Origin: Microglena sp. YARC
Taxonomy: Eukaryota; Chlorophyta; Chlorophyceae; Chlamydomonadales; Chlamydomonadaceae
Assembly: GCA_022414725.1 (NCBI GenBank)
Contig: CM039466.1
Span: 17,756,817-17,820,816, forward strand
Length of the DNA stretch: 64,000 nt
Direction: 5' to 3'
This document shows positions 1 through 64,000 of this stretch, piece by piece. The notes beneath the pieces are model-generated. The model ran no database searches. It worked only from the letters and a program-made list of their open reading frames with translations, and had not been told where the DNA came from. Position numbers and translations under genes: made by a program. Within the stretch, counting starts at the first letter, position 1. Each line of letters begins with the position of its first letter.

Positions 1-59
1 CTAGGGCATGAGCCCCTTGTAATCTTTATTTTTCTCATGCTGCCCCATGCCTAAAACAC

Positions 60-545
60 TTTGTTTTTTTAGGGCTGACCCTCCCGGCCTCCCCCTCCCC
101 TCCCCCCGAAATACCGGTATAAATAAGAGGCACAACTTGAAATTATATATGGATTCTGGGTACCAGCATGGACACTATGGCGCAAACGATGGCATCCTCA
201 TATTCCCAAACAGGGATGGGTGTGATACAGGTAGTCCAATTTCTATTCTGCACCGCCCTTTGGGGTTGCCCAAGTACCGTGCCATCCATTCACCTACCCA
301 TCCATACCCGCTCATACACCCATCCATGCCAGACATACCACGCATCCATACCCCCCACCCACCACCACCCACCTATCCATACCACCCATACGCAGCCATT
401 CACCCCCCACCCACATTACCCACCCATACCCCCCCACCCCCTTCCCCCCACCCCCACCCCACCACCACCACCACCACACACACACACACACCGGTTCAAA
501 AGTGGTGCAATGAACTGCCCATGTCTACACAATCTCAATGGTGGT
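60..545. repeat. Dispersed repeat family A, copy 1
   Basis: The unit begins with AGGGCTGACCC and a C-rich run. It contains a conserved block with CTATGGCGCAAACGATGGCATC and then CCAT/CACC-rich simple sequence. Related copies lie at 8740-9215 and, more diverged, at 42683-42965. The proline/histidine-rich reading frames across it are low-complexity and not credible genes. Confidence 0.7.
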
Positions 546-701
546 GACTAACACCATGCCATCCCTGTACTCTTGCAGCCTTCATGAAAACACAGTCAAG
601 CAGATTCAAACCACAGCCCCACAGTGTGGAGTATATATTACAAACTCCACACAAACTCTCACCCCTCAGAATGGCAATCTGGAGGTCAGTAAAAAGCACA
701 A

Positions 702-890
702 CGAACAAGTTCTACTGCAGCGTCGCCTGCGATGCTAACAAATGGCGGAGAGTGATCGCGAGGGAGCGACAAGTGGCAACAGAAGCGAGTTAGTTACGAG
801 ACGACTGGCTGACGAATCGGGCTTAATCACGGTCAGACGGATGGATGGACGAACGGACAAATGGGTAACACTGGGGGCTCCCTGTCACGG
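702..890 (+). repeat. Dispersed repeat family B, copy 1
   Basis: The core runs from GCAGCGTCGCCTGCGATGCT through GAACGGACAAATGGGTAACA to GGGGGCTCCC. Other copies are at 9385-9552 (+), 30922-31147 (+), 50427-50605 (-) and a diverged one at 46107-46262 (-). Full copies end in a G/C-rich palindromic stretch followed by an A-run, so the family is probably a short non-autonomous mobile element. No coding capacity is seen. Confidence 0.7.
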
Positions 891-3800
891 CTTGTATGCG
901 TGCTCCTCAAGGACAGGTATGTTACCACTTTGCAAACGCAGAAAAATTCGTGGTGTCAAGTTGAAAGGAAGTTAACGTAACTGGGCGAAAAATCCTCATT
1001 CTGTCATATTGCAAGTGCTGACTGCCCCTCCTAGAGGCTTCCAGTCAGCACCCAGTGGTGGCTACAAAACTTTCTTTTGAAGTAAGTTTGGGATCGTGTT
1101 GCGTATATGTAACGCAAACACGAAACATTGAAGCAATAAAAACAAAAAGAATCCAAAAAACTGTGGTGATCATTGGGACGTGTACTTGTCCTAGGAATGG
1201 AGATGCATTTCCCCCACACACACTGATGAATGAACATACATGACAACCTGTTGGCCAGTCGTAACTGGTCCATCACAGGCACAAGGCATGTCTGGGTTAT
1301 ACACAAGCTGTCTGTCTGCTACACAGCCAGCATAACCAAACTTAACCAGACGGTAGATGAGGGGAAGGGCAAATCTAGTCAGACTGCCGTCGTAAAGGTC
1401 TGAGTAGAGCTTGAAGTCCCCTTTGATGTTTGTTGCAAAGTTCAGCGCAGGGGGCTATGAACTCAGCCCTTGTAGAACAATTGGAGGACAGAGGGGTCAT
1501 CTGGGTAGGAGCTGTTGGGGTGCTGAGCATCTAGCTGCTGTAGCCTGCCCTGAGATTCTCGAGAGTAGCTAGATGCTGAGACAAAACCGAGCTGAGTAGC
1601 TGCTGCCGGGCTGAGTTCAACTTTGTAGCTATGTCGCTTTGTAGCTTTCGTATAGCTGTGTAGCTTTGTAGCTGAGTAGCCTGCGTAGCTTTGTAGCTTT
1701 TACAGCTGTGTAGCTCGATTGTAGCTGGATGAGTAGTTCTTAGGGTGCTGAGGGCGCAAAAGGCGCTGATGAGGGGCGGCTAATGAGAAGGCGCTGAGGA
1801 ACCAAAAATGGCCGACAGGAAGTCACTCGTGGGCTGCGGGTTGGCTCTGGAGTGGCTATTGGATGTCGATGTGTGTGGCTCTTACGGTCCACTGATGGCT
1901 GCTACGAAATGCACTACAGCATGAATAGCTAGGGCGCTGATATGACTGAGTCGCTGTTTTCGCTAATGTCTAAAAGAAGAGCTGCCATTGATTCTATAGT
2001 GCAGGTTTGGGACAATTGGCGCAGCAAGGGTGGTATGCTGAGGGCAATAGAGCAGACATGGGTGCTGAATGCAGACGTTGCCTATCAATAAGCATAGGAG
2101 ATGCCAGACGTATTCCAACATAGGTGATGCAGACGTTGCAGGCATAGGGGGAGTGCATAGCGTTGAGCATAGATGCATCCATCACGAGGGGTTCAGCGAC
2201 AAATAGGTGAATGCAGACGTTGCAATCATAGTGATGCAGACGGTTGCAACATAGGGATGCAGCAAAACGTTGCGAGCATCATAATAGGTGATGCAGACGT
2301 ACGCATCATGGTGATGCATCAGACGGTGCAACATAAGGACTCGGTGTAGTATCACGTAGCATTAATCACTCGATTCAGTAGGGGGTAGCATATGAGTTAG
2401 TAGGGGGTAGCAGAGGAAGAGCAGTGGCTGTAGTGTTGTGCAGCACTTGTGTCTCTGGGGAAGCGGGACAGTGGATCTGCGTGGGTGCCATGATATGTGC
2501 ACCACGCATTTGAGACTGTGCATAACGCAAACGATTGTCACGCATGCCCCACGGATTGAGAGGCATTAGACCGAAGGCAGCATGCATGCCCATCTGGCAT
2601 GACAGGAGACCGGTGAGGCGCTATATGGCCTCACCCTACACACTTACACACCCCCCTCCCCCCGCAAGCACGCGCATCACTTTGCATAACATGCACTAGA
2701 GAGAGAACACGTATAAAAGTGCAATGTTACCCCCCCCATGCCTAGCTTGACAGAGAGGGGCGAGGGGCTATGTATGCTGCACTTTATTGCCCTGCTCGTA
2801 GCCATTGTGAGGTAGGCTACTATATCGTGCAAGGACTCACTTGGGTGTTTGTATTATACATAAAGTGTTGCATCGAACATGGAGTACTGGTGTGACATAA
2901 CATTCAGGGGCCCCCCCCCCCTACATACACGAATTAGCTTGAGGGCTGGAGCGGTAGGTACCTACGAACTATTATTGTAACAAAATAGCATATCAGGACC
3001 ACTTTGAGGACTGTATGAAGACCCGCACCCCCCCTTTCACGGAGTGGGGCCTCAAAAGAAAAGGGTTGGTGAAAGCAGAATGGCCGAAATAAAGGAGCTT
3101 AAGAACCAGCAGAGTGCAAAGGCACATGAAGCAGGATTAGGTTGATTGACGGGGGTGCCGCAGATATGGGCGCTAGTAAAGCGAAGAATGGCCGCTAAGC
3201 GAACTGATGCGCCGCTGAGCCGCTGATGCCGCTTATGAGCGCTGTGGCAACGGTAAAGCCAGGCTGCTGAGAGAGCTGCTTTGCGTTATCAGTGATGAGG
3301 CGCTGATCTTGAAGTGCAGAGGGCGCTTGATGGGGGTCCAGAGCAGAGGCGTTTGATGTTATGAAGCAGAGGGCGCTCTGATGCTAGAAGAGAAGGGCGC
3401 TGATCTGCCTTATAGGGCGCTGATGCATGCATAAGGCTGACGGGGCGTCATGCTCTGGCAGGGGCTGTGGGCCGCTGACTTTTGCCATAGGACATTACGA
3501 TGTGAGGGTGCTGAATGTGACAGCTAAAGGGCGCTTGGATGTTAGCAGAGGCGCGCTAATGCTGGCATAGGGCGCTGATGATGTGCAGGTCATTAGGGCA
3601 GCTAGAGATGGCAAGCGCATGTGGGCGCGTGAGGGTGTGATGCCTGAAGTGGTGAGTGCGCTGAAGAGCGGCTGGGGCTAGCAGAGCAGTGGCAGGGTGA
3701 TATTTCTATCCCTGGTATACAGTTGCAGATGGTGGTGGGTCTTCGGGTGAGGCGGTATTACCAGCTTTTCTACGTCTCGATTAGGGGCCAGGTTACAGCT

Positions 3801-3919
3801 CCAGGCTGATAGGTGGAAAATAAGCATTAGTTGGAGGGCGACCGTGGGTTGGGAGGGCCGATCATCGATGTTGGTGTCCATCGATTCCTAATCAGAGACG
3901 CAGCGTTGTGATAGATTTA

Positions 3920-4660
3920 TCAGTGCTTGTTTGGCCGAGTGTGTTGTGAGGTGTCGAAATTCTTGGCGAAGTATGCACAGACTGAGGTCGTGCAGTTTTT
4001 GCTGTTATGTTGCTCAGCCTTTAGTTGCAGGTGACCCATAACAATGTCTTGCTGTGACGGGTTGCTGCCTGTTTTTGTTGTAGTAAAAGCCTTGCGTAGC
4101 ATTTTGGTTGCGTTGATTGTTGCGTGCTTGGCTTGGTTGCTGTGGTTTGCCTTGGTTGTTTTGGTAGCCTTGATAGTTCCCTCCTTGGTTGCGCGTGGCC
4201 AAAGAATTATCTGGCTGTCTCCTTGGTTCGAACCTCCCTTGATAATGGACTATGACTTGGTCCGTATTGCATGCATTGTTTATATTTCTAGGACTTGGTT
4301 ATGATTTACGGTCCTCGGTATATAGTGCACATTGAACGGTGTTGAAGTCCTGGTGAGCGGTGTTGGGAGACATGTGGTAGCGCACGGTTGGGATTCTATT
4401 TGCCCCTGTAGTTCAGGGCTGACGAAGGGTGTTGTCGGGCTTTGGGGTGGTTGCTTCCCCGGAACTTGTGCAAGAGGCTGAGGGTAGCTTGGTGGCTCTC
4501 AGGGGGGTTGTGCCGACCATGAAAGAGCACTATGTGTCTGGGCGGATGGACTGGCCCCAGCACTGGTGCATTTTGGAGAGGGATGACATATGGACTACGC
4601 CTCCTCAGTTGGCCCTGTTAGTGAGCGGGTGGCAGTATTGGAGACAACAGATACACAACT
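3920..4660 (-). pseudogene. Degraded copy of the gag-like gene
   Basis: The minus strand matches the Gln/Asn-rich part of the gag-like frame at 11.9-12.4 kb. The NQGNYQGYQNNQG-type repeat can be recognised at about 4014-4202, but insertions break the frame into pieces. The N-terminal half seen in the right copy (12.5-13.2 kb) is absent after about 4640. Either this is a decayed duplicate or the sequence here is erroneous. Confidence 0.55.
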
Positions 4661-5150
4661 AGCCGACTCACTTCAATGCGCTGCATAAGTAACAAAATAA
4701 ATGAAACCAGAATTCGCCCCGTTACAAGTTATAGACCAGTTTGCAGTAGGATAGATCGAATTATATTTGTGATTTTAGATGTATATCGGAGTTTGTGTAG
4801 TTAGATAGGTAGTCCGAATATACTATATCACTGGTAAGTCAAAGCCGCGACAGGCGCCCGATGCGTGAGATTGACATTTTAGAATTCATTCGCCAAAAAT
4901 GGGCAGTCTCGCTTTAACGACAGACAAGGCATCGTGTCCATTGCATCAAGAACAGGGCAGGCAAATTGTATGAGCGGATTGGCCAGGCGCACGAAGTGGA
5001 TAACCAGGGCACAACGGAATGATGCAGGCTCTGATTAGTGTCTTTGCCCTGCATGAACTACACATTATGGATAACCCTATGGATGCTTGAATCTCTGTCT
5101 ATGTGTTGGTGCCCTGGGCTACAAGGTAGGAGGTCCAGTTAACCCTGCTC
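4660..5150. other. Unannotated stretch
   Basis: There is no convincing coding frame and no repeat I can match elsewhere in the window. The duplication partner ends just before it. Confidence 0.4.
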
Positions 5151-5152
5151 CT

Positions 5153-5800
5153 AGTAGCTACCTGGTTGCGTGTGGCTAAGCCGAAGCTGCCTGACTTCAA
5201 TTCCAGAACCTGCTCAACAGTCTATGGGCAGCAGCAAAGCTGGGTATTGAGTGATAAAGCTTTCACTGCTACCTGGTTGCGTGTGGCTAAGCCAAAGCTG
5301 CCTGACTTCAATGCCCAGAAACCTGTCCAACAGTCTGTTTGGCAGCAGCAAAGCTGGGTATAAGGATAAGCTTTCACTGATACCTGGTTCGACGTCAGTG
5401 TGGCTAAGCCGAAGCTGCCTGACTTCAATGCTGAGATTTCCTGGCAGGGGCTCGATTGATCCAACTGGAGTCTGTGGCAGAGCAGGCAGAGCTGGATAGT
5501 ATGTCTTGCCTGATCCAGGATAAAAGCCTTCACTGCTACCTGGTCGGCCTGCGTGTGGGCTGCCTTTTATTCTGGCTAAGCCGAAGCTGCCTGATCCCGA
5601 CCTTCAATACGGGTCCCCTTGATCAAGCTTTGTTCAACAACAGTCTGTGGCCATGCAGCAGCATTTCAACCTCTGTATTTAAGGATGAGGGTGTTCTATG
5701 ACTGAGAATGCGACCCTCGGGCTGCTACCTGTTCATTGCTTGTGTGTGGCTAAAGCTGAAGATCCTACCTGGATTTGACGTTCAAGCCCTGTCCAACAAT
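5153..5800 (+). repeat. Degenerate tandem repeat, about 110 bp unit
   Basis: About five units begin with GCTACCTGGTTGCGTGTGG and continue with GCTAAGCCGAAGCTGCCTGAC. The first two units are about 112 bp apart and nearly identical; later units carry insertions. One plus-strand frame reads KPKLPDFN followed by a Gln-rich stretch. This recalls the start of some gag proteins but is too short to name. Confidence 0.6.
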
Positions 5801-5809
5801 CTGTCGGAA

Positions 5810-7060
5810 TCAAGCAGCCGACCGGGGGCGTACTGATGCACCATTACTGCTGTCCAGTTGTGGCTGTAGGGGAATGCCTCGTCCAGTGACCAGGCCCTGC
5901 AGCCTGCCCCATATACACCCCTAATGCACTGAGTGAGCTGAGAGCAAAGCCATTCATAGTCACCAGCCTTTTAAACAAGAGGAGCTGAAGGCTGTGCAGG
6001 CAGACAAGTGGCCTAGTACTCTCGCCGTCTCTGTACTCCGGCAAGGGAGCTGCACTGCTGCTTGCTGAAGCTGGTAACTTACGGTATGCTGTCATGGAGT
6101 CGCATCCACGTCCGGGGTACTCGCCGCGTGTCTGCAGGGAAGTCGACGATCCTGCTTAATCCGGGACAGATTGTCTGAAGTCCTTATGGCTGTGATGATC
6201 CGGTTGATGGCACATGATAACGAATTCTTCCTGATGCCCCTCGCACGGCATGGGTCTCCCCTTGTGGTGTGGGGTGGAAATTGCGTTCCATGGGACTTGA
6301 CCAGTTCAAGCAAAGAAGTATAGACTGATGCCCATGATTTTGGCTACGGCCATCCTGACATCGGCAAAAAGGAGGAGAAAGCTCCGTTTCCCTTTAGTGA
6401 GGGTAAGATTAGATTGCTCTGCAGAAGAGTTGGGGTATTAGAGCTAAGTGTAGTATGGAGGCGTAGGAATCATCTGAGCAGCGGTCCGGGCCGATCACCT
6501 GGAAGGTCGAAAGAGATGGCCAGGAGGATTGGTACTATCTCTTCTCAATCAAGGAGTGTTTCCTGAAGATGCTAGAGCACCCCTGGCTCTGCAAGGCATT
6601 GGGAGATTGATCAACGCTGGAATGTGTCTTCTTGCTTCAGGGGCAACACCAGAGTGCAGGGTGCCTGACTATGCTCCAAGTATCTGGGGAGTAGGCTGCC
6701 TAGGGGTGGATGCTTTCAAACACCATGGGCTGTGAGGGATGGAACACCTAGAGAGGAGCGTTGGCCTACATCCATGGTCCCTTCCACTTCTGCCTCAGAT
6801 CTTGCAGAGAGTGAGCGAGAGCAGGCGGATTGCATTGTAATTACTCCCAGGGTGGAATGGACCATGGGCATCCTTGCCTATCAGGGTTTACCTGTCCAGC
6901 CACAATGGAGTTGCCATGGACGAAGCTGACCTCCTGGTGGCTGGGCTTTGGTCCCAGCCAGGGATAGGGGGGGCTGGAGCAGCGCCCAAGGACCCCCTAA
7001 AGGCCAGCTTCATCCTATGGGGCAACAAGCCCAAGATGCCCAGGACTAGGGGATAGGGAG
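5810..7060. other. Stretch with no supportable gene
   Basis: Short open stretches exist (for example the plus strand at about 6529-6735 and 6874-7056), but none is long, has splice support or resembles a family I recognise. Confidence 0.3.
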
Positions 7061-7284
7061 GCTTCCCTGTGTGTGGGACATTCAGGCACAGTCGGGATGG
7101 GAGGAGGTGAATGTTTGAGTGATGTAGCGTTTGGGCAGTTTATAGAGGATGAGACATGTTTCATTGTAGCCATTGTTTCATTTTTGGCTGCGTGGTTAGC
7201 AGCTTCCATTCAGCTCCATTTACCAGTGAATTCATCAAGCCCAAAGCTTGCAGCTGCCATTGGAATGTCTTGTCATGTCAGCTT

Positions 7285-7395
7285 TGAGTTTGATTACATA
7301 GCTTGGCCCATGCAATCTTTCGACCAGATTTGAATTGAATCGCATTTGAACTTTAGCTACGTTTACATAGCTTCGGCCAGCAAATTTAGGGATTG
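7285..7395 (-). repeat. Fragment of the CAAGTTC-tailed retroposon family
   Basis: On the minus strand the sequence reads AAATTTGCTGGCCGAAGCTA then TGTAAAC, matching the family at 16322-16440, 48104-48150, 48738-48780, 48808-48935 and 50858-50935 (core GCTGGCTGAAGCTATGTAAC). Confidence 0.5.
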
Positions 7396-7461
7396 TGGTG
7401 AATGTTCGGTTTGTCAAGGTTTGCCGACCCTAAGTGTGCCTACTATTTTGTCGGAGGAGTG

Positions 7462-7550
7462 GTAACGCCATTCGAATTGAATCCTATGTGCCGCTGGTTG
7501 TTTGTTGGAGACCCACCTCCTGGATGAAATATTTTTTTTTAAAAAGGCTT
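7462..7550 (+). mobile_element. Short SINE-like element, copy 1
   Basis: The copy runs from CCATTCGAATTGAATCC through GGAGACCCACCTCCTGG into a T-rich, A-ending tail. Other copies are at 33380-33420 (-), 45050-45118 (+) and 61345-61443 (+). The last sits in a duplicated segment whose other copy lacks it, so the unit is mobile. Confidence 0.6.
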
Positions 7551-7829
7551 GCAGTCGCTGCCTAAGAGTACAGGTTTTCAAACTCACCAGGAGTTTGTTG
7601 GTAAAACTGACGTTTACAGATATATAATCAAAGGCGAGCCAGCTAGCGAGCGACCCAGCCAACCATAGATTCGATCCCGAAATCGGTTTGGCATACTTCG
7701 TATGCCAAGTAATTTGGCCCAATTTAACGCTGCACGTACGGCATACAAAAATACGAAATCCTCGTATTTTACTAAGTTCCTGTCATATTATTCTGATAAC
7801 TCAATGGACCAGGAGTAACAAAATAGTTG

Positions 7830-7905
7830 GGTATCCTGGCGGGTACCCTGGAGGTCGCACAAGGGGTGGTGTAATGTTCGGTCAAGCAGCAGTGGCAGCC
7901 TCCTT
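7830..7905 (+). repeat. Short dispersed repeat shared with 47265-47335
   Basis: The stretch CTGGAGGTCG... GTAATGTTCG... CAAGCAGCAGTGGCAGC is shared, in the same order, between the two places. Its nature is unknown. Confidence 0.55.
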
Positions 7906-8675
7906 GGTGAAAGATGCACAAGCAGTTGCTTCTTATCCGAACAATTTTAATATTGGGGGTCAAGAATAATTATAGCATGCATGGCATTGTTATTCAACTT
8001 GGTGGCCTGTAAGGCTAATGAACTTAAGAAGCTCGCTGACTCCCCGAAGTCCCATGGTGGCAGGTGCAGCAACTCCCGAGGCTACATTGCTTACTGGGGC
8101 AAGCCTGCAGGAACTAGTGCGAAACAGCAGACTTCCTTGTCAAGCACCATGCACTAATGCAATGAGCTGCGAGAGGCACGGAGATGCGAATTTTTCCAAG
8201 GGAAAATCATAGACATGCTCCGGGTCCCTAGATCGAGTCCACAGGACAGGAGGGAAATGGCAAGTGAAAACGCCGCGTCCACAGTCCGCAAACCTGAGAT
8301 CCGTACGCGAAAAAGGGCACTCCGAGGTGATCCGCCCCCGACAGGAATCGAACACGGTTACGAGGATTGTAATTTTTGATTGGCCATTTCGACCGTTTAT
8401 AATTCAAGTCTGACGATTTAGAAAAATTTGAATATTGGATTGCTCAGGTTTCCTTAAGGATTCCGTGTTACAAATTGGGCATGGTCGGCAGGCTGTGCTG
8501 CTCCAGTCTCGGCAGTGATTTGCTGAGTTTATGTAACGAACCCTCTCTCTCTTAAGGGGGCCGACCAACTACCTCAACCTTGTAATCTTTCTTTCCCCTT
8601 GTAATCTTTCTTTCTCAACTACCAAGACGGCGGGTGGTTTCTCGAGTCCGAGTTTAGGGCGGTGTTGTTTTACTG
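7906..8675. other. Non-coding stretch before the right duplication copy
   Basis: No gene is seen. A T-arm-like string at about 8325-8345 (minus strand) lacks the rest of a tRNA. CTTGTAATCTTTCTTTC is repeated at 8578-8615 and again, slightly changed, at 8690 inside the duplication. Confidence 0.35.
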
Positions 8676-8739
8676 CTAGGGCATGAGCCCCTTGTAATCT
8701 TTATTTTTCTCATGCTGCCCCATGCCTAAAACACTTTGT

Positions 8740-9215
8740 TTTTTTAGGGCTGACCCTCCCGGCCTCCCCCTCCCCTCCCCCCTAAATACCGGTATAAATA
8801 AGAGGCACAACTTGAAATTATATATGGATTCTGGGTACCAGCATGGACACTATGGCGCAAACGATGGCATCCTCATAATTCCCAAACAGGGATGGTGTGA
8901 TACAGGTAGTCCAATTTCTATTCTGCACCGCCCTTTGGGTTGCCCAAGTACCGTGCCCATCCATTCACCTACCCATCCATACCCGCTCATACACCCATCC
9001 ATGCCAGACATACCCACGCATCCATACCCCCCACCCACCCACCCACCTATCCATACCACCCATACGCAGCCATTCACCCCCCCCACCCCATTACCCACCC
9101 ATACCCCCCCCCCCCACCCCCACCCCCACCCCACCACCACCACCACCACCACACACACACACACCGGTTCAAAAGTGGTGCCAATGAACTGCCCATGTCT
9201 ACACAATCTCAATGG
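8740..9215. repeat. Dispersed repeat family A, copy 2
   Basis: This is near-identical to 60-545, differing mainly by single-base indels in C-runs. Confidence 0.7.
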
Positions 9216-9384
9216 TGGTGACTAACACCATGCCATCCCTGTACTCTTGCAGCCTTCATGAAACACAGTCAAGCAGATCAACCACAGCCCCACAGTGTGG
9301 AGTATATATTACAAAACTCCACACAAACTCTCACCCTCAGAATGGCATCTGGAGGTCAGTAAAAAGACAACGAACAAGTTCTAT

Positions 9385-9552
9385 GCAGCGTCGCCTGCGA
9401 TGCTAAAAAATGGCGGAGAGTGATCGCGAGGGAGCGACAAGTGGCAACAGAAGCGAGTTAGTTACGAGACGACTGGCTGACGAATCGGGCTTAATCACGG
9501 TCAGACGGATGGATGGACGAACGGACAAATGGGTAACACTGGGGGCTCCCTG
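9385..9552 (+). repeat. Dispersed repeat family B, copy 2
   Basis: This is near-identical to the copy at 702-890 and follows family A with the same spacing, so A and B were duplicated together here. Confidence 0.7.
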
Positions 9553-11844
9553 TCACGGCTGTATGCGTGCTCCTAAGGACAGGTATGTTACCACTGCAAC
9601 GCAGAAAAATTCGTGGTGTCCAAGTTGAAAGAAGTTAACGTAACTGGGCGAAAATCCTCATCTGGTCATATTGCAAGTGCTGACTGCCCCTCCTAGAGGC
9701 TTCCAGTCAGCAACCCAGTGGTGGCTACAAACTTCTTTTGAAGTAAGTTTGGGATCGTGTTGCGTATATGTAACGCAACACGAAACATTGAGCAAGAAAA
9801 CAAAAAGAATCCAAAAACTGTGGTGATCATTGGGACGTGTATTGTCCTAGGAATGGAGATGCATTTCCCCCCACACACACTGATGAATGAACATACATGA
9901 CAACCTGTTGGCCAGTCGTAACTGGTCCATCACAGGCACAAGGCATGTCTGGGTTACACAAGCTGTCTGTCTGCTACACAGCCAGCATAACCAAACCAGA
10001 CGGTAGATGAGGGGAAGGGCAAATCTAGTCAGAATGGTCGAAAGGTCTGAGTAGAGCTTGAAGTCCCCTTTGATGTTGTTGCAAAGTTCAGCGCAGGGGC
10101 TATGAACTCAGGGATAGAACAATTGGAGGACAGAGGGGTCATCTGGGTAGCTGTTGGGGTGCTGAGTAGCTGTGTAGCTGCTGAGTCGATGAGTAGCTGC
10201 TGAGGAGCTGAGTAGCTGCTGCGGGGCTGAGTAACTTTGTAGCTATGTCGCTGTGTAGCTTTGATAGCTGTGTAGCTTTGTAGCTGAGTAGCCTCGTAGC
10301 TTTGTAGCTTTTACAGCTGTGTAGCTTTGTAGCTGATGAGTAGCTTAGGGTGCTGAGGGCGCAAAAGGCGCTGATGAGGGCGCAGAAGGCGCTGAGGGCG
10401 CCGAGTCACTGTGTGCTGCTTGGCTCTGTGGCTGCTTGGAATTGTGGCTGCTTGGCACTGTGGCTGCTACGAATCACTACAGCATGGAATAGCTGGGGCG
10501 CTGAATGACTGAGTCGCTGTTTGGCTAAGTCTAAGAGAGTGCCCATTGATTCATGTTTTGGGATTGGCGCAGCAAGGGGTGGTATGCTGAGGGTGCAACA
10601 TGGGTGTTGCAGACGTTGCAGCATAGGAGATGCAGACGGTTCAACATAGGTGATGCAGACGTTGCAGCATAGGGGGTGCAATAGGTTGCAGCATAGATGA
10701 TGCAGAGGGTTCAACATAGGTGATGCAGACGTTGCATCATAGGTGATGCAGACGGTGCAACATAGGTGATGCAGACGTTGCATCATAGGTGATGCAGACG
10801 TCGCATCATAGGTGATGCAGACGGTGCAACATAAGGAGTGTAGACGTAGCAATCACTCGATTCATAGGGGGTAGCATAAGTTAGTAGGGGGTAGCAGAGG
10901 AAGAGCAGTGGCTGTAGTGTTGTCAGCACTTGTGTCTCTGGGAAGCGGACAGTGCATCTGCGTTGCCATGTTGTGCACCACGCCTGTGCATGATGTCAAA
11001 GTCAAACGATTGCATCATGCATGCCCATCTTGAGATGGCACCGGTGCATTTTGATGAGGAGAACACGTATAAAATGCAATGTTACCCCCCATGCCTTTGG
11101 CCTGCTGGGTAGTTGTGAGGTAGGTATCGTGCCTCACTTGGGTGTTTGTATTATACATTAAAGTGTTGCAACTACTGTGTGTATTCCCCCCCCCCCCCCT
11201 ACATTTAGCTTGCTGGGAGGGTAGGTACCTAGGAACTATTATTGTAACACATAGCATATCACCACCTGTATTACCCCCCCTTTCACGGAGTGGGAAAAAG
11301 AAAGGTGGTGAAAGCGAATGGCCAGAAATAAATCTAAGAACCAGCAGAGTGCAAAGGGCACATGAAGCAGGATTAGTTGATGCCGCATATATAGGGCGCT
11401 GCTGGCGCTAAGCGAACTGATGGCGCTGAGCGCGCTGATGCCGCTTAGAGCGCTGTGGCCGCTGAGGCTGCTGAGAGCGCTGCTGCGCTGAGGGCGCTGA
11501 TGTAGCAGAGGGCGCTTGATGTAGCAGAGGGCGCTTGATGTAGCAGAGGGCGCTGATGCTGCATAGGGCGCTGATGCTGCATAGGGCGTTGCTGGCGCTG
11601 TGGGCGCTGATGCCGCTGAGGGTGCTGATGTAGCAAAGGGCGCTTGATGTAGCAGAGGGCGCTAATGCTGCATAGGGCGCTGATGCTGCATAGGGCGCTG
11701 ATGGCGCTGTGGGCGCTGAGGGTGTTGATGCGCTGAAGGCGCTGAGTGCGCTGAAGGTGATATACTATCCCTGGGTATACCAGTTGTCTTCTGGGGTATA
11801 CCAGCTTTCTTCTGGGGTTGGGTTGCTGGCTGTAGGTGGAGCAT

Positions 11845-13169
11845 CTAGTTGCCGTGGTTGGGCGCGATGTTGGTGCTAATCACGCAGGTGTGGTGCTTGT
11901 TGGCCGCTTGTTGTGAGGTGTCGAAATTCTTGGCGAAGTGCACAGACGGTCTCGTGCAGCTGCTGGTTATGTTGCTCAGCTTGTAGTTGCAGTGCCATAA
12001 CAATGTCTGTGCTGTGGGGTTGCTGCCTGTTGTTGTAGTAGCCTTGGTAGGCATTTTGGTTGCGTTGATTGTTGCCTTGGTTGTTGCTGTGGTTGCCTTG
12101 GTTGTTTTGGTAGCCTTGATAGTTCCCTTGGTTGCTGTGGCCAAAGTTCTGGCTGTCTCCTTGGTGCCCTTGATAACTGACTTGGTCGTTGCCCTGGTTA
12201 CGGTCCTGGTATCCATTGAAGTTGTTGACATGGTAGGGGTTGGGGTTCTTGCCCCTGTAGTTAGGGCTGACGAAGGGGTTGTCGGTGGGCTTGGGAACTT
12301 GTGGAGGCTGAGGGTAGCTTGGTGGCTGGGGGTTGTGCCGACCATCACTAGGGGCTGGGTTGACTGGCAGCACTGGTGTTTGATGTGGCGGCTCAGTTGG
12401 CCTCTGTGTGGGTGGCTTGGAGACACAGATCAACTGGGACTGTGCTGTCATATCGTCCCGCTTGGATGCCTCTGTCTGGGCAATTACTGAGAGTCTGTCC
12501 ATGGTGTGGAGTTCTTGTCAAGCTTGTATAGCTTGCGATTGACCAGCATCCGAGCGGGGTGACATCCTTCATCCTTCCATAGTTCTCTTGTAAGATTGGG
12601 GCCATTTGATCGAGCAGGTCGGCAGCCTTGGTTTGGGCTTCCCGGTAGTGGGGTTGTCCAGCCCTGATGTCCCACTCCTCATATTTTTTCATGAATTCGG
12701 CCATCAAGATGCGAGGCATGGGGAATAAGGTGCCTGCACTGTCGTAACAGTCAAACTGTTCATATTCCTCCTTTGCGTCGAGAGGTGTGATCTTGAGCGC
12801 GAGCGCCAGTCCAGTCTTGACTAACTCATAGAAGTGCATGAGCTTTGCCTGCCAGGTGGCTGGGTTCATGAGTGGTTGACCATGCTCGTTAACTTGAGGG
12901 ACTCCATGCAGGGAGCGCTGAGTTTGAAGAGCCTCGCTCTCCTGGATCCACGTGTTCCGTTTGTCTGTGAACAAGCAAAAGGGTTGCGAATTCTCGTAGA
13001 CTTGGACCATCATCTGTTCCCACAGTTCTTCCACCGCAAGGGTCCTCCTGATGTTGACGATGTAACTCTTCATCATTAGGAGCCATGCCTTGGTTTGTGC
13101 CACGTTGCCGCCGTTAAGTTGCGATCCTGCTGTTGGCAGTTGCCAAGAGAAGATGGCCCCGACATCCAT
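11845..13169 (-). CDS. Gag-like Gln/Asn-rich protein, frame-disrupted
   Basis: The first ATG of the long minus-strand frame is at 13169 (MDVGAIFSWQ...). About 200 residues of ordinary composition follow, with no match I can name. Near 12500-12530 the reading continues in another frame: MDRLSVIAQTEASKRDD, a Pro-rich stretch, then NQGNYQGYQNNQGN-type repeats and a helical Gln/His-rich end (ALQLQAEQHNQQLHE). Its tail runs into the short repeats of the duplication. A helical N-half with a disordered Q/N-rich C-half recalls gag proteins of LTR elements. However, no zinc knuckle, protease, reverse transcriptase or integrase is seen, and no LTR pair is certain. The frame change could be a splice, ribosomal frameshift, mutation or sequencing error. 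A degraded second copy lies at 3920-4660. Confidence 0.4.
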
Positions 13170-13205
13170 TGTAATTGTGGTAGGGAGGGCGAGTGGCTGG
13201 GTCAC

Positions 13206-13640
13206 CCGGTATGGGAGTGCTGGTGATGGTACTGCTGGAGGGTGCGTCTTGTTGTCTGTTGTCTGATGTCTATGGAGGTGGTGGACTGATGTCGAAAGGA
13301 GGAGGGGGGGGGTGATTTATAGGGATAGGGAGGAGGAGAGTGTCCCCCACCTGACTGGGAGGGGAGAGCTGATAGGGGATTGTCCTTCCTTGGATCAAGG
13401 ATGGGTTTCCCTAGTGGAGTGGTTGATGAGTGGTGTGTTGCTGAATGCAGGAAGTTCTAAAAATGCAGCTATATATTCAGTCACGGAAAAGTCAGCTAAG
13501 CCCAGCGAAGGAAGTTTAGGCACAAAACATGCAGGTTCCGAAAATGCAGGCTATGTCAGCCACAGGAAATCCTAGTTTAGGAAAGTCTGAAAGTTCTGCA
13601 CGCAATAATGTAGTGGAAAGTAGTGTTTATAAGTTGAAGT
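13206..13640. other. Upstream region of the gag-like gene
   Basis: Non-coding. Short direct repeats containing AAAATGCAG and CAGCTAAGCCCAG-like strings occur at 13460-13590. If the gag-like gene belongs to an LTR element, a 5' LTR would lie here or to the right, but no matching partner was found. Confidence 0.3.
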
Positions 13641-14075
13641 GGGCTATTGGAGGCAGCGCTTCGCCGTTCCCTTCGGCTAGGGTGATAGTCTTTCCAATAC
13701 TGCAAGAAGTAACGTGGGATGTGAGGTGACGGAGTTTGAATTGGGCCAGTTGGGGGCAGCGCTTTGCTGTTACCTGCGGTTGAAGTGTATGGTGTTGTGG
13801 AGCAGGAGTCCAAGAAAAAAAAGGGCGGCCCTTAGCCGTTCCTTTTTTTTTTAATTGGGTGGTGCGTCTCTAACAGTGGTGCAACTAAAAAAAAAGCGGC
13901 CTTACAGCATGCTATTTTTGTAAGACAGGATGGTGTATCTGGAATAGTGGTGCAAACACAGAAAAGGGCGGCCTCTCGGCGTGTTTTGTGAAATGTATGG
14001 ATGGTGTATTCGAAACAGGAGTCCAACTAAAAATGGGCGTCCCTCCGCCGTGCTGTATGGTTTAAGCGATAGGGT
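13640..14075. repeat. Degenerate tandem repeat, about 95 bp unit
   Basis: About five diverged units share GGGCGGCCCTTAGCCGTTCC-like blocks and a GGATGGTGTAT-like block, with A- or T-runs at the joints. Confidence 0.55.
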
Positions 14076-14523
14076 CTGAGGTCAGAAAGTCAGGGAGATT
14101 CCCGTACCTAGCGAGGTGGTGGGTTGTCTTCTCCGAAGAACTTGAAATCAGGTAGACCTACGCGTGGTGGGAAAGGGGTAGAACTGATCAGAAGAAGCAG
14201 TTTGTCCAATCGAATGGTTGGTTGTTTTGGTGAATGTATGCTAGTATCAGTAGTAGCGGTATCAGCGATAACTGTATGAGCAATAATTGTAACAGCAAGT
14301 ACGGGATTGTACTTGCTGAACAGGCCTGGTACTCAAGGGTGTGGAATCTCACAGCAGAGGGAGAGGTATCAGCAAATTGGTATCAGCAAGTCAGTATCAG
14401 CAAGTCGGTATTCGCCGTATAAGTGTTCAGAAGTACGGGATCGGTACTGTCTCTAAACGGATTGGGCGGTTCTAAACATGATTGGTATCAAGAAGTAGGC
14501 TGGTACATACTTTAGTTGACAAG

Positions 14524-14745
14524 TTCTGTCTTACAGCAGGTGTATTTTCTGGTGTATGTTTAGATCAGTTGGATGGGTTCTGTCCTACAGCAGGTGTATG
14601 TTTCTGGTGTATGTTTGGATCAGTTGGATGGGTTCTATCCTACAGCAGGTGTATGTTTCTGGTGTATGTTTAGATCACGTGGGTGGGTTGTGTCCTACAG
14701 CAGGTGTATGTATTTGTTGTATGTTTGGATCAGGTGGGGAGTCTT
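14524..14745. repeat. 56-bp tandem repeat, about four units
   Basis: Each unit starts near GTCCTACAGCAGGTGTATG and ends near TTGGATGGGTTCT. Reading frames across it are repeat-derived. Confidence 0.75.
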
Positions 14746-14879
14746 AAAGTGGCAGACTGGATTGTATCAGCAGTATCAATGAAGCGTGCAGGGATCAGTG
14801 TTTGTCTGATGTGGTTAGTCTTGGGTGGGACACCGCAAGGTGGGTTGGGTTCTAAGTCCTCTAGGGGCTGCTAGTGAGT

Positions 14880-16185
14880 TGTGTCTACTCGTAACGTAGG
14901 AGGAGCAATGGAGGAGAAGTGCGCCCGTGATCTATAGTTGATCAGTATGGTCATGGGGGCTGTATGCGTGTTGTTAGAATAGGTTAATTAAGTCCAAACC
15001 ATGGTTTCAACAAGTAGAGTGGGGCATGACGTCCAAACTATATGTGTACAGCTTTATCCAATCAGCAGCAGAGGGCTAAGGGTTCACTGCCCAAAGTGGT
15101 CGCTCTACTTGCTGGCTCAATTCTTAACAAGATTCCCCAGGGTATGTTCCCGTGGGTAGCTTTTTATAAACAGAAAAAAATAACGAAAGCCCTGGCAGGT
15201 AGTACCAAAGGGCTTCTAGTTATTTAAATAGGCCCTGGCAGGGGGTACCAAAGGGTGTGGGGTCTCTGTATTCCTAAGTCGGGATACCGGGGATTGGAGC
15301 TTGCAACGGAGTTTTCCGTGGGCCGGTAGCGGTAGGGACTCGGAAGACGCAGAGGGTTGATTACCCGAGGTTGTTTCTGTAGAAGCGTTGATTGTTGAAG
15401 AGAGTTAAAAAGGGTTCAAAGAACGGAATAAAGCTATAAATTGCGGTCGCCATGTGAACGGGCAAGTGTCTACAGAACTTGCCGGAAATGGCCAGTGAGA
15501 TGCGAAGTGCAATGCGCTATAACCGTTGAAGGTTGTCAAGCGCTGCAATAGCTTAAGATAACTAAATATGACGGGTGAGAGCTTTCATATGGTCAACGTG
15601 ACGGGTTTATGTCAGTCGGGGGGTAAGCTCGGCAAAGGGGTAACTCCGCAAGCAGCGCTAAGCGATGGCCTACACCAAGTTGGCTTGAAGCGTACCTGTA
15701 GAAGCGTTGAGTGTTGAAGAGAGACCGATTGTAGTCGGTTCTCGGGTTATCAACCCCTAATTTCCTAGGTTACGCTTACAGCTATGGCTTTGCATTTGCA
15801 GGTGAAAGGAGATATACTTAGCTAGATGCTGAGGCGAAAGGAGATATGCTAAGGCGAAAGGAGATATGCTTAATGTCTTTTACGGCACAGGATTGTTATG
15901 TCTCGTGTTAAGACAAGCGCCCGCGTGTCACAGTCTCGTGTTAAGACAAGCGCCCGCGTGTCACGGAGCCTGCGCTGCGACACGGTCTCGGCGCGCATGT
16001 GTAACAGAGTAATCTTGGGTAGCTGGGTGTAGCTGGGCACTAGGTAGACATGTACGGCGGGTTGACTAAGCCAGATCTGGGCTAGCTGGGCTCAGGTCTG
16101 GTCGGAGTCTGCGCCTGGTGTGTGTGTGTGTACAGGGTATTTCCCCTGCTTTTAGTGTTATTGTAGGTAAACACGCAATCGCGTG
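14880..16185. other. Non-coding stretch with small tandem repeats
   Basis: No gene is seen. GCGAAAGGAGATATGCT-like units repeat three times at about 15800-15875, and a 34-bp unit beginning TCTCGTGTTAAGACAAGCGC occurs twice at about 15900-15965. GTAGAAGCGTTGA(T/G)TGTTGAAG occurs at 15379 and 15699. Confidence 0.5.
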
Positions 16186-16321
16186 TGACATCCCGCCCCC
16201 CAGAAGGGGGGGTTCCGCCAAAAACCTGAGGAGGGCTGACCCTTCTGGGTTGTGTTGGTTGGACGGACTCAAGCCAAGCAGCTGAAATCCGTATACATAC
16301 AAAAACGAAAAAAATGAAAAG

Positions 16322-16440
16322 TGATTTGTTCGAGTTTACATTTTCTGGTAATAATGTTTTGTACTGCTGAAGCCGGCGAGCAGCCAAATTGCTGGCTGGA
16401 GCTATGTAACCAAGTCCAAGTTCAAGTAAACATTAAGTAT
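16322..16440 (+). repeat. CAAGTTC-tailed retroposon fragment
   Basis: The copy contains TTACATTTTCTGGTAATAATG, GCAGCCAAATTGCTGGCT (a short hairpin) and GAGCTATGTAACCAAGT, ending in AAGTTC repeats. The AAGTTC-repeat end is typical of LINE or SINE 3' tails. Related copies occur at 48.1-48.9 kb and 50.9 kb. Confidence 0.55.
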
Positions 16441-16848
16441 CAGGCATGCCGCATGCGTGATGGTGAAGCCTAGTAATTAGGGTAGTAAAGCATTAGATTT
16501 ACAATTGCTGAAATACTCGCAATGTCAAGAAAAGGAAATACGAGATTAAACGAGTTATCACGTTTTACAGTAATGCTGACATCCTGCCGAAAAGAAAAGA
16601 AAGCGGAACCAGGGCTTGGGTAAACCTCTTCGACCCTCTTCGACCCACTTTGTTGCAGAGTGATATAGCACAGCAACATAAATACATTTAGGCCTTATAC
16701 CGTAAATCCTTAGAGCGAATATCGACACACCCTGCACTGGATTGTACATGCTAGGGTTGTATTATTATTCTTATAATCAATATTATTATACAATTCGAAG
16801 ACTACAACACATAGCCCGAACACTCAAACAACAGCACAATAGGTCACT

Positions 16849-16905
16849 TAGGCCCCCACACCTCCCCAGGCTCATCAGGGACAAACAACTTCTTCAAGGC
16901 TTATA
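16849..16905 (-). repeat. Decayed copy of the SAM-carrier stop-codon region
   Basis: Plus-strand CACACCTCCCCAGGCTCATC... ACTTCTTCAAGGC mirrors the real 3' end of exon 6 (ACACCTCCCCGGGCTCCTTG... ACTTCTTGGCGGC) about 120 bp away. It is the 3'-flank version of the exon-edge copying seen throughout this gene. Confidence 0.6.
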
Positions 16906-16969
16906 TTTTCAGCTACCAGCAGCAGCTTCTAGGCAGCAAACTGAGATACAAGATGGGTGTCCTAGGCCC

Positions 16970-17208
16970 TTACACCTCCCCGGGCTCCTTGGGGGCATAG
17001 AACTTCTTGGCGGCCTCCAAGACAGGGAAGAAGACAAATCCTCCCAGAGAGATCCAAATGAGGCGTGGCTGCCAGCCGGACATGAAGGCGGCTGGCCCCT
17101 CCTTCTTCAGAATCTGCATGGTGGCGTCGAATGAGTTCTTGTACAGCCCACTGCTGCCCTGGGTCATCAGTCGGGTCTTCAACACATCCAAGGGGGTGGT
17201 GACGAGGC
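16970..17208 (-). CDS. SAM carrier exon 6 (third signature, stop)
   Basis: Acceptor TTGCAG|GCCTCG at 17208; stop TAA at 16972-16970. It encodes [40 protein letters not shown] and a hydrophilic end [10 protein letters not shown]. Confidence 0.92.
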
Positions 17209-20200
17209 CTGCAACGGAGTTAGTTGGGATACAAAGGAATCAGTTGGGATTGGGGTTGGGGTAAGTGTGTTGGTTGGGTTGTGGGTTGGTTGGGTCATCA
17301 GTCGGGTCTTCAACACATCCAAGGGGGTGGTGACGAGGCCTGCAAAGGAGTAGGTTGGGATACAAAGGAATCAGTTGGGATACAAAGGAATAAGTTGGGA
17401 TGGGGGTTGGGGTATGTGTGTTGGTTGGTTTGTGGGTTGGTTGGGTCATCAATCGGGTCTTCAGCACATCCAAGGGGGTGGTGACGAGGCCTGCAAAAGA
17501 GTAGGTTGGGATTGGGGATGGGGTTGGGATAAGTGTGCTGGTTGGGTTGTGGGTTGGTTGAGTTATTTGTCTTGGTTGGGCAGCACATCCAAGAGGGTGG
17601 TCACGAGGCCTGCAAAGGAGTGGGTTGGGTTTGAGATTAGGGTTGGGAGTGGGAGTGGGATTGGGATAAGTGTGCTGGTTGGGTTGTGGGTTGGTTGAGT
17701 TAGTTGTCTTGGTTGGGCAGCACATCCAAGGGGGTGGTCGCAAGGCCTGCAAAGGAGTAGGTTGGGTTTGAGAATAGGGTTTGGAGTGGGATTGGGGTTG
17801 GGATTGGGGTCAGTGTGCTGGTTGGTTTGTGGGTTGGTGCTGGTTGGGTTGTGGGTTGGGTAGAGGCCTGCAAAGGAGTAGGTTGGGATTGTGGATGGGG
17901 TTAAGATTGAGGTTGGGATTGGGGTTGGGATAAGTGTGCTGATTGGGTTGTGGGTTGGTTGAGCTTGTTGCGTTGGTTGGGTAGAACATTCAAGGGGGTG
18001 GTGACGAGGCCTATAGAGGAATGGGTAGAGCTTGGGGTTGGGAAAAGTGTGCTGGTTGGGTTGTGGGCTTGTTGAGTTAGTTGTGTTGGTTGGGCAGCAC
18101 ATCCAAGGGGCGGTGACGAGGCCTTCCCCGCTGGGTTGTGTTGGTTGGACGGCACATCCAAGGGGGGGGTGACGAGGCATACAAAGGAATGGGTTGGGAT
18201 AAGGCTGAGCGTGTTGGTTGAGTTAGTTGTGTTGGTTGGGCAGCACATCCAAGGGGGGGGGGGGTGATGAGGCCTTCATTTCTGGGTTGTGTTGGTTGGA
18301 CGGCACATCCAAGGGGGGGGTGACGAGGCATACAAAATAATGGGTTGGGATAAGGCTGAGCGTGTTGGTTGAGTTAGTTGTGTTGGTTGGGCAGCACATG
18401 CAAGGGGGGGGGGGGGGGGGGGGGGGGGGGGACGAGGCCTGCAAAGGAGTAGGTTGGGATTGGGATTGGGAGTGAGATAAGGATGAGCGTGCTGGTTGGT
18501 TTGTGGGTTGGTTGAGTTAGTTGTGTTGGTTGCGCAGCACACACTCCCCACACCCCCACGCACCTGTGAAGCCTCCAGCAATGGCTCCGATGACCGAAGT
18601 CTCGTAAGACATCAGCTCCTTCTGATTTGAGTACTCCATGTACTTCACCTTCATCTGCTCGTAGGCCATGAACTCAATCGCATCGAAGGGCAGATCACGC
18701 AAGAGGAAGGCCCCGTAGCCAGCGTACATGCCCTTCACACCCTCCCTCTTCAAAATGCCACTGACACAGTCCCCCAGGCGGGCAAACTCGCGGGTCTGAA
18801 GCCTCTGCTTGATCACCTCAGTGGGCACACGCACCAGGGAGGACACCATGCCTGTGTAAGTGTGAGAGGGGTGAGAGGTGAGAGGGGTGATAAGGGTGAG
18901 AGTGTGTATGTGTACATGTGTATGTGTCAGTAACTTCTGTTTGTCACCTCAGTGGGCACAAGCACCAGGGAGGAAACCATGCCTGTGTGGGTGTGAGCGG
19001 GGATAGTGTGTATGTATACGTGCCTACCTTCTCCAGCAAAGAAGGGTGCGAGGTGAGACTGGGTAGCAAGCCAGTGGAGCTGCCTAGAAGCTGCTGCTTC
19101 TCCAGCAAAGAGGTGTGCAAGGTGAGACGGGGTAGCGAGCCAGTGGAGCTGTCTAGAAGCTGCTGTTCGTAGCGGGAAAGAAAAGCTACAGAATGTGCCT
19201 ACCTTACCAGCAGCTTCTCCAGCAAAGAAGGGTGCGAGGTGAGACAGTCGACCCTCAAGCTCGCCCCCCTTGTCAACCCTCAAGCTAGCCTCCCCCCCCC
19301 ACCCCCCCCCCCCCCCCCCCCCTCCCAACACCCACACCCACCACCACACCCACCCACCGCCCGACTGCTGCCAGATGTACACACCCCACACCCACTACCA
19401 TCACACCCAGTGCTTGGCAGGCTTGTTGACCGAGATAAAGAGGGCGGAGGAGGGGGCAGTACCAACAAGATCTACACAAGTGCACCAATGCACTCGATCA
19501 TCATCTGATACAGACGATATAATACAGATCATCGATAATACAAATAATACAGATCATCTGATACAGACCATCGATGATACAAATAATACATATCATCTGA
19601 TACAGATCATCGATAATACAAATAATACAGATCATCATCTGATACAGATCATCTGATTCAGATCATCATCTGATACAGATCATCTAGTACATATCATCAT
19701 CTGATTCAGATCATCTAATACAGATCATCATCTGATTCAGATGATATAATACAGATGATCTGATGCAGATCATCATCTGATAGATATGATCTAATACAGA
19801 TCATCTGATACAGATGATAGATAATACATAATGCACTGGCGCAGTGTAGCTGACTAAACCTTCAGCTGTAATGCGCCAATGCACTTAATCAAACACACTC
19901 ACACTTCCCATCATCGCAAAACACTACCTAGTTATAACAAGCCTTACCTGCAGCTGCTCCAGCAAAGAGGGGTGCGAGGTGAGACTGGTTTCGACCCACT
20001 CACACCCACCACCACACCCGCCCACCACCCGGCTGCTGCCAGGTGTACACACACCACGCACACTACCACCACACCCGGTGCTTGGCAGGCACGTTGACGG
20101 AGATGAAGAGGGCGGAGGAGGGGGCGGTACCTACATGAGCTACACAAGAACACACTCGCACTTCTCGTCAACCACCCTAGCAACACAAAGCACTGCCTTT

Positions 20201-23200
20201 CCAGAACAAGTGTGTCTACCGTACCTGCAGCTGCCCCAGCAAAGAGGGGTGCGAGGTGAGACTGGTTTCGACCCTCAAGCTCGCCCTCTACCCATTGCTT
20301 GGCAGGCTCGTAGACGGAGATGAAGAGGGCAGAGGCGGGGGCGGTACCAGCAAGGTTTCCCCAGATGCCTGCAAGTGTTTGTTGTGAATAGTTTAAGGTA
20401 CAGTGTAGGTTGTGATACTTCTCATGTACTTATGTTACGTATCTCACAAATCTAGCCAGTACTTGGCAAGCTCATGGATGTAGACAAAGAGGGCAGAGGC
20501 AGGGGCTGTACCAGCAAGGTTTCCCCAGATGCCTGCAAGTGTTCGTTGCGAACAGGTTAGGGTACTGTGTAGGTTGTGATACTTCTCATGTACTTATGCT
20601 ACGTGTGAAATATATCCAGCCAGTGCTTGGCACGCTCATAGATAGAGACAAAAAGGGCAGGGCAGGGGCTGTACCATCAAGGTTTCCCCAGATGCCTGCA
20701 AGTGTTTGTTGTGAACAGGTGAAGGTACTTTGTAGGTTGTGATACTTCGTTTGTCACTTCTCTAATATATATTAGTATCTAGCCACTGCTTGGCAGGCTT
20801 GTATGCTGAGATAAAGAGTGCAGGGGCGGGGGCGGTACCAGCAAGGTTGCCCCAGATGCCTGTGAGTGTTTGTCGTGAACAGGTTGGGTCTAGGGTTAAG
20901 GATTCGGGTTGCCCCAGATGCTTGTGAGTGTTTGTCGTGAACAGGTTGGGTCTAGGGTTAAGGATTCGGGTTGCCCCAGATGCCTGTGAGTGTCTGTCGT
21001 GAACAGGTTGGGTCTAGGGTTAAGGGTTCGGGTTGCCCCAGATGCCTGCAAGCGTTTGTTGTGGACGGGTGCTAAGGTGCTGTCTAGGCTGTGATACTTC
21101 TTATATAACTTGTCTCGTATATCTAGCCAGTGCTTGGCAGGCTTGTAGGCAGAGATAAATAGGGCGGAGGCAAGGGCGGTACCAGCAAGGCTGCCCCAGA
21201 CGCCTGCAAGTGTTTGTTGGGGACAGGTTAGACACACACATACAAATACATATAAACACTTCCCTTATCTATCTATCTACATACACTCCCCACACCACTT
21301 CCCTGTCTAGTCTTCACACACACACTCACACACACCATGTCACTCCCGCTATCTCTCCATGTTTTTATTCTGCACCTGCGTATGCTCTCTTGCCTCTAAC
21401 AGGGTCTACGGTCTTCGAAGCCACCACCACCACCAACCATGGCTTGGGGACACACACACTCACACACACACCCACACACACACAGACATACACACTCACA
21501 CACATACACACACAAACTCACACTGAAACAGACACACATACACTCACACACATACACATATACACACACACTCACATACACACTCAAACAGACACACACA
21601 GACAGACATACATACATACACACACACTGACACACAGACACACACAAACACACTCACACACAGACAGACAGACACACTCAAACACACAGACGCACACATT
21701 CACACAGACAAACTCACACAGACATAAACACACAGGGTGATACCACACCTGCATACAGTCTCTTGCCTTCACCAGAGTTCATGAAGGCCTTGAAGCCACC
21801 TCCCCCAACCATGGCTTGGGGGCACACACTTACACACTCACACATCCACACTCATACATCCACACACAGACATACACACTCACACTCACTTACAGAAATA
21901 CACTGACATACACACACAGGATGATACCACACCTGCGTACAGTCCCTTGCCTCCACCAGAGTCCATGAGGGCCTTGAAACCGCCACCACCAACCATGGCT
22001 TGGAGGCGTGTCTTGATGGTGTCAATAGGGTACAGGGCTGCAGGTGGGTAAGGAGGGACAGGAAATTGTAGATATGCACAGTTATGCAGCACAATTGGGG
22101 AATAAATAACAAATTACCGGTGTATCATTAGGAAACAAGGAGTCGTGATGGCGTCAATGGGGTGAACGGGTGCAGGTGGGTAGAGAGAGAGGAAGTTGTG
22201 ATAATGCAGCACAATTGGGGTTTTGAACAGTATAAAACAACAATTATGGGGGGCATCAATAGGGTACATAAAGTCTTGATGGCGTCAATGGGGTGAACGG
22301 GTGCAAGTGGGTAGAGAGAGAGGAAGTTGTGATAATGCAGCATAATTGGGGTTTTGAACAGTATAAAACAACAATTATGGGGGGCATCAATAGGGTACAT
22401 AAAGTCTTGATGGCGTCAATGGGGTGCAGGGCTGCAGGTGGGTAGGGAGGGACAGGACAGTGCTTATGCAGCACAATTTGCGTCTACAAGAGTCTAAAAC
22501 AACAATTCTGGGGGTATCAACAGGATACAAAGAGTCTTGATGGAGCCAGTAGGGTACAGGGCTGCAGGTGGGTAGGTAGGGACAGGAGGTAAGTGAATTA
22601 ATGGGTGACTCCCTCCCATTGTTTTCGATCCCACACCCCTGATCAGGCAGCACAATTCGAGGCACACATTTGGGGTATCCATGGGGTAAACACACATAAA
22701 TGGGAAGCCTATGGGAAGCCGCCCCCACCAGCCCTGGCCTAGAGGTGTGTCTTGTTGGTGTCAATAGGGTACAGGGCTGCAGGTGGGTTGTAGGGAGGGG
22801 CAGGAAGTTATGGTTATGCACAGTTATGCAGCACAATTGAGGTATAAAATAGTATAAAACAACAATAAATAGGATACAAAGAGTCTTGATGGTGCCAATA
22901 GGGTACAGGGCTGCAGGTGGGTTGTAGGGAGGGGCAGGAAGTTATGGTTATGCACAGTTATGCAGCACAATTGGGGTATAAAACAGTATAAAACAACAAT
23001 TATGGGGGGGTACAAATAGGATACAAAGAGTCTTGATGGTGCCAATAGGGTACAGGGCTGCAGGTGGGTAGGGAGGGACAGAAAAATGATTATGCAGCAC
23101 AATTTGGGTATAAATCAACAACTACAGGGGTATCAACAGGATACAAGGAGTCTTGATGGCGTCAATGGGGTGAAGGGGTGCAGGTGGGTAAAGAGGGACA

Positions 23201-26200
23201 GAAAATTGTGATTATGCAGCACAATTTGGGCATAAAACAGTCTAAATCAACCATTCTGGGTTTCAATAGGGTACAAATTGTATTGATGGCGTCAATGGGG
23301 CGCAGGGCCGCAGGTGGGTAGGGAGGGACAGGACATAGTGATTATACAGCACAATTTTGGTCTACAAGAGTCTAAAACAACAATTGTGGGGGTATCAACA
23401 GGGTACAAAGAGTCTTGATGGCGTCAATGGGGTGCAGGGCTGCAGGTGGGTGGAGAAGAACAGGAAGTTGTGGGTATTCAGCACTGTTGGGGTCTAGAAC
23501 AGTACAACACAACAATTGTGGGGGTATCAACACGGTATACAGAGTCTTGATGGCGATAATGGGTGCAGGGCTTCTGGTTGATAGAGAGGGAAAGGAAAGA
23601 GCAGATAGGGTTGTCTGTGTGTTGTTTTTGTTCTTTGTTTAGTCTGTTTGTTTTGTTTGTTTTGTTTGTGAGTGTATTGTCTGCTTTGTTTATATGTTTG
23701 TTTTGTCTGTCTGTTTGTTTGTTTGTTTCAGTTCAGTTCAGGGGTAAGCCAAGTAGATCAGTTTGGGGGATAGCCACGGGGTAAAAAGAAAGACTTCATG
23801 CTGTGAATGGGGTACAGGTCTGCAGGTGGATAGGGAGGGACAGGAAAGCAGATACATATGTTTGCCTGTTGTTTTTATTCTTTTTTTTGTCTGTTAGTTT
23901 GTTTTCTTTCCTTGTTTTGTTTGTTTGTATTGTTTGTGTATTTTTTGTCTGCTTTGTTTGATTGCTTGTTTTGTCTGTTTGTTTGTTTGATTGCTTGTTT
24001 TGTCTGTTTGTTTGTTTGTTTGATTGCATGTTTCGTCTATTTGTTTGTTTGTTTGTTTGATTGCTTGTTTCGTCTGTTTGTTTGTTTGTTTTGGTTCAGG
24101 GGTTAGCCAATCAGGTCATTTTTGGGGGTAGCCACGGGGTAAAAAAATAGACTTGATACTGTGAATGGTGTACAGGGATGCAGGTTGATAGGGGGGGACA
24201 GGAGAGCATGTACGTTTGTTTGTCTATTTTTGTCTGTTTGTTTGTAAGTTTTGTCTGTTTGATTGTATGCGTTATTTTTTTGTGTGTGTGTGTGTATTTT
24301 CCTGCTTTATTTCTTTGTTTGTTTTGTCTGTTTTGTTTTTATGTTTGTTTTGTCTGTTTTGTTTATATGTTTGTTTTGTCTGTTTTCTTTATATGTTTGT
24401 TTTGTTTGTTTGGTTTATTTGCTTGTTTTGTCTTTTTTGTTTATTGGTTTGTTTGTTATAGTCCACGGGGCCAATTAGGCCAATTTTGGATCTCATGCAC
24501 GGGATGGCTCTTCTGTATATTAAGATGCATGGTGGTGTTGGTGTTGGTGATGTTGGTGTCACTGACGGTGGCCGTAGTGGAGTGTGTGGCGGTGTTGGTG
24601 TTGGTGTTTCGGGGGAATCCATGGGGTGAACAGATACTTGATGCTGTCAATGCCAGCAGCCAGGCTGCCCACCATATTTTGTAATTCGTATTCAAATTCA
24701 AAATACAGTTGTAGGTGACACACACCACCATTCCCCCCCCCACACACACACACTACCACTCACTCACCAGCTTCCACTGAGCAACCGACAGTAGCTCCAG
24801 CAGACAGTTTTCCCGCCACATTTATAAATTTGTATACAAATTCAAAATACAGTCAGAGGTAACACACACCACCATTCCCCCCCTCCCACATTCCCCCCAC
24901 CCCCTCCACACACACACCACCACCACACACTCACTAGCTTCCACTGAGCAACCGGCAGTAGCTCCAGCAGCAAGGTTTCCCGCCACGTACTTCCAAGTGG
25001 GGTGGGTTTTAGCTGAGGGGGGCTTCTTGTCCTCCTTGGCTGAGGCTAGCATGAACATGGGCATGGGGGCAGAGCCTGAGGGGAAGAAGGGTGCAAGCTG
25101 TGTTGAGTTGTGTGGTGCTGAGTTCTGTGTGTGGGTGTGGGTGTTGGTGAGTGGTGGTGGTGGGTTTTTTAGGGGGTTCGATATGAAGGGGGCCTCTTGT
25201 CCTCCTTGGCTGAGGATAGCATGAACAAGGGCATGGGGGCAGAGCCTGAAGGGGAGAAGGGTGCAAGCTGTGTTGAGTTGTGTGGTGCTGGGTTGGGTGT
25301 GTGTGTGTGGGTGAGTGTGAGTGGTAGTGGTGGTGATTTTGTTTTAGTGTGTTGAAGATGAGGGGGGCATCTTGTCCTCCTTGGCTGGGACCAGCATGAA
25401 CATGGGCATGGGGGCAGGGCCTGAAGGGGAGAAGGGTGCACGCTTTGTTGAGTTGAGTTGAGTGGTGCTGAGTTCGGTGCGTGTGTGTGGTTGTGGGTGA
25501 GTGGTGGTGGTGGTGGTGGCATTTTTATTGGGTTGAAGATGAGGGGGGCTTCTTGTCCTCCTTGGCTGCGGCCAGCATGAACATGGGCATGGGGGCAGAG
25601 CCTGAGGGGGAGAAGGATGCACGCTTTATTATGTCATGTTGTCCGGTGTCATGTCATGTTGTTCAGTGTTGTGTTGCATGGAGGGTTGGGTTTAGCAACA
25701 AGGTGATAGGAGGAACTGCATGTTGATGCTACAGTTTAACAGTAGTATAGAACAGGGGGATGCGGGCATAGCCTGGGGAGTAGAAGGGTGCATGTTATGA
25801 TGTGTTGTGTTGTCTCGTGTCAAATCGTGTTATGTCGTGTCATGTCATGCCATGCTATGCTATGTAATGTAATGTAGTGTAATGTAATGTAACATAACGT
25901 AGTGTAATGTAACGTAACGTAATGTAATGTAATGACTTGTCATGTTGTGTTGTGCCGTGTTATGCTGTGTTGTGTTTTACTATATTGTGTTGAGATATGT
26001 TACTACACAGCTTAACAGTAGTACAGAACAGGGGAATGGGGGCAGAACCTGGGGAGTATAAGGGTGCATGTTATGCTGTGTTGTGTTGTGTCATGTCATG
26101 TAATGCTGTGTTGTGTCATGTCATGTCATGTTATGCTGTGTTGTGTCATGTCATGTTATGTTATGCTGTGTTGTGTTGTGTCATGTCATGTTATGCTGTG

Positions 26201-29077
26201 TTGTGTTGTGTCATGCCATGTCATGCTGTGTTGTGTTGTGTCATGTTATGTCATGCTGTGTTGTGTTGTGTCATGTCATGTTATGCTATGCTGTGTTGTG
26301 CCATGTCATGTTATGCTGTGTTGTGTCATGTCATGTTATGCTGTGTTGTGTTGTGTCATGTCATGTTATACTGTGTTGTGTTGTGTCATGTTATGCTGTG
26401 TTGTGTCATGTCATGTTGTGCTGTGTTGTGTCATGTCATGTTATGCTGTGTTGTGTCATGTCATGTCATGTTATGCTGTGTTGTGTTGTGTCATGTCATG
26501 TTATGCTGTGTTGTGTCATGTCATGTCATGCTGTGTTGTGTTGTGTCATGTCATGTTATGCTGTGTTGTGTCATGTCATGTTATGCTGTGTTGTGTTGTG
26601 TCATGTCATGTCATGCTGTGTTGTGTTGTGTCATGTCATGTTATGCTGTGTTGTGTCATGTCATGTTATGCTGTGTTTGTGTCATCATGTATGCTATGCT
26701 GTGTGTGTCATGTCATGTTATGCTGTGTTTGTGTGCCATGTCATGTTATGCTGTGTTGTGTTGTGTCATGTCATGTCATGCTGTGTTGTGTCAAGTCATG
26801 TTATGCTGTGTTGTGTCATGTCATGTTATGCTGTTGTGTGTGCATGTCCATGCTGTGTTGTGTTGTGTCATGTCATGTTATGCTGTGTCATGTCATGTCA
26901 TGTTATGCTGTGTTGTGTTGTGTCATGTCATGCTGTGTTGTGTCATGTCATGTTATGCTATGCTGTGTTGTGTCATGTCATGTTATGCTGTGTTGTGTTG
27001 TGTCATGTCATGTTATGCTGTGTTGTGTCATGTCATGTTATGCTGTGTTGTGTTGTGTCATGTCATGTTATGCTGTGTTGTGTTGTGTCATGTCATGTTA
27101 TGCTGTGTTGTGTTGTGTCGTGTCATGTTATGCTGTATCGTGTTGTGTCATGTCATGTTATGCTGTGTCATGTCATGTCATGCTGTGTTGTGTTGTGTCA
27201 TGTCATGTTATGCTATGCTGTGTTGTGTCATGTCATGTTATGCTGTGTTGTGTCATGTCCTGTTATGCTGTGTTGTCTTGTGTCATGTCATGTCATGTCA
27301 TGTTATGCTGTGTTGTGTTGTGTCATGTCCTGTTATGCTGTGTTGTGTTGTGTCATGTCCTGTTATGCTGTGTTGTGTCATGTCATGCTGTGTTGTGTTG
27401 TGTCATGTCATCTCATGTTACGCTACGCCATGCAATGTAATGTCATGGCTTGCCATGTTATGTTGCATTGTTCAGTGTTGTGTTATGCTATGCTATGCTT
27501 TGCTATGCTATGTGATAGTATGTTATGTTATGCTAAACTATGCTATGTTATGTTATATTATCTTATGTTATGTTATGTTATGCTATGTTATGTTATGTTA
27601 TGTTATGCTATGCTATGCTATGCTATGTTATGTTATGTTATGTTATGTTATGTTATGTTATGTTATGGTATGGTATCTTATGTTGTTAACATTGTTATGT
27701 TATGTTATGTTATCTTATGTTGTGTGATGCTATGTTATGTTATGTTATCTTATCTTATGTTGTGTGAGGCTATGGTATGCCATGTTGCTTAGTGTTGTGT
27801 GATGTTGTGTGATGCTATGCTATGTCATGTTGTCCAGTGTTGTGTTGCATGGAGAGTTGGGCTTAACAAAAAGGTGATAGGAGGAACTGCATGTTGAAAC
27901 TACAGTTTAGCAGTAGCACAGAACAGGGGAATGCGGGCATAGCCTGGGGAGTCGAAGGGTGTATGTTATGATGTGTTGTGTTGTGTCTAGTCATGTCATG
28001 CTATGTCATGTCATGTTATGCTATGTTATGTTATGTAATGTCATGGCTTGTTATCATGTTGCCATGTTTGTCAAAGTATTGTGTTGTGCTGTTTGTGCTG
28101 CGTTGTATTGTGTTTTATTTTTGGGTTGAGGTATGTTGCTACACAGTTTAATAGTAGTACATAACAGGGGAATGGGGGCAGGGCCTAGGGAGTAGAAGGG
28201 TGCATGTTATGTTATGTTGTGCTGTGTTGTGTCATGTTATGCTATGTCATGTTATGTAATGTCATGGCTTGCCATGTTGTGTTGTACAGTATTGTTTTGT
28301 GCTGTGTCATGTCATGTCATGTCAGGTCATGTCACGTTGTGTTGTGTTGTGTTATGCTGTGTCATGTTATGTTGTGTTATGCTGTGTTATGTGATTTTGT
28401 GTGTGAGATATGTTGTTACACATTTCAGCAGTGAAAAGAGGGGCATGGGTTAAGAGCCTGAGGGGGGAAAAGGTGAACGCTTTGTTGAGTTGAGTTGAGT
28501 GGTGCGGTGCGGTGCTGAGTTGGGTGTGTGGGATTGGGTGTGTGGTGGTGGGATCCTCCGCATGCAACTTGATCCATGCCAACCGACTAACCGCCAGCTG
28601 CCAAGTAGGCGGGTTAGGAACACGATGAACGTAGGTAAATATTTTTACGCATGCAACATGATGGAGCAGCAGATGGCGGCAAGTTCGGGCCCGCCGGAAG
28701 ATAACGTTGGACAGGCGGGCCCCCCTTATTTGATCTCCCTGCCCCGTTTCATCGATTCCATCAATCACCGCATCAAAAGCAGAAATTTGCATATGGGCAT
28801 TGGTCGGGATGGGATGTGGTATTGGTGAGTGTTTTGTGAATGGGAGGAGCGGACCTGCAGACTGTGTGGTGCCATCGAAATATCCAGACATGCTGACAGA
28901 TGCGAATGCTGATGCTCTTTGATTCTTTCCGCGTCGAGGCTTGCTCATATTCTGGCTCACTGCGCGCGTGGAGGTCTGGCCAATGGACTGGGAAAAGGGC
29001 TCCCTGCGTCCGGTGCGCACGAGCATGCTTGCCTTGCGATCAAATCCAAACTGCAGCTCATTGTCGAAGCTGTCCAT
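16970..29077 (-). CDS. S-adenosylmethionine carrier, mitochondrial carrier family, six exons
   Basis: SAMC proteins exchange S-adenosylmethionine for S-adenosylhomocysteine across the inner mitochondrial or plastid membrane, feeding organellar methylation. Exons (minus strand): 29077-28855, 25075-24935, 22037-21933, 20368-20225, 18851-18564 and 17208-16970. All introns are GT/AG, all phases join, and the sum is 380 codons with stop. Three carrier signatures of the PxD/ExxK/RxR type are present: [22 protein letters not shown] and [11 protein letters not shown], one per repeat. The other half-motifs [16 protein letters not shown] and [10 protein letters not shown] also fit, as do the plant-SAMC-like strings [15 protein letters not shown] and [10 protein letters not shown]. 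Six membrane helices are expected. The roughly 80 residues before the first repeat are basic and Ser/Thr-rich, fitting an organelle transit peptide. Exon 1 is the least certain: its phase fits, but homology does not reach it. Introns are filled with copies of neighbouring exon edges. Confidence 0.88.
17280..18450 (-). repeat. Array of exon-6 5'-edge copies in intron 5
   Basis: About ten copies of the acceptor plus the first 20-45 bases of exon 6 (on the plus strand CATCCAAGGGGGTGGTGACG then AGGCCTGCAAA) occur at about 17316, 17467, 17586, 17722, 17984, 18100, 18148, 18244, 18305 and 18398. They are separated by GTTGGGTTGTGGGTTGGTTG-type spacer. A run of about 25 G lies at 18406-18430. Confidence 0.85.
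18564..18851 (-). CDS. SAM carrier exon 5 (second carrier signature)
   Basis: Acceptor CACAG|GCATGG at 18851; donor TTCACAG|GTGCGT after 18564. It encodes [45 protein letters not shown] and IGAIAGGFT(G). Confidence 0.92.
19026..20000 (-). repeat. Copies of the exon-4 3' edge and donor in intron 4, plus simple repeats
   Basis: Plus-strand CTCCAGCAAAGAAGGGTGCG... (minus [10 protein letters not shown]| then GT) recurs at about 19031, 19099, 19212 and 19955. A C-run lies at 19290-19322. ATCATCTGATACAGATC units fill 19495-19830. A copy of the exon middle (plus CTTGGCAGGC... ATGAAGAGGGCGGAGG) is at 19410-19465 and 20080-20125. Confidence 0.75.
20225..20368 (-). CDS. SAM carrier exon 4
   Basis: Acceptor TTGCAG|GCATCT at 20368; donor CTGCAG|GTACGG after 20225. 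It encodes [20 protein letters not shown], then [11 protein letters not shown] and [12 protein letters not shown](G). This is the only copy in its array whose whole frame is intact. Confidence 0.9.
20369..21215 (-). repeat. Array of exon-4 5'-part copies in intron 3
   Basis: Four longer copies (about 20455-20535, 20615-20700, 20780-20865, 21130-21210) and three short ones (about 20910, 20970, 21030) repeat GCTTGGCAGGCT... GCCCCAGATGCCTG followed by CAAGTGTTTGTTGTGAACAG. Some keep ALFIS-like coding but carry substitutions. Confidence 0.85.
21236..21925. repeat. CA-rich microsatellite with exon-3 3'-edge copies
   Basis: (ACACAC), (ACTCAC) and (AGACAC) runs surround two copies of the 3' half of exon 3 at about 21393-21447 and 21760-21822 (minus [17 protein letters not shown]). 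Donor-side copies therefore lie downstream of the real exon. Confidence 0.75.
21933..22037 (-). CDS. SAM carrier exon 3 (first carrier signature)
   Basis: Acceptor CTGCAG|CCCTGT at 22037; donor CGCAG|GTGTGG after 21933. It encodes [18 protein letters not shown] and ends KGLYA(G). The length of 105 nt fits the flanking phases. Confidence 0.9.
22130..24660 (-). repeat. Array of exon-3 5'-edge copies in intron 2, with T/G-rich arrays
   Basis: About fourteen copies of acceptor plus LYPIDxIK coding (plus GTCTTGATGGCGTCAATGGG then TGCAGGGCTGCAGGTGGGT) occur between 22147 and 24650, about 110-150 bp apart. TTGTTTGTTTTGTCTG arrays fill 23620-24110 and 24200-24460. All extended reading frames here are repeat-derived. 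Confidence 0.85.
24765..24822 (-). repeat. Copy of the exon-2 3' edge
   Basis: Plus CCAGCTTCCACTGAGCAACC... CCCGCC repeats the real exon edge 170 bp to the right, with its donor (CTCACC) retained. Confidence 0.7.
24935..25075 (-). CDS. SAM carrier exon 2
   Basis: Acceptor CTCAG|GCTCTG at 25075; donor GCTA|GTGAGT after 24935. It encodes [19 protein letters not shown] through the first-helix start [18 protein letters not shown]. If exon 1 is wrong, MPMFMLAS could be the true N-terminus, much as plant SAMC starts near MLAS. Confidence 0.85.
25185..25625 (-). repeat. Array of exon-2 5'-half copies in intron 1
   Basis: Three copies (about 25190-25257, 25362-25433, 25540-25615) keep the acceptor and MPMFMLxxAKEDKxPP-like coding, each followed by a GTGTTGGGTGTGTGTGTG-like run. 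Shorter, worn copies of the acceptor (GGGGCAGAGCCTGAGGGG-like) occur at about 25755, 26035, 27930, 28170 and 28450. Confidence 0.85.
25800..28430. repeat. Pentanucleotide-based satellite
   Basis: The sequence is almost entirely 5-bp words (TGTGT, CATGT, TATGC, TATGT) in varying order, such as TGTTGTGTCATGTCATGTTA. It is broken by exon-2-edge copies near 26030, 27930 and 28170. Pentamers without stop words leave long plus-strand frames open (up to 576 codons, Cys/Val/Met/Leu-rich). These are artefacts, not genes. Confidence 0.9.
28855..29077 (-). CDS. SAM carrier exon 1 (start, putative transit peptide)
   Basis: The ATG at 29077 begins [15 protein letters not shown]. Arg, Ser and Gln-rich sequence follows. 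The donor is CTGCAG|GTCC at 28855/28854, leaving one base, which the next exon completes to Gly. The frame stays open on both sides (29107 to 28367), so the true start or donor could differ. A plus-strand frame over 28624-28828 also looks protein-like. Confidence 0.5.
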
Positions 29078-29489
29078 GCTGTCGGGCGAGGTTAAGGTAA
29101 TGGGCAAGGCGAAAAGTGGATACGGTCGGAGATTGGGGAGAATTGGGAACCCGGGGGGAACTGTACCTGCAGCTGTACATCAGTTCGAGAGCGAAATGAT
29201 GTCACGTCCAGCCGCGCGATGCACAGACACGGGCACGGGCACGGGGTACGGGCCTCAACTCAAGCATTTGATGAACATGCGTCGGCCTGCGTCGAAGTAT
29301 TACTGCCAGGTGCTGCTAGACAGGGCAGCCAAAAACGTACATGTTTGCGTCACGAAGCCATAAAACACGCACACTCCAGAGGCGCGAGTGCGCGTTTTCA
29401 CGAACACAGTAACTGGGGACGTGCGTGTTTCCCCTGGGTTTCGCAGGTTTTAACGAACCTTTTAACAGGGACGTGCGTGTTATCACGCA

Positions 29490-29520
29490 CACTGGGGGGG
29501 GGGGGGGGGGGGGGGGGGGG
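29490..29520. repeat. Poly-G tract
   Basis: An uninterrupted run of about 28 G sits between two CGTGCGTGTT-containing stretches (29400-29535). Similar CACGCAC palindromes recur at 31430-31610. The length may be inaccurate, as homopolymers are error-prone. Confidence 0.7.
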
Positions 29521-29841
29521 CTGTGCGTGTGTTACGTTACCTCAACGAGGTGTTGGAAGAACCCCAAAGACGCAACGTGAGGATGGACCGTTGACCAGAA
29601 GGAAGGGTCCGTTGTGTCGCAGGACGCAGGCTACAAAATTGGTTGCGTCTCAGGCAGCAGAGCTAGGACTCTTCCTGGAGTACCCTGGCACCGCCATGCT
29701 CCAATCAGCTGTTCGGGTGCGAGTGACAGCGGAACATGGTCTACTACTGTGGCTATGAGAACATCTGCCAGATCAAAAAGGTATCCCACAGCTAGGGCTG
29801 TCAGCAAGTAGCCCCTTATTTGTCTCCTGCAAGGCTAGCCC

Positions 29842-30066
29842 CAGGGATATTTTTTGCGGAATATATTCCGATCGGAATACGAGACCCTGTTATGGCCCAA
29901 ATTGCCGGAATAAGAAACCTAAAAAAAGTATTTTTTCAACTGAAATTTACTAAAAATCACCCAAATCAACCAAAATCGGAATAAGGATCCTGTTTGGGGA
30001 GGGAGAAAAGGAGAGAAAAAGAAAAAGGAATAAGATTTCCTCTTTTTTATTTGAAAAAAATCCCTG
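29842..30066. mobile_element. hAT-type MITE with perfect 8-bp target duplication
   Basis: Ends are CAGGGATATTTTTT and AAAAAAATCCCTG. The flanking gctagccc occurs exactly at 29834-29841 and 30067-30074. The CAGGG termini with an 8-bp duplication are diagnostic of the hAT superfamily. At 225 bp it has no transposase. Confidence 0.9.
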
Positions 30067-30409
30067 GCTAGCCCTAACAGGCTGCAAGTCTCTTTTGTTA
30101 CTCTTACTTACTAAATATATGATGACAAACGCAACGTTGAATTATAGCACGAAGCCTAGTTATCCCTGATAATGCAGGGTCTCCGGTGGTAAAAATATGT
30201 GTTGGGGCCCACTTCATCAATGCCTGTGTCCGTATTAGCCCCTCCTGAATCGAGTTTGGGCAGTTTTACCCTATTTGGCTACCCTCGACTGTAACATACA
30301 GTATTTTACATACGTTTCACACACATTCCCAAAACAAATCAACAAGGTAGCCCTTGTGCTACATACGGCATTCTGTAGCACCTTAACTACCATATCGCAG
30401 TAGTTTACT

Positions 30410-30715
30410 GTGGTGTATGAGGAAAACGTGTTGTCCGATCATCCGTATGATACACCATAACTCACCACCTTTTCGAAAATCGACGCCCACCTCCGGTCTG
30501 AGATGTGCACGTCCGCCCGAGCCGGCCCCCTCTTAGCGAGGTTTTCCAACATGTGCCCGCCCGGGATCGAGCCAGCGTAGTGCTGGTGAAGACCCCAACT
30601 TCCGTCCAGTCGTTCCACTCGACCAAAATCGAAACCATTTGTGGTGTATAAGGAAAACGTGTTGTCCGATTGGGGAATCTTATGGTTATATCCGTATGAT
30701 ACACCATATTTACAA
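30410..30715 (-). repeat. Insertion-like unit flanked by direct repeats
   Basis: GTGGTGTAT(G/A)AGGAAAACG followed by TGTTGTCCGAT occurs at about 30411 and 30641, and CCGTATGATACACCATA at about 30442 and 30691. Between them the minus strand has a T-arm-like string GGCTCGATCCCGG. A tRNA-derived SINE is possible but the A box is unclear. Confidence 0.35.
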
Positions 30716-30921
30716 GTAAAATTGTACAAGTACGCTCGTTTTTGACAAGTAGGAGTCATTCTGTCATTGCACGCCTGAAGTTATTGCAAACGGTTTGGCA
30801 AACGCCCCCTTGTGAAATAACAGTATAACAATTCCAATAAATTAAACAAATCAAACTCTTACTTATTCAGCCAGGAAGAAACAGATTACGGTGAGCACTG
30901 TGTGCCCCAGAGGTTGGTTGC

Positions 30922-31147
30922 ACAAGTTCTATGCAGCGTCTCATGCGACGCTAATAAATGGGGAAAGAGTGATCGCGACGGAGCAACAGGTGGCAAGGGA
31001 AGCGAGTTAGTAACGAGACCGTTGGCTGGCGTGTCAGGCTTCATCATGGATTCATGGTCAAACGGTCGGTCGGCGGGTTGCTCTGTCGAACGGACAAATG
31101 GGTAACACTGGGGGCTCCCGCCTCCCAGAAGGGGGGGCTCCGCAAAA
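30922..31147 (+). repeat. Dispersed repeat family B, copy 3
   Basis: This copy is diverged from the copies at 702 and 9385 but keeps the whole order, and ends in the palindromic GGGGGCTCC... GGGGGGGCTCCGC followed by an A-run. Confidence 0.65.
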
Positions 31148-31177
31148 AAAAACATGTAACCAGTGGTTACTTATCAT

Positions 31178-31368
31178 AAGGGAACAGCAACTAATATTAG
31201 TGGTTGAAAAACTAATATACACTAATATTATTATACCGGTAGTGTCACAATAGTATTAGTTTTTCATCTAATTTCAAAATTCTGGTGAGACGGCTCGTCA
31301 GTCAAATATTAACTAATATTCACTCAAATTATTAATTCCCCAATATTAACTAATTTAGCCTCTCCCAA
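31178..31368. mobile_element. AT-rich hAT-type MITE with internal hairpin
   Basis: It is homologous to 59211-59395. Both contain GAAAAACTAATATTA-like and TATTAGTTTTTCA-like arms that fold together, and GGTGAGACGGCTCG. Flanks cttatcat and cttatgac (6 of 8 match) look like a decayed 8-bp target duplication. Confidence 0.65.
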
Positions 31369-31429
31369 CTTATGACTCCTCATACCAATTCATCAAAGCA
31401 TCTGCAAGCATACAACAACTAATTTCTCG

Positions 31430-32500
31430 TACATGGCACGCACGTGCCACGCACTTGGCACGCAAACATGCACTAGGGGGTCTGGGATGTGCATGTAACA
31501 CGCACTCAGGGGTCTGGGATGTGCGAGAAGAGAAAACAAACCCAGTGAAAGTGTGCGTGTTCACACGCACCAACCCGTCCGGAGTTTGCGTGTTCACACG
31601 CAGCCACGTACGTGTTGAACTACCCCCCTGACCCCAGGGGACTACGACCGGACTACGACAGCATGCTATACGACGACACAGCTCACCTCGCCCGACCCTT
31701 ATATATGCACTGCGGCGTGGGGATGGTGACTGCAGAGAACAAACGAAAGACGGCTTGTTCTAGTAGCGAAATGACCTGTGGAAACAAAACAAGTGCGATA
31801 CGAAGCGTCAACGTTGCCTGCCTTGCCGTGGCAGGCAGCGTGGCGCCAGAATGGCCTGGGGAATGCCCAGCTGTTCACCCCAACGATTCCGGGGAATCCA
31901 CGTAGATGAAAATTCACTGCCAGGTAGATCCTCCCCCCAGATCCAGAATTCCGATCCGGGAAGGCCCACACTCGCACTCGTCTGTGGATTCAACCCCCGA
32001 TTCAACCCTCGAATCAACCCCTGGATCGCCCTGGATCGCCCTGTCCCCGCCCTGTCCCCGCCCTGTCCCCAGTAAGTTCCCGTACCGCATGTACCGCACC
32101 TTGGCAGTTGCAACCGGGCTGGAAATATATCGCTCGTCGGAAAGGTGCTAAAGAAGCCTTAACAAGTACGATCACTGCTAATCATACGCCTAGCTTTCGA
32201 CCTCCCCTCCCCCCTCCCCCCCCCAAGTCCCAGACTGACAGTTAAAGTCCCTCGGACCATCTCCAGCGCGTTCATAACACCTGACCTCGTATATCCCCTC
32301 CTCTCTCCCTTGTAGTTTATCCCCACCCCTCTATTGTTGCACCGTCGCTTCACGGTTGATGCTTGCTTGAGGCAGGGGTTTTAGTCCCACCTGCCTAGTC
32401 AGAGCCAGCTACTGGGAGGCTACTCCCCACCTACTCTGCCACCACCAGATATCTAGTGGCATTGGTGGAGGGCAGGGGATTCCTCTGCGGGGCGCGCTCT
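31430..32500. other. Intergenic stretch upstream of the vasculin-like gene
   Basis: Short direct repeats only: GGGGTCTGGGATGTGC twice (about 31476 and 31509), TGCGTGTTCACACGCA twice (about 31554 and 31586), and GATTCAACCC and CCCTGTCCCCGC small tandems at 31988-32070. No gene is seen. A promoter for the rightward gene is expected here but no element can be named. Confidence 0.4.
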
Positions 32501-32514
32501 GCGCGCCTTTGGCT

Positions 32515-32800
32515 CCTCCCTCAATCCAGCCCTGGTCACAACCCCCAACACAGCCCTGAGCACGGCCCTGGCCACAGTACCTGGCAGAAGCCCCCAACCC
32601 AGCACTGGCTACAGCCCTCAATCCAGCCCTGGCCACAACCCCAACCCAGCCCTGGCCACAGTACCTGGCAGCAGCCCCCAACCCAGCCCTGGACACAGAC
32701 CTGGACTCAACCCCCAACACAGACCTGGACACGGACCTGACCACAGCCCTGACCAAATTCCCTGCCAGCACTCCCATCAGCCCCCAGCACAGCCCTGACC
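32515..32800 (+). repeat. Array of exon-1 5'-edge-like units
   Basis: Units of CAGCCCCCAACCCAGCCCTG and CCACAGTACCTGGCAG repeat about eight times. They resemble the real edge at 32814-32834 (CTGCAGCCCCTAACCCAGCC), so this is the same exon-edge copying seen in the other introns, here in the 5' flank. Confidence 0.6.
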
Positions 32801-32834
32801 ACAGGCTCTGTCTGCAGCCCCTAACCCAGCCCCC

Positions 32835-32946
32835 ATGGTCACCCCTGAGCGTGACTCCCTGTCCACCTTAGCCCCCCAGTGGTTCAAGAGGGGCTCCTAT
32901 GCCCCTTCTTTCACTCGCCCGGTGGGATCTAGCTTTGTAAAAGAAG
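32835..32946 (+). CDS. Vasculin-like exon 1
   Basis: ATG at 32835; donor GAAG|GTGAGT after 32946, leaving one base of a codon. It encodes MVTPERDSLSTLAPQWFKRG and YAPSFTRPVGSSFVKE. The frame is closed upstream by TGA at 32796-32798. Confidence 0.75.
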
Positions 32947-35784
32947 GTGAGTAGTGTTGTGCACTGTTTTGTTTTCTACGATGGCTCGCCACTGCGTCGC
33001 CATTCCGTCGTTGCTTGGTGACGCATAAATCCCCCGCCTTGTTGTTGTTGTTGGTGGTGGTGGTGGTGGTGGTGGTGGTGGTGGTGATGATCTTGTTTTT
33101 GTTGTTGTTGCTGCTGAAGATATTGTTGGTGTTGGTGTTGGTACACATGTTTCACATATGTATTATATTTGGTACATGATGTACATTGTTGTGCGCATGT
33201 ATTGCATGTATTGTATGTGATACATGTTGTGCACATGTATCATGTATGTATTGTATGTGATTTGTGCTGTACACTGTTGTACACATGTATCACCTCACTT
33301 GTATCGCATGTATGACACATGCTGTACCCTGGTGTACACTTGTATCACATGTGTATTATACACATGTTGTACACTTGTCTCACATTTTTTTTATTAAAGT
33401 TGTGAAAGGACTTTCACCCCAAGAGGTGTATGTGATTCGTGTTTTACACTGTTGTACACATGTATGGCACAGGCTGTACACTGTTGTACACTTGTATGAC
33501 AGGTGTATTATATGTGATACATGTTGTGCACTGTTGCACGCATGTTGTAGACTTATCTGTATTAATCACTAAATTCAAAAATCGCTAAAAAAGTACCAAT
33601 CGAATGCCTTCAATTTTTTGTCAAGCCTTTTTTATTATAGGGGCTGTAATTCTCTAGAAATGTACTGCTACTAAGCCAAGTGCGCGCTGCCTTTTTTCTA
33701 TATCTGAAAGTGGTTTTTTTCAAGCTCTTTGGTCTAAGGCCTCCTCCAGGGACAGCGATTTATTGCTATTTAGGACCATTTAGGGCCAATACTTTGTATT
33801 TGTTTTTATTTTTATGGAGGTAATTTGGGCCAAAACGGGGTCAAAAGCAGCAATCGCTATATATAGCGAGAATCAGTCCCTGGCTGCCTTGGCTTGACGC
33901 GGTTGTTTCCGCTGCCGTTGCTTGGAAATCATAGGTGGCCTTGGCCCTTCGACCATTTCATATTTCTGCCCCCGGTTTGATGGTTTAAAATTATTAACTG
34001 TAGTAATTGCTGTGCTTTAACTGTAGTAATTGAACATGAATTAGTTTTTTCAAGACTTGACATTTTGTTGCATGAACTTGAAGTGAACACCCATTCTCTT
34101 TCATGTTTCTGCCCCCCCTCCTGCAGCCGAGGTCAATGTAGCCTCTGTCGCACCCTCACAGTTTGTTGCCCTCGGGAGTGTGACAGCTGTTCATGACACC
34201 ATTACCACAACCAGCGGTAGTGGCGGGGGCAGCATTGGTAGCAGACCACCACGGCGGTTTGTCGACAGCTCAGCAATGGCCATCCCAGGTGGCGGTAACC
34301 GAGTGAAAGCATCTCTCACTGATCGTCCGTGGACCCCCCCCGTCCCCGCCCCCACGCCCAACAGTACCGCCAGTATCGCCACAGACAATTCCATGGGTGA
34401 AAGTATTGTACGGCACAAGAGTTGGGGTGCCAGCGTGGCAAGCAGCCAGATGCCAGCTGGTAGAACCAGGATGACTAATGGTAGGCTCTCAGACGATGAG
34501 CCTTTGCAAATGCAATTCTCTGCAGACGGATCTTATTCAAGACCAGCGCCAGCTGTCAACAGGTCAGCATCCTTAGGCGACAGTGCACCAAGTGTTCCGC
34601 GTTGGATGTCTGCTGACCTGGATGCCGCTCCGGAACCAGGCTATCTGCAAACATCTGTGGCAGGGTATCAGAAGGTAGGACTCAACAGCCTTGCAGTGAG
34701 TGGTAGGGTAGAACAGTTTCTTCTGTGATCTGACTGAGTGAGTTTGATCTGACTAAGTGAGTTTAATCTGATTGAGTAACTTTGATCTGACTGAGTGAGT
34801 TTGATCTGTTTAAGTGAGTTTAATCTGAATGAGTAACTTTGATCTGACTGAGTGAGTTTGATCTGACTGAGTGATTTTGATTTTGATGAGTGAGTTTGAT
34901 CTGACCAAGTGAGTTTAATCTGACTGAGTGAGTTTGATCTGACATAGTGGGTTTGATCTTACTTGGTGAGTTTGATCTGACTGAGTGAGTTTGATTTGAT
35001 GAGTGAGTTTGATCTGACTGTGTGATTTTGATTTTGATGAGTGAGTTTGATCTGACTGAGTGAGTTTGATTTTGATGAGTGAGTTTGATCTGACTAACTG
35101 AATTTAATCTGACAGAGTGGGTTTGATCTGACAGAGTGGGTTTGATCTTACTTGGTGAGTTTGATCTGACTGAGTGTGTTTGATCTGACTAAGTTTGATC
35201 TGACTGAGTGAGTTTGATCTGACTAAGTTTGATCTGACTGAGTGAGATTGATCTTAGTGAGTTTGATCTGACTGAGTGAGTTTGATCTGTCTAAGTTTGA
35301 TCTGGCTGAGTGAGTTTGATCTGACTGAGTGAGCTTGATATGAGTAAGTTTGATCTGACTGAGTGATTTGATCTCAGTGAGTTTGATCTGAGTAAGTTTG
35401 ATCTGATTGAGGGAGTTTGATCTGAGTGAGTTTGATCCGACTGAGTGAGTTTGATCTGAGTATGTTTGATCTGACTGAGTGAGTTTGATCTGTCTAAGTT
35501 TGATCTGTCTGAGTGAGTTTGATCTGTCTGAGTGAGTTTGATCTGTCTGAGTGAGTTAGATCTGTCTGAGTGAGTTTGATCTGACTGAGTTTGATCTGAC
35601 TGACTGAGTTTGATCTGACTGACTGAGTTTGATCTGACTGAGTGAGTTTGATCTGGCTAGTTTGATATGAGAGCACAAAACAGCACAACACAACACAGCA
35701 CAGCACAGCACAACACAACACAGCACAACACAGCACAACACAGCACAACACAGCACAACACAGCACAACACGTACTAAACCAAA

Positions 35785-35831
<47 letters not shown>

Positions 35832-38800
35832 TACAGGTTGTGTTTGATAAGGAATGCCCCTCCTTGAAGAATTCAAATACGAATTGGGCTAGTCCCCTAG
35901 AAAGGTATCCCCATACAAGCAAAGCCTTCTTGGCACTAGCCCTTGTACCTACTGGACTTCCAGCACAACACAACACAGCACAACAACACAACACAACATA
36001 ACACAACTCAACACAACACAACACAGCACAATACAGCACAACAAAACAAAACACAACACAACAAAAAACAACACAGCACAACACAATACAGCACAACACA
36101 ACACAACACAACACAATACAGCACAACAAAACACAACACAACACAACACAACTCAATACAGCACAACACAACACAAACTAAATCAAATGCCTCCCTCCTA
36201 CCAACCCTTCACTACAGGTTATGTTTGAGAAGGAGTATCCCTTCCTGAAGAATTCAAAACAAAACCTTTGGCTAGTCCCCTGGTAGGGTATCCCCATACA
36301 AGCAAAGCCTTCTTGGCATCATGCCCTAGTACCAATTGGACTTCCAGCACAGTGCAACACAACACAACACAGCCCAACACAACACAGCACAACACATGAC
36401 AACAAAACACAGCACAGAACATCACAGCACAGCACAGCACAACACAGCACAACACAACACAACACAGCACAACACAGCACAACATAGCACAACACAACAC
36501 AACACAAACTAAATCAAATGCCTCCCTCCTACCAACCCCTCACTACAGGTTATGTTCGAGAAGGAGTATCCCTCCCTGAAGAATTCAAAACAAAACCTTT
36601 GGCTAGTCCCCTGGTAGGGTATCCCCATACAAGCAAAGCCTTCTTGGCAGCATGCCCTAGTATCAACTGGAATTCCAGCACAATGCAACACAACACAACA
36701 CAGCACAGCAAAACACGACACAACATAACAAAGCGCAACACAACACAGCACAGCACAGCACAGCACAACACAACACAGCACAGCACAGCACAACACAGCA
36801 CAACACAACACAGAACAACAAAAACACAGCACAACACAACACAAACTAAACCAAATGCCCCCCCCCACCCCACCCCACCCCCCTACAGGTTGTGTTTGAG
36901 AAGGAGTATCCCTCCCTGAAGAATTCAAAAAACTCTTTGGCTACTCCCCTAGAAAGCCCTGGTACAATCAAACCTATCTAGCATCATGCCCCACTACCAA
37001 CTAGAATTCCAGAACAATACAGCACAACACAGCACTACACAGCACTACACAACACAGCTCTGAGTGAGTTCGATCTGACAGCACAACACAACACAACACA
37101 GCACAACACGAACTGAATCAAATGCCTCCCTCCCACAGGTGTTGTTTGAGAAGGAGTTTCCCTCCCTGAAGAATTCAAAAAATCCCTTTGACTACTCCCC
37201 TAGGGAGACCCATCCAAGCAAACCTTATTGGCATCATGCCCCACTACCAACTGGACTTCCAGCACAACACAGCACAGCACAACACAGCAAAACAAAAACT
37301 AAATCAAATGCCTCCCTCCTACCAACCCCTCACTACAGGTTGTGTTTGAAAAGGAGTATCCCTCCCTGAAGAATTCAAAAAACCCCTTTGGCTACTCCCC
37401 TCGTGAGGCTCCGTACAAGCAAAACTTCTTGGCATCATGCCCCACTACCAACTGGACCTCGAAGCTTGCAGAACCCATTCCCCCAGCATCGGGTGATCCC
37501 GATGCTGAGCTGGCAGCCGCCAGCTCAGCGCCTGCGTCTGCAGTCTCCCTCGAGCTGAAGGCTGCAGCGTTGGCTGCTGTAACAGAGGGGCAGCTCCACT
37601 CAGCTACATCCTCAGCTACATCCACGCACCACGTGGGTTGGTTCTCGGTGGCGTCCTCGGCCACCGGGGGGGGCCAGGCTGGGAGGCCTGGTGGGGAGGA
37701 GGGCCTGCCCAACACAGAGAGGTTAAGAGAGCAGCTAGCGATGAGACAGTCCAAACAGCTGGTCCCAATGATGGCCAAAAAGGAGGACCCCAAGAAATCG
37801 GTCAATACACGTGGAGGAGTGCGACTGGTCCCCCCTGCCAAGGTCCCAGGCCCCCTGCCCTTGTCCGCAGCCCCCGAAAGTGGCAAGCCCCTGCGACCTG
37901 GCATGGCAGCCCTGACCAACGGCTCGCTCACCACCAAGGTGGCCACGAAACTGGGTTTGGATAAACCCTGCACAGGCCCCCGGGCCCCCTTAAATGCCCC
38001 CCCCTCCGGTCTGGTTAACCTGGCCAAACCTGCGGGAGGGCACGGGAGGGTCTTCCAAGGCAAGAAGGTTAGGACAGAAACTGGTAATTCGGTTAATTCA
38101 GCTACTTCAGTTACCCCAACCACCAGTGCCAACTCCCCACCTGCCCCAGGTACCACCTCTGCCCCCTCCTCGGTAATTTCCCCCACCGCAACGGACCCCA
38201 GCCCCGCAGACCTGGGCCAGACCGTGTCACAGCACACAGATTCTCAGCCGGTTTCGGTTTCAGTTTCGGCTGGTAGCCAAACCGCAGCCCCCCTAGAGCC
38301 GCAGGCCATGCCAGCTAAGCAGCCACCAACATCCATGTGGACGAACGGCCCTGCTGGCAGCCAGATGTATGGTAACAGGACCGGGTGGGAAACGCAGCAG
38401 CAGCAGCAGCAACAACAGCAGAAACAGCAGAAACAGCAGCAACAGCACCACCAACAGCAGCAGCAGCAGCAGCAACAAGAGCAGCAGCAAAAACAGCAGC
38501 AGCAGCAACAGCAGCAGCAGCAACAAGAGCAGCAACAAAAGAAGCAGCAGCAGCAGCAGCTACAAGAGCAGCAGCAACAACAGGAACAACAACAGCAGCA
38601 GCAGGTCTTGCAAGATACTCAGCTACATACTCAGCTACAATATCGTGACTCAGCTACTGCCCCCCCTCCTACCATATTTGAGGTGAGAGACTGTAACTTC
38701 AATAAATAAAGAAAGAAAATAAAGAAATACCAATTTTGTAGGGAGCGGCAAATAGGTCTATGTGGGCCCAGCCGATATATATATATAGGTCTATATAGGG

Positions 38801-41800
38801 CAAAATATACCTATATCTGCCCTATCGGTACACCAAGGAGGCCTCTGAAAAATCTGGTATTATTTTTACATGTCCTGTGCTGCATTTCAGGGTGCCCTGC
38901 ACCTTCAAAAAAAATAAAGGATTTGTTGAAGCATCAAAAATCACTTGCGTCGCTTGTTCCTGGCGCGGTCGCGCACCAAACCCAACTACGTAGCCTCCAA
39001 ACCAACCCAGGCCCAGCACCCCCCTACTCCCATCAACACAATCATCAGTTCATCACCATCAGCAATCCAGAAAGTCTTTTAAGAGTCTTTTAACTGTCTA
39101 ATTCGTTTACTTTTTCTAGGTCACTGTGTGCATTTGTGTTTGTGGGTGATCGGTGTGTATGTGTTGGAAGGTAATGGTGTCAATGTGTCATACACCCACC
39201 TGCATGGACATCCACCTACATGTATGTGTGAGTTCGTGGATGGGTGGAGTTTGAGTGTGGGAAGTTGCTGGTGTCAACGTGTCACACACAGGCATGTACA
39301 CGCACCTACATGCATGTGTGTTCGTGTGTGCCCTTGCATGTGTGTGCGTGTGTCTATGCTTGTGTGTGTGTCCATGCGTGTGGGTTTGCATGGGAGATAA
39401 AGCACATGTGTATGTGTGTGTGAATATGTTAGGATACATGATATCAATGCATGCAAGTGTGTGTGTGTTGGTGTGCTTGTGTGTGTGTTTGTTGGTGAGT
39501 GTACGTCCATGAAGGGAGGTGCATATGTTTCCCCCTCTCGTTAGTGAGCTTCACTATGCCAGGCACAGCTTTCTTGGGTAAGAGCTCAAGGAAATAAAGA
39601 CCTTCAACCCTACGAACATCAGTGGAGCACTGGCTGGGTCTACATCCAGGAGCTCGACATGCCTCAGCCTCCCAGGCCCTGGCTCAGAGTACCCAGTAGC
39701 TATCCTCTGGCAGGACCTCATGCCAGTCGTCTTCGGAAATCTTGCTCAAATACTTCGTCCTCCTCCTCTGAAACATCGCTAGATAACTCATTCTCCGACA
39801 TATCGCTGGCGTCAAATCCCTCCAGTTCGACCTGGGAGCTCGCCGGGACAAGACTCTTAAGACCAGGCTGGACTCCGCCTCTGATATTGAGCGTTACAAT
39901 GAAGCTGCGGCCTTTACCACGCTGCTTTATGTCGCCAGGGAACGTGACAACGCTTGAGGCCGATGCTATGGGTGCGGCTGATGATCCGTCCTGCACAGCT
40001 GTGTGCGCAACGTCCGCAAGAATCTCTCAACGATTGCCAGGTTTCCAGTCGTTTTTAGCTAATTCGCCCGCAATACCCGTAGGCTGTTTGCCGGCTTCAT
40101 TCAGTGATACGAAAGCGAATGATACGAAAGCGAATCGCAAGAGGAAGGAAGCTCAGACGGTGTGTGTACGCACGAATCATACCAACATAGACCTATCTGG
40201 TCGAGGGGGGGCGTCGGACAAGGGAAATCGATAGATCTATCGGCTTCGCGGAGATAGACCTATATAGGTATATATAGATGATAGATCTATAGAGACCTAT
40301 CGGTCTTTTGCCGCTCCCTACAATTTTGGGGTGAGACACAGTTGCTTCAATAAATAAATAAAATGAAAAAGCAAATGTGAGGTGAGAGACTGTTGCTGCA
40401 ATAAATAAATAAAATGAAAGTACACACATTTGAGGTGCGACACTGTTGCTTAAATAAGAAAAAAAAGAAAAAAAAGAAATACGGATTTTGAGGTGAGAGA
40501 CTGTTGCTTCAAAAAATTAATAAAAATAATAAATACACATATTTGAGGTGAGACACTGTTGCTTAAATAAGTAAATAAATAAAATAGATAAATAAATAAA
40601 TAAAATGAATGAATACAATTTTTGAGGTGGGACACGGTTGCTTAAATAAAGACATTAAACAAATAACAAAATTGAGGTGAAAGACTGTTGCTTAAATAAA
40701 TAAAAAATATATAAGAATGATATATCCCGTACTGACAGGAAAATGTAACGTTATCAGGCGCGATATTAGGGTAAAGGCTCCACACAGGGCTTACTACCCC
40801 GCCTTGGGACCTGCCGTCTGCACCTGCCAGCTCAACATGCAGCGCTCGACAAGCTTTCCCATATCTCATGGCCAAGCCTCTCGATAGATCCCCAGGGGAC
40901 GTTTGCGACCTCAGTAACTCAAAATCACGATTAGCAAAGCACTCAGCAGGGCTTCTTTAAGCGTCTAGAACCTAGACAGATCGCCACCTCTAACAACCAA
41001 TTGAATCGGGTTTCGGCCGAAGTTTGAGAGGCTGTCGCTCGTAACCATGCGACAACCCCGGCGATGATAAGCAGCAAGTATTTCTCTAAAAGGGCAGTGA
41101 ACTTCCTGTAAACTCTGGGGTACCTTCTGGATGGGTCAGAGTTAAAAACCAGACATCAGAAGAAGAAGTATGTGAAGTAGGGGGCCTTCCACAAGCTAGT
41201 GGCCATTGAAAGGCACTCATCTCTCAACTACAAGTGGTTGATCACACCTTCCACTACAAGAAACCATTTGGGAAGCATTGAGCCCACTGTGCAAAGCCTC
41301 AGAACCCACTATCCCAAGGCTGGCCAATCTAAAATGTTGATGCAATTAATTTGATCATTTTACTGAGTGTATAACAAGCTAATTCTCATGATTATTAATG
41401 TTGTTCATATGTTTCATAAGTCGTTCCAACAATATGACATAGTGGCCTTGTAAACACTTGTTTTGTTTTGAAACTTGAGCTTTGGTTACATGCCTCCATG
41501 CCTCCAGCCAGGAACATGTAAAGCAAAATTGGCAGCTCACCTTCTGATGAAAGGCAATGAACCAGTGTAACATGTTCAAGTAGAAACATTCAGTTGTATG
41601 ATAGCCATTCAGGTGATAGCAACACATTCAGTTGTATGATAGCCATTCAGGTGATAGCAACACATTCAGTTGTATGATAGCCATTCAGGGGATAGCAACA
41701 CATTCAGTTGTATGATAGCCATTCAGGTGATAGCAACACATTCAGTTGTATGATAGCCTTTCAGGGGATAGCAACACATTCAGTTGTATGATAGCCATTC

Positions 41801-44455
41801 AGGTGATAGCAACACATTCAGTTGTATGATAGCCATTCAGGTGATAGCAACACATTCAGTTGTATGATAGCCATTCAGGTGATAGCAACACATTGAGTTG
41901 TATGATGGCCATTCAGGTGATAGCAACACATTCAGTTGTATGATAGCCATTCAGGTGATAGCAACACATTCAGTTGTATGATAGCCATTCAGGGGATAGC
42001 AACACATTCAGTTGTATGATAGCCATTCAGGGGATAGCAACACATTCAGTTGTATGATAGCCATTCAGGGGATGATTTGGGAAGCACACTTTGTACTTCG
42101 GACTTGGTTCTCAGAATCTCAGGCCAATTATCGAGAATTCTTGCGAGAATTCTCAGATTTCCAGGCCAAATTCTCGATCTCATGTACGAAGTCCGGGTTC
42201 TTCAGAAACCTTGAACCCAAATCATCCGCTGAATGGCTATAATGGATTTTATTAGAACTAGCATCTGAGCCCGTCGTACCGACGGGAGGACCCCCCCCAT
42301 GGCCACGTCAGCGACAGGTGTCAAAAAATCGAGATCCACAACCACTGAAACCAAAAGCCTAACTGCCTGGGCCAAAAAGGCTAAACCATATCACGGACAA
42401 CGCGCTATTATACATAGAATTATAACCGTCAAATGTATGCAGTTAAACTGCATTCCTCTAGAATAAAACGTCAAATAAAAAGAGTCAAGTTATAATAAAA
42501 CCCCTCAAAACGACTGTCAAATTTTAGAAACATTCAATTTTTCTGTCAGTACGGTATTTGAGGTGAGAGACTGTTGCTTAATAATAATATTAATTATAAT
42601 ATTAATAATAATATTAACAATAATAATATAAAATAATAATATTTTTGGGAGTAAAAAAAAAAGATAAGCCACACCACGCCTAAAAAACCTGGGGAGGGCT
42701 GACCCCTCCCCCCCCCCCCCCCCCCCCCTTAAATAGAAATGACCCCTTTTTGAAAAACTTAGATATGGATTCTGGGGGGTTACAGTATGGCGCACATAAT
42801 GGCATCCTCGGAATTCCCACATAGGGATTGTGTGATAGTCAAAACCCACCCATATCCTCTCATACTCTGGGCTGGGTTTGGGGGGGGGGGGGGGGGGTAA
42901 ATACTTGTTGCATGAGGTCGAAAGTGGTGCCAATAGACTACCCTTACCATGGCCTAGTTATAGGTGGTCTTGGAATTTCATTTGGAGGTCTGAGTAAAAA
43001 AGTTAGCAAAAAAACCAAATGAGGGCTGACCCCCCCCTCCCCCCCCCCCCCCCCCCCCCCCCCCTAAATGAGGTGCTCAGAATGACCTGAAAAGTCACTT
43101 TTAATATCGCCTAGTTACATGCCATTACAGCCTCGTTCTTTGAAAAAATCGATCGGCCTGACTGAAAATTCTGTGGCCTTGGCACCTCCTGATAATATTA
43201 ATAATAAAATAATCCGAGGCATCGTTGTCACCAGGCTCCGGACGCGGTTCCGAGTGTGAAATCTGATTGGTACTAAGTCTGTAACGTGGAACCGAGTGAA
43301 ATAATGACCATATATGACCATAAATAACCATCCACCCTTTGACCCTTTCTCTCAGCGACCCACCCACTCACCCACTCACTCCCCCAACCACCCAACCACA
43401 CACGCATATCCACTTACTCACCCAACCACCCAACCACACACGCATATCCACTTACCCACCCAACCACCCGACCACACACGCATATCCACTCACTCACCCA
43501 ACGACCCTCCCACCCACCCACTCACCCACGTACCACAGGTGCAATGAGAGGAAGCCTTCTCGAGGTCCCTGGGCTGGACTGATGTTGATGATGACACCTG
43601 CGATGTGTTGACTGAGGAGGAGATTCGCCTGCTATCTAACCAACCAACCAACCAACCAACCAACCAACCAACCAACCAACCAACAACCAACCACAACAAC
43701 CAACCACAACAACCAACCAACCAACATCCTCCCACCAACCAACCAACAACCTACCAACCAACAACCAACCAACCAACCAACTGCCAACCAACCAACATCA
43801 ACCAACCACCAACCCACCAACCACAGGTTCCAGCTGAGGAAGAAGCCTTCTTGAGGTCCCTGAGCTGACCTGATGTTTTTCAGCCACATGCCTACTCACA
43901 CATCCACACACCCACTCAACCTTCCAATCACCAACCGTCTCACCCACTGACCCACCTACCCACTCACCCAACCACCAACCGTCTCACTCACCCACTCACC
44001 CACTCACCCACCCACTCACCCACCTACCACAGGTTCCAGCTGAGGAAGAGATTCGCCTGCTATCTTACCAACCAACCAACCAACAACCCAACTAACCAAC
44101 CAACCAGCCGACCAACCTACCACAGGTTCCAGCTGAGGAAGAAGCTTTCTTGAGGTTCCTTGGCTGGACAGATGTTTTTCAGCCACACACCCACTCACAC
44201 ATCCACATGCCTATTTTCACAGCCACACACCTACTCACACATCCACCCACCCACCCACTGACCCTCCTGCCACAGGTTCCAGCTGAGGAAGAAGCTTTCT
44301 TGAGGTCCCTGGGCTGGACAGATGTTGATGATGACACTGACGATGTGTTGACTGAGGAGGAGATTCGCGCGTTCCAGCAACAACACCCGCCTACCACCCT
44401 CCCCAATAACACTTGTCCTCCTGGTTTCGAGGTTTACAAGGGTCAGTGGCCCTGA
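32835..44455 (+). CDS. Vasculin/GPBP1-like transcription factor, four exons
   Basis: Vasculin (GC-rich promoter-binding protein 1) is a nuclear regulator in animals. Exons: 32835-32946, 34127-34674, 37339-38682 and 44276-44455. The introns are GT/AG and the frame joins to 728 codons including the stop. Vasculin hallmarks occur in order. The N-terminal LAPQWFKRGSYAPSF resembles the family's APAWLNFP start. FEKEYPSLKN matches the EDFPSLNPE motif. SKQLVPMMAKKE lies in the place of the MLVIKKG segment. The C-terminal EEEAFLRSLGWTDVDDDTDD with LTEEEIRAFQ matches the family's EHRLLKEMGW...LTEDEMREFQ domain. Between these lie long disordered Ser/Pro/Ala-rich regions and a roughly 70-residue Gln-rich tract (38396-38610). 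It is longer than animal vasculin (about 470 residues), mostly through low-complexity sequence. The start at 32835 is the first ATG in the open exon; an upstream 5' UTR exon is possible. Confidence 0.82.
33045..33560. repeat. Microsatellites in vasculin-like intron 1
   Basis: A GGT run lies at 33051-33089. From 33150 to 33560 irregular TGTACACATGTATCACATG-type repeats alternate. A SINE-like copy is inserted at 33380-33420. Confidence 0.8.
33380..33420 (-). mobile_element. SINE-like element 3' end, copy 2
   Basis: The minus strand reads GGGGTGAAAGTCCTTTCACA followed by ACTTTAATAAAAAAAA, the 3' part of the family at 45050 and 61345. GTGAAAGTCCTTTCAC forms a hairpin just before the A-rich tail. 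Confidence 0.65.
33747..33882. mobile_element. Decayed hAT-type MITE
   Basis: Ends CAGGGACAGCGATT and TCAGTCCCTG form CAGGGAC inverted termini. The flanking 8-mers gcctcctc and gctgcctt match at 5 of 8 positions. At 136 bp it has internal inverted GCTAT motifs and is non-coding. Confidence 0.5.
34127..34674 (+). CDS. Vasculin-like exon 2
   Basis: Acceptor CCTGCAG|CCGAGG at 34127; donor CAGAAG|GTAGGA after 34674. It encodes a Ser/Thr/Gly-rich, probably disordered segment ending GYLQTSVAGYQK. No known domain is recognised. Confidence 0.78.
34735..35665. repeat. 20-bp tandem repeat in vasculin-like intron 2
   Basis: Units of TGATCTGACTGAGTGAGTTT, some shortened, fill about 930 bp directly downstream of exon 2. 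Each full unit carries a GTGAGT, the consensus splice-donor hexamer. No coding capacity. Confidence 0.9.
35670..37338 (+). repeat. Array of exon-3 5'-edge copies with CA-rich pentamers
   Basis: Worn copies of the acceptor plus about 120 bases of exon 3 start at 35837, 36218, 36549, 36889 and 37139; the real exon starts at 37339. They are separated by runs of AACAC and AGCAC words. A run of about 46 C precedes the first copy (35786-35831), standing where a polypyrimidine tract would be. The Cys/Val/Leu-rich minus-strand frames are artefacts of the pentamers. Confidence 0.9.
37339..38682 (+). CDS. Vasculin-like exon 3 (YPSL motif, poly-Gln)
   Basis: Acceptor CTACAG|GTTGTG at 37339; donor TTTGAG|GTGAGA after 38682. 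It starts VVFEKEYPSLKNSKNPFG and carries the basic SKQLVPMMAKKEDPKK and GGVRLVPPAKVPG segments. It ends with a Gln tract interrupted by Glu, Lys and His, then PPTIFE. Five worn copies of its first 120 bases lie upstream. Confidence 0.85.
38738..40321. mobile_element. 1.6-kb TIR transposon with 6-bp target duplication
   Basis: The ends GTAGGGAGCGGCAAA and its complement TTTGCCGCTCCCTAC are perfectly inverted. Flanks are aatttt on both sides (38732-38737 and 40322-40327), and the outer sequence matches the tandem array it interrupted. The subterminal regions are rich in ATAGGTCTATATAGG-like palindromes. The superfamily is not clear: hAT is excluded by the termini. A TG-rich array (39120-39510) and one minus-strand frame lie inside. 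Confidence 0.85.
39718..40030 (-). CDS. Acidic-tailed frame inside the TIR transposon, partial
   Basis: The frame is open from about 40030 (an in-frame TGA follows NDWKPGNR upstream) to the stop near 39718. It reads EILADVAHTAVQDGSSAAP, GRSFIVTLNIRGGVQPG and a Ser/Glu/Asp-rich end SEEEDEVFEQDFRRRLA. The composition looks like real protein. The reading resumes above the TGA (ELAKNDWKPGNR), so this may be the tail of a broken element gene or an exon. No family is recognised. Confidence 0.35.
41587..42075. repeat. 38-bp minisatellite, about 13 units
   Basis: The unit is ACATTCAGTTGTATGATAGC CATTCAGGTGATAGCA AC with few changes. ATAGCCATTCAGG(G/T)GAT matches the terminus of the adjoining TIR element. 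Confidence 0.92.
42057..42243. mobile_element. Short TIR element (MITE)
   Basis: Left ATAGCCATTCAGGGGATGAT TTGGG and right CCCAAATCATCCGCTGAATG GCTATAAT are inverted. The same termini bound the larger copy at 50375-50749. TA-rich ends suggest Tc1/mariner or a similar TA-targeting family. Confidence 0.7.
42258..42418 (-). mobile_element. Miniature Helitron, copy 1
   Basis: Read on the minus strand it starts TCTATGTATAATAGCGCG. It ends with the hairpin CCCGTCGGTACGACGGG, an 8-base spacer and CTAG followed by T. A 5' TC, a 3' hairpin and a CTRR end are the Helitron signature. It lacks a Rep/helicase gene. Confidence 0.75.
42683..43064. repeat. Diverged family A copy with C- and G-runs
   Basis: GGGAGGGCTGACCCC, then ATATGGATTCTGG, TATGGCGCACATAATGGCAT and AAAGTGGTGCCAAT follow the order of the copies at 60 and 8740. 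A second GAGGGCTGACCCCCCCC start is at 43021. Long C-runs occur at 42707-42728 and 43030-43064, and a G-run at 42880-42897. Confidence 0.65.
43340..44275 (+). repeat. Exon-4 5'-edge copies with CCAA-rich arrays
   Basis: Copies of the acceptor and VPAEEEAFLRSLGW coding start at 43539 (about 100 bases, reading on to LTEEEIR), 43827, 44033 (internally deleted) and 44126. Between them are CAACCAACCAACC and CCACCCACTCACC arrays. The copy at 43539 keeps most of the domain but lacks the end. Confidence 0.88.
44276..44455 (+). CDS. Vasculin-like exon 4 (C-terminal domain, stop)
   Basis: Acceptor CCACAG|GTTCCA at 44276; stop TGA at 44453-44455. It encodes VPAEEEAFLRSLGWTDVDDD, TDDVLTEEEIRAFQQQHPPT and ends GFEVYKGQWP. 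It is the only complete copy; partial copies flank it on both sides. Confidence 0.88.
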   Translation, partial: VPAEEEAFLRSLGWTDVDDDTDDVLTEEEIRAFQQQHPPTTLPNNTCPPGFEVYKGQWP

Positions 44456-44925
44456 ACACCCCCTTGCGTGTCTGTGTGAGAAGGTCATTCGAGCTTTCCA
44501 GCAGCAATACCCGCCTACCACTCACCCCACCAACACTCCTCCTGGGTTCAAAGCTATGGCCCTGACCACCACGATGAGTTGGTTGATGAGGAGATTCGCG
44601 CGTTCCAGCAGCAGCACCCACCTACCGCCCACCCCACCAACACTTGTCCTCCTGGTTTCCATGCTTTTACGGGCCAGTGGCCCTGACCAACCCCATGTGT
44701 GTGTAGGCTGAGGAGAAGATTCGTGCTTTCCAGCAGCAATACCCGCCCACCACTCACCCCACCAACACTCCTCCTCCTGGGTTCGAGGCTTTGGCCCTGG
44801 CCACCCCCATGTGTTGACTGAGGAGGAGATTCGTGCTTTCCAGCAGCAACACCCGCCTACCACCCACCCCACCAACACTTGTCCTCCTGGGTTTGAGGCG
44901 TACAGAGATCAGTGGCCCTGACCAC
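44456..44925 (+). repeat. Copies of the exon-4 3' end downstream of the gene
   Basis: Four units of about 110 bp repeat GAGATTCG(C/T)GC(G/T)TTCCAGCAGCA through TGTCCTCCTGG(G/T)TT to CAGTGGCCCTGACCA, several in frame to the stop. They lie 3' of the real stop codon. Confidence 0.88.
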
Positions 44926-45049
44926 CCCCATGTGTGTGTGAGGGGGGTCTAGAGTTTATGTGTGTGCGTGCGCGTTTGTTTGTGTGCATATGTGTGTTTG
45001 ACAGGTAGCCTAAACAGACTTTCCCAAGCTCGAATGAATCAGATTAAGC

Positions 45050-45118
45050 CCTCGAGGTCGCTGGTTTGTGTCTGGAGACCCACATCCTGGGGTGAAAGTC
45101 CTTTCACAACTTTAAAAC
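45050..45118 (+). mobile_element. SINE-like element, copy 3
   Basis: GTCGCTGGTTTGTGTCTGGA, then the GTGAAAGTCCTTTCAC hairpin and ACTTTAAAACAAAAA. The 5' part seen at 7462 and 61345 is missing, typical of a truncated retroposon. Confidence 0.65.
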
Positions 45119-45296
45119 AAAAATGTGTGGTATCTGGAGGTACCCCCATGAGGCTGTGACAGCTATGTACCGTAGGCGCATGATGTAATGGCGGAAAATA
45201 GAGATGGCGGAAGGCACCCAAAAGGGGTTATAAATCAGTGCTGCGCATAAAGGTCGGCGGTGGGGGGCTCAACAAATTTGCTCAGGTTACCAATAG

Positions 45297-46055
45297 CGGA
45301 ATCCTTTTTACATTTTTTCAATTCAAACCAATGATGAGAATGGCTTGATTCCCTTTACATCTGCCTTACATAAGCAGGATCAGATTCGTTCTATAGCACA
45401 GTTTAGAATGGGTTCCCATTGGCTGAACACAGAAAGAATGAGGGTGGTGGATAGAGCACACATCCCTCGTTCAATGAGACACTGTCAAATGTGTGGGTTC
45501 CAAAAACCTGAGGATGAAATGCATATGTTTGAGTGCCCTTTTTATAATGATATTCGCCTCCGCTACCAGAAGCTGTTTACAGATATTTATAGGCATGTCC
45601 ATGAGGATACCGACTTAACCGTATGGAATGTGGAATTCTGCGATTCCACATTCAGAACCTTTATGAATGGAAATGGCACTAAGACTTTCTGGAGCAACCT
45701 AGCCGACTATCTTTCTACTTGTAGAAGAGCAAGACAGGAAGCCCTGGACTGCTTAGTGGCACCGAAATTTATTATCCCTTTTTTCTTTTTCTTTTCTTCT
45801 TGTGACTTCTCATTTGTTAGCTTCTTACCTCCGTCACTGTAAGTGGTTGAGATCTGGGTCCGGCTCTAGGGGGTTTAATACCTACGCCACCAAAACGGTG
45901 GTTGGGAGCTTGGTTTGTTTGTCCTCGACACACCCCTGATGTAATGGGTTTTTTTGCTTTGTGGGTGCTTTTTCTTTTTGTTTAAAGCACAGAGTCTCAT
46001 ACACCCTCGCGGTGTCAAGTAGACTTTAACATGTAATGTAAATGTAAATGTAAAC
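45297..46055 (+). mobile_element. 5'-truncated LINE: RT C-terminal end and 3' tail
   Basis: The frame open from 45297 to 45842 reads RMGSHWLNTERMR then CQMCGFQKPEDEMHMFECPF and YNDIRLRYQKLF. The CxxC...HxxxxC knuckle with a following NDIR is the usual C-terminus of a non-LTR retrotransposon ORF2. The 3' region runs to a tail of ATGTAA/TGTAAA repeats (46031-46055). The reverse transcriptase core and endonuclease are missing because of 5' truncation. Confidence 0.75.
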
Positions 46056-46106
46056 CAGATTTGAAGTAGAAGCATCAATAATATCTTTGGTATGTAAAGA
46101 AGCTTT

Positions 46107-46262
46107 TTTTGGCGGAGCCCCCCCTTCTGGGGGTCGGGAACCCCCAGGTTCACCGTGTTGTCCGTCTGAAACGCGAAACACAAAACAAGTAATCCTGGCC
46201 CTAACTGTCTTGTAAACCCTGGCTTCGGTCTGTTAGCCACCTGTCGCTCCGATATCCAACAC
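46107..46262 (-). repeat. Diverged dispersed repeat family B copy
   Basis: TTTTGGCGGAGCCCCCC followed by GTTGTCCGTCTGAAACG, GGCTTCGGTCTGTTAG and CACTCTCCGCT follows family B in reverse orientation. Confidence 0.5.
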
Positions 46263-46458
46263 TCTCCGCTAATTTCCCGCGAGAACTACAGTGACTATAG
46301 CTAGATCCAACTTACGCTGTGGTGTCCTTAATTTCACGTCTTGTGAGTGACTGCATTACACGGTACACATGACATTCGATGTAACAATTTAAATTTAAAA
46401 TTCCCGCGAGGACTTGTTTATGACTCACGTGGGCAGCTTTAATTTGGCGTCGTGTTAT

Positions 46459-46710
46459 GACTGCAAAATATCGGATTGGATTGTTACATGTTTTTCAAGA
46501 CTGCAAAATATCGGATTGGATTGTTACATGTTTTTCGAGACTGCAAAATATCGGATTGGATTGTTACATGTTTTTCAAGACTGCAAAATATCGGATTGGA
46601 TTGTTACATGTTTTTCAAGACTGCAAAATATCGGATTGGATTGTTACATGTTTTTCAAGACTGCAAAATATAGGATTGGATTGTTACATGTTTTTCAAGA
46701 CTGCAAAATG
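46459..46710. repeat. 40-bp tandem repeat, six units
   Basis: Near-identical units of GACTGCAAAATATCGGATTG GATTGTTACATGTTTTTCAA. All three plus-strand frames stay open across it because 40 is not a multiple of 3 and no stop word occurs; it is not a gene. Confidence 0.93.
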
Positions 46711-46734
46711 CTGTAAATAAAGTAGGATGTGGTC

Positions 46735-46921
46735 CAGGGTAATTCAAAGCGCGCGCTTTTGGGCGCTGACTTTTCGACCCCCTCTGCGCTTTAATCGCAG
46801 TTTTTTGCAACTCCCTATGGGCGCAGCAAGCAATTTTTGCGCTTTTTGCACTACAAAGCGCAGTTTTTTTGTCTTCAAGTGCGCTAAAGCGCTGGCCAAT
46901 TTGGCTATTTGAAGTACCCTG
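46735..46921. mobile_element. hAT-type MITE with perfect 8-bp target duplication
   Basis: Termini CAGGGTAATTCAAA and TTTGAAGTACCCTG; atgtggtc at 46727-46734 and again at 46922-46929. The interior is GCGC/TTTTGCGC-rich and non-coding. Confidence 0.92.
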
Positions 46922-46959
46922 ATGTGGTCTCTCCCGCGCCTCCTCCCAGTTCGATTTGG

Positions 46960-47180
46960 TCACAGGGTGTATGTATGTTACAGTCCAGGTCTAGGCCGAA
47001 TAGGCCAAAGGGACTTGCCCAACCGTGATAGGAAGGGCTTAAAAAGAAAAAGCACTGACGAACTGAACCCCAAACAATCGTTATACCGACGGGGGCCCTT
47101 AGTTCGTGCTACAGTGACCATCTAGTTCTACAATAGAATTAAATCATCATCCCATCTAGGATGATCACTTAATTGCTATG
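46960..47180 (+). repeat. Inverted-repeat partner, left
   Basis: The stretch from GTATGTTACAGTCCAGG through AACTGAACCCCAAACAATCG to ATCATCCCATCTAGGATGAT matches the complement of 48930-49145 with moderate divergence. A further partial match to its first part is at 48665-48715 (-). Confidence 0.75.
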
Positions 47181-47264
47181 CTTTGGCTCTTCTAGTCTTT
47201 TGCACTTGCAGCGGGGATGTATGGGTCCCAAATCTGGATCCCAAGCCACAATAAATAGTAGGGG

Positions 47265-47335
47265 GCCCTGGCGGGTCCCCTGGAGGTCGGCCCCGGGGGT
47301 GGGGTAATGTTCGTCAAGCAGCAGTGGCAGCAATC
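47265..47335 (+). repeat. Short dispersed repeat shared with 7830-7905
   Basis: See the entry at 7830: same order of GGCGGGT, CCTGGAGGTCG, GTAATGTTCG and CAAGCAGCAGTGGCAGC. Confidence 0.55.
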
Positions 47336-47344
47336 CCAAGCCAC

Positions 47345-47892
47345 AATAAACAACTTATGATATTGAAGGTACTACCGGTAGTCGCTCAATTTACGACGAG
47401 TCGCAAAACAAAGTGAAACGCTCTGTCCTTTTTCAGTTGCAGTTGTTTGCACTGTAGACTCAATGGAGTGAAGATAAGATTTAATCGCAACAGAGCGATA
47501 TATAAGGAAGATCTAAAGCGTGCTTCATAGTACTGCATAGTGGCGTGCGGGCCATAGCTAGCCAGAACGCCTGGCGACAGACAACACGGGACCTGGAGGG
47601 AACAGGGACCGGTGTGTACTTTGCCTACTCAGGTGCCGACAGCAGGTGCCAACAGCCTGGACGCCTGGCGGCAGACAACACGGGACCGGTGTGTTCTTTC
47701 CTACTCATGTGCCGACATATAAGTCGGACAATAACATCCTTCAATTAATTGCTATGAAAGAAGCGGGCCAGATGCACAACTACTATTGAAATTGAAATTG
47801 TTACATCCGTGTAATACAGTTACTCACAGGGCGTGAAGTTAAGGACACCATAGCGTAAGCCAGAGCTAGCTATAGTCACACAACTACTACTT

Positions 47893-47930
<38 letters not shown>

Positions 47931-48375
47931 GTCTTAAATTTGTGGTTAAATTCTGGTACGCTTTTGTGAAGTATTGTGAGGGCGACTCTGGAATAATGAG
48001 GAGAGTCGTTTATGCTGCCAAGGCTGTTGGAGCGAGGAGGTATCTGATGTTCCAAAGCTTTTGTACTCCTTAGAAGATTCTCATTTTACTGACAGCGTTC
48101 ATCAAATTTGCTAGCTGGAGCTATGTAAACACGTCCAAGTTCAAGAATAAATGATAACGCCTGGTGGGGCTTGGTGTTAAGGGAGCCCTGTATTATGACG
48201 GTAGAGAACGGGCTGCTACTTAAGCTGGACTGTGCTACCATGCATGGCTGTTGGCAGCGCACCCGTGGGGATTCGAACCCAGCACCTTCTTCAGTCCAGC
48301 GAAATGATCAACAAGTTCAAGAAGATTCCCAAGATCTCTCTGTCCCAACCTCTAGGGTTGTAGCCTTGAAACCTG
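47345..48375. other. Intergenic stretch
   Basis: No gene is seen. CTGGCG(A/G)CAGACAACACGGG occurs twice (about 47570 and 47666). A CTA microsatellite lies at 47886-47930. CAAGTTC-family fragments are at about 48104-48150. A T-arm-like string GGATTCGAACC at 48269 lacks a cloverleaf. Confidence 0.45.
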
Positions 48376-48378
48376 AAC

Positions 48379-48557
48379 CAGGGTACTACATGACGTGTGC
48401 TATTACGCACAAGGTTTTTGAGCCCTACTGCGCGATTGACACACATTTAAAAACCCCTTTGGGCGCAGCACGCAGATTTCCGTTTTTAGTTGAGTCAACC
48501 CAAAAGGAGGCAGTTGCGTAAAAAGCGCAACTGAAAATGATAAAATGTAGTACCCTG
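48379..48557. mobile_element. hAT-type MITE with perfect 8-bp target duplication
   Basis: Termini CAGGGTACTACAT and ATGTAGTACCCTG; acctgaac at 48371-48378 and 48558-48565. It belongs to the same subfamily as 46735-46921 (shared GGGCGCAGCA and AAAGCGCA-type interior). Confidence 0.92.
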
Positions 48558-48807
48558 ACCTGAACTAGTTTACCGGAACAAGGTGGAGACGGTCATATTC
48601 TCAAATCAGATTTTCTTTCACCACAACGTAAAGTCAGGATAATCAAATACTAGAGCGGGAAATGCTTTATATCCATTGGCCTATTTGGCTTACCCCTGGA
48701 CTGTATCATACAAACCCTAAACATACATACATACATAATTGCTGGCTGAAGCTACGTAACCAAGTTCAAGTTCAAGTAACATACATACATATCAGGCGGT
48801 AAAAAAG

Positions 48808-48935
48808 TAATTTGATCGCGCTTACATTTTCCTGGTAATAATGCTTTTTACTGCCGAAGACGGTGAGCAGCCAAATTGCTGGCTGAAGCTATGTCACCAA
48901 GTTCAAGTTCAAGTTTATTTCAGACGATAAGAATC
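48808..48935 (+). repeat. CAAGTTC-tailed retroposon copy
   Basis: TTACATTTTCCTGGTAATAA, GCAGCCAAATTGCTGGCTGA and CAAGTTCAAGTTCAAGT, closely matching 16322-16440. Shorter pieces lie at 48738-48780 and 50858-50935. Confidence 0.6.
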
Positions 48936-49145
48936 GCACAATCAAATTATCATCCCATGGGGGATGACGATTAAATTATAAGTGTATCATTAAATCATCA
49001 CTACAGCACAAACTCAGCCCCCCCTTTGGTAAAACGATTGTTTGGGGTTCAGTTACTCGTCGCTTTTTCTTTTTAGCCCTTCCTGTGACGGTTGGACAAG
49101 TCCCTTCAGCCTATTTGGCCTACCCTTGGACTGTAACATACACAC
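48930..49145 (-). repeat. Inverted-repeat partner, right
   Basis: This is the complement of 46960-47180 and includes GATTGTTTGGGGTTCAGTT and CAAGTCCCTTCAGCCTATTT GGCCTAC. The 1.75 kb between partners contains the hAT element at 48379. Confidence 0.75.
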
Positions 49146-49271
49146 AAGCTGGTGGAAGAAAGAATGTTACGTACGGCAGCTTGGCATCCACATTGATGAT
49201 ATCAACCCCCCTCACAACTCCCCCAAATCATGTGTCCTAACCCACCACCACACACACACAAACTCCCCCAG

Positions 49272-49517
49272 GTGGGCTGAGGTTAAGGACCACCTAGGCC
49301 CAGTGTGGAGCATGATGCTGCGCTGCCTAGATGACATCAAACCCAGCTTGGCATCCCCGGGTTGGAATATGGCAATGCAATGTGCTGCATTGCTTAATTG
49401 CTTGCACCCTAGGAAGCCCCCCTCGGATGTGGAGTGGGCTTGTCTTGGGTCAACTATCGCCTGTCTATGGCAGTACAATGTATTGTACCACTCCGTTGCC
49501 ATTCCGTGTATAAGAAA
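49272..49517 (+). CDS. Orphan coding exon of an unrecognised gene
   Basis: Acceptor CCCCCAG|GTGGGC; donor AGAAA|GTAAGG. Between them one frame is open (82 residues): WAEVKDHLGPVWSMMLRCLD, then SLASPGWNMAMQCAALLNCL, HPRKPPSDVEWACLGSTIAC and LWQYNVLYHSVAIP. The amphipathic helices look like an alpha-solenoid fragment, and the composition is unlike the repeats around it. The frame is open upstream of the acceptor as well (from 49042). No partner exons were found nearby. It may be a displaced exon of another gene or part of a gene whose other exons I could not see. Confidence 0.4.
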
Positions 49518-49545
49518 GTAAGGATTTCATGGTGGTGGGTTGTGA

Positions 49546-50022
49546 CAGGCTGTCAGGGACTGGAATTGGAGGTGACAGGCTGTCAGGGGCTGGAATTGGA
49601 GGTGACACGCTGTCAGGGGCTGGAATTGGAGGTGACAGGCTGTCAGGGACTGGAATTGGTTGTGACACGCTGTCAGGGGCTGGAATTGGAGGTGACAGGC
49701 TGTCAGGGGCTGGAATTGGAGGTGACAGGCTGTCAGGGGCTGGAATTGGAGGTGACAGGCTGTCAGGGGCTGGAATTGGAGGTGACAGGCTGTGAGGGGC
49801 TGGAATTGGAGGTGACAGGCTGTGAGGGGCTGGAATTGGAGGTGATAGGCTGTGAGGGGCTGAAATTGGAGGTGACAGGCTGTCAGGGGCTGGAATTGGA
49901 GGTGACAGGCTGTCAGGGGCTGGAATTGGAGGTGACAGGATGTCAGGGGCTGGAATCGGAGGTGGTAGGCTGTGAGGGGCTGAAATTGGAGGTGACAGGC
50001 TGACAGGGGCTGGAATCGGAGC
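49546..50022. repeat. 30-bp minisatellite, about 16 units
   Basis: The unit is GGAGGTGACAGGCTGTCAGG GGCTGGAATT. Because 30 is divisible by 3 and the unit has no stops in several frames, 10-residue repeats read open on both strands (GDRLSGAGIG; QFQPLTACHL). It starts within 30 bp of the donor of the orphan exon, and GTGACAGGCTGTC is palindromic. Confidence 0.93.
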
Positions 50023-50079
50023 ATCTGCGATCTTCGTGGATGGCTTTGATGAGATGACCTGGACACTTCTTTATAGTAA

Positions 50080-50247
50080 CTAGCATTGAGCCCGTCGTAC
50101 CGACAGTGACCCCGTGGCCACCTGGGCGACAGGTCAGCAAGATATCGAGATCCGATCCGGCGACAGCTCAGAAAAGCCCTAAGGAAAGTGGCTAAACACG
50201 CGCCAGACACGCGCTAAACCCTCGACAGAGCGCTATTATATATAAGA
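50080..50247 (-). mobile_element. Miniature Helitron, copy 2
   Basis: On the minus strand: A|TCTTATATATAATAGCGCTC at the 5' end; at the 3' end the hairpin region GTCGGTACGACGGG, eight bases, then CTAG|T. The insertion between A and T fits Helitrons. It is the same family as 42258-42418. Confidence 0.78.
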
Positions 50248-50374
50248 TTCAGCTTGGCTTGGCTTGGCTCTTGGGCAAGGGTGGAGAATTCATATCTTTC
50301 CAGGAATGAGTGACCAGAGAGTGCAACCAGTCTCCAGTAGACAACTGTAGTTACTGTGAGGAGGAGGGGGATTA

Positions 50375-50749
50375 TAGCCGTTCAGCAGATGATTTGGATT
50401 TGGGTCTTGTAGTTCGCAGTCCTCCACTTTTTGGCGGAGCCCCCATGTTAACCCATTTGTCCGTCTGACCGAAAAAAATCTTGAAGCCTGACACGTCATC
50501 CAACAGTCGCGTAACTAACTCGCTTCGGTCAGCTCCATCGTTGCCACCTTTCGTTCCATCACACTCTGCCATTTTTCCGTGTCGCTTGCGACGCTGCATA
50601 GGACTTGCTCAGGCAAAAATTCCGAAAATTCTCTGACTTCTCGACTCTCAGGCCAAAATGTCATTATTCTCAGGCAAAATTCTCAAGTTCGAGGTGCGAA
50701 CTACGAAATGTTTTGAAAACCCAAATCCAAATCATCCGCTGAATGGCTA
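50375..50749. mobile_element. TIR element with a nested family B copy
   Basis: Left TAGCCGTTCAGCAGATGATT TGGATTTGGGTCTTGTAGTT CGCA is inverted at the right end (GCGAACTACGAAATG... CCAAATCATCCGCTGAATGG CTA). Flanking TA/TATA fits a TA target. Family B (50427-50605, reverse) sits inside, and the 42057-42243 element is its short relative. Confidence 0.78.
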
Positions 50750-51124
50750 TAAACTGTATAATCTGTTAAGTGTGCTCCCTGGTATCGCCCAGTGGGACTT
50801 GGATTTGTCTGGACAAGTCTTTAAACCGTATAATCCGCTTTGTGTGCCCCCTGGTTTCTGCGAAGAAGACGGCGAGCAGCCAAATTGCTGGCTGAAGCTA
50901 TGTAACCAAGTTCAAGTTCCAGAATCGCACAGTTGGACTTGGATTTGGAAGACGGTCAGCACCCCAGAGTTGGCTGAAAATCCATGTAACAATCCAATCC
51001 AATCCTCTAGGTGGTTGGCCCCAGTGCAAGCAAACGGGCTGGCCCCCTCAACCTCACGCCTTATAATAAGGTCTTCTATTTCTTTACCCGATCTTTGTCG
51101 AGATGAGCGAACTCTAGCCAACAG

Positions 51125-52015
51125 CTTGAACGGTGGTGGTCCGATGCCTGGGTGCAGGGGGAGACAAGTGATTCAAAAGATTACCTTTGAGATACAATTT
51201 GAGATATCATCATCATCATCATCATCATAATATATTGTATGCATATAAATAAGTACAAATATTGAACGGTGGTGGTCCGATGCCTGGGTGCAGGGGAAGA
51301 CAAGTGATTCAAAAGATTACCTTTGAGATACAATTTGAGATATCACCATCATCATCATCATAATAATATATTGTATACATATAAATAAGTACAAATATTG
51401 AACGGTGGTGGTCCGATGCCTGGGTGCAGGGGAAGACAAGTGATTCAAAAGATTACCTTTGAGATACAATTTGAGATATCATCATCATCATCGTCATCAT
51501 AATAATAATATATTGTATGCATATAAATAAGTACAAATATTGAACGGTGGTGGTCCGATGCCTGGGTGCAGGGGAAGACAAGTGATTCAAAAGATTACCT
51601 TTGAGATACGATTTGAGATATCATCATCATCATCATCATCATCATAATTATATATTGTATACATATAAATAAGTACAAATATTGAACGGTGGTGGTCCGA
51701 TGCCTGGGTGCAGGGGAAGACAAATGTATGAAAGTTTAAATTTGAATTATACATACACAATATAAATATTGAACGGTGGTGGTCCGATGCCTGTTTGCAG
51801 GTGAAGACACATGTTTGAAAGTTTAACTTTGGAGTAAATATACACAATATAAATATCGAATATAAAGTTTAACGCGCATATAAATATTGAATATAAAGTT
51901 TAACTTTGAATAAAATACACAGATACAAATATTGAATAGTGTTGGTCCGGTGCCTAGGTACAGGTAAAGACATTGTTTTGGAATTTTAACCTTCGAATAA
52001 ATATAAATAATGTGA
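51125..52015. repeat. About 145-bp tandem repeat, six to seven units
   Basis: Each unit has GAACGGTGGTGGTCCGATGC CTGGGTGCAGG, GATTCAAAAGATTACCTTTG, a variable ATC microsatellite and ATATAAATAAGTACAAATAT. Units decay toward the right; a last worn unit is at 53365-53450. The minus strand at 50912-51121 shows a short protein-like frame of unknown value. Confidence 0.85.
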
Positions 52016-52132
52016 CTCGAGGGGGGGGCAAGGAAAAAGATTTCGGACCGCATGTTCGATATGGATAGAGAACCGCGAGCAATAGTCGATACACAAAAGT
52101 CATGTCGATACACCCACGGGCGGCCCAGATAC

Positions 52133-52167
<35 letters not shown>

Positions 52168-53460
52168 GGGGGGGTCCGACAGTTTTCCCAATTTTATTTG
52201 TACCTCGTGTAACTCTCTTGCCAGTGCGAATTTTCGAGCGTGAGGTACACCAATAAGTACGTCTCGACGAGAGGAGTGCGAATCTGCATTCGTTAGTAAG
52301 TTACACGCAGGGTGTAATAGGTGGATCTCCTGGAAGGTACATCCAGGCTGGACGCCAGGCTGGACGTCACCCAGACCTTCGCGCCCAGCTTCGCACGAGC
52401 GGCAGTTGGCGGCGAAAAAGGCGCGCGCGCAACGCGTTTGGATGCGCGTTCTGAACTCTGGTCCCCTACGAGGTTCCTAAAGCAGTGGACCCCCCCCCCC
52501 CCCCCCCCCCCCTCCCCCCCCCCCACACACACACCCCAGACACACACACACACCACCCGAGCAGACCATCAGGCTCCAGAATACAAGTTGAGTCGATTAA
52601 GCCATGATAATGATGATAATTAAGTTAGATACGGTAGACAGATAAATAGCGCCTTCAGTCCTCAACATACCTTAGTGATCTCCTCCAAGGGTGCGGACGA
52701 CTGCGGAGCGCTCAAGAAAGTTGTAAAAATACTGAAATCTAAATAACTTTGTCCAAACTCGATATTTGTATCTTTTGGTTGTATGGTTGGAAAGGCCTTG
52801 ACGAGATGATGCTCATGGACCCCCCTTTCACTATGTTATACTGTCTGGGTGTTCAGATTTGAGGTCTCAAAGGGGGGGAGGGGGGGGGGGGGGGGGGGGG
52901 GGGGTCCAGGGGTCAATATAACAACTTCCGAACATGCGGTCTGCCAACTTTATTCTTGCCCCCCCCTCGATGTGACTTAAATATACATATATAATTGTTA
53001 CATTCGAATAAATATAAGAATATAATTGCAACCTTCGAAAAAATGAAACTTAAAAACAAATTAACCTTCGAATAAATTTAAAGAATTTGCTTCATTATAC
53101 CCATGATGCTTTAATAATAAAGTTATGTCCTTATCATGCTTTAATATTCAACCTTGAAATAAATGTAAATAATAAACCCATAAACAGCCATGAAGCTGAA
53201 TTAAACTGAAGCTGAATTATGAATTAAATATGAATAAAATACGAATTAATTAAATCTGAATTAAACTGAAACTGAAGCTGAATTAAATATTATACCCATG
53301 AACAGCCATGCATTTTGAGTCTGAATTAAACTGTTAAAAAATATTAAAAACGTAAATATTGAACACGGTGGTGGTGGTGGTCAATGGTGGTGGTCTGATG
53401 CCTGGGTATAGACAAAGACAGATATTTGGAAGTTGAACCTTGTAGTATATATAGGCCCCC
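52016..53460. other. AT-rich intergenic stretch with G- and C-runs
   Basis: No gene is seen. G-rich runs lie at about 52135-52175 and 52877-52904 and a C-run at about 52491-52525. AACCTTCGAATAAAT-type remnants of the 145-bp array occur at 51990-53090, and TGAATTAAACTGAA-type repeats at 53190-53330. 52320-52480 is unique GC-rich sequence without a supported frame. Confidence 0.45.
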
Positions 53461-53462
53461 CC

Positions 53463-54135
53463 CCTGTCTCACATCAATAGTTCCACCCTAGTCCTCAGTC
53501 GCCATCGCGCACGGAGCCTAATTATAATTGCTGCGGGAGATAGCGGCCTCACAAGCTTGGGGAGGAGGGGCGTGTGTGTGTGTGTGTGTGTATGTGTGTG
53601 TGTGTGTGTGTGTGTATGTGTGTGCCCGTGTGTGCCCGTGTGTGTGTGTGTGGTGGTGGTGGTGGTGGTGGGTAGGGCACAAAAACATACGAGCATAGGG
53701 TCTAACCAAAACTTCCTACCCTCCCCCCCCCCTTGCCCCACATCATTAGTTCCCTCCTAGTCCTCAGCAGCCATCGCACACCTAGCCCAATTATAATTGC
53801 TGGGGGAGATACTGTTCTCACAAGCTTGTGACGTGGGGAGTGTGTGTGTGTGGTGTGGTGGGTGGAGGGGGGGAGGAAGTTTTTGTTGAGGACATATCGG
53901 TCTCACATGCTGGGTGTGTGGGTGTGTGTGGGGGGGGGGGGCATGCTTGTGTGTGCGCATGTGTGGTGGGGGGGGTGGGGGTAGGGCAAATTACAAAAAA
54001 TGTCCGAGCGTAGGGTCTAACAAAAAACTCCTGACCCCCCCCTTGCCTCACCTCAGTAGTTTCCTCCTAATCTAAAGTTGCTCCCTGACACTGAGCCTAA
54101 ATCGTAATTCCTGGAGGAGATACTGGCCGCACAAG
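53463..54135 (-). repeat. Three worn copies of the terminal exon of the membrane-protein gene
   Basis: Units at about 53463-53560, 53705-53830 and 54030-54130 repeat the exon end at 54268 (on the plus strand CCTCACATCAATAGTTCC-like, then CTCACAAGCTTG), each followed by a TG microsatellite. Stops and frameshifts make them non-coding. Confidence 0.78.
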
Positions 54136-54158
54136 CTTGGTGTGTGTGTGTGTGCGTA

Positions 54159-54231
<73 letters not shown>

Positions 54232-54240
54232 GGGGGGGGC
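54136..54240. repeat. TG microsatellite
   Basis: A nearly pure TG run ends in a G-run just 3' (on the minus strand) of the terminal exon. Confidence 0.9.
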
Positions 54241-54267
54241 AAAAAAACTACCCCCCCACCCCATGCC

Positions 54268-54360
54268 TCACATCAATAGTTCCTTCCTAATCTTAAGTCG
54301 CTCTCGTACACTGAGACGCACGCTCTCTTCAAAGCAGCGGTAAGAGTTCTGGTAGCACAC
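54268..54360 (-). CDS. Membrane-protein gene, terminal exon
   Basis: Acceptor CTACAG|GTGTGC at 54360; stop TGA at 54270-54268. It encodes VCYQNSYRCFEESVRLSVRE RLKIRKELLM, phase 0 with the previous exon. Confidence 0.68.
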   Translation of the reverse strand: MCYQNSYRCFEESVRLSVRERLKIRKELLM

Positions 54361-57300
54361 CTGTAGTACGGCAAGATACAAGAGGCAGGGCTTAGGGCTT
54401 ATGGCAGAGACATGGGGTAGGGTTCTGTAAGCACATTTGAAGTGTGGCTAATTAAGCAGCGGTACGATTTCTGATAGCACATGTGCAGTACGGCAAGATA
54501 CAAGAGGCAGGGCTTAGGGCTTATGGCAGAGACATGGGGTAGGGTTCTGTAAGCACATTTGAAGTGTGGCTAATTAAGCAGCGGTACGATTTCTGATAGC
54601 ACATGTGCAGTACGGCAAGATACAAGTGGCAGGGCTTAGGGCTTATGGCAGAGACATGGGGTAGGGTTCTGTAAACACATTTGAAGTGTGGTTAACAAAG
54701 CAGCGGTACGATTTCTGATAGCACATGTGCAGTACGGCAAGATACAAGTGGCAGGGCTTTGGGATTAGGGCAGAGGCAAGGGGTAGGGTTCTGAAAGCAA
54801 ATTTGAAGTGTGACGAACAAAGCAGAGGTACGAGTTCTGGTAGCACATGCGCAGTACGACAAGATACTAGTGGCAGGGCTTAGGGATTAGGGCAGAGGCA
54901 AGGGGTAGGGTGCTGTAAGCACATTTGAAGTGTGACGGAAAAACACACACCCACTGACACACCCACCCACACCCACATGCCTTACGCACATGCACACCCA
55001 CTGACACATGCCTTACACACACGCACACACACTGACACACCCACCCACACCCACATGCCTTACACACACGCACACACACTGACACACCCACATGCCTTAC
55101 ACACACGCACACCCCCACCCCCACCCACATGCCTTACACACACGCACACACACTGAAACACCCACCCACACCCACATGCCTTACACACACACACACACTG
55201 ACACACCCACCCACACCCACATGCCTTACACACACACACAGACACTGTCACACCCACCCACCCACACCCACATGCCTTACACACACGCACACACACTGAC
55301 CCACCCACCCACACCCACATGCCTTAAACACACACACACACACACACTGACACACCCACCCACACCCACATGCCTTACACACACGCACACACACTGACAC
55401 ACCCACCCACACCCACATGCCTTACACACACACACACTGACACACCCACCCACACCACATGCTTTACCAGTATGGAACCAAGGAGAGAGAAGATGATCCT
55501 GAGCACATAGAGTAGACCACTCCGAGACAGACGGTTACTGAAATCTGAGCTGTTGCCGCGCTCTACTTACACACACGCACACCCACTGACACACCCACGT
55601 GCCTTACACACACACACTTACAGACCAACCAATCCAACCACGCACACATGCCTCACCAGTATGAAACCGAGGAGAGAAAAGAGGATCCTGAGCACATAGA
55701 GTAGACCACTTCGAGACTGAGGGTTACTGAAATCTGATCTGTTGCCGAGCTCTACTTACACACACGCACACCCACTGACACACCCACATGCCTTACACAC
55801 ACACACTTACATACCAACCAATCCTACCACACACACAAGCCTCACCAGTATGAAACCGAGGAGAGAAAAGAGGATCCTGAGCACATAGAGCAGTCCACTC
55901 TGAGACAGACGGTTACTGAAATCTGAGCTGTATGAGAGCTCAAACCAACGAGGGTTAAGGTTGTGTGCGTAAGTCAGCTCCTGGTCGAAAGGAGTCAGCA
56001 GGGCAGAGATAAAGAAGGCCGCCAAGTACAGTGCTACCTGCATGTGTGGGCAGCATGTGTATCAGCGTGTGTGTGTGTGTGTGTGTTAAGGACACTATCG
56101 TGGGTTCTGCTTGTGTGCGTAAGTCAGCACCTGGCTGAAAGGAGTCAACAGGGCAGAGAAGGCCGCCAAGTAAATTGTTACCTGTTCTTGTGGGCATGTG
56201 TGTCAGCATGTGTGTGTATAGGACATTAGCATGGGTTCTGCTTGTGTTTCTAAGTCAGCTCCTGGTCGAAAGGAGTCAGCAGGGTAGAGACAAAGAAGGC
56301 CGCCAAGTACAGTGCTACCTGTTTGTGTGGGCAGGTGTGTCTGCGTGTGTGTGTGTTTGTGTGTGTGTGCGTGTATAGGACACCACTTAAAGACAGGGAA
56401 GGTGACTAACACAGAGCTGTTGGTAAGCTCTAACTAGCGTGGCTTCTGGTTGTGTGTGTAAGTAAGCTCTTGATCGAAAGGCCACCAAGTACAGTGCGAC
56501 CAGTTTGTGTGTGTGTGTGTGCGTGTGTGTGTGTGCGTGTGTGTGTTTGTGTGTGTGTGTGTGCGTGTATGTGTGTGTGTGTGTGTGCGTGTGTATAGGA
56601 CACCATCGTGGGTTCTGCTTGTGTGTGTAAGTCAGCTCCTGGCTGAAAGGAGTCAGCAGGGCAGAGACAATGAAGGCCAACAAGTTAATTGCTACCTGTA
56701 TGTGTGTCAACGTTTGTGTGTGTGTGTGTATAGGACACCATCGTGGGTTCTGCTTGTGTGCGTAAGTCAGCTCCTGGCTGAAAGGAGTCAGCAGGGCAGA
56801 GACAATGAAGGCCACCAAGTACACTGCTACCTGTTTGTGTGGGCAGGTGTGTCAGCATGTGTGTGTACGTATAGGACACAACTTAAAGACAGGGGAGGTG
56901 ACTAAACCCTTTTTTGCGAGGAGCTGACTTGAGGAATACAACCAGAGCTGTCGGTGAATACTGAATCGATGAACTTAAAGTACAATATCCGCACAGCGTC
57001 TGATCTCGCTCTTTGCAAACCTGTATTGGGTTGGTGAACTTGAAGTACAATACATAACCAGTGTCAAATCACATTCTGAGAAAACATGTTTTGGTTCGGT
57101 AACCTGGAAACCCTTTTTTTTTAATCCTTGGTGGTTTGATGAACATGCAACACAACATATCCCCCCCCCCCCCCCCCTCCCCCACCACACACACACAAAC
57201 CACACACACGAGTATCTAATCTCATGATGTGCAAACCTGTATTGGGTTGATGACCTCGAAAGCCTTTTGTTTAACCCTTAGTGGTTTGATGAACATGCAG

Positions 57301-60300
57301 CACAACACCTGCCCCCCCCCCCCCCCCCCCACCTTCACCCCACACACAAAATATCTAATCTCGTCATATGCAAACCTGTATCGGGTCGATGAACTTGAAG
57401 TACAACATCCCCCCCCCCCCCCCCCCCCAACACACACACACACACAAGTATCTAATCTCATTATGTGCAAACCTGTATTGGTTTGATGAACATGCAGCAC
57501 AACATCTTCCCCCCTCCCCCCCACCTTCACCTCCCACGCACAAATATCCAATCTCGTCATGTGCAAACCTTCACCTCCCACGCACATGTTGCGGGGTCAA
57601 ACACCAGCTTCACCTCCCACGCACATGTTGTGGGGTCAAACACCAGCTTCACCTCCCACGCACATGTTGTGGGGTCAAACACCAGCTTCACCTCCCACGC
57701 ACATGTTGTGGGGTCAAACACCAGCTTCACCTCCCACGCACATGTTGTGGGGTCAAACACCAGCTTCACCTCCCACGCACATGTTGTGGGGTCAAACACC
57801 AGCTTCACCTCCCACGCACATGTTGTGGGGTCAAACACCACCTTCACCTCCCACGCACATGTTGTGGGGTCAAACACCAGCTTCACCTCCCACGCACATG
57901 TTGTGGGGTCAAACACCAGCTTCACCTCCCACGCACATGTTGTGGGGTCAAACACCAGCTTCACCTCCCACGCACATGTTGTGGGGTCAAACACCAGCTT
58001 CACCTCCCACGCACATGTTGTGGGGTCAAAAACCAGCTTCACCTCCCACGCACATGTTGTGGGGTCAAACACCAGCTTCACCTCCCACGCACATGTTGTG
58101 GGGTCAAACACCAGCTTCACCTCCCACGCACATGTTGTGGGGTCAAACACCAGCTTCACCTCCCACGCACATGTTGTGGGGTCAAACACCACCTTCACCT
58201 CCCACACACAAATATCCAATCTCGTCATGTGCAAACCTGTATCGGGTCAATGATCTTGAAGTACAAGTGCGGGGGCTCCCAGTCGTGTCTCCTGTCTTGT
58301 GCTAACCTGCAGTCAGTGGAAGTAGCAGTGGTGGTGTTTGTGGTAAGGGGTAGTGGCGTTTGTGAGGGAATGTTTTGGTGAAGGATGTTTGCGATGCTGT
58401 CTGTACTTCGATTGAGCTTTCCGTTGAATGAATCGTCCACCATCTCTTGACACACAGGTCATCAGGATCGTAGGGTACGTCTTTCTGTGGTGGGAGGTTA
58501 GGGTGGTTTTGGAGGTGAAGTACAAGTGAGGGGGCTCCTAGTCATGTTGCCTGAGTCGTGCTAACCTGCAGCCAGTGGAAGTAGCAGTGGTGGTGTTTGT
58601 GGTGCGGGGTAGTGGTGTTTGTGGTGCAGGGTAGTGGTGTTTGTGGTGCGGGGTAGTGGTGTTTGTGGTGCGGGGTAGTGGTGTTTGTGGTGCGGGGTAG
58701 TGTTGTTAGTGGTAAGGGGTTGTGGTGTTTGTGGAGAGGGGTAGTGGTGTTTGTGGTGTGGGGTAGCCATGTCAGTGGTGAGGGGTAGTGGTGTTTGTGG
58801 AGAGGGGTAGTGGTGTTAGTGGTGCAGGGTAGTGGCGTTTGTGAGGGAATGTTTTGGTGAAGGATGTTTGCGATGCTGTCTGTACTTCGATTCAGCTTTC
58901 CGTTGAATGTGTTGTCTACGATCTCATCGGCCCACGATCTCGATGAATCGCCCACGATCTCGATGAATCGCCCACGAGCTCGATGAATCGCCCACGATCT
59001 CGATGAATCGCCCACGAGCTCGATGAATCGCCCACGAGCTCGATGAATCGCCCACGATCTCGATGAATCGCCCATGAGCTGTCCGTTGAATGAATCACCC
59101 ACGATCTCTTGACACACAGGTCATCAGGATCGTGGGGTACGTCTTTCTGTGGTGGGAGGTTAGGGTGGTTTTGGAGGTGAAGTACAAGTAAGGGGGCTCC
59201 CAGTCATGTCCAGGGAACGGCAACTAATATTAGTGTTTGAAAAACTAATATTAAGTAATATTATTTTAGTGTCACAATAATATTAGTTTTTCAAATGAAT
59301 TCGAAATTCTGGTGAGACGGCTCGCCCGACGAATATTAGATACTATTAGATAATTGTATTTATTCACTAAAATTATATAACATAGCCGACCCCTAGACAT
59401 GCCTCATGTCCCGTGCTAACCTACAGCCTGTGGAAGTAACAGCAATGTTGTGTGCGTGTTGTTGATGCTGGGCATGTTGTTGATGCTGTTTTTATTGTTG
59501 CTGAGAATTTTGATGCAGCAGCGATGTTGTTGATGCTGGGCATGTTGGTGTTGGTGTTCTTGATGCTGGACGTGTTGTTGTTGTTGTTGTTGTTGTTGTT
59601 ATTATTGATGCTGTTGTGGCTAACGTTTGTGCATTTGTTGTTGATGCTGTTGTTGTTATTGCTGATGATGATGGTGAAGCAGCAGCGATGTTGTTGATGC
59701 TGGGCATGTTGTTGTTGTTGTTGTTGTTGTTGTGGTTGACGTATGCGTATTTGTTGTTGATGCTGTTGTTGTTATTGCTGCTGATGATGTTGAAGCAGCA
59801 GCGATGTTGTTGCCGATGGTGATTTTGGGGTTGGTGTTGTTGGTGTTGGTGTTGGTGATGTTGTATACGATGTTGCTGTACATGATGGTTATGTTAGTGT
59901 GGGTGATGTTGGCATTGATGCTGACCTTGATGCAGTTGTTGCTGTTAATGTTGTTGATGATAGCGATGTTGGTGTTGGTGATGTTGCTGCTTATGCTGCT
60001 GCTTTTGTGGTTGGTCATGATGCTGCTGATGTTGAAGCAGCAGCAATGTTGTATATGATGGTGGTGTTGGTGATGGTGGTGATGGTGGTGTAATGCTGAC
60101 GTTGCTGTTGCTGTTGTAGCTGTATTGGAGAGTGATGAGAGTGCTGGGAGTGTGCTGGGAGTGTGATGAGAGTGACGTGGGTGTGATGGGATTGATGGGA
60201 GAGTGATGAGTCTGATGAGAGTGTGATGAGAGTGTGATGAGAGTGCTATGTGCGTGATGTGAGTGTGATGGGAGAGTAATCGGAGTGTGATGGGAATCTG

Positions 60301-62800
60301 ATGGGAGTGTGATGGGATTGATGGGAGAGAGATGATATTGAGGGGAGTGTGAAAAGAGTGAGTGTGATTAAAGTGCTGGGAGTGTGATGAGAGTTCTGGG
60401 AGTGTGCTGGGAGTGCAAAGATAGTGATGGGAGTGTGATGAGAGTGATGGGCTACTTGGCGTCACACACTTACCTAACTACAGATCCCACAACAGCCAGA
60501 GGGATGAGTGTGTTGTAGAATTGGGTCATCTGGAAGGCGATGGGGCAGTAGTACCTGAAGACATGGAGGAACCAAGATAAGAGTGATCATAGTTTATATA
60601 TGTATATATAAAAATAATAAACAGTGGTCTTGAGTTTGGACAAAGCCATCCAGGATTTTCCATATTTTGTTATGTACTTATTTTCCTCTAATGTAACGTG
60701 TTGATATAATAATACGGCGATCTTTGTTTGCTCCAGCACTTGTGAGCTACTTCATCATGAACTAATGACGGTAAGAAGTAGTACCTGAAGACATGGAGGA
60801 ACCAAGATAAGAGTGGCCTTAGGTTATACATGTAGATATAGGATATTAGTTATATATTTATGGTTTGGAGGGGGGTCTTAGCTCCTTAGCGCTAATAGCG
60901 CTATATGTGCTTATTAGCGTTAAAATAAATCCCGTTATTAGCGCTAACTAGAGGTGAAGAGAAGAGAAATAGCACGTCGAGGTACGTAGCCCGTCGTACG
61001 TACCCTACGCAGCCCGTCGTACATACCCTACGTAGACCCTCGTACGTTCCCAACGTAGCCAGTCGTACGTACCCTACGCAGGTCTACGTAGCCTTACGAC
61101 GCCCCACGCACGCAGCCCACGCAGCCCTACATACGTACCCTACGCAGCCCGTCGTACGCAGCCTGACGTAGCCCTACGTATATACCCTACGTGGGCAAAA
61201 TAATATACAGTGGTCTAGAGTTTGGACAAAGCAACCCAGGATTTTTCCATATTATGTTATGTACTTATATACTTCCAATGTAACGTGTTGATATAATAAT
61301 AATACGGCGATCTTTGTTTGCTCCAGCACTTGTGAGCTACTTTATGGCACCACCATTCGAATTGAATCCTCCATGTCGCTGGTTTGTGTCGGGAGACCCA
61401 CCTCCTGGGGTGAAAGTCCTTTCACAACTTAAACAAAAAAATCATGAAGTAATGACGGTAAGATCCCAATGCACAATTGCCCCAAAGTTCAGGAGGGAAT
61501 GGCAACACTCTCCTACACAGTGGCACTTTTTCTGGGTTGTTTGGGCTAAGTTTGGCTGAATTAGTTGTTACTATTAGGGCTAATTTAGCTAATAGCTCTA
61601 ATAGGGCTAATTTTGTGCGACATAAGCCGTAACCTCCGAAGCCTCCTAGATATATTGGATATTAGTTATATATAGGATATTAGTTATATATATAGGATGC
61701 TAGTTATACATATTACTGTATAGGATGTCAGTTATATATAGGATATTAGTTATATATATAGGATGCTAGTTATATATATTACTGTATAGGATGTCAGTTA
61801 TATATAGGATATTAGTTATATATATAGGATGTTAGTTATATATATATATAGGATGCTAGTTATATATATTACTGTATAGGATGTCAGTTATATATAGGAT
61901 ATAATAGGATATATAGGACATTATATGATATTGTATGTACATGGTAACTTTGGCCTATTCAGACTGCCGGCATCATATGAGATCACATACAATCTCCTCC
62001 ACACCCGCCACCCACATTCACCACCACCAATACTCACATGAGAAATGTATTCTCGGGATGTGTCAAATTTTACCAGAAAATCAAGTAGATATACGTTAAC
62101 ATACCCCCCCCCCCCCCCCCCCCTTCCACAACACACACCTCCTCCTCCACCCTCACCCATCCCCTTCATAAAAGCTCACAATCTTTCCCCCCACACCCCC
62201 TCCCCACACCCTCACCATCCATCACCTTAATAAAAGCACACAATCTCTCCCCCCCCCCATCCCCCACCTCCTCCACACACACACACCCTTCATAAAAGCA
62301 CACAATCTCTCTCCCCCCCCCCCCGCCCCCCCCCCCCCCCACACACACACACACACCATTCATCAAAACGCACAATCTACCCCCCCCCCCCCCCCCTCTC
62401 CCCTCCTCCTCAGTCCCATCCCCCCCCCCCCACACACACACACACCATTCATCAAAACGCACAATCCCCCCCCCCCACACCCCCCTCCTCCAAACACAGA
62501 CCCCCCCCCCCCCCCAACACACACACACACACACCCAACACACACACACACCATTCATCAAAACGCACAATCTACGCCCCACCTCCCCCCACCTCCTCAA
62601 CCCACACCAACCCACCCCCTTCATCAAAACACACAATCTCTCCCTTCCACCCAATCCTCCCACACTCACATGATACATTTCTTCTCGCCATGCGTCCTTT
62701 TATACCCGAAGGTCATGTAGAAGTTGAGAACAGAGAAACCACCCACAAGTCCTTGTGAGAAGAGGCTGAGCACTGAGAATATGAATGGCCACGTTGTCTT
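54268..62800 (-). CDS. Unrecognised multi-pass membrane protein, 3' part (five exons)
   Basis: Exons in order on the minus strand: about 62800-62670, 60554-60474, 58306-58237, 56037-55846 and 54360-54268. The junctions are GT/AG and the phases join without a stop. Joined reading gives WPFIFSVLSLFSQGLVGGFS with NFYMTF then KRTHGEKK; YYCPIAFQMTQFYNTLIPLA; LAQDRRHDWEPPHLYFKIID; ALYLAAFFISALLTPFDQEL and LLYVLRILFSLLGFIL; and a basic tail RLSVRERLKIRKELLM. At least three or four hydrophobic helices are visible, ending in a short cytoplasm-like basic tail. I do not recognise the family. The 5' exons lie beyond the right edge. Every exon is flanked by worn tandem copies of its edges, so exon choice at 62.7-63.9 kb is open. 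Confidence 0.6.
54361..54930 (-). repeat. About 120-bp tandem copies of the terminal-exon acceptor region
   Basis: Four to five units repeat GCAGCGGTACGATTTCTGAT AGCACATGTGCAGTACGGCA AGATACAAG and the following GTGGCAGGGCTTAGGGCTTA. The unit joins the acceptor and first 30 bases of the exon to intron sequence. In the copies the acceptor AG context is changed (CACATGTG for CAGGTGTG). Confidence 0.82.
54940..55460. repeat. About 46-bp CA-rich minisatellite
   Basis: About eleven units of CACTGACACACCCACCCACA CCCACATGCCTTACACAC. Confidence 0.88.
55470..55760 (-). repeat. Two copies of the penultimate exon's 3' half
   Basis: Copies at about 55470-55560 and 55660-55750 repeat the FSNRLSQSGLLYVLRILFSL coding and donor (plus CACCAGTATG(A/G)AACC), downstream of the real exon. 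Confidence 0.82.
55846..56037 (-). CDS. Membrane-protein gene, penultimate exon
   Basis: Acceptor ATGCAG|GTAGCA at 56037; donor ATACTG|GTGAGG after 55846. The 64 codons hold two hydrophobic segments (ALYLAAFFISALL and LLYVLRILFSLLGFIL) separated by TYAHNLNPRWFELSYSSD. Confidence 0.7.
56080..56900 (-). repeat. Five copies of the penultimate exon's 5' half
   Basis: Copies at about 56110-56185, 56230-56325, 56445-56500, 56615-56698 and 56745-56833 repeat the acceptor and VALYLxAFxxSALLTPFxQE coding, followed by TGTGTGCGTG microsatellite. The last two are open through TYAHKQNPRW and could splice in frame at the acceptor, but lack a donor. Confidence 0.85.
56960..57560 (-). repeat. Copies of the YFKxIDPIQ exon 3' edge
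   Basis: About six copies of the exon end and donor (plus CAAACCTGTATTGGGT(T/C)GAT GA) at about 57015, 57160, 57232, 57371, 57467 and 57560 alternate with C-runs (57166-57185, 57313-57332, 57411-57429). Confidence 0.8.
57567..58205. repeat. 39-bp minisatellite, about 16 units
   Basis: The unit is CTTCACCTCCCACGCACATG TTGTGGGGTCAAACACCAG. With 39 divisible by 3 and few stop words, 13-residue repeats are open in all three plus frames and one minus frame (LHLPRTCCGVKHQ; EVKLVFDPTTCAW). No frame is favoured. Confidence 0.94.
58237..58306 (-). CDS. Membrane-protein gene, short exon
   Basis: Acceptor CTGCAG|GTTAGC at 58306; donor ATACAG|GTTTGC after 58237. It encodes LAQDRRHDWEPPHLYFKIID PIQ, entering with one base and leaving in phase 0. 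Of three copies only this one is intact: the copy at 58510-58567 has an in-frame stop and the copy at 59180-59435 is split by a MITE. Confidence 0.6.
58307..59450 (-). repeat. Worn copies of the short exon with 21-bp and 20-bp minisatellites
   Basis: Two copies of the exon 5' part plus a KDVPYDPDDLCVK-like segment lie at 58440-58567 and 59090-59440. GTAGTGGTGTTTGTGGTGCG G units (about twelve) fill 58575-58850, and CCCACGATCTCGATGAATCG units (about eight) fill 58930-59080. The KDVPYDPDD segment could be a further skipped or alternative exon. Confidence 0.78.
59211..59395. mobile_element. hAT-type MITE inside a dead exon copy
   Basis: Starts CAGGGAACGGC and ends GCCGACCCCTA. Flanks gtcatgtc (59203-59210) and gacatgcc (59396-59403) each differ by one base from gtcatgcc, which the intact exon copies imply was the target. 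It is homologous to 31178-31368, with the AAAAACTAATATTA hairpin. Confidence 0.85.
59455..60470. repeat. TTG/CTG trinucleotide and GAGTGTGATG arrays
   Basis: GTTGTTGATGCTG-type words fill 59455-60110, and GAGTGTGATGGGAGTGATG-type words fill 60110-60455. The Leu/Met/Val-rich and Thr/Asn/Ile-rich frames are artefacts. Array words GATGCAGCAGCGATGTTG recur every 150 bp or so. Confidence 0.85.
60474..60554 (-). CDS. Membrane-protein gene, exon with YYCPIAFQMTQFYN
   Basis: Acceptor CTTCAG|GTACTA at 60554; donor GTTAG|GTAAGT after 60474. The 81 nt encode YYCPIAFQMTQFYNTLIPLA VVGSVV(R). The second half is hydrophobic. A worn copy of the acceptor edge is at 60780-60815. Confidence 0.68.
   Translation of the reverse strand, partial: VLLPHRLPDDPILQHTHPSGCCGICS
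60605..60775 (+). repeat. Direct repeat, empty-site copy
   Basis: AACAGTGGTCTTGAGTTTGG through ACGGCGATCTTTGTTTGCTC to GAGCTACTTCATCATGAACT matches 61195-61460, which carries an insertion. Confidence 0.85.
60870..61195. repeat. CGTACGTACCCTACGCAGCC tandem repeats
   Basis: About ten degenerate 22-26 bp units of ACGTACCCTACGCAGCCCGT CGT lie between the two direct repeats, preceded by TTAGCGCTAATAGCGCTA palindromes (60896-60950). No coding frame is seen. Confidence 0.8.
61195..61465 (+). repeat. Direct repeat, filled-site copy
   Basis: This is the same as 60605-60775 except for about 98 bp inserted after GAGCTACTT. That insert is the SINE-like element. Confidence 0.85.
61345..61443 (+). mobile_element. 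SINE-like element, copy 4 (fullest)
   Basis: The insert runs from about TGGCACCACCATTCGAATTG through GGAGACCCACCTCCTGGGGT, the GTGAAAGTCCTTTCAC hairpin, to ACTTAAACAAAAAAA. Its absence from the sister repeat proves insertion. The A-rich 3' end suggests retroposition; no clear target duplication is seen. Confidence 0.82.
61640..61925. repeat. AT-rich tandem repeat
   Basis: Units of AGGATATTAGTTATATATAT and AGGATGCTAGTTATATATAT TACTGTATAGGATGTCAGTT repeat about four times. Confidence 0.9.
62040..62660 (-). repeat. Short worn exon-edge copies with C- and CA-runs
   Basis: Copies of the donor edge (plus CATGAGAAATGTATTCTCGG at 62038) and a TTCATAAAAGCACACAATCT unit (about seven times, 62160-62640) alternate with C-runs and CACACA. 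The Gly-rich minus-strand frame here is an artefact. Confidence 0.75.
62670..62800 (-). CDS. Membrane-protein gene, FSVLNFYMTF exon (copy nearest the next exon)
   Basis: Donor ATCAT|GTGAGT after 62670. The upstream limit is uncertain: TTCTCAG|TGCTCA near 62769 is a possible acceptor, or the exon may extend to include WPFIF (about 62800). It reads SLFSQGLVGGFSVLNFYMTF and YKRTHGEKK. Phase 2 at its end is completed by the 60554 exon to Met. Confidence 0.5.
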
Positions 62801-63239
62801 TACTCTCCCTCCCCCCCCCCCCCCCCCCACACACACATCACACACCTGCTCGCCCCTTCACACACACACACACACACAGTCTAATACACACCCACCATCT
62901 GGCAGCATTAATACCCACATGAAAAAATTATTCTCGCCATGCGTCCTATTGTACCAGAAGGTCATGTAGAAAGCAATCCCCCACCGCCGTACATAAACAC
63001 TCTCCCCACCTACACAAACACAAAAGATCCCTCACCCAACCCCATCCACAACCCAATACTCACACGAGGAATTTCCTCTTGTCGTGCGTCCTTCACACAA
63101 ACACACACATACACAGACACAAACACCTCACCCAACACACCCTGCAACTATTGCCAGGCACACACACACACACATAAAGACTAATACACACCCATCATCT
63201 GCCAGCACCAACACTCACATGAGAAATTTCTTCTCGCCA

Positions 63240-63915
63240 TGCGTCCTTTTATACCAGAAGGTCATGAAGACTACGTTAACATACTCCCCCCCCCCCCCCC
63301 CCCCCCCTATAAAAACGCACATCTCTCCCTTCCACCCCCTCCTCTCACATGAGAAATTTCTTCTCGCCATGCCTCCTTCTGTAAAAGAAGGTCATGTAGA
63401 AGTTAAGTACAGAGAAACCACCGGCGAGTCCTTGTGAGGAGAGGCTGAGTACTGAGAAGATGAATGGCCACGTTGTCTTTACCCCCACCCCCCCTCCTCC
63501 TCCTCCCCCCTTCACACACACATACATAAAGTCTAATACACACCCACCATCTGCCACCTCCCACACTCACATGAGAAATTTCTTCTCGCCATGTGTCCTT
63601 TTATACCAGAAGGTCATGTAGAAGTTAAGAACAGAGAAACCACTGACGAGGCCTTGTGTGAAGAGACTGAATATTGAGAAGATGAATGACTACGGTGTCT
63701 TTACCCCCTCCCCTCCCCCCTTCACACACACACACACACACATACAGACAAATACACACCCACCATCTGTCACCAGCACCACTTACATGAGAAATTTCTT
63801 CTCGCCATGCGTCCTTTTATACCAGAAGGTCATGTAGAAGTTGAGTACAGAGAAGACACCGGCGAGTCCTTGTGAGGAGAGGCTGAGTACTGAGAATATG
63901 AATGGCTACGTTGCA
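63240..63915 (-). repeat. Three further near-full copies of the FSVLNFYMTF exon
   Basis: Copies at about 63352-63485 (open, WPFIFSVLSLSSQGLAGGFS... RRRHGEKKFL), 63570-63700 and 63788-63915 each keep a GT donor (GTGAGA, GTGAGT, GTAAGT) in the same phase. Partial copies are at about 62915-62975, 63060-63095 and 63215-63275. Each is preceded (minus strand) by a G-run. From the TTCTCAG acceptor the exon is 103 nt, so including two would shift the frame. Confidence 0.8.
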
Positions 63916-64000
63916 TTTACCCCCCCCCCCCCCCCCCCCTCCTCCTCCTCCTCCCCCCTTCACACACACATACATACAGTCTAATACACACCCACCATCC

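Follow-up and report, generated by a model that had tools for sequence, protein, structure and literature searches.

The locus and its genes

The window, by which we mean the whole stretch of 64,000 nts analysed here (C5:17756817-17820816), comes from the green alga Microglena sp. YARC and carries a SAM carrier gene, a vasculin-like gene and a membrane-protein gene. The assembly that was searched comprises 568,105,699 bases in 2390 contigs. The G+C content of the window is near 0.5 in most 2-kb segments, which recalls the 49.1% of Dunaliella salina (PMC5658486), and an Rfam search over its whole length returned nothing reaching the gathering score.

The SAM carrier lies on the minus strand, with six exons at 28855-29077, 24935-25075, 21933-22037, 20225-20368, 18564-18851 and 16970-17208. 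Exon 1 contains the start codon and part of the transit peptide, its end being set at the donor site, while exon 6 contains the stop codon. Joined at the exon-proximal splice sites, the exons encode a protein of 379 aa. Among the 120 of 1330 matches listed, the closest named ones are from chlamydomonad algae, the top-scoring one is a transcriptome protein with 62% identity at 98% query coverage, and the highest identity is 70% over 79% of the query. The spliced protein was aligned with six relatives (four named green algae and two transcriptome proteins, one of the six being without the N-terminal part). The alignment contains no repeated blocks and, outside a gappy N-terminus, insertions of at most about one residue, which supports the six exons as real. 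Viral contigs searched for relatives of the SAM-carrier locus yielded none.

The vasculin-like gene, on the plus strand, comprises an internal exon at 34127-34674 (open frame; its phase relative to the following exon was read by hand), a long exon of 1344 nts at 37339-38682, open in frame 0, and a last exon with the stop codon at 44276-44455. Its label, taken from the preliminary description, does correspond to a Pfam match (Vasculin), albeit a weak one of 21.4 bits, under the cut-off of 27. The third gene, on the minus strand, gave no Pfam match and no homologues at an E-value of 1e-4. Its exons at 60474-60554, 58237-58306, 55846-56037 (the penultimate) and 54268-54360 (the last, with the stop codon) were defined from open frames and from phases read by hand.

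Other features of the window lie outside these genes. A direct repeat of about 2.5 kb pairs 1-2549 with 8676-11026 at 89% identity and is followed by a weaker one pairing 2787-4227 with 11097-12165; near it, an open frame at 12393-13316 looks gag-like by eye, and the repeated segments are perhaps a duplicated retroelement region. The open frame at 45297-45842, for which no Pfam match was found, presumably resembles the end of a non-LTR retrotransposon protein. Homopolymer runs of 45 C (35787-35831), 28 G (18404-18431) and 27 G (29494-29520) are also present in the window.

Tandem copies of exon edges

Copies of exon edges were sought with two kinds of query. The exon query consisted of 60 nts of pure exon sequence per edge, whereas the junction query, applied to one exon more, consisted of 30 intron and 30 exon bases, and its matches had to cross the junction. 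For both, the threshold was set above the best match in the reversed and reverse-complemented neighbouring region. Both searches covered the neighbouring intron or flank only, so that the side of the copies is fixed by construction in the window; the direction rule was tested without this restriction in other loci. The starts of the query exons were 1-2 bases off for SAM-carrier exons 1 and 4 and for the last vasculin-like exon (44275 for 44276).

In the three genes, the junction queries detected 86 same-strand copies beside 20 of the 26 exon edges, two of the 86 being barely at the threshold of 15. By edge type, there were 60 copies at 11 of 12 acceptors, 19 at 6 of 10 donors and 7 at all three stop edges, and none at the single start. 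The exon queries gave 71 copies at 16 of 24 edges. The preliminary description, which had claimed that exon edges are copied in tandem with their orientation kept in all three genes, is thereby borne out, and its "many exon edges" is justified, but not every edge is affected. The six edges without a junction-crossing copy are the SAM-carrier start, the donors of its exons 1 and 5, both sides of the vasculin-like exon 34127-34674 and the donor of the membrane-protein exon 60474-60554.

In the SAM carrier, where all arrays are on the minus strand, most of intron 1 is occupied by an array in which eight copies of the exon-2 acceptor edge are spaced by satellite (25076-28510; junction query), and a single copy of the exon-2 donor edge is found at 24769-24820 (both queries). 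The largest array, at 22141-24205, holds 13 junction-crossing copies of the exon-3 acceptor edge, with units of 131-134 bp near the exon and outer ones in a TTTG-type satellite. The exon query returned 14 matches there, one of them probably spurious, and about fourteen copies had been described. Two copies of the exon-3 donor edge (21376-21808) were detected by the exon query, one of them also by the junction query. Exon 4 has seven copies of its acceptor edge (20477-21230; units of 164 and 62 bp; both queries), and its donor edge has four by the exon query or three by the junction query (19028-19997), a count that leaves out a fifth, weak match at 18865-18888. The exon-5 acceptor edge has one copy (18926-19002; both queries) and the exon-6 acceptor edge nine (17291-18460; units of 113-151 bp; both queries), close to the ten or so first noted. 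One copy of the stop-codon edge lies at 16858-16894 (both queries). The SAM-carrier introns consist mostly of edge units and satellite. In addition, about four 55-bp units with an acceptor-like TTCTGTCCTACAG at 14523-14737 might form an edge array that belongs to an unannotated gene.

Similarly, on the plus strand, the long vasculin-like exon has five copies of its acceptor edge at 35809-37260, the number first reported, in a CAACA-type satellite with a unit of about 331 bp. Its donor edge has seven copies (40309-42610; junction query), which comprise the last few exon bases and the intron start. The last exon has four acceptor-edge copies (43509-44176; both queries) and, at its stop-codon edge, three copies by the junction query or four by the exon query (44456-44940).

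In the membrane-protein gene, again on the minus strand, the exon at 60474-60554 has one acceptor-junction copy near 60814. The exon at 58237-58306 has two acceptor-edge copies (58595-59442) and five donor-edge copies, one at the threshold (56990-57505), all from the junction query. The penultimate exon has five acceptor-edge copies (56130-56860; both queries), as previously stated, and two donor-edge copies with a unit of 189 bp (55468-55716). The last exon has four clear acceptor-edge copies and a fifth at the threshold, with a unit of 122 bp (54454-54950), and its stop-codon edge has three copies (53469-54095; both queries); the copying of stop edges 3′ of genes is therefore seen in all three genes. 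Units of 216 bp at 63344-63936, on the minus strand and outside the 26 edges counted, resemble donor-edge copies of a putative upstream membrane-protein exon. The spacers between copies, said earlier to have turned into satellites, are indeed often satellite-like.

The copies are nearly confined to exon edges. When exon tiles were compared with the whole window, same-strand local copies were limited to tiles starting within about 105 nts of an edge, with the exception of one low-complexity tile. Complex exon 45-mers had a same-strand copy within 6.5 kb in 40 of 72 cases near edges, against 8 of 92 deeper in the exons, the opposite-strand figures being 0 and 3. The same-strand share of complex 45-mers was 0.86 (SAM carrier), 0.87 and 0.41 in introns and 0.12, 0.13 and 0.35 in intergenic DNA, while the opposite-strand share ranged from 0 to 0.13 across all classes. 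A self-BLAST of the window gave 329 direct versus 13 inverted pairs. In the window genes, array units of at least 60 bp span 62 to 331 bp, with a median of 131, and the median in 20 arbitrary stretches of the genome is 125.5 bp. One array outside the three genes, at 51126-51860, has units of 136-142 bp that are about 95% alike and of genic-array size, with no known exon edge.

Locality, divergence and splice sites of the copies

The copies carry splice sites, as they would if mobile introns or transposons had brought exon pieces with them in introner-like insertions. When one 161-bp unit from the exon-4 array was searched against the DNA of the whole genome (very common words skipped), it matched six places, all in the home array. 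The 26 junction queries, compared with 44 other loci (295 kb), gave 14 matches of 22-39 bases, several of which fall within satellite, and exon-edge arrays were not found. Introners are near-identical elements dispersed at many unrelated places, and neither the one unit searched genome-wide nor the 26 junctions searched in the 44 loci behave in this way; a dispersed origin of the copies was rejected on these grounds. In addition, the copies share one orientation and lie on a constant side of the edge, neither of which would be required of insertions, and the chance that mobile elements account for them is virtually negligible.

The age structure of the arrays is less regular. On the whole, likeness to the real edge declines with distance from the exon (weighted rho -0.30, permutation P 0.011), with negative values in 7 of 11 arrays and an absent or reversed gradient in the other four. 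The ageing of copies away from the exon thus holds as a weak overall trend, whereas a uniform outward gradient was rejected. In 5 of 11 arrays, copies further apart in rank are significantly less similar (P<0.05), and the rank correlation is negative in two. Taken together, the proximity trend and the rank-separation pattern suggest that arrays grew partly outward from the exon and partly internally.

The decoy splice sites that the copies had been said to carry are largely there: both bases of the splice dinucleotide are intact in 40 of 53 acceptor copies and 8 of 9 donor copies, in a scoring where two arrays (8 copies) were read one base off, as CA for AG, and one probably spurious match was included. 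Retention at the two splice bases of acceptor copies is 0.92 and 0.81, compared with 0.90 in the exon flank and 0.81 in the intron flank. Purging of the decoy sites was also considered and left no sign, the splice bases decaying about as the flanks do. The retention of AG or GT in many copies could suggest that selection keeps them as splicing enhancers, as decoys that tune splicing or as alternative exons. However, the retention about equals that of the flanks, the outer copies are degenerate and set in satellite, and a paralogue and other genes are without such copies, as described below. AG is also missing from the four clear copies at the last membrane exon. A function of this kind is therefore very improbable.

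At that last membrane exon (54268-54950), the real acceptor has AG and the four clear 122-bp copies have another sequence. Either the copies lost AG before they were amplified or the real site gained it, and because all four clear copies are without AG, the array seems to have grown without a functional site.

Edge copies in other genes of the genome

Further loci were taken from profile searches for two families. The mitochondrial-carrier profile gave 106 matches, 41 of which are held by the 13 loci taken, and the proteasome profile gave 23 matches, from which 8 loci were taken; the carrier loci were chosen partly for several closely spaced matches, which favours short introns. Edge copies were found at 14 of these 21 loci, namely 8 of 13 carrier loci and 6 of 8 in the proteasome family, where three of the positive loci are represented by one tile each. 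They were absent at 5 carrier and 2 proteasome loci. The preliminary description had proposed a genome-wide process, and its recurrence in two families stands, albeit not in every gene.

The direction of copying was assessed by cutting the matched exons into 30-mers and seeking copies on both sides. In the carriers, copies were found in 18 of 40 exon segments, a stop-codon-bearing decoy at locus L029 being left out. In the 5′ third of carrier exons, 53 of 215 tiles were copied upstream and none downstream; in the middle third, 14 upstream and 12 downstream of 202; in the 3′ third, 3 upstream and 42 downstream of 195. The proteasome exons gave 9 upstream and 0 downstream of 96 tiles in the 5′ third, none of 90 in the middle third, and 0 upstream and 6 downstream of 86 in the 3′ third. 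With both families pooled, the 5′ third has 62 upstream and 0 downstream copies and the 3′ third 48 downstream and 3 upstream, and opposite-strand copies were seen for 1 of 884 tiles. The rule that acceptor copies lie upstream and donor copies downstream, originally drawn from the window, accordingly holds in these loci.

Repeats are associated with long gaps between matched exons. In the carrier loci, gap length correlates with the share of local repeats (Spearman 0.68, P 1.4e-4, n=26 gaps), the mean share being 0.11 in 15 gaps under 1 kb and 0.44 in 11 gaps over 1 kb; the test used 26 of 28 gaps, two under 65 bp having been dropped, gaps may contain unmatched exons, and the L029 gap begins at the decoy.

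Individual loci illustrate the variation. The paralogues L025 and L026 are 84-91% identical in matched exon DNA and differ in copy number, with three copies versus one at the exon-1 3′ edge, two versus one at the exon-3 5′ edge, and ten upstream matches versus none at the exon-1 5′ edge. At L040, the donor edge of the exon recurs downstream at least five times. At L033, a decoy acceptor is identical to the putative real one at every base between about -14 and +115, and the choice of site can therefore not be explained by local sequence alone. The L029 decoy exon copy (1307-1445 in transcript orientation) scores as a mitochondrial-carrier exon. At L032 (2270-3120), a minisatellite of about 30 units of 27 bp begins at a carrier exon 3′ edge, as a very short-unit form of the pattern. 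L003 and L004 encode mitochondrial carriers in a single open frame (376 and 430 aa); L003 has no notable copies of coding tiles, and the repeats of L004 lie solely 3′ of the stop codon.

Local direct repetition extends beyond the loci chosen. In 20 arbitrary 10-kb stretches, genic or otherwise, 4212 of 8864 complex 45-mers (0.48) had a same-strand copy nearby, against 568 with an opposite-strand one, and this excess indicates a genome in which local direct repeats are commonplace. Runs of N occur in 6 of the 20 stretches, i.e., the assembly has gaps, and falsely repeated or misjoined reads might be suspected of producing arrays. The window, however, contains no N bases, most copies are 7-47% divergent from the real edge region (one copy is identical across its 49 exon bases), and the pattern was found again at the 14 further loci. 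Hence we give an assembly artefact next to no credence.

Origin of the edge arrays

We interpret the edge arrays as exon-boundary minisatellites, or "mirages", that arose by local tandem duplication over exon edges and were tolerated since splicing takes the exon-proximal site, a reading to which we assign a probability of roughly 0.78. Each event would be a local tandem duplication, some 60-330 bp long, that includes part of an exon and part of the adjoining intron. As long as the spliceosome still joins the copy attached to the remainder of the exon, the message would be unchanged; duplications that span an edge would hence pass selection, while most of those internal to an exon would not. 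The duplicated edge would thereafter evolve as intron, and the array would lengthen as the unit next to the exon and units within the array duplicated again. Copies towards the outer end would decay and the spacers between them turn into simple satellites. With many junctions so affected, this would be a main route of growth for long introns and some 3′ flanks in this alga. A choice among matching acceptors of the kind met at L033 would be made by position, for example through exon definition. From the sequence, the exon-proximal splice site is probably the one in use, the duplications may be neutral, and slippage or unequal exchange is the likely molecular cause.

A stronger proposal is that duplication is aimed at exon-intron junctions, for instance through DNA breaks coupled to transcription or splicing or through template switching, beyond the mere tolerance of random events. 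Of 40 tandem arrays with units of at least 45 bp, 34 include an exon edge: 16 of the 18 counted in the three genes of the window and 18 of the 22 at the carrier loci. Were units to fall at random on introns equal in length to the gaps at array-free loci, a share of 0.38-0.50 would be expected, against which the observed count has a P of about 4e-6 or less. With ancestral introns of 150-200 bp, on the other hand, the expected share is 0.80-0.90 and the excess vanishes; moreover, several of the arrays counted are pieces of one array. The window has 18 arrays in genes versus 5 between genes, a contrast that speaks for aiming and that a duplication rate equal everywhere would not account for on its own. 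Against aiming, arrays outside genes have similar unit lengths, the arbitrary stretches are also rich in local direct repeats, and copying extends to stop-codon edges, where there is no splice junction. Aimed duplication is thus unlikely, though it deserves more weight than the other alternatives. Similarly doubtful is a broader picture in which junctions are hot spots for the tandem re-copying of transcribed DNA, exons push their old edges into introns, and decoys matching over more than 100 bases are ignored because the choice is made by position. The original suggestion that introns grow by junction duplication is therefore kept in so far as local tandem duplicates of edges are concerned, and is less probable as regards aiming at junctions.

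Relation to known systems

The pattern had been presented as not previously described in this form, which does not hold. Tandem repeats across exon-intron boundaries are in print for the lancelet globin and Adh3 genes, where they were named "mirages", and troponin C and, less perfectly, PGBD5 are named as similar (PMC3087553; PMC3902484). There, the units are 150-160 bp in BflGb6, 157 bp in BflGb9 and 10-72 bp in Adh3, RT-PCR suggests undisturbed splicing, and somatic instability is reported (PMC3087553; PMC3902484). The algal arrays resemble the lancelet ones in their direct tandem units, which cover an acceptor or a donor junction next to a single authentic boundary, in their several copies, in unit lengths of comparable order and in the presence of AG or GT in many, not all, copies. 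In the window, likewise, units span the boundary at both acceptors and donors, and AG or GT is often kept. In contrast to the few genes named for the lancelet, the alga has copies at most edges of three neighbouring genes and at two thirds of the further loci, its introns are largely made of arrays, and its stop-codon edges are copied too.

Boundary duplication has also been linked to the birth of introns. In the potato RdRp gene, a tandem duplication across an intron-exon boundary can found a new intron (PMC4974935), and exonic duplication can supply repeated splice sites and create an intron position (PMC2891723). A new intron and an exon piece arise in the potato case, whereas in the alga the message would keep its form and an existing intron lengthens. 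The second case shares with the alga the supply of repeated splice sites and differs in yielding a new intron position instead of the growth of an old one. The Rogers model, in which a duplication makes a new intron in coding sequence, does not describe the algal units, which contain existing junctions; the spliced protein of the SAM carrier, the one gene of the three for which this was checked, has no repeated block. Ordinary minisatellites are comparable in unit length, and tandem arrays of this size are also present beyond the three genes; the genic arrays counted differ from them in that most include an exon edge. No green-algal report of such arrays was found in the literature searched, outside which most subscription journals lie, and what is new within it, as far as searched, is the lineage and the scale.

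Significance

Boundary minisatellites of the lancelet type are real and recurrent in a green alga, where they form much of the long introns examined. Long introns are usually attributed to transposon insertion. Here, the genome appears to lengthen its introns largely via tandem duplication over exon edges. The arrays call for caution in gene prediction, as decoy exon copies such as the one at L029, which matches a protein profile, can mislead. They also offer many natural experiments on how the spliceosome selects among near-identical sites, and material for the published proposal that boundary arrays may act as seeds of new introns.
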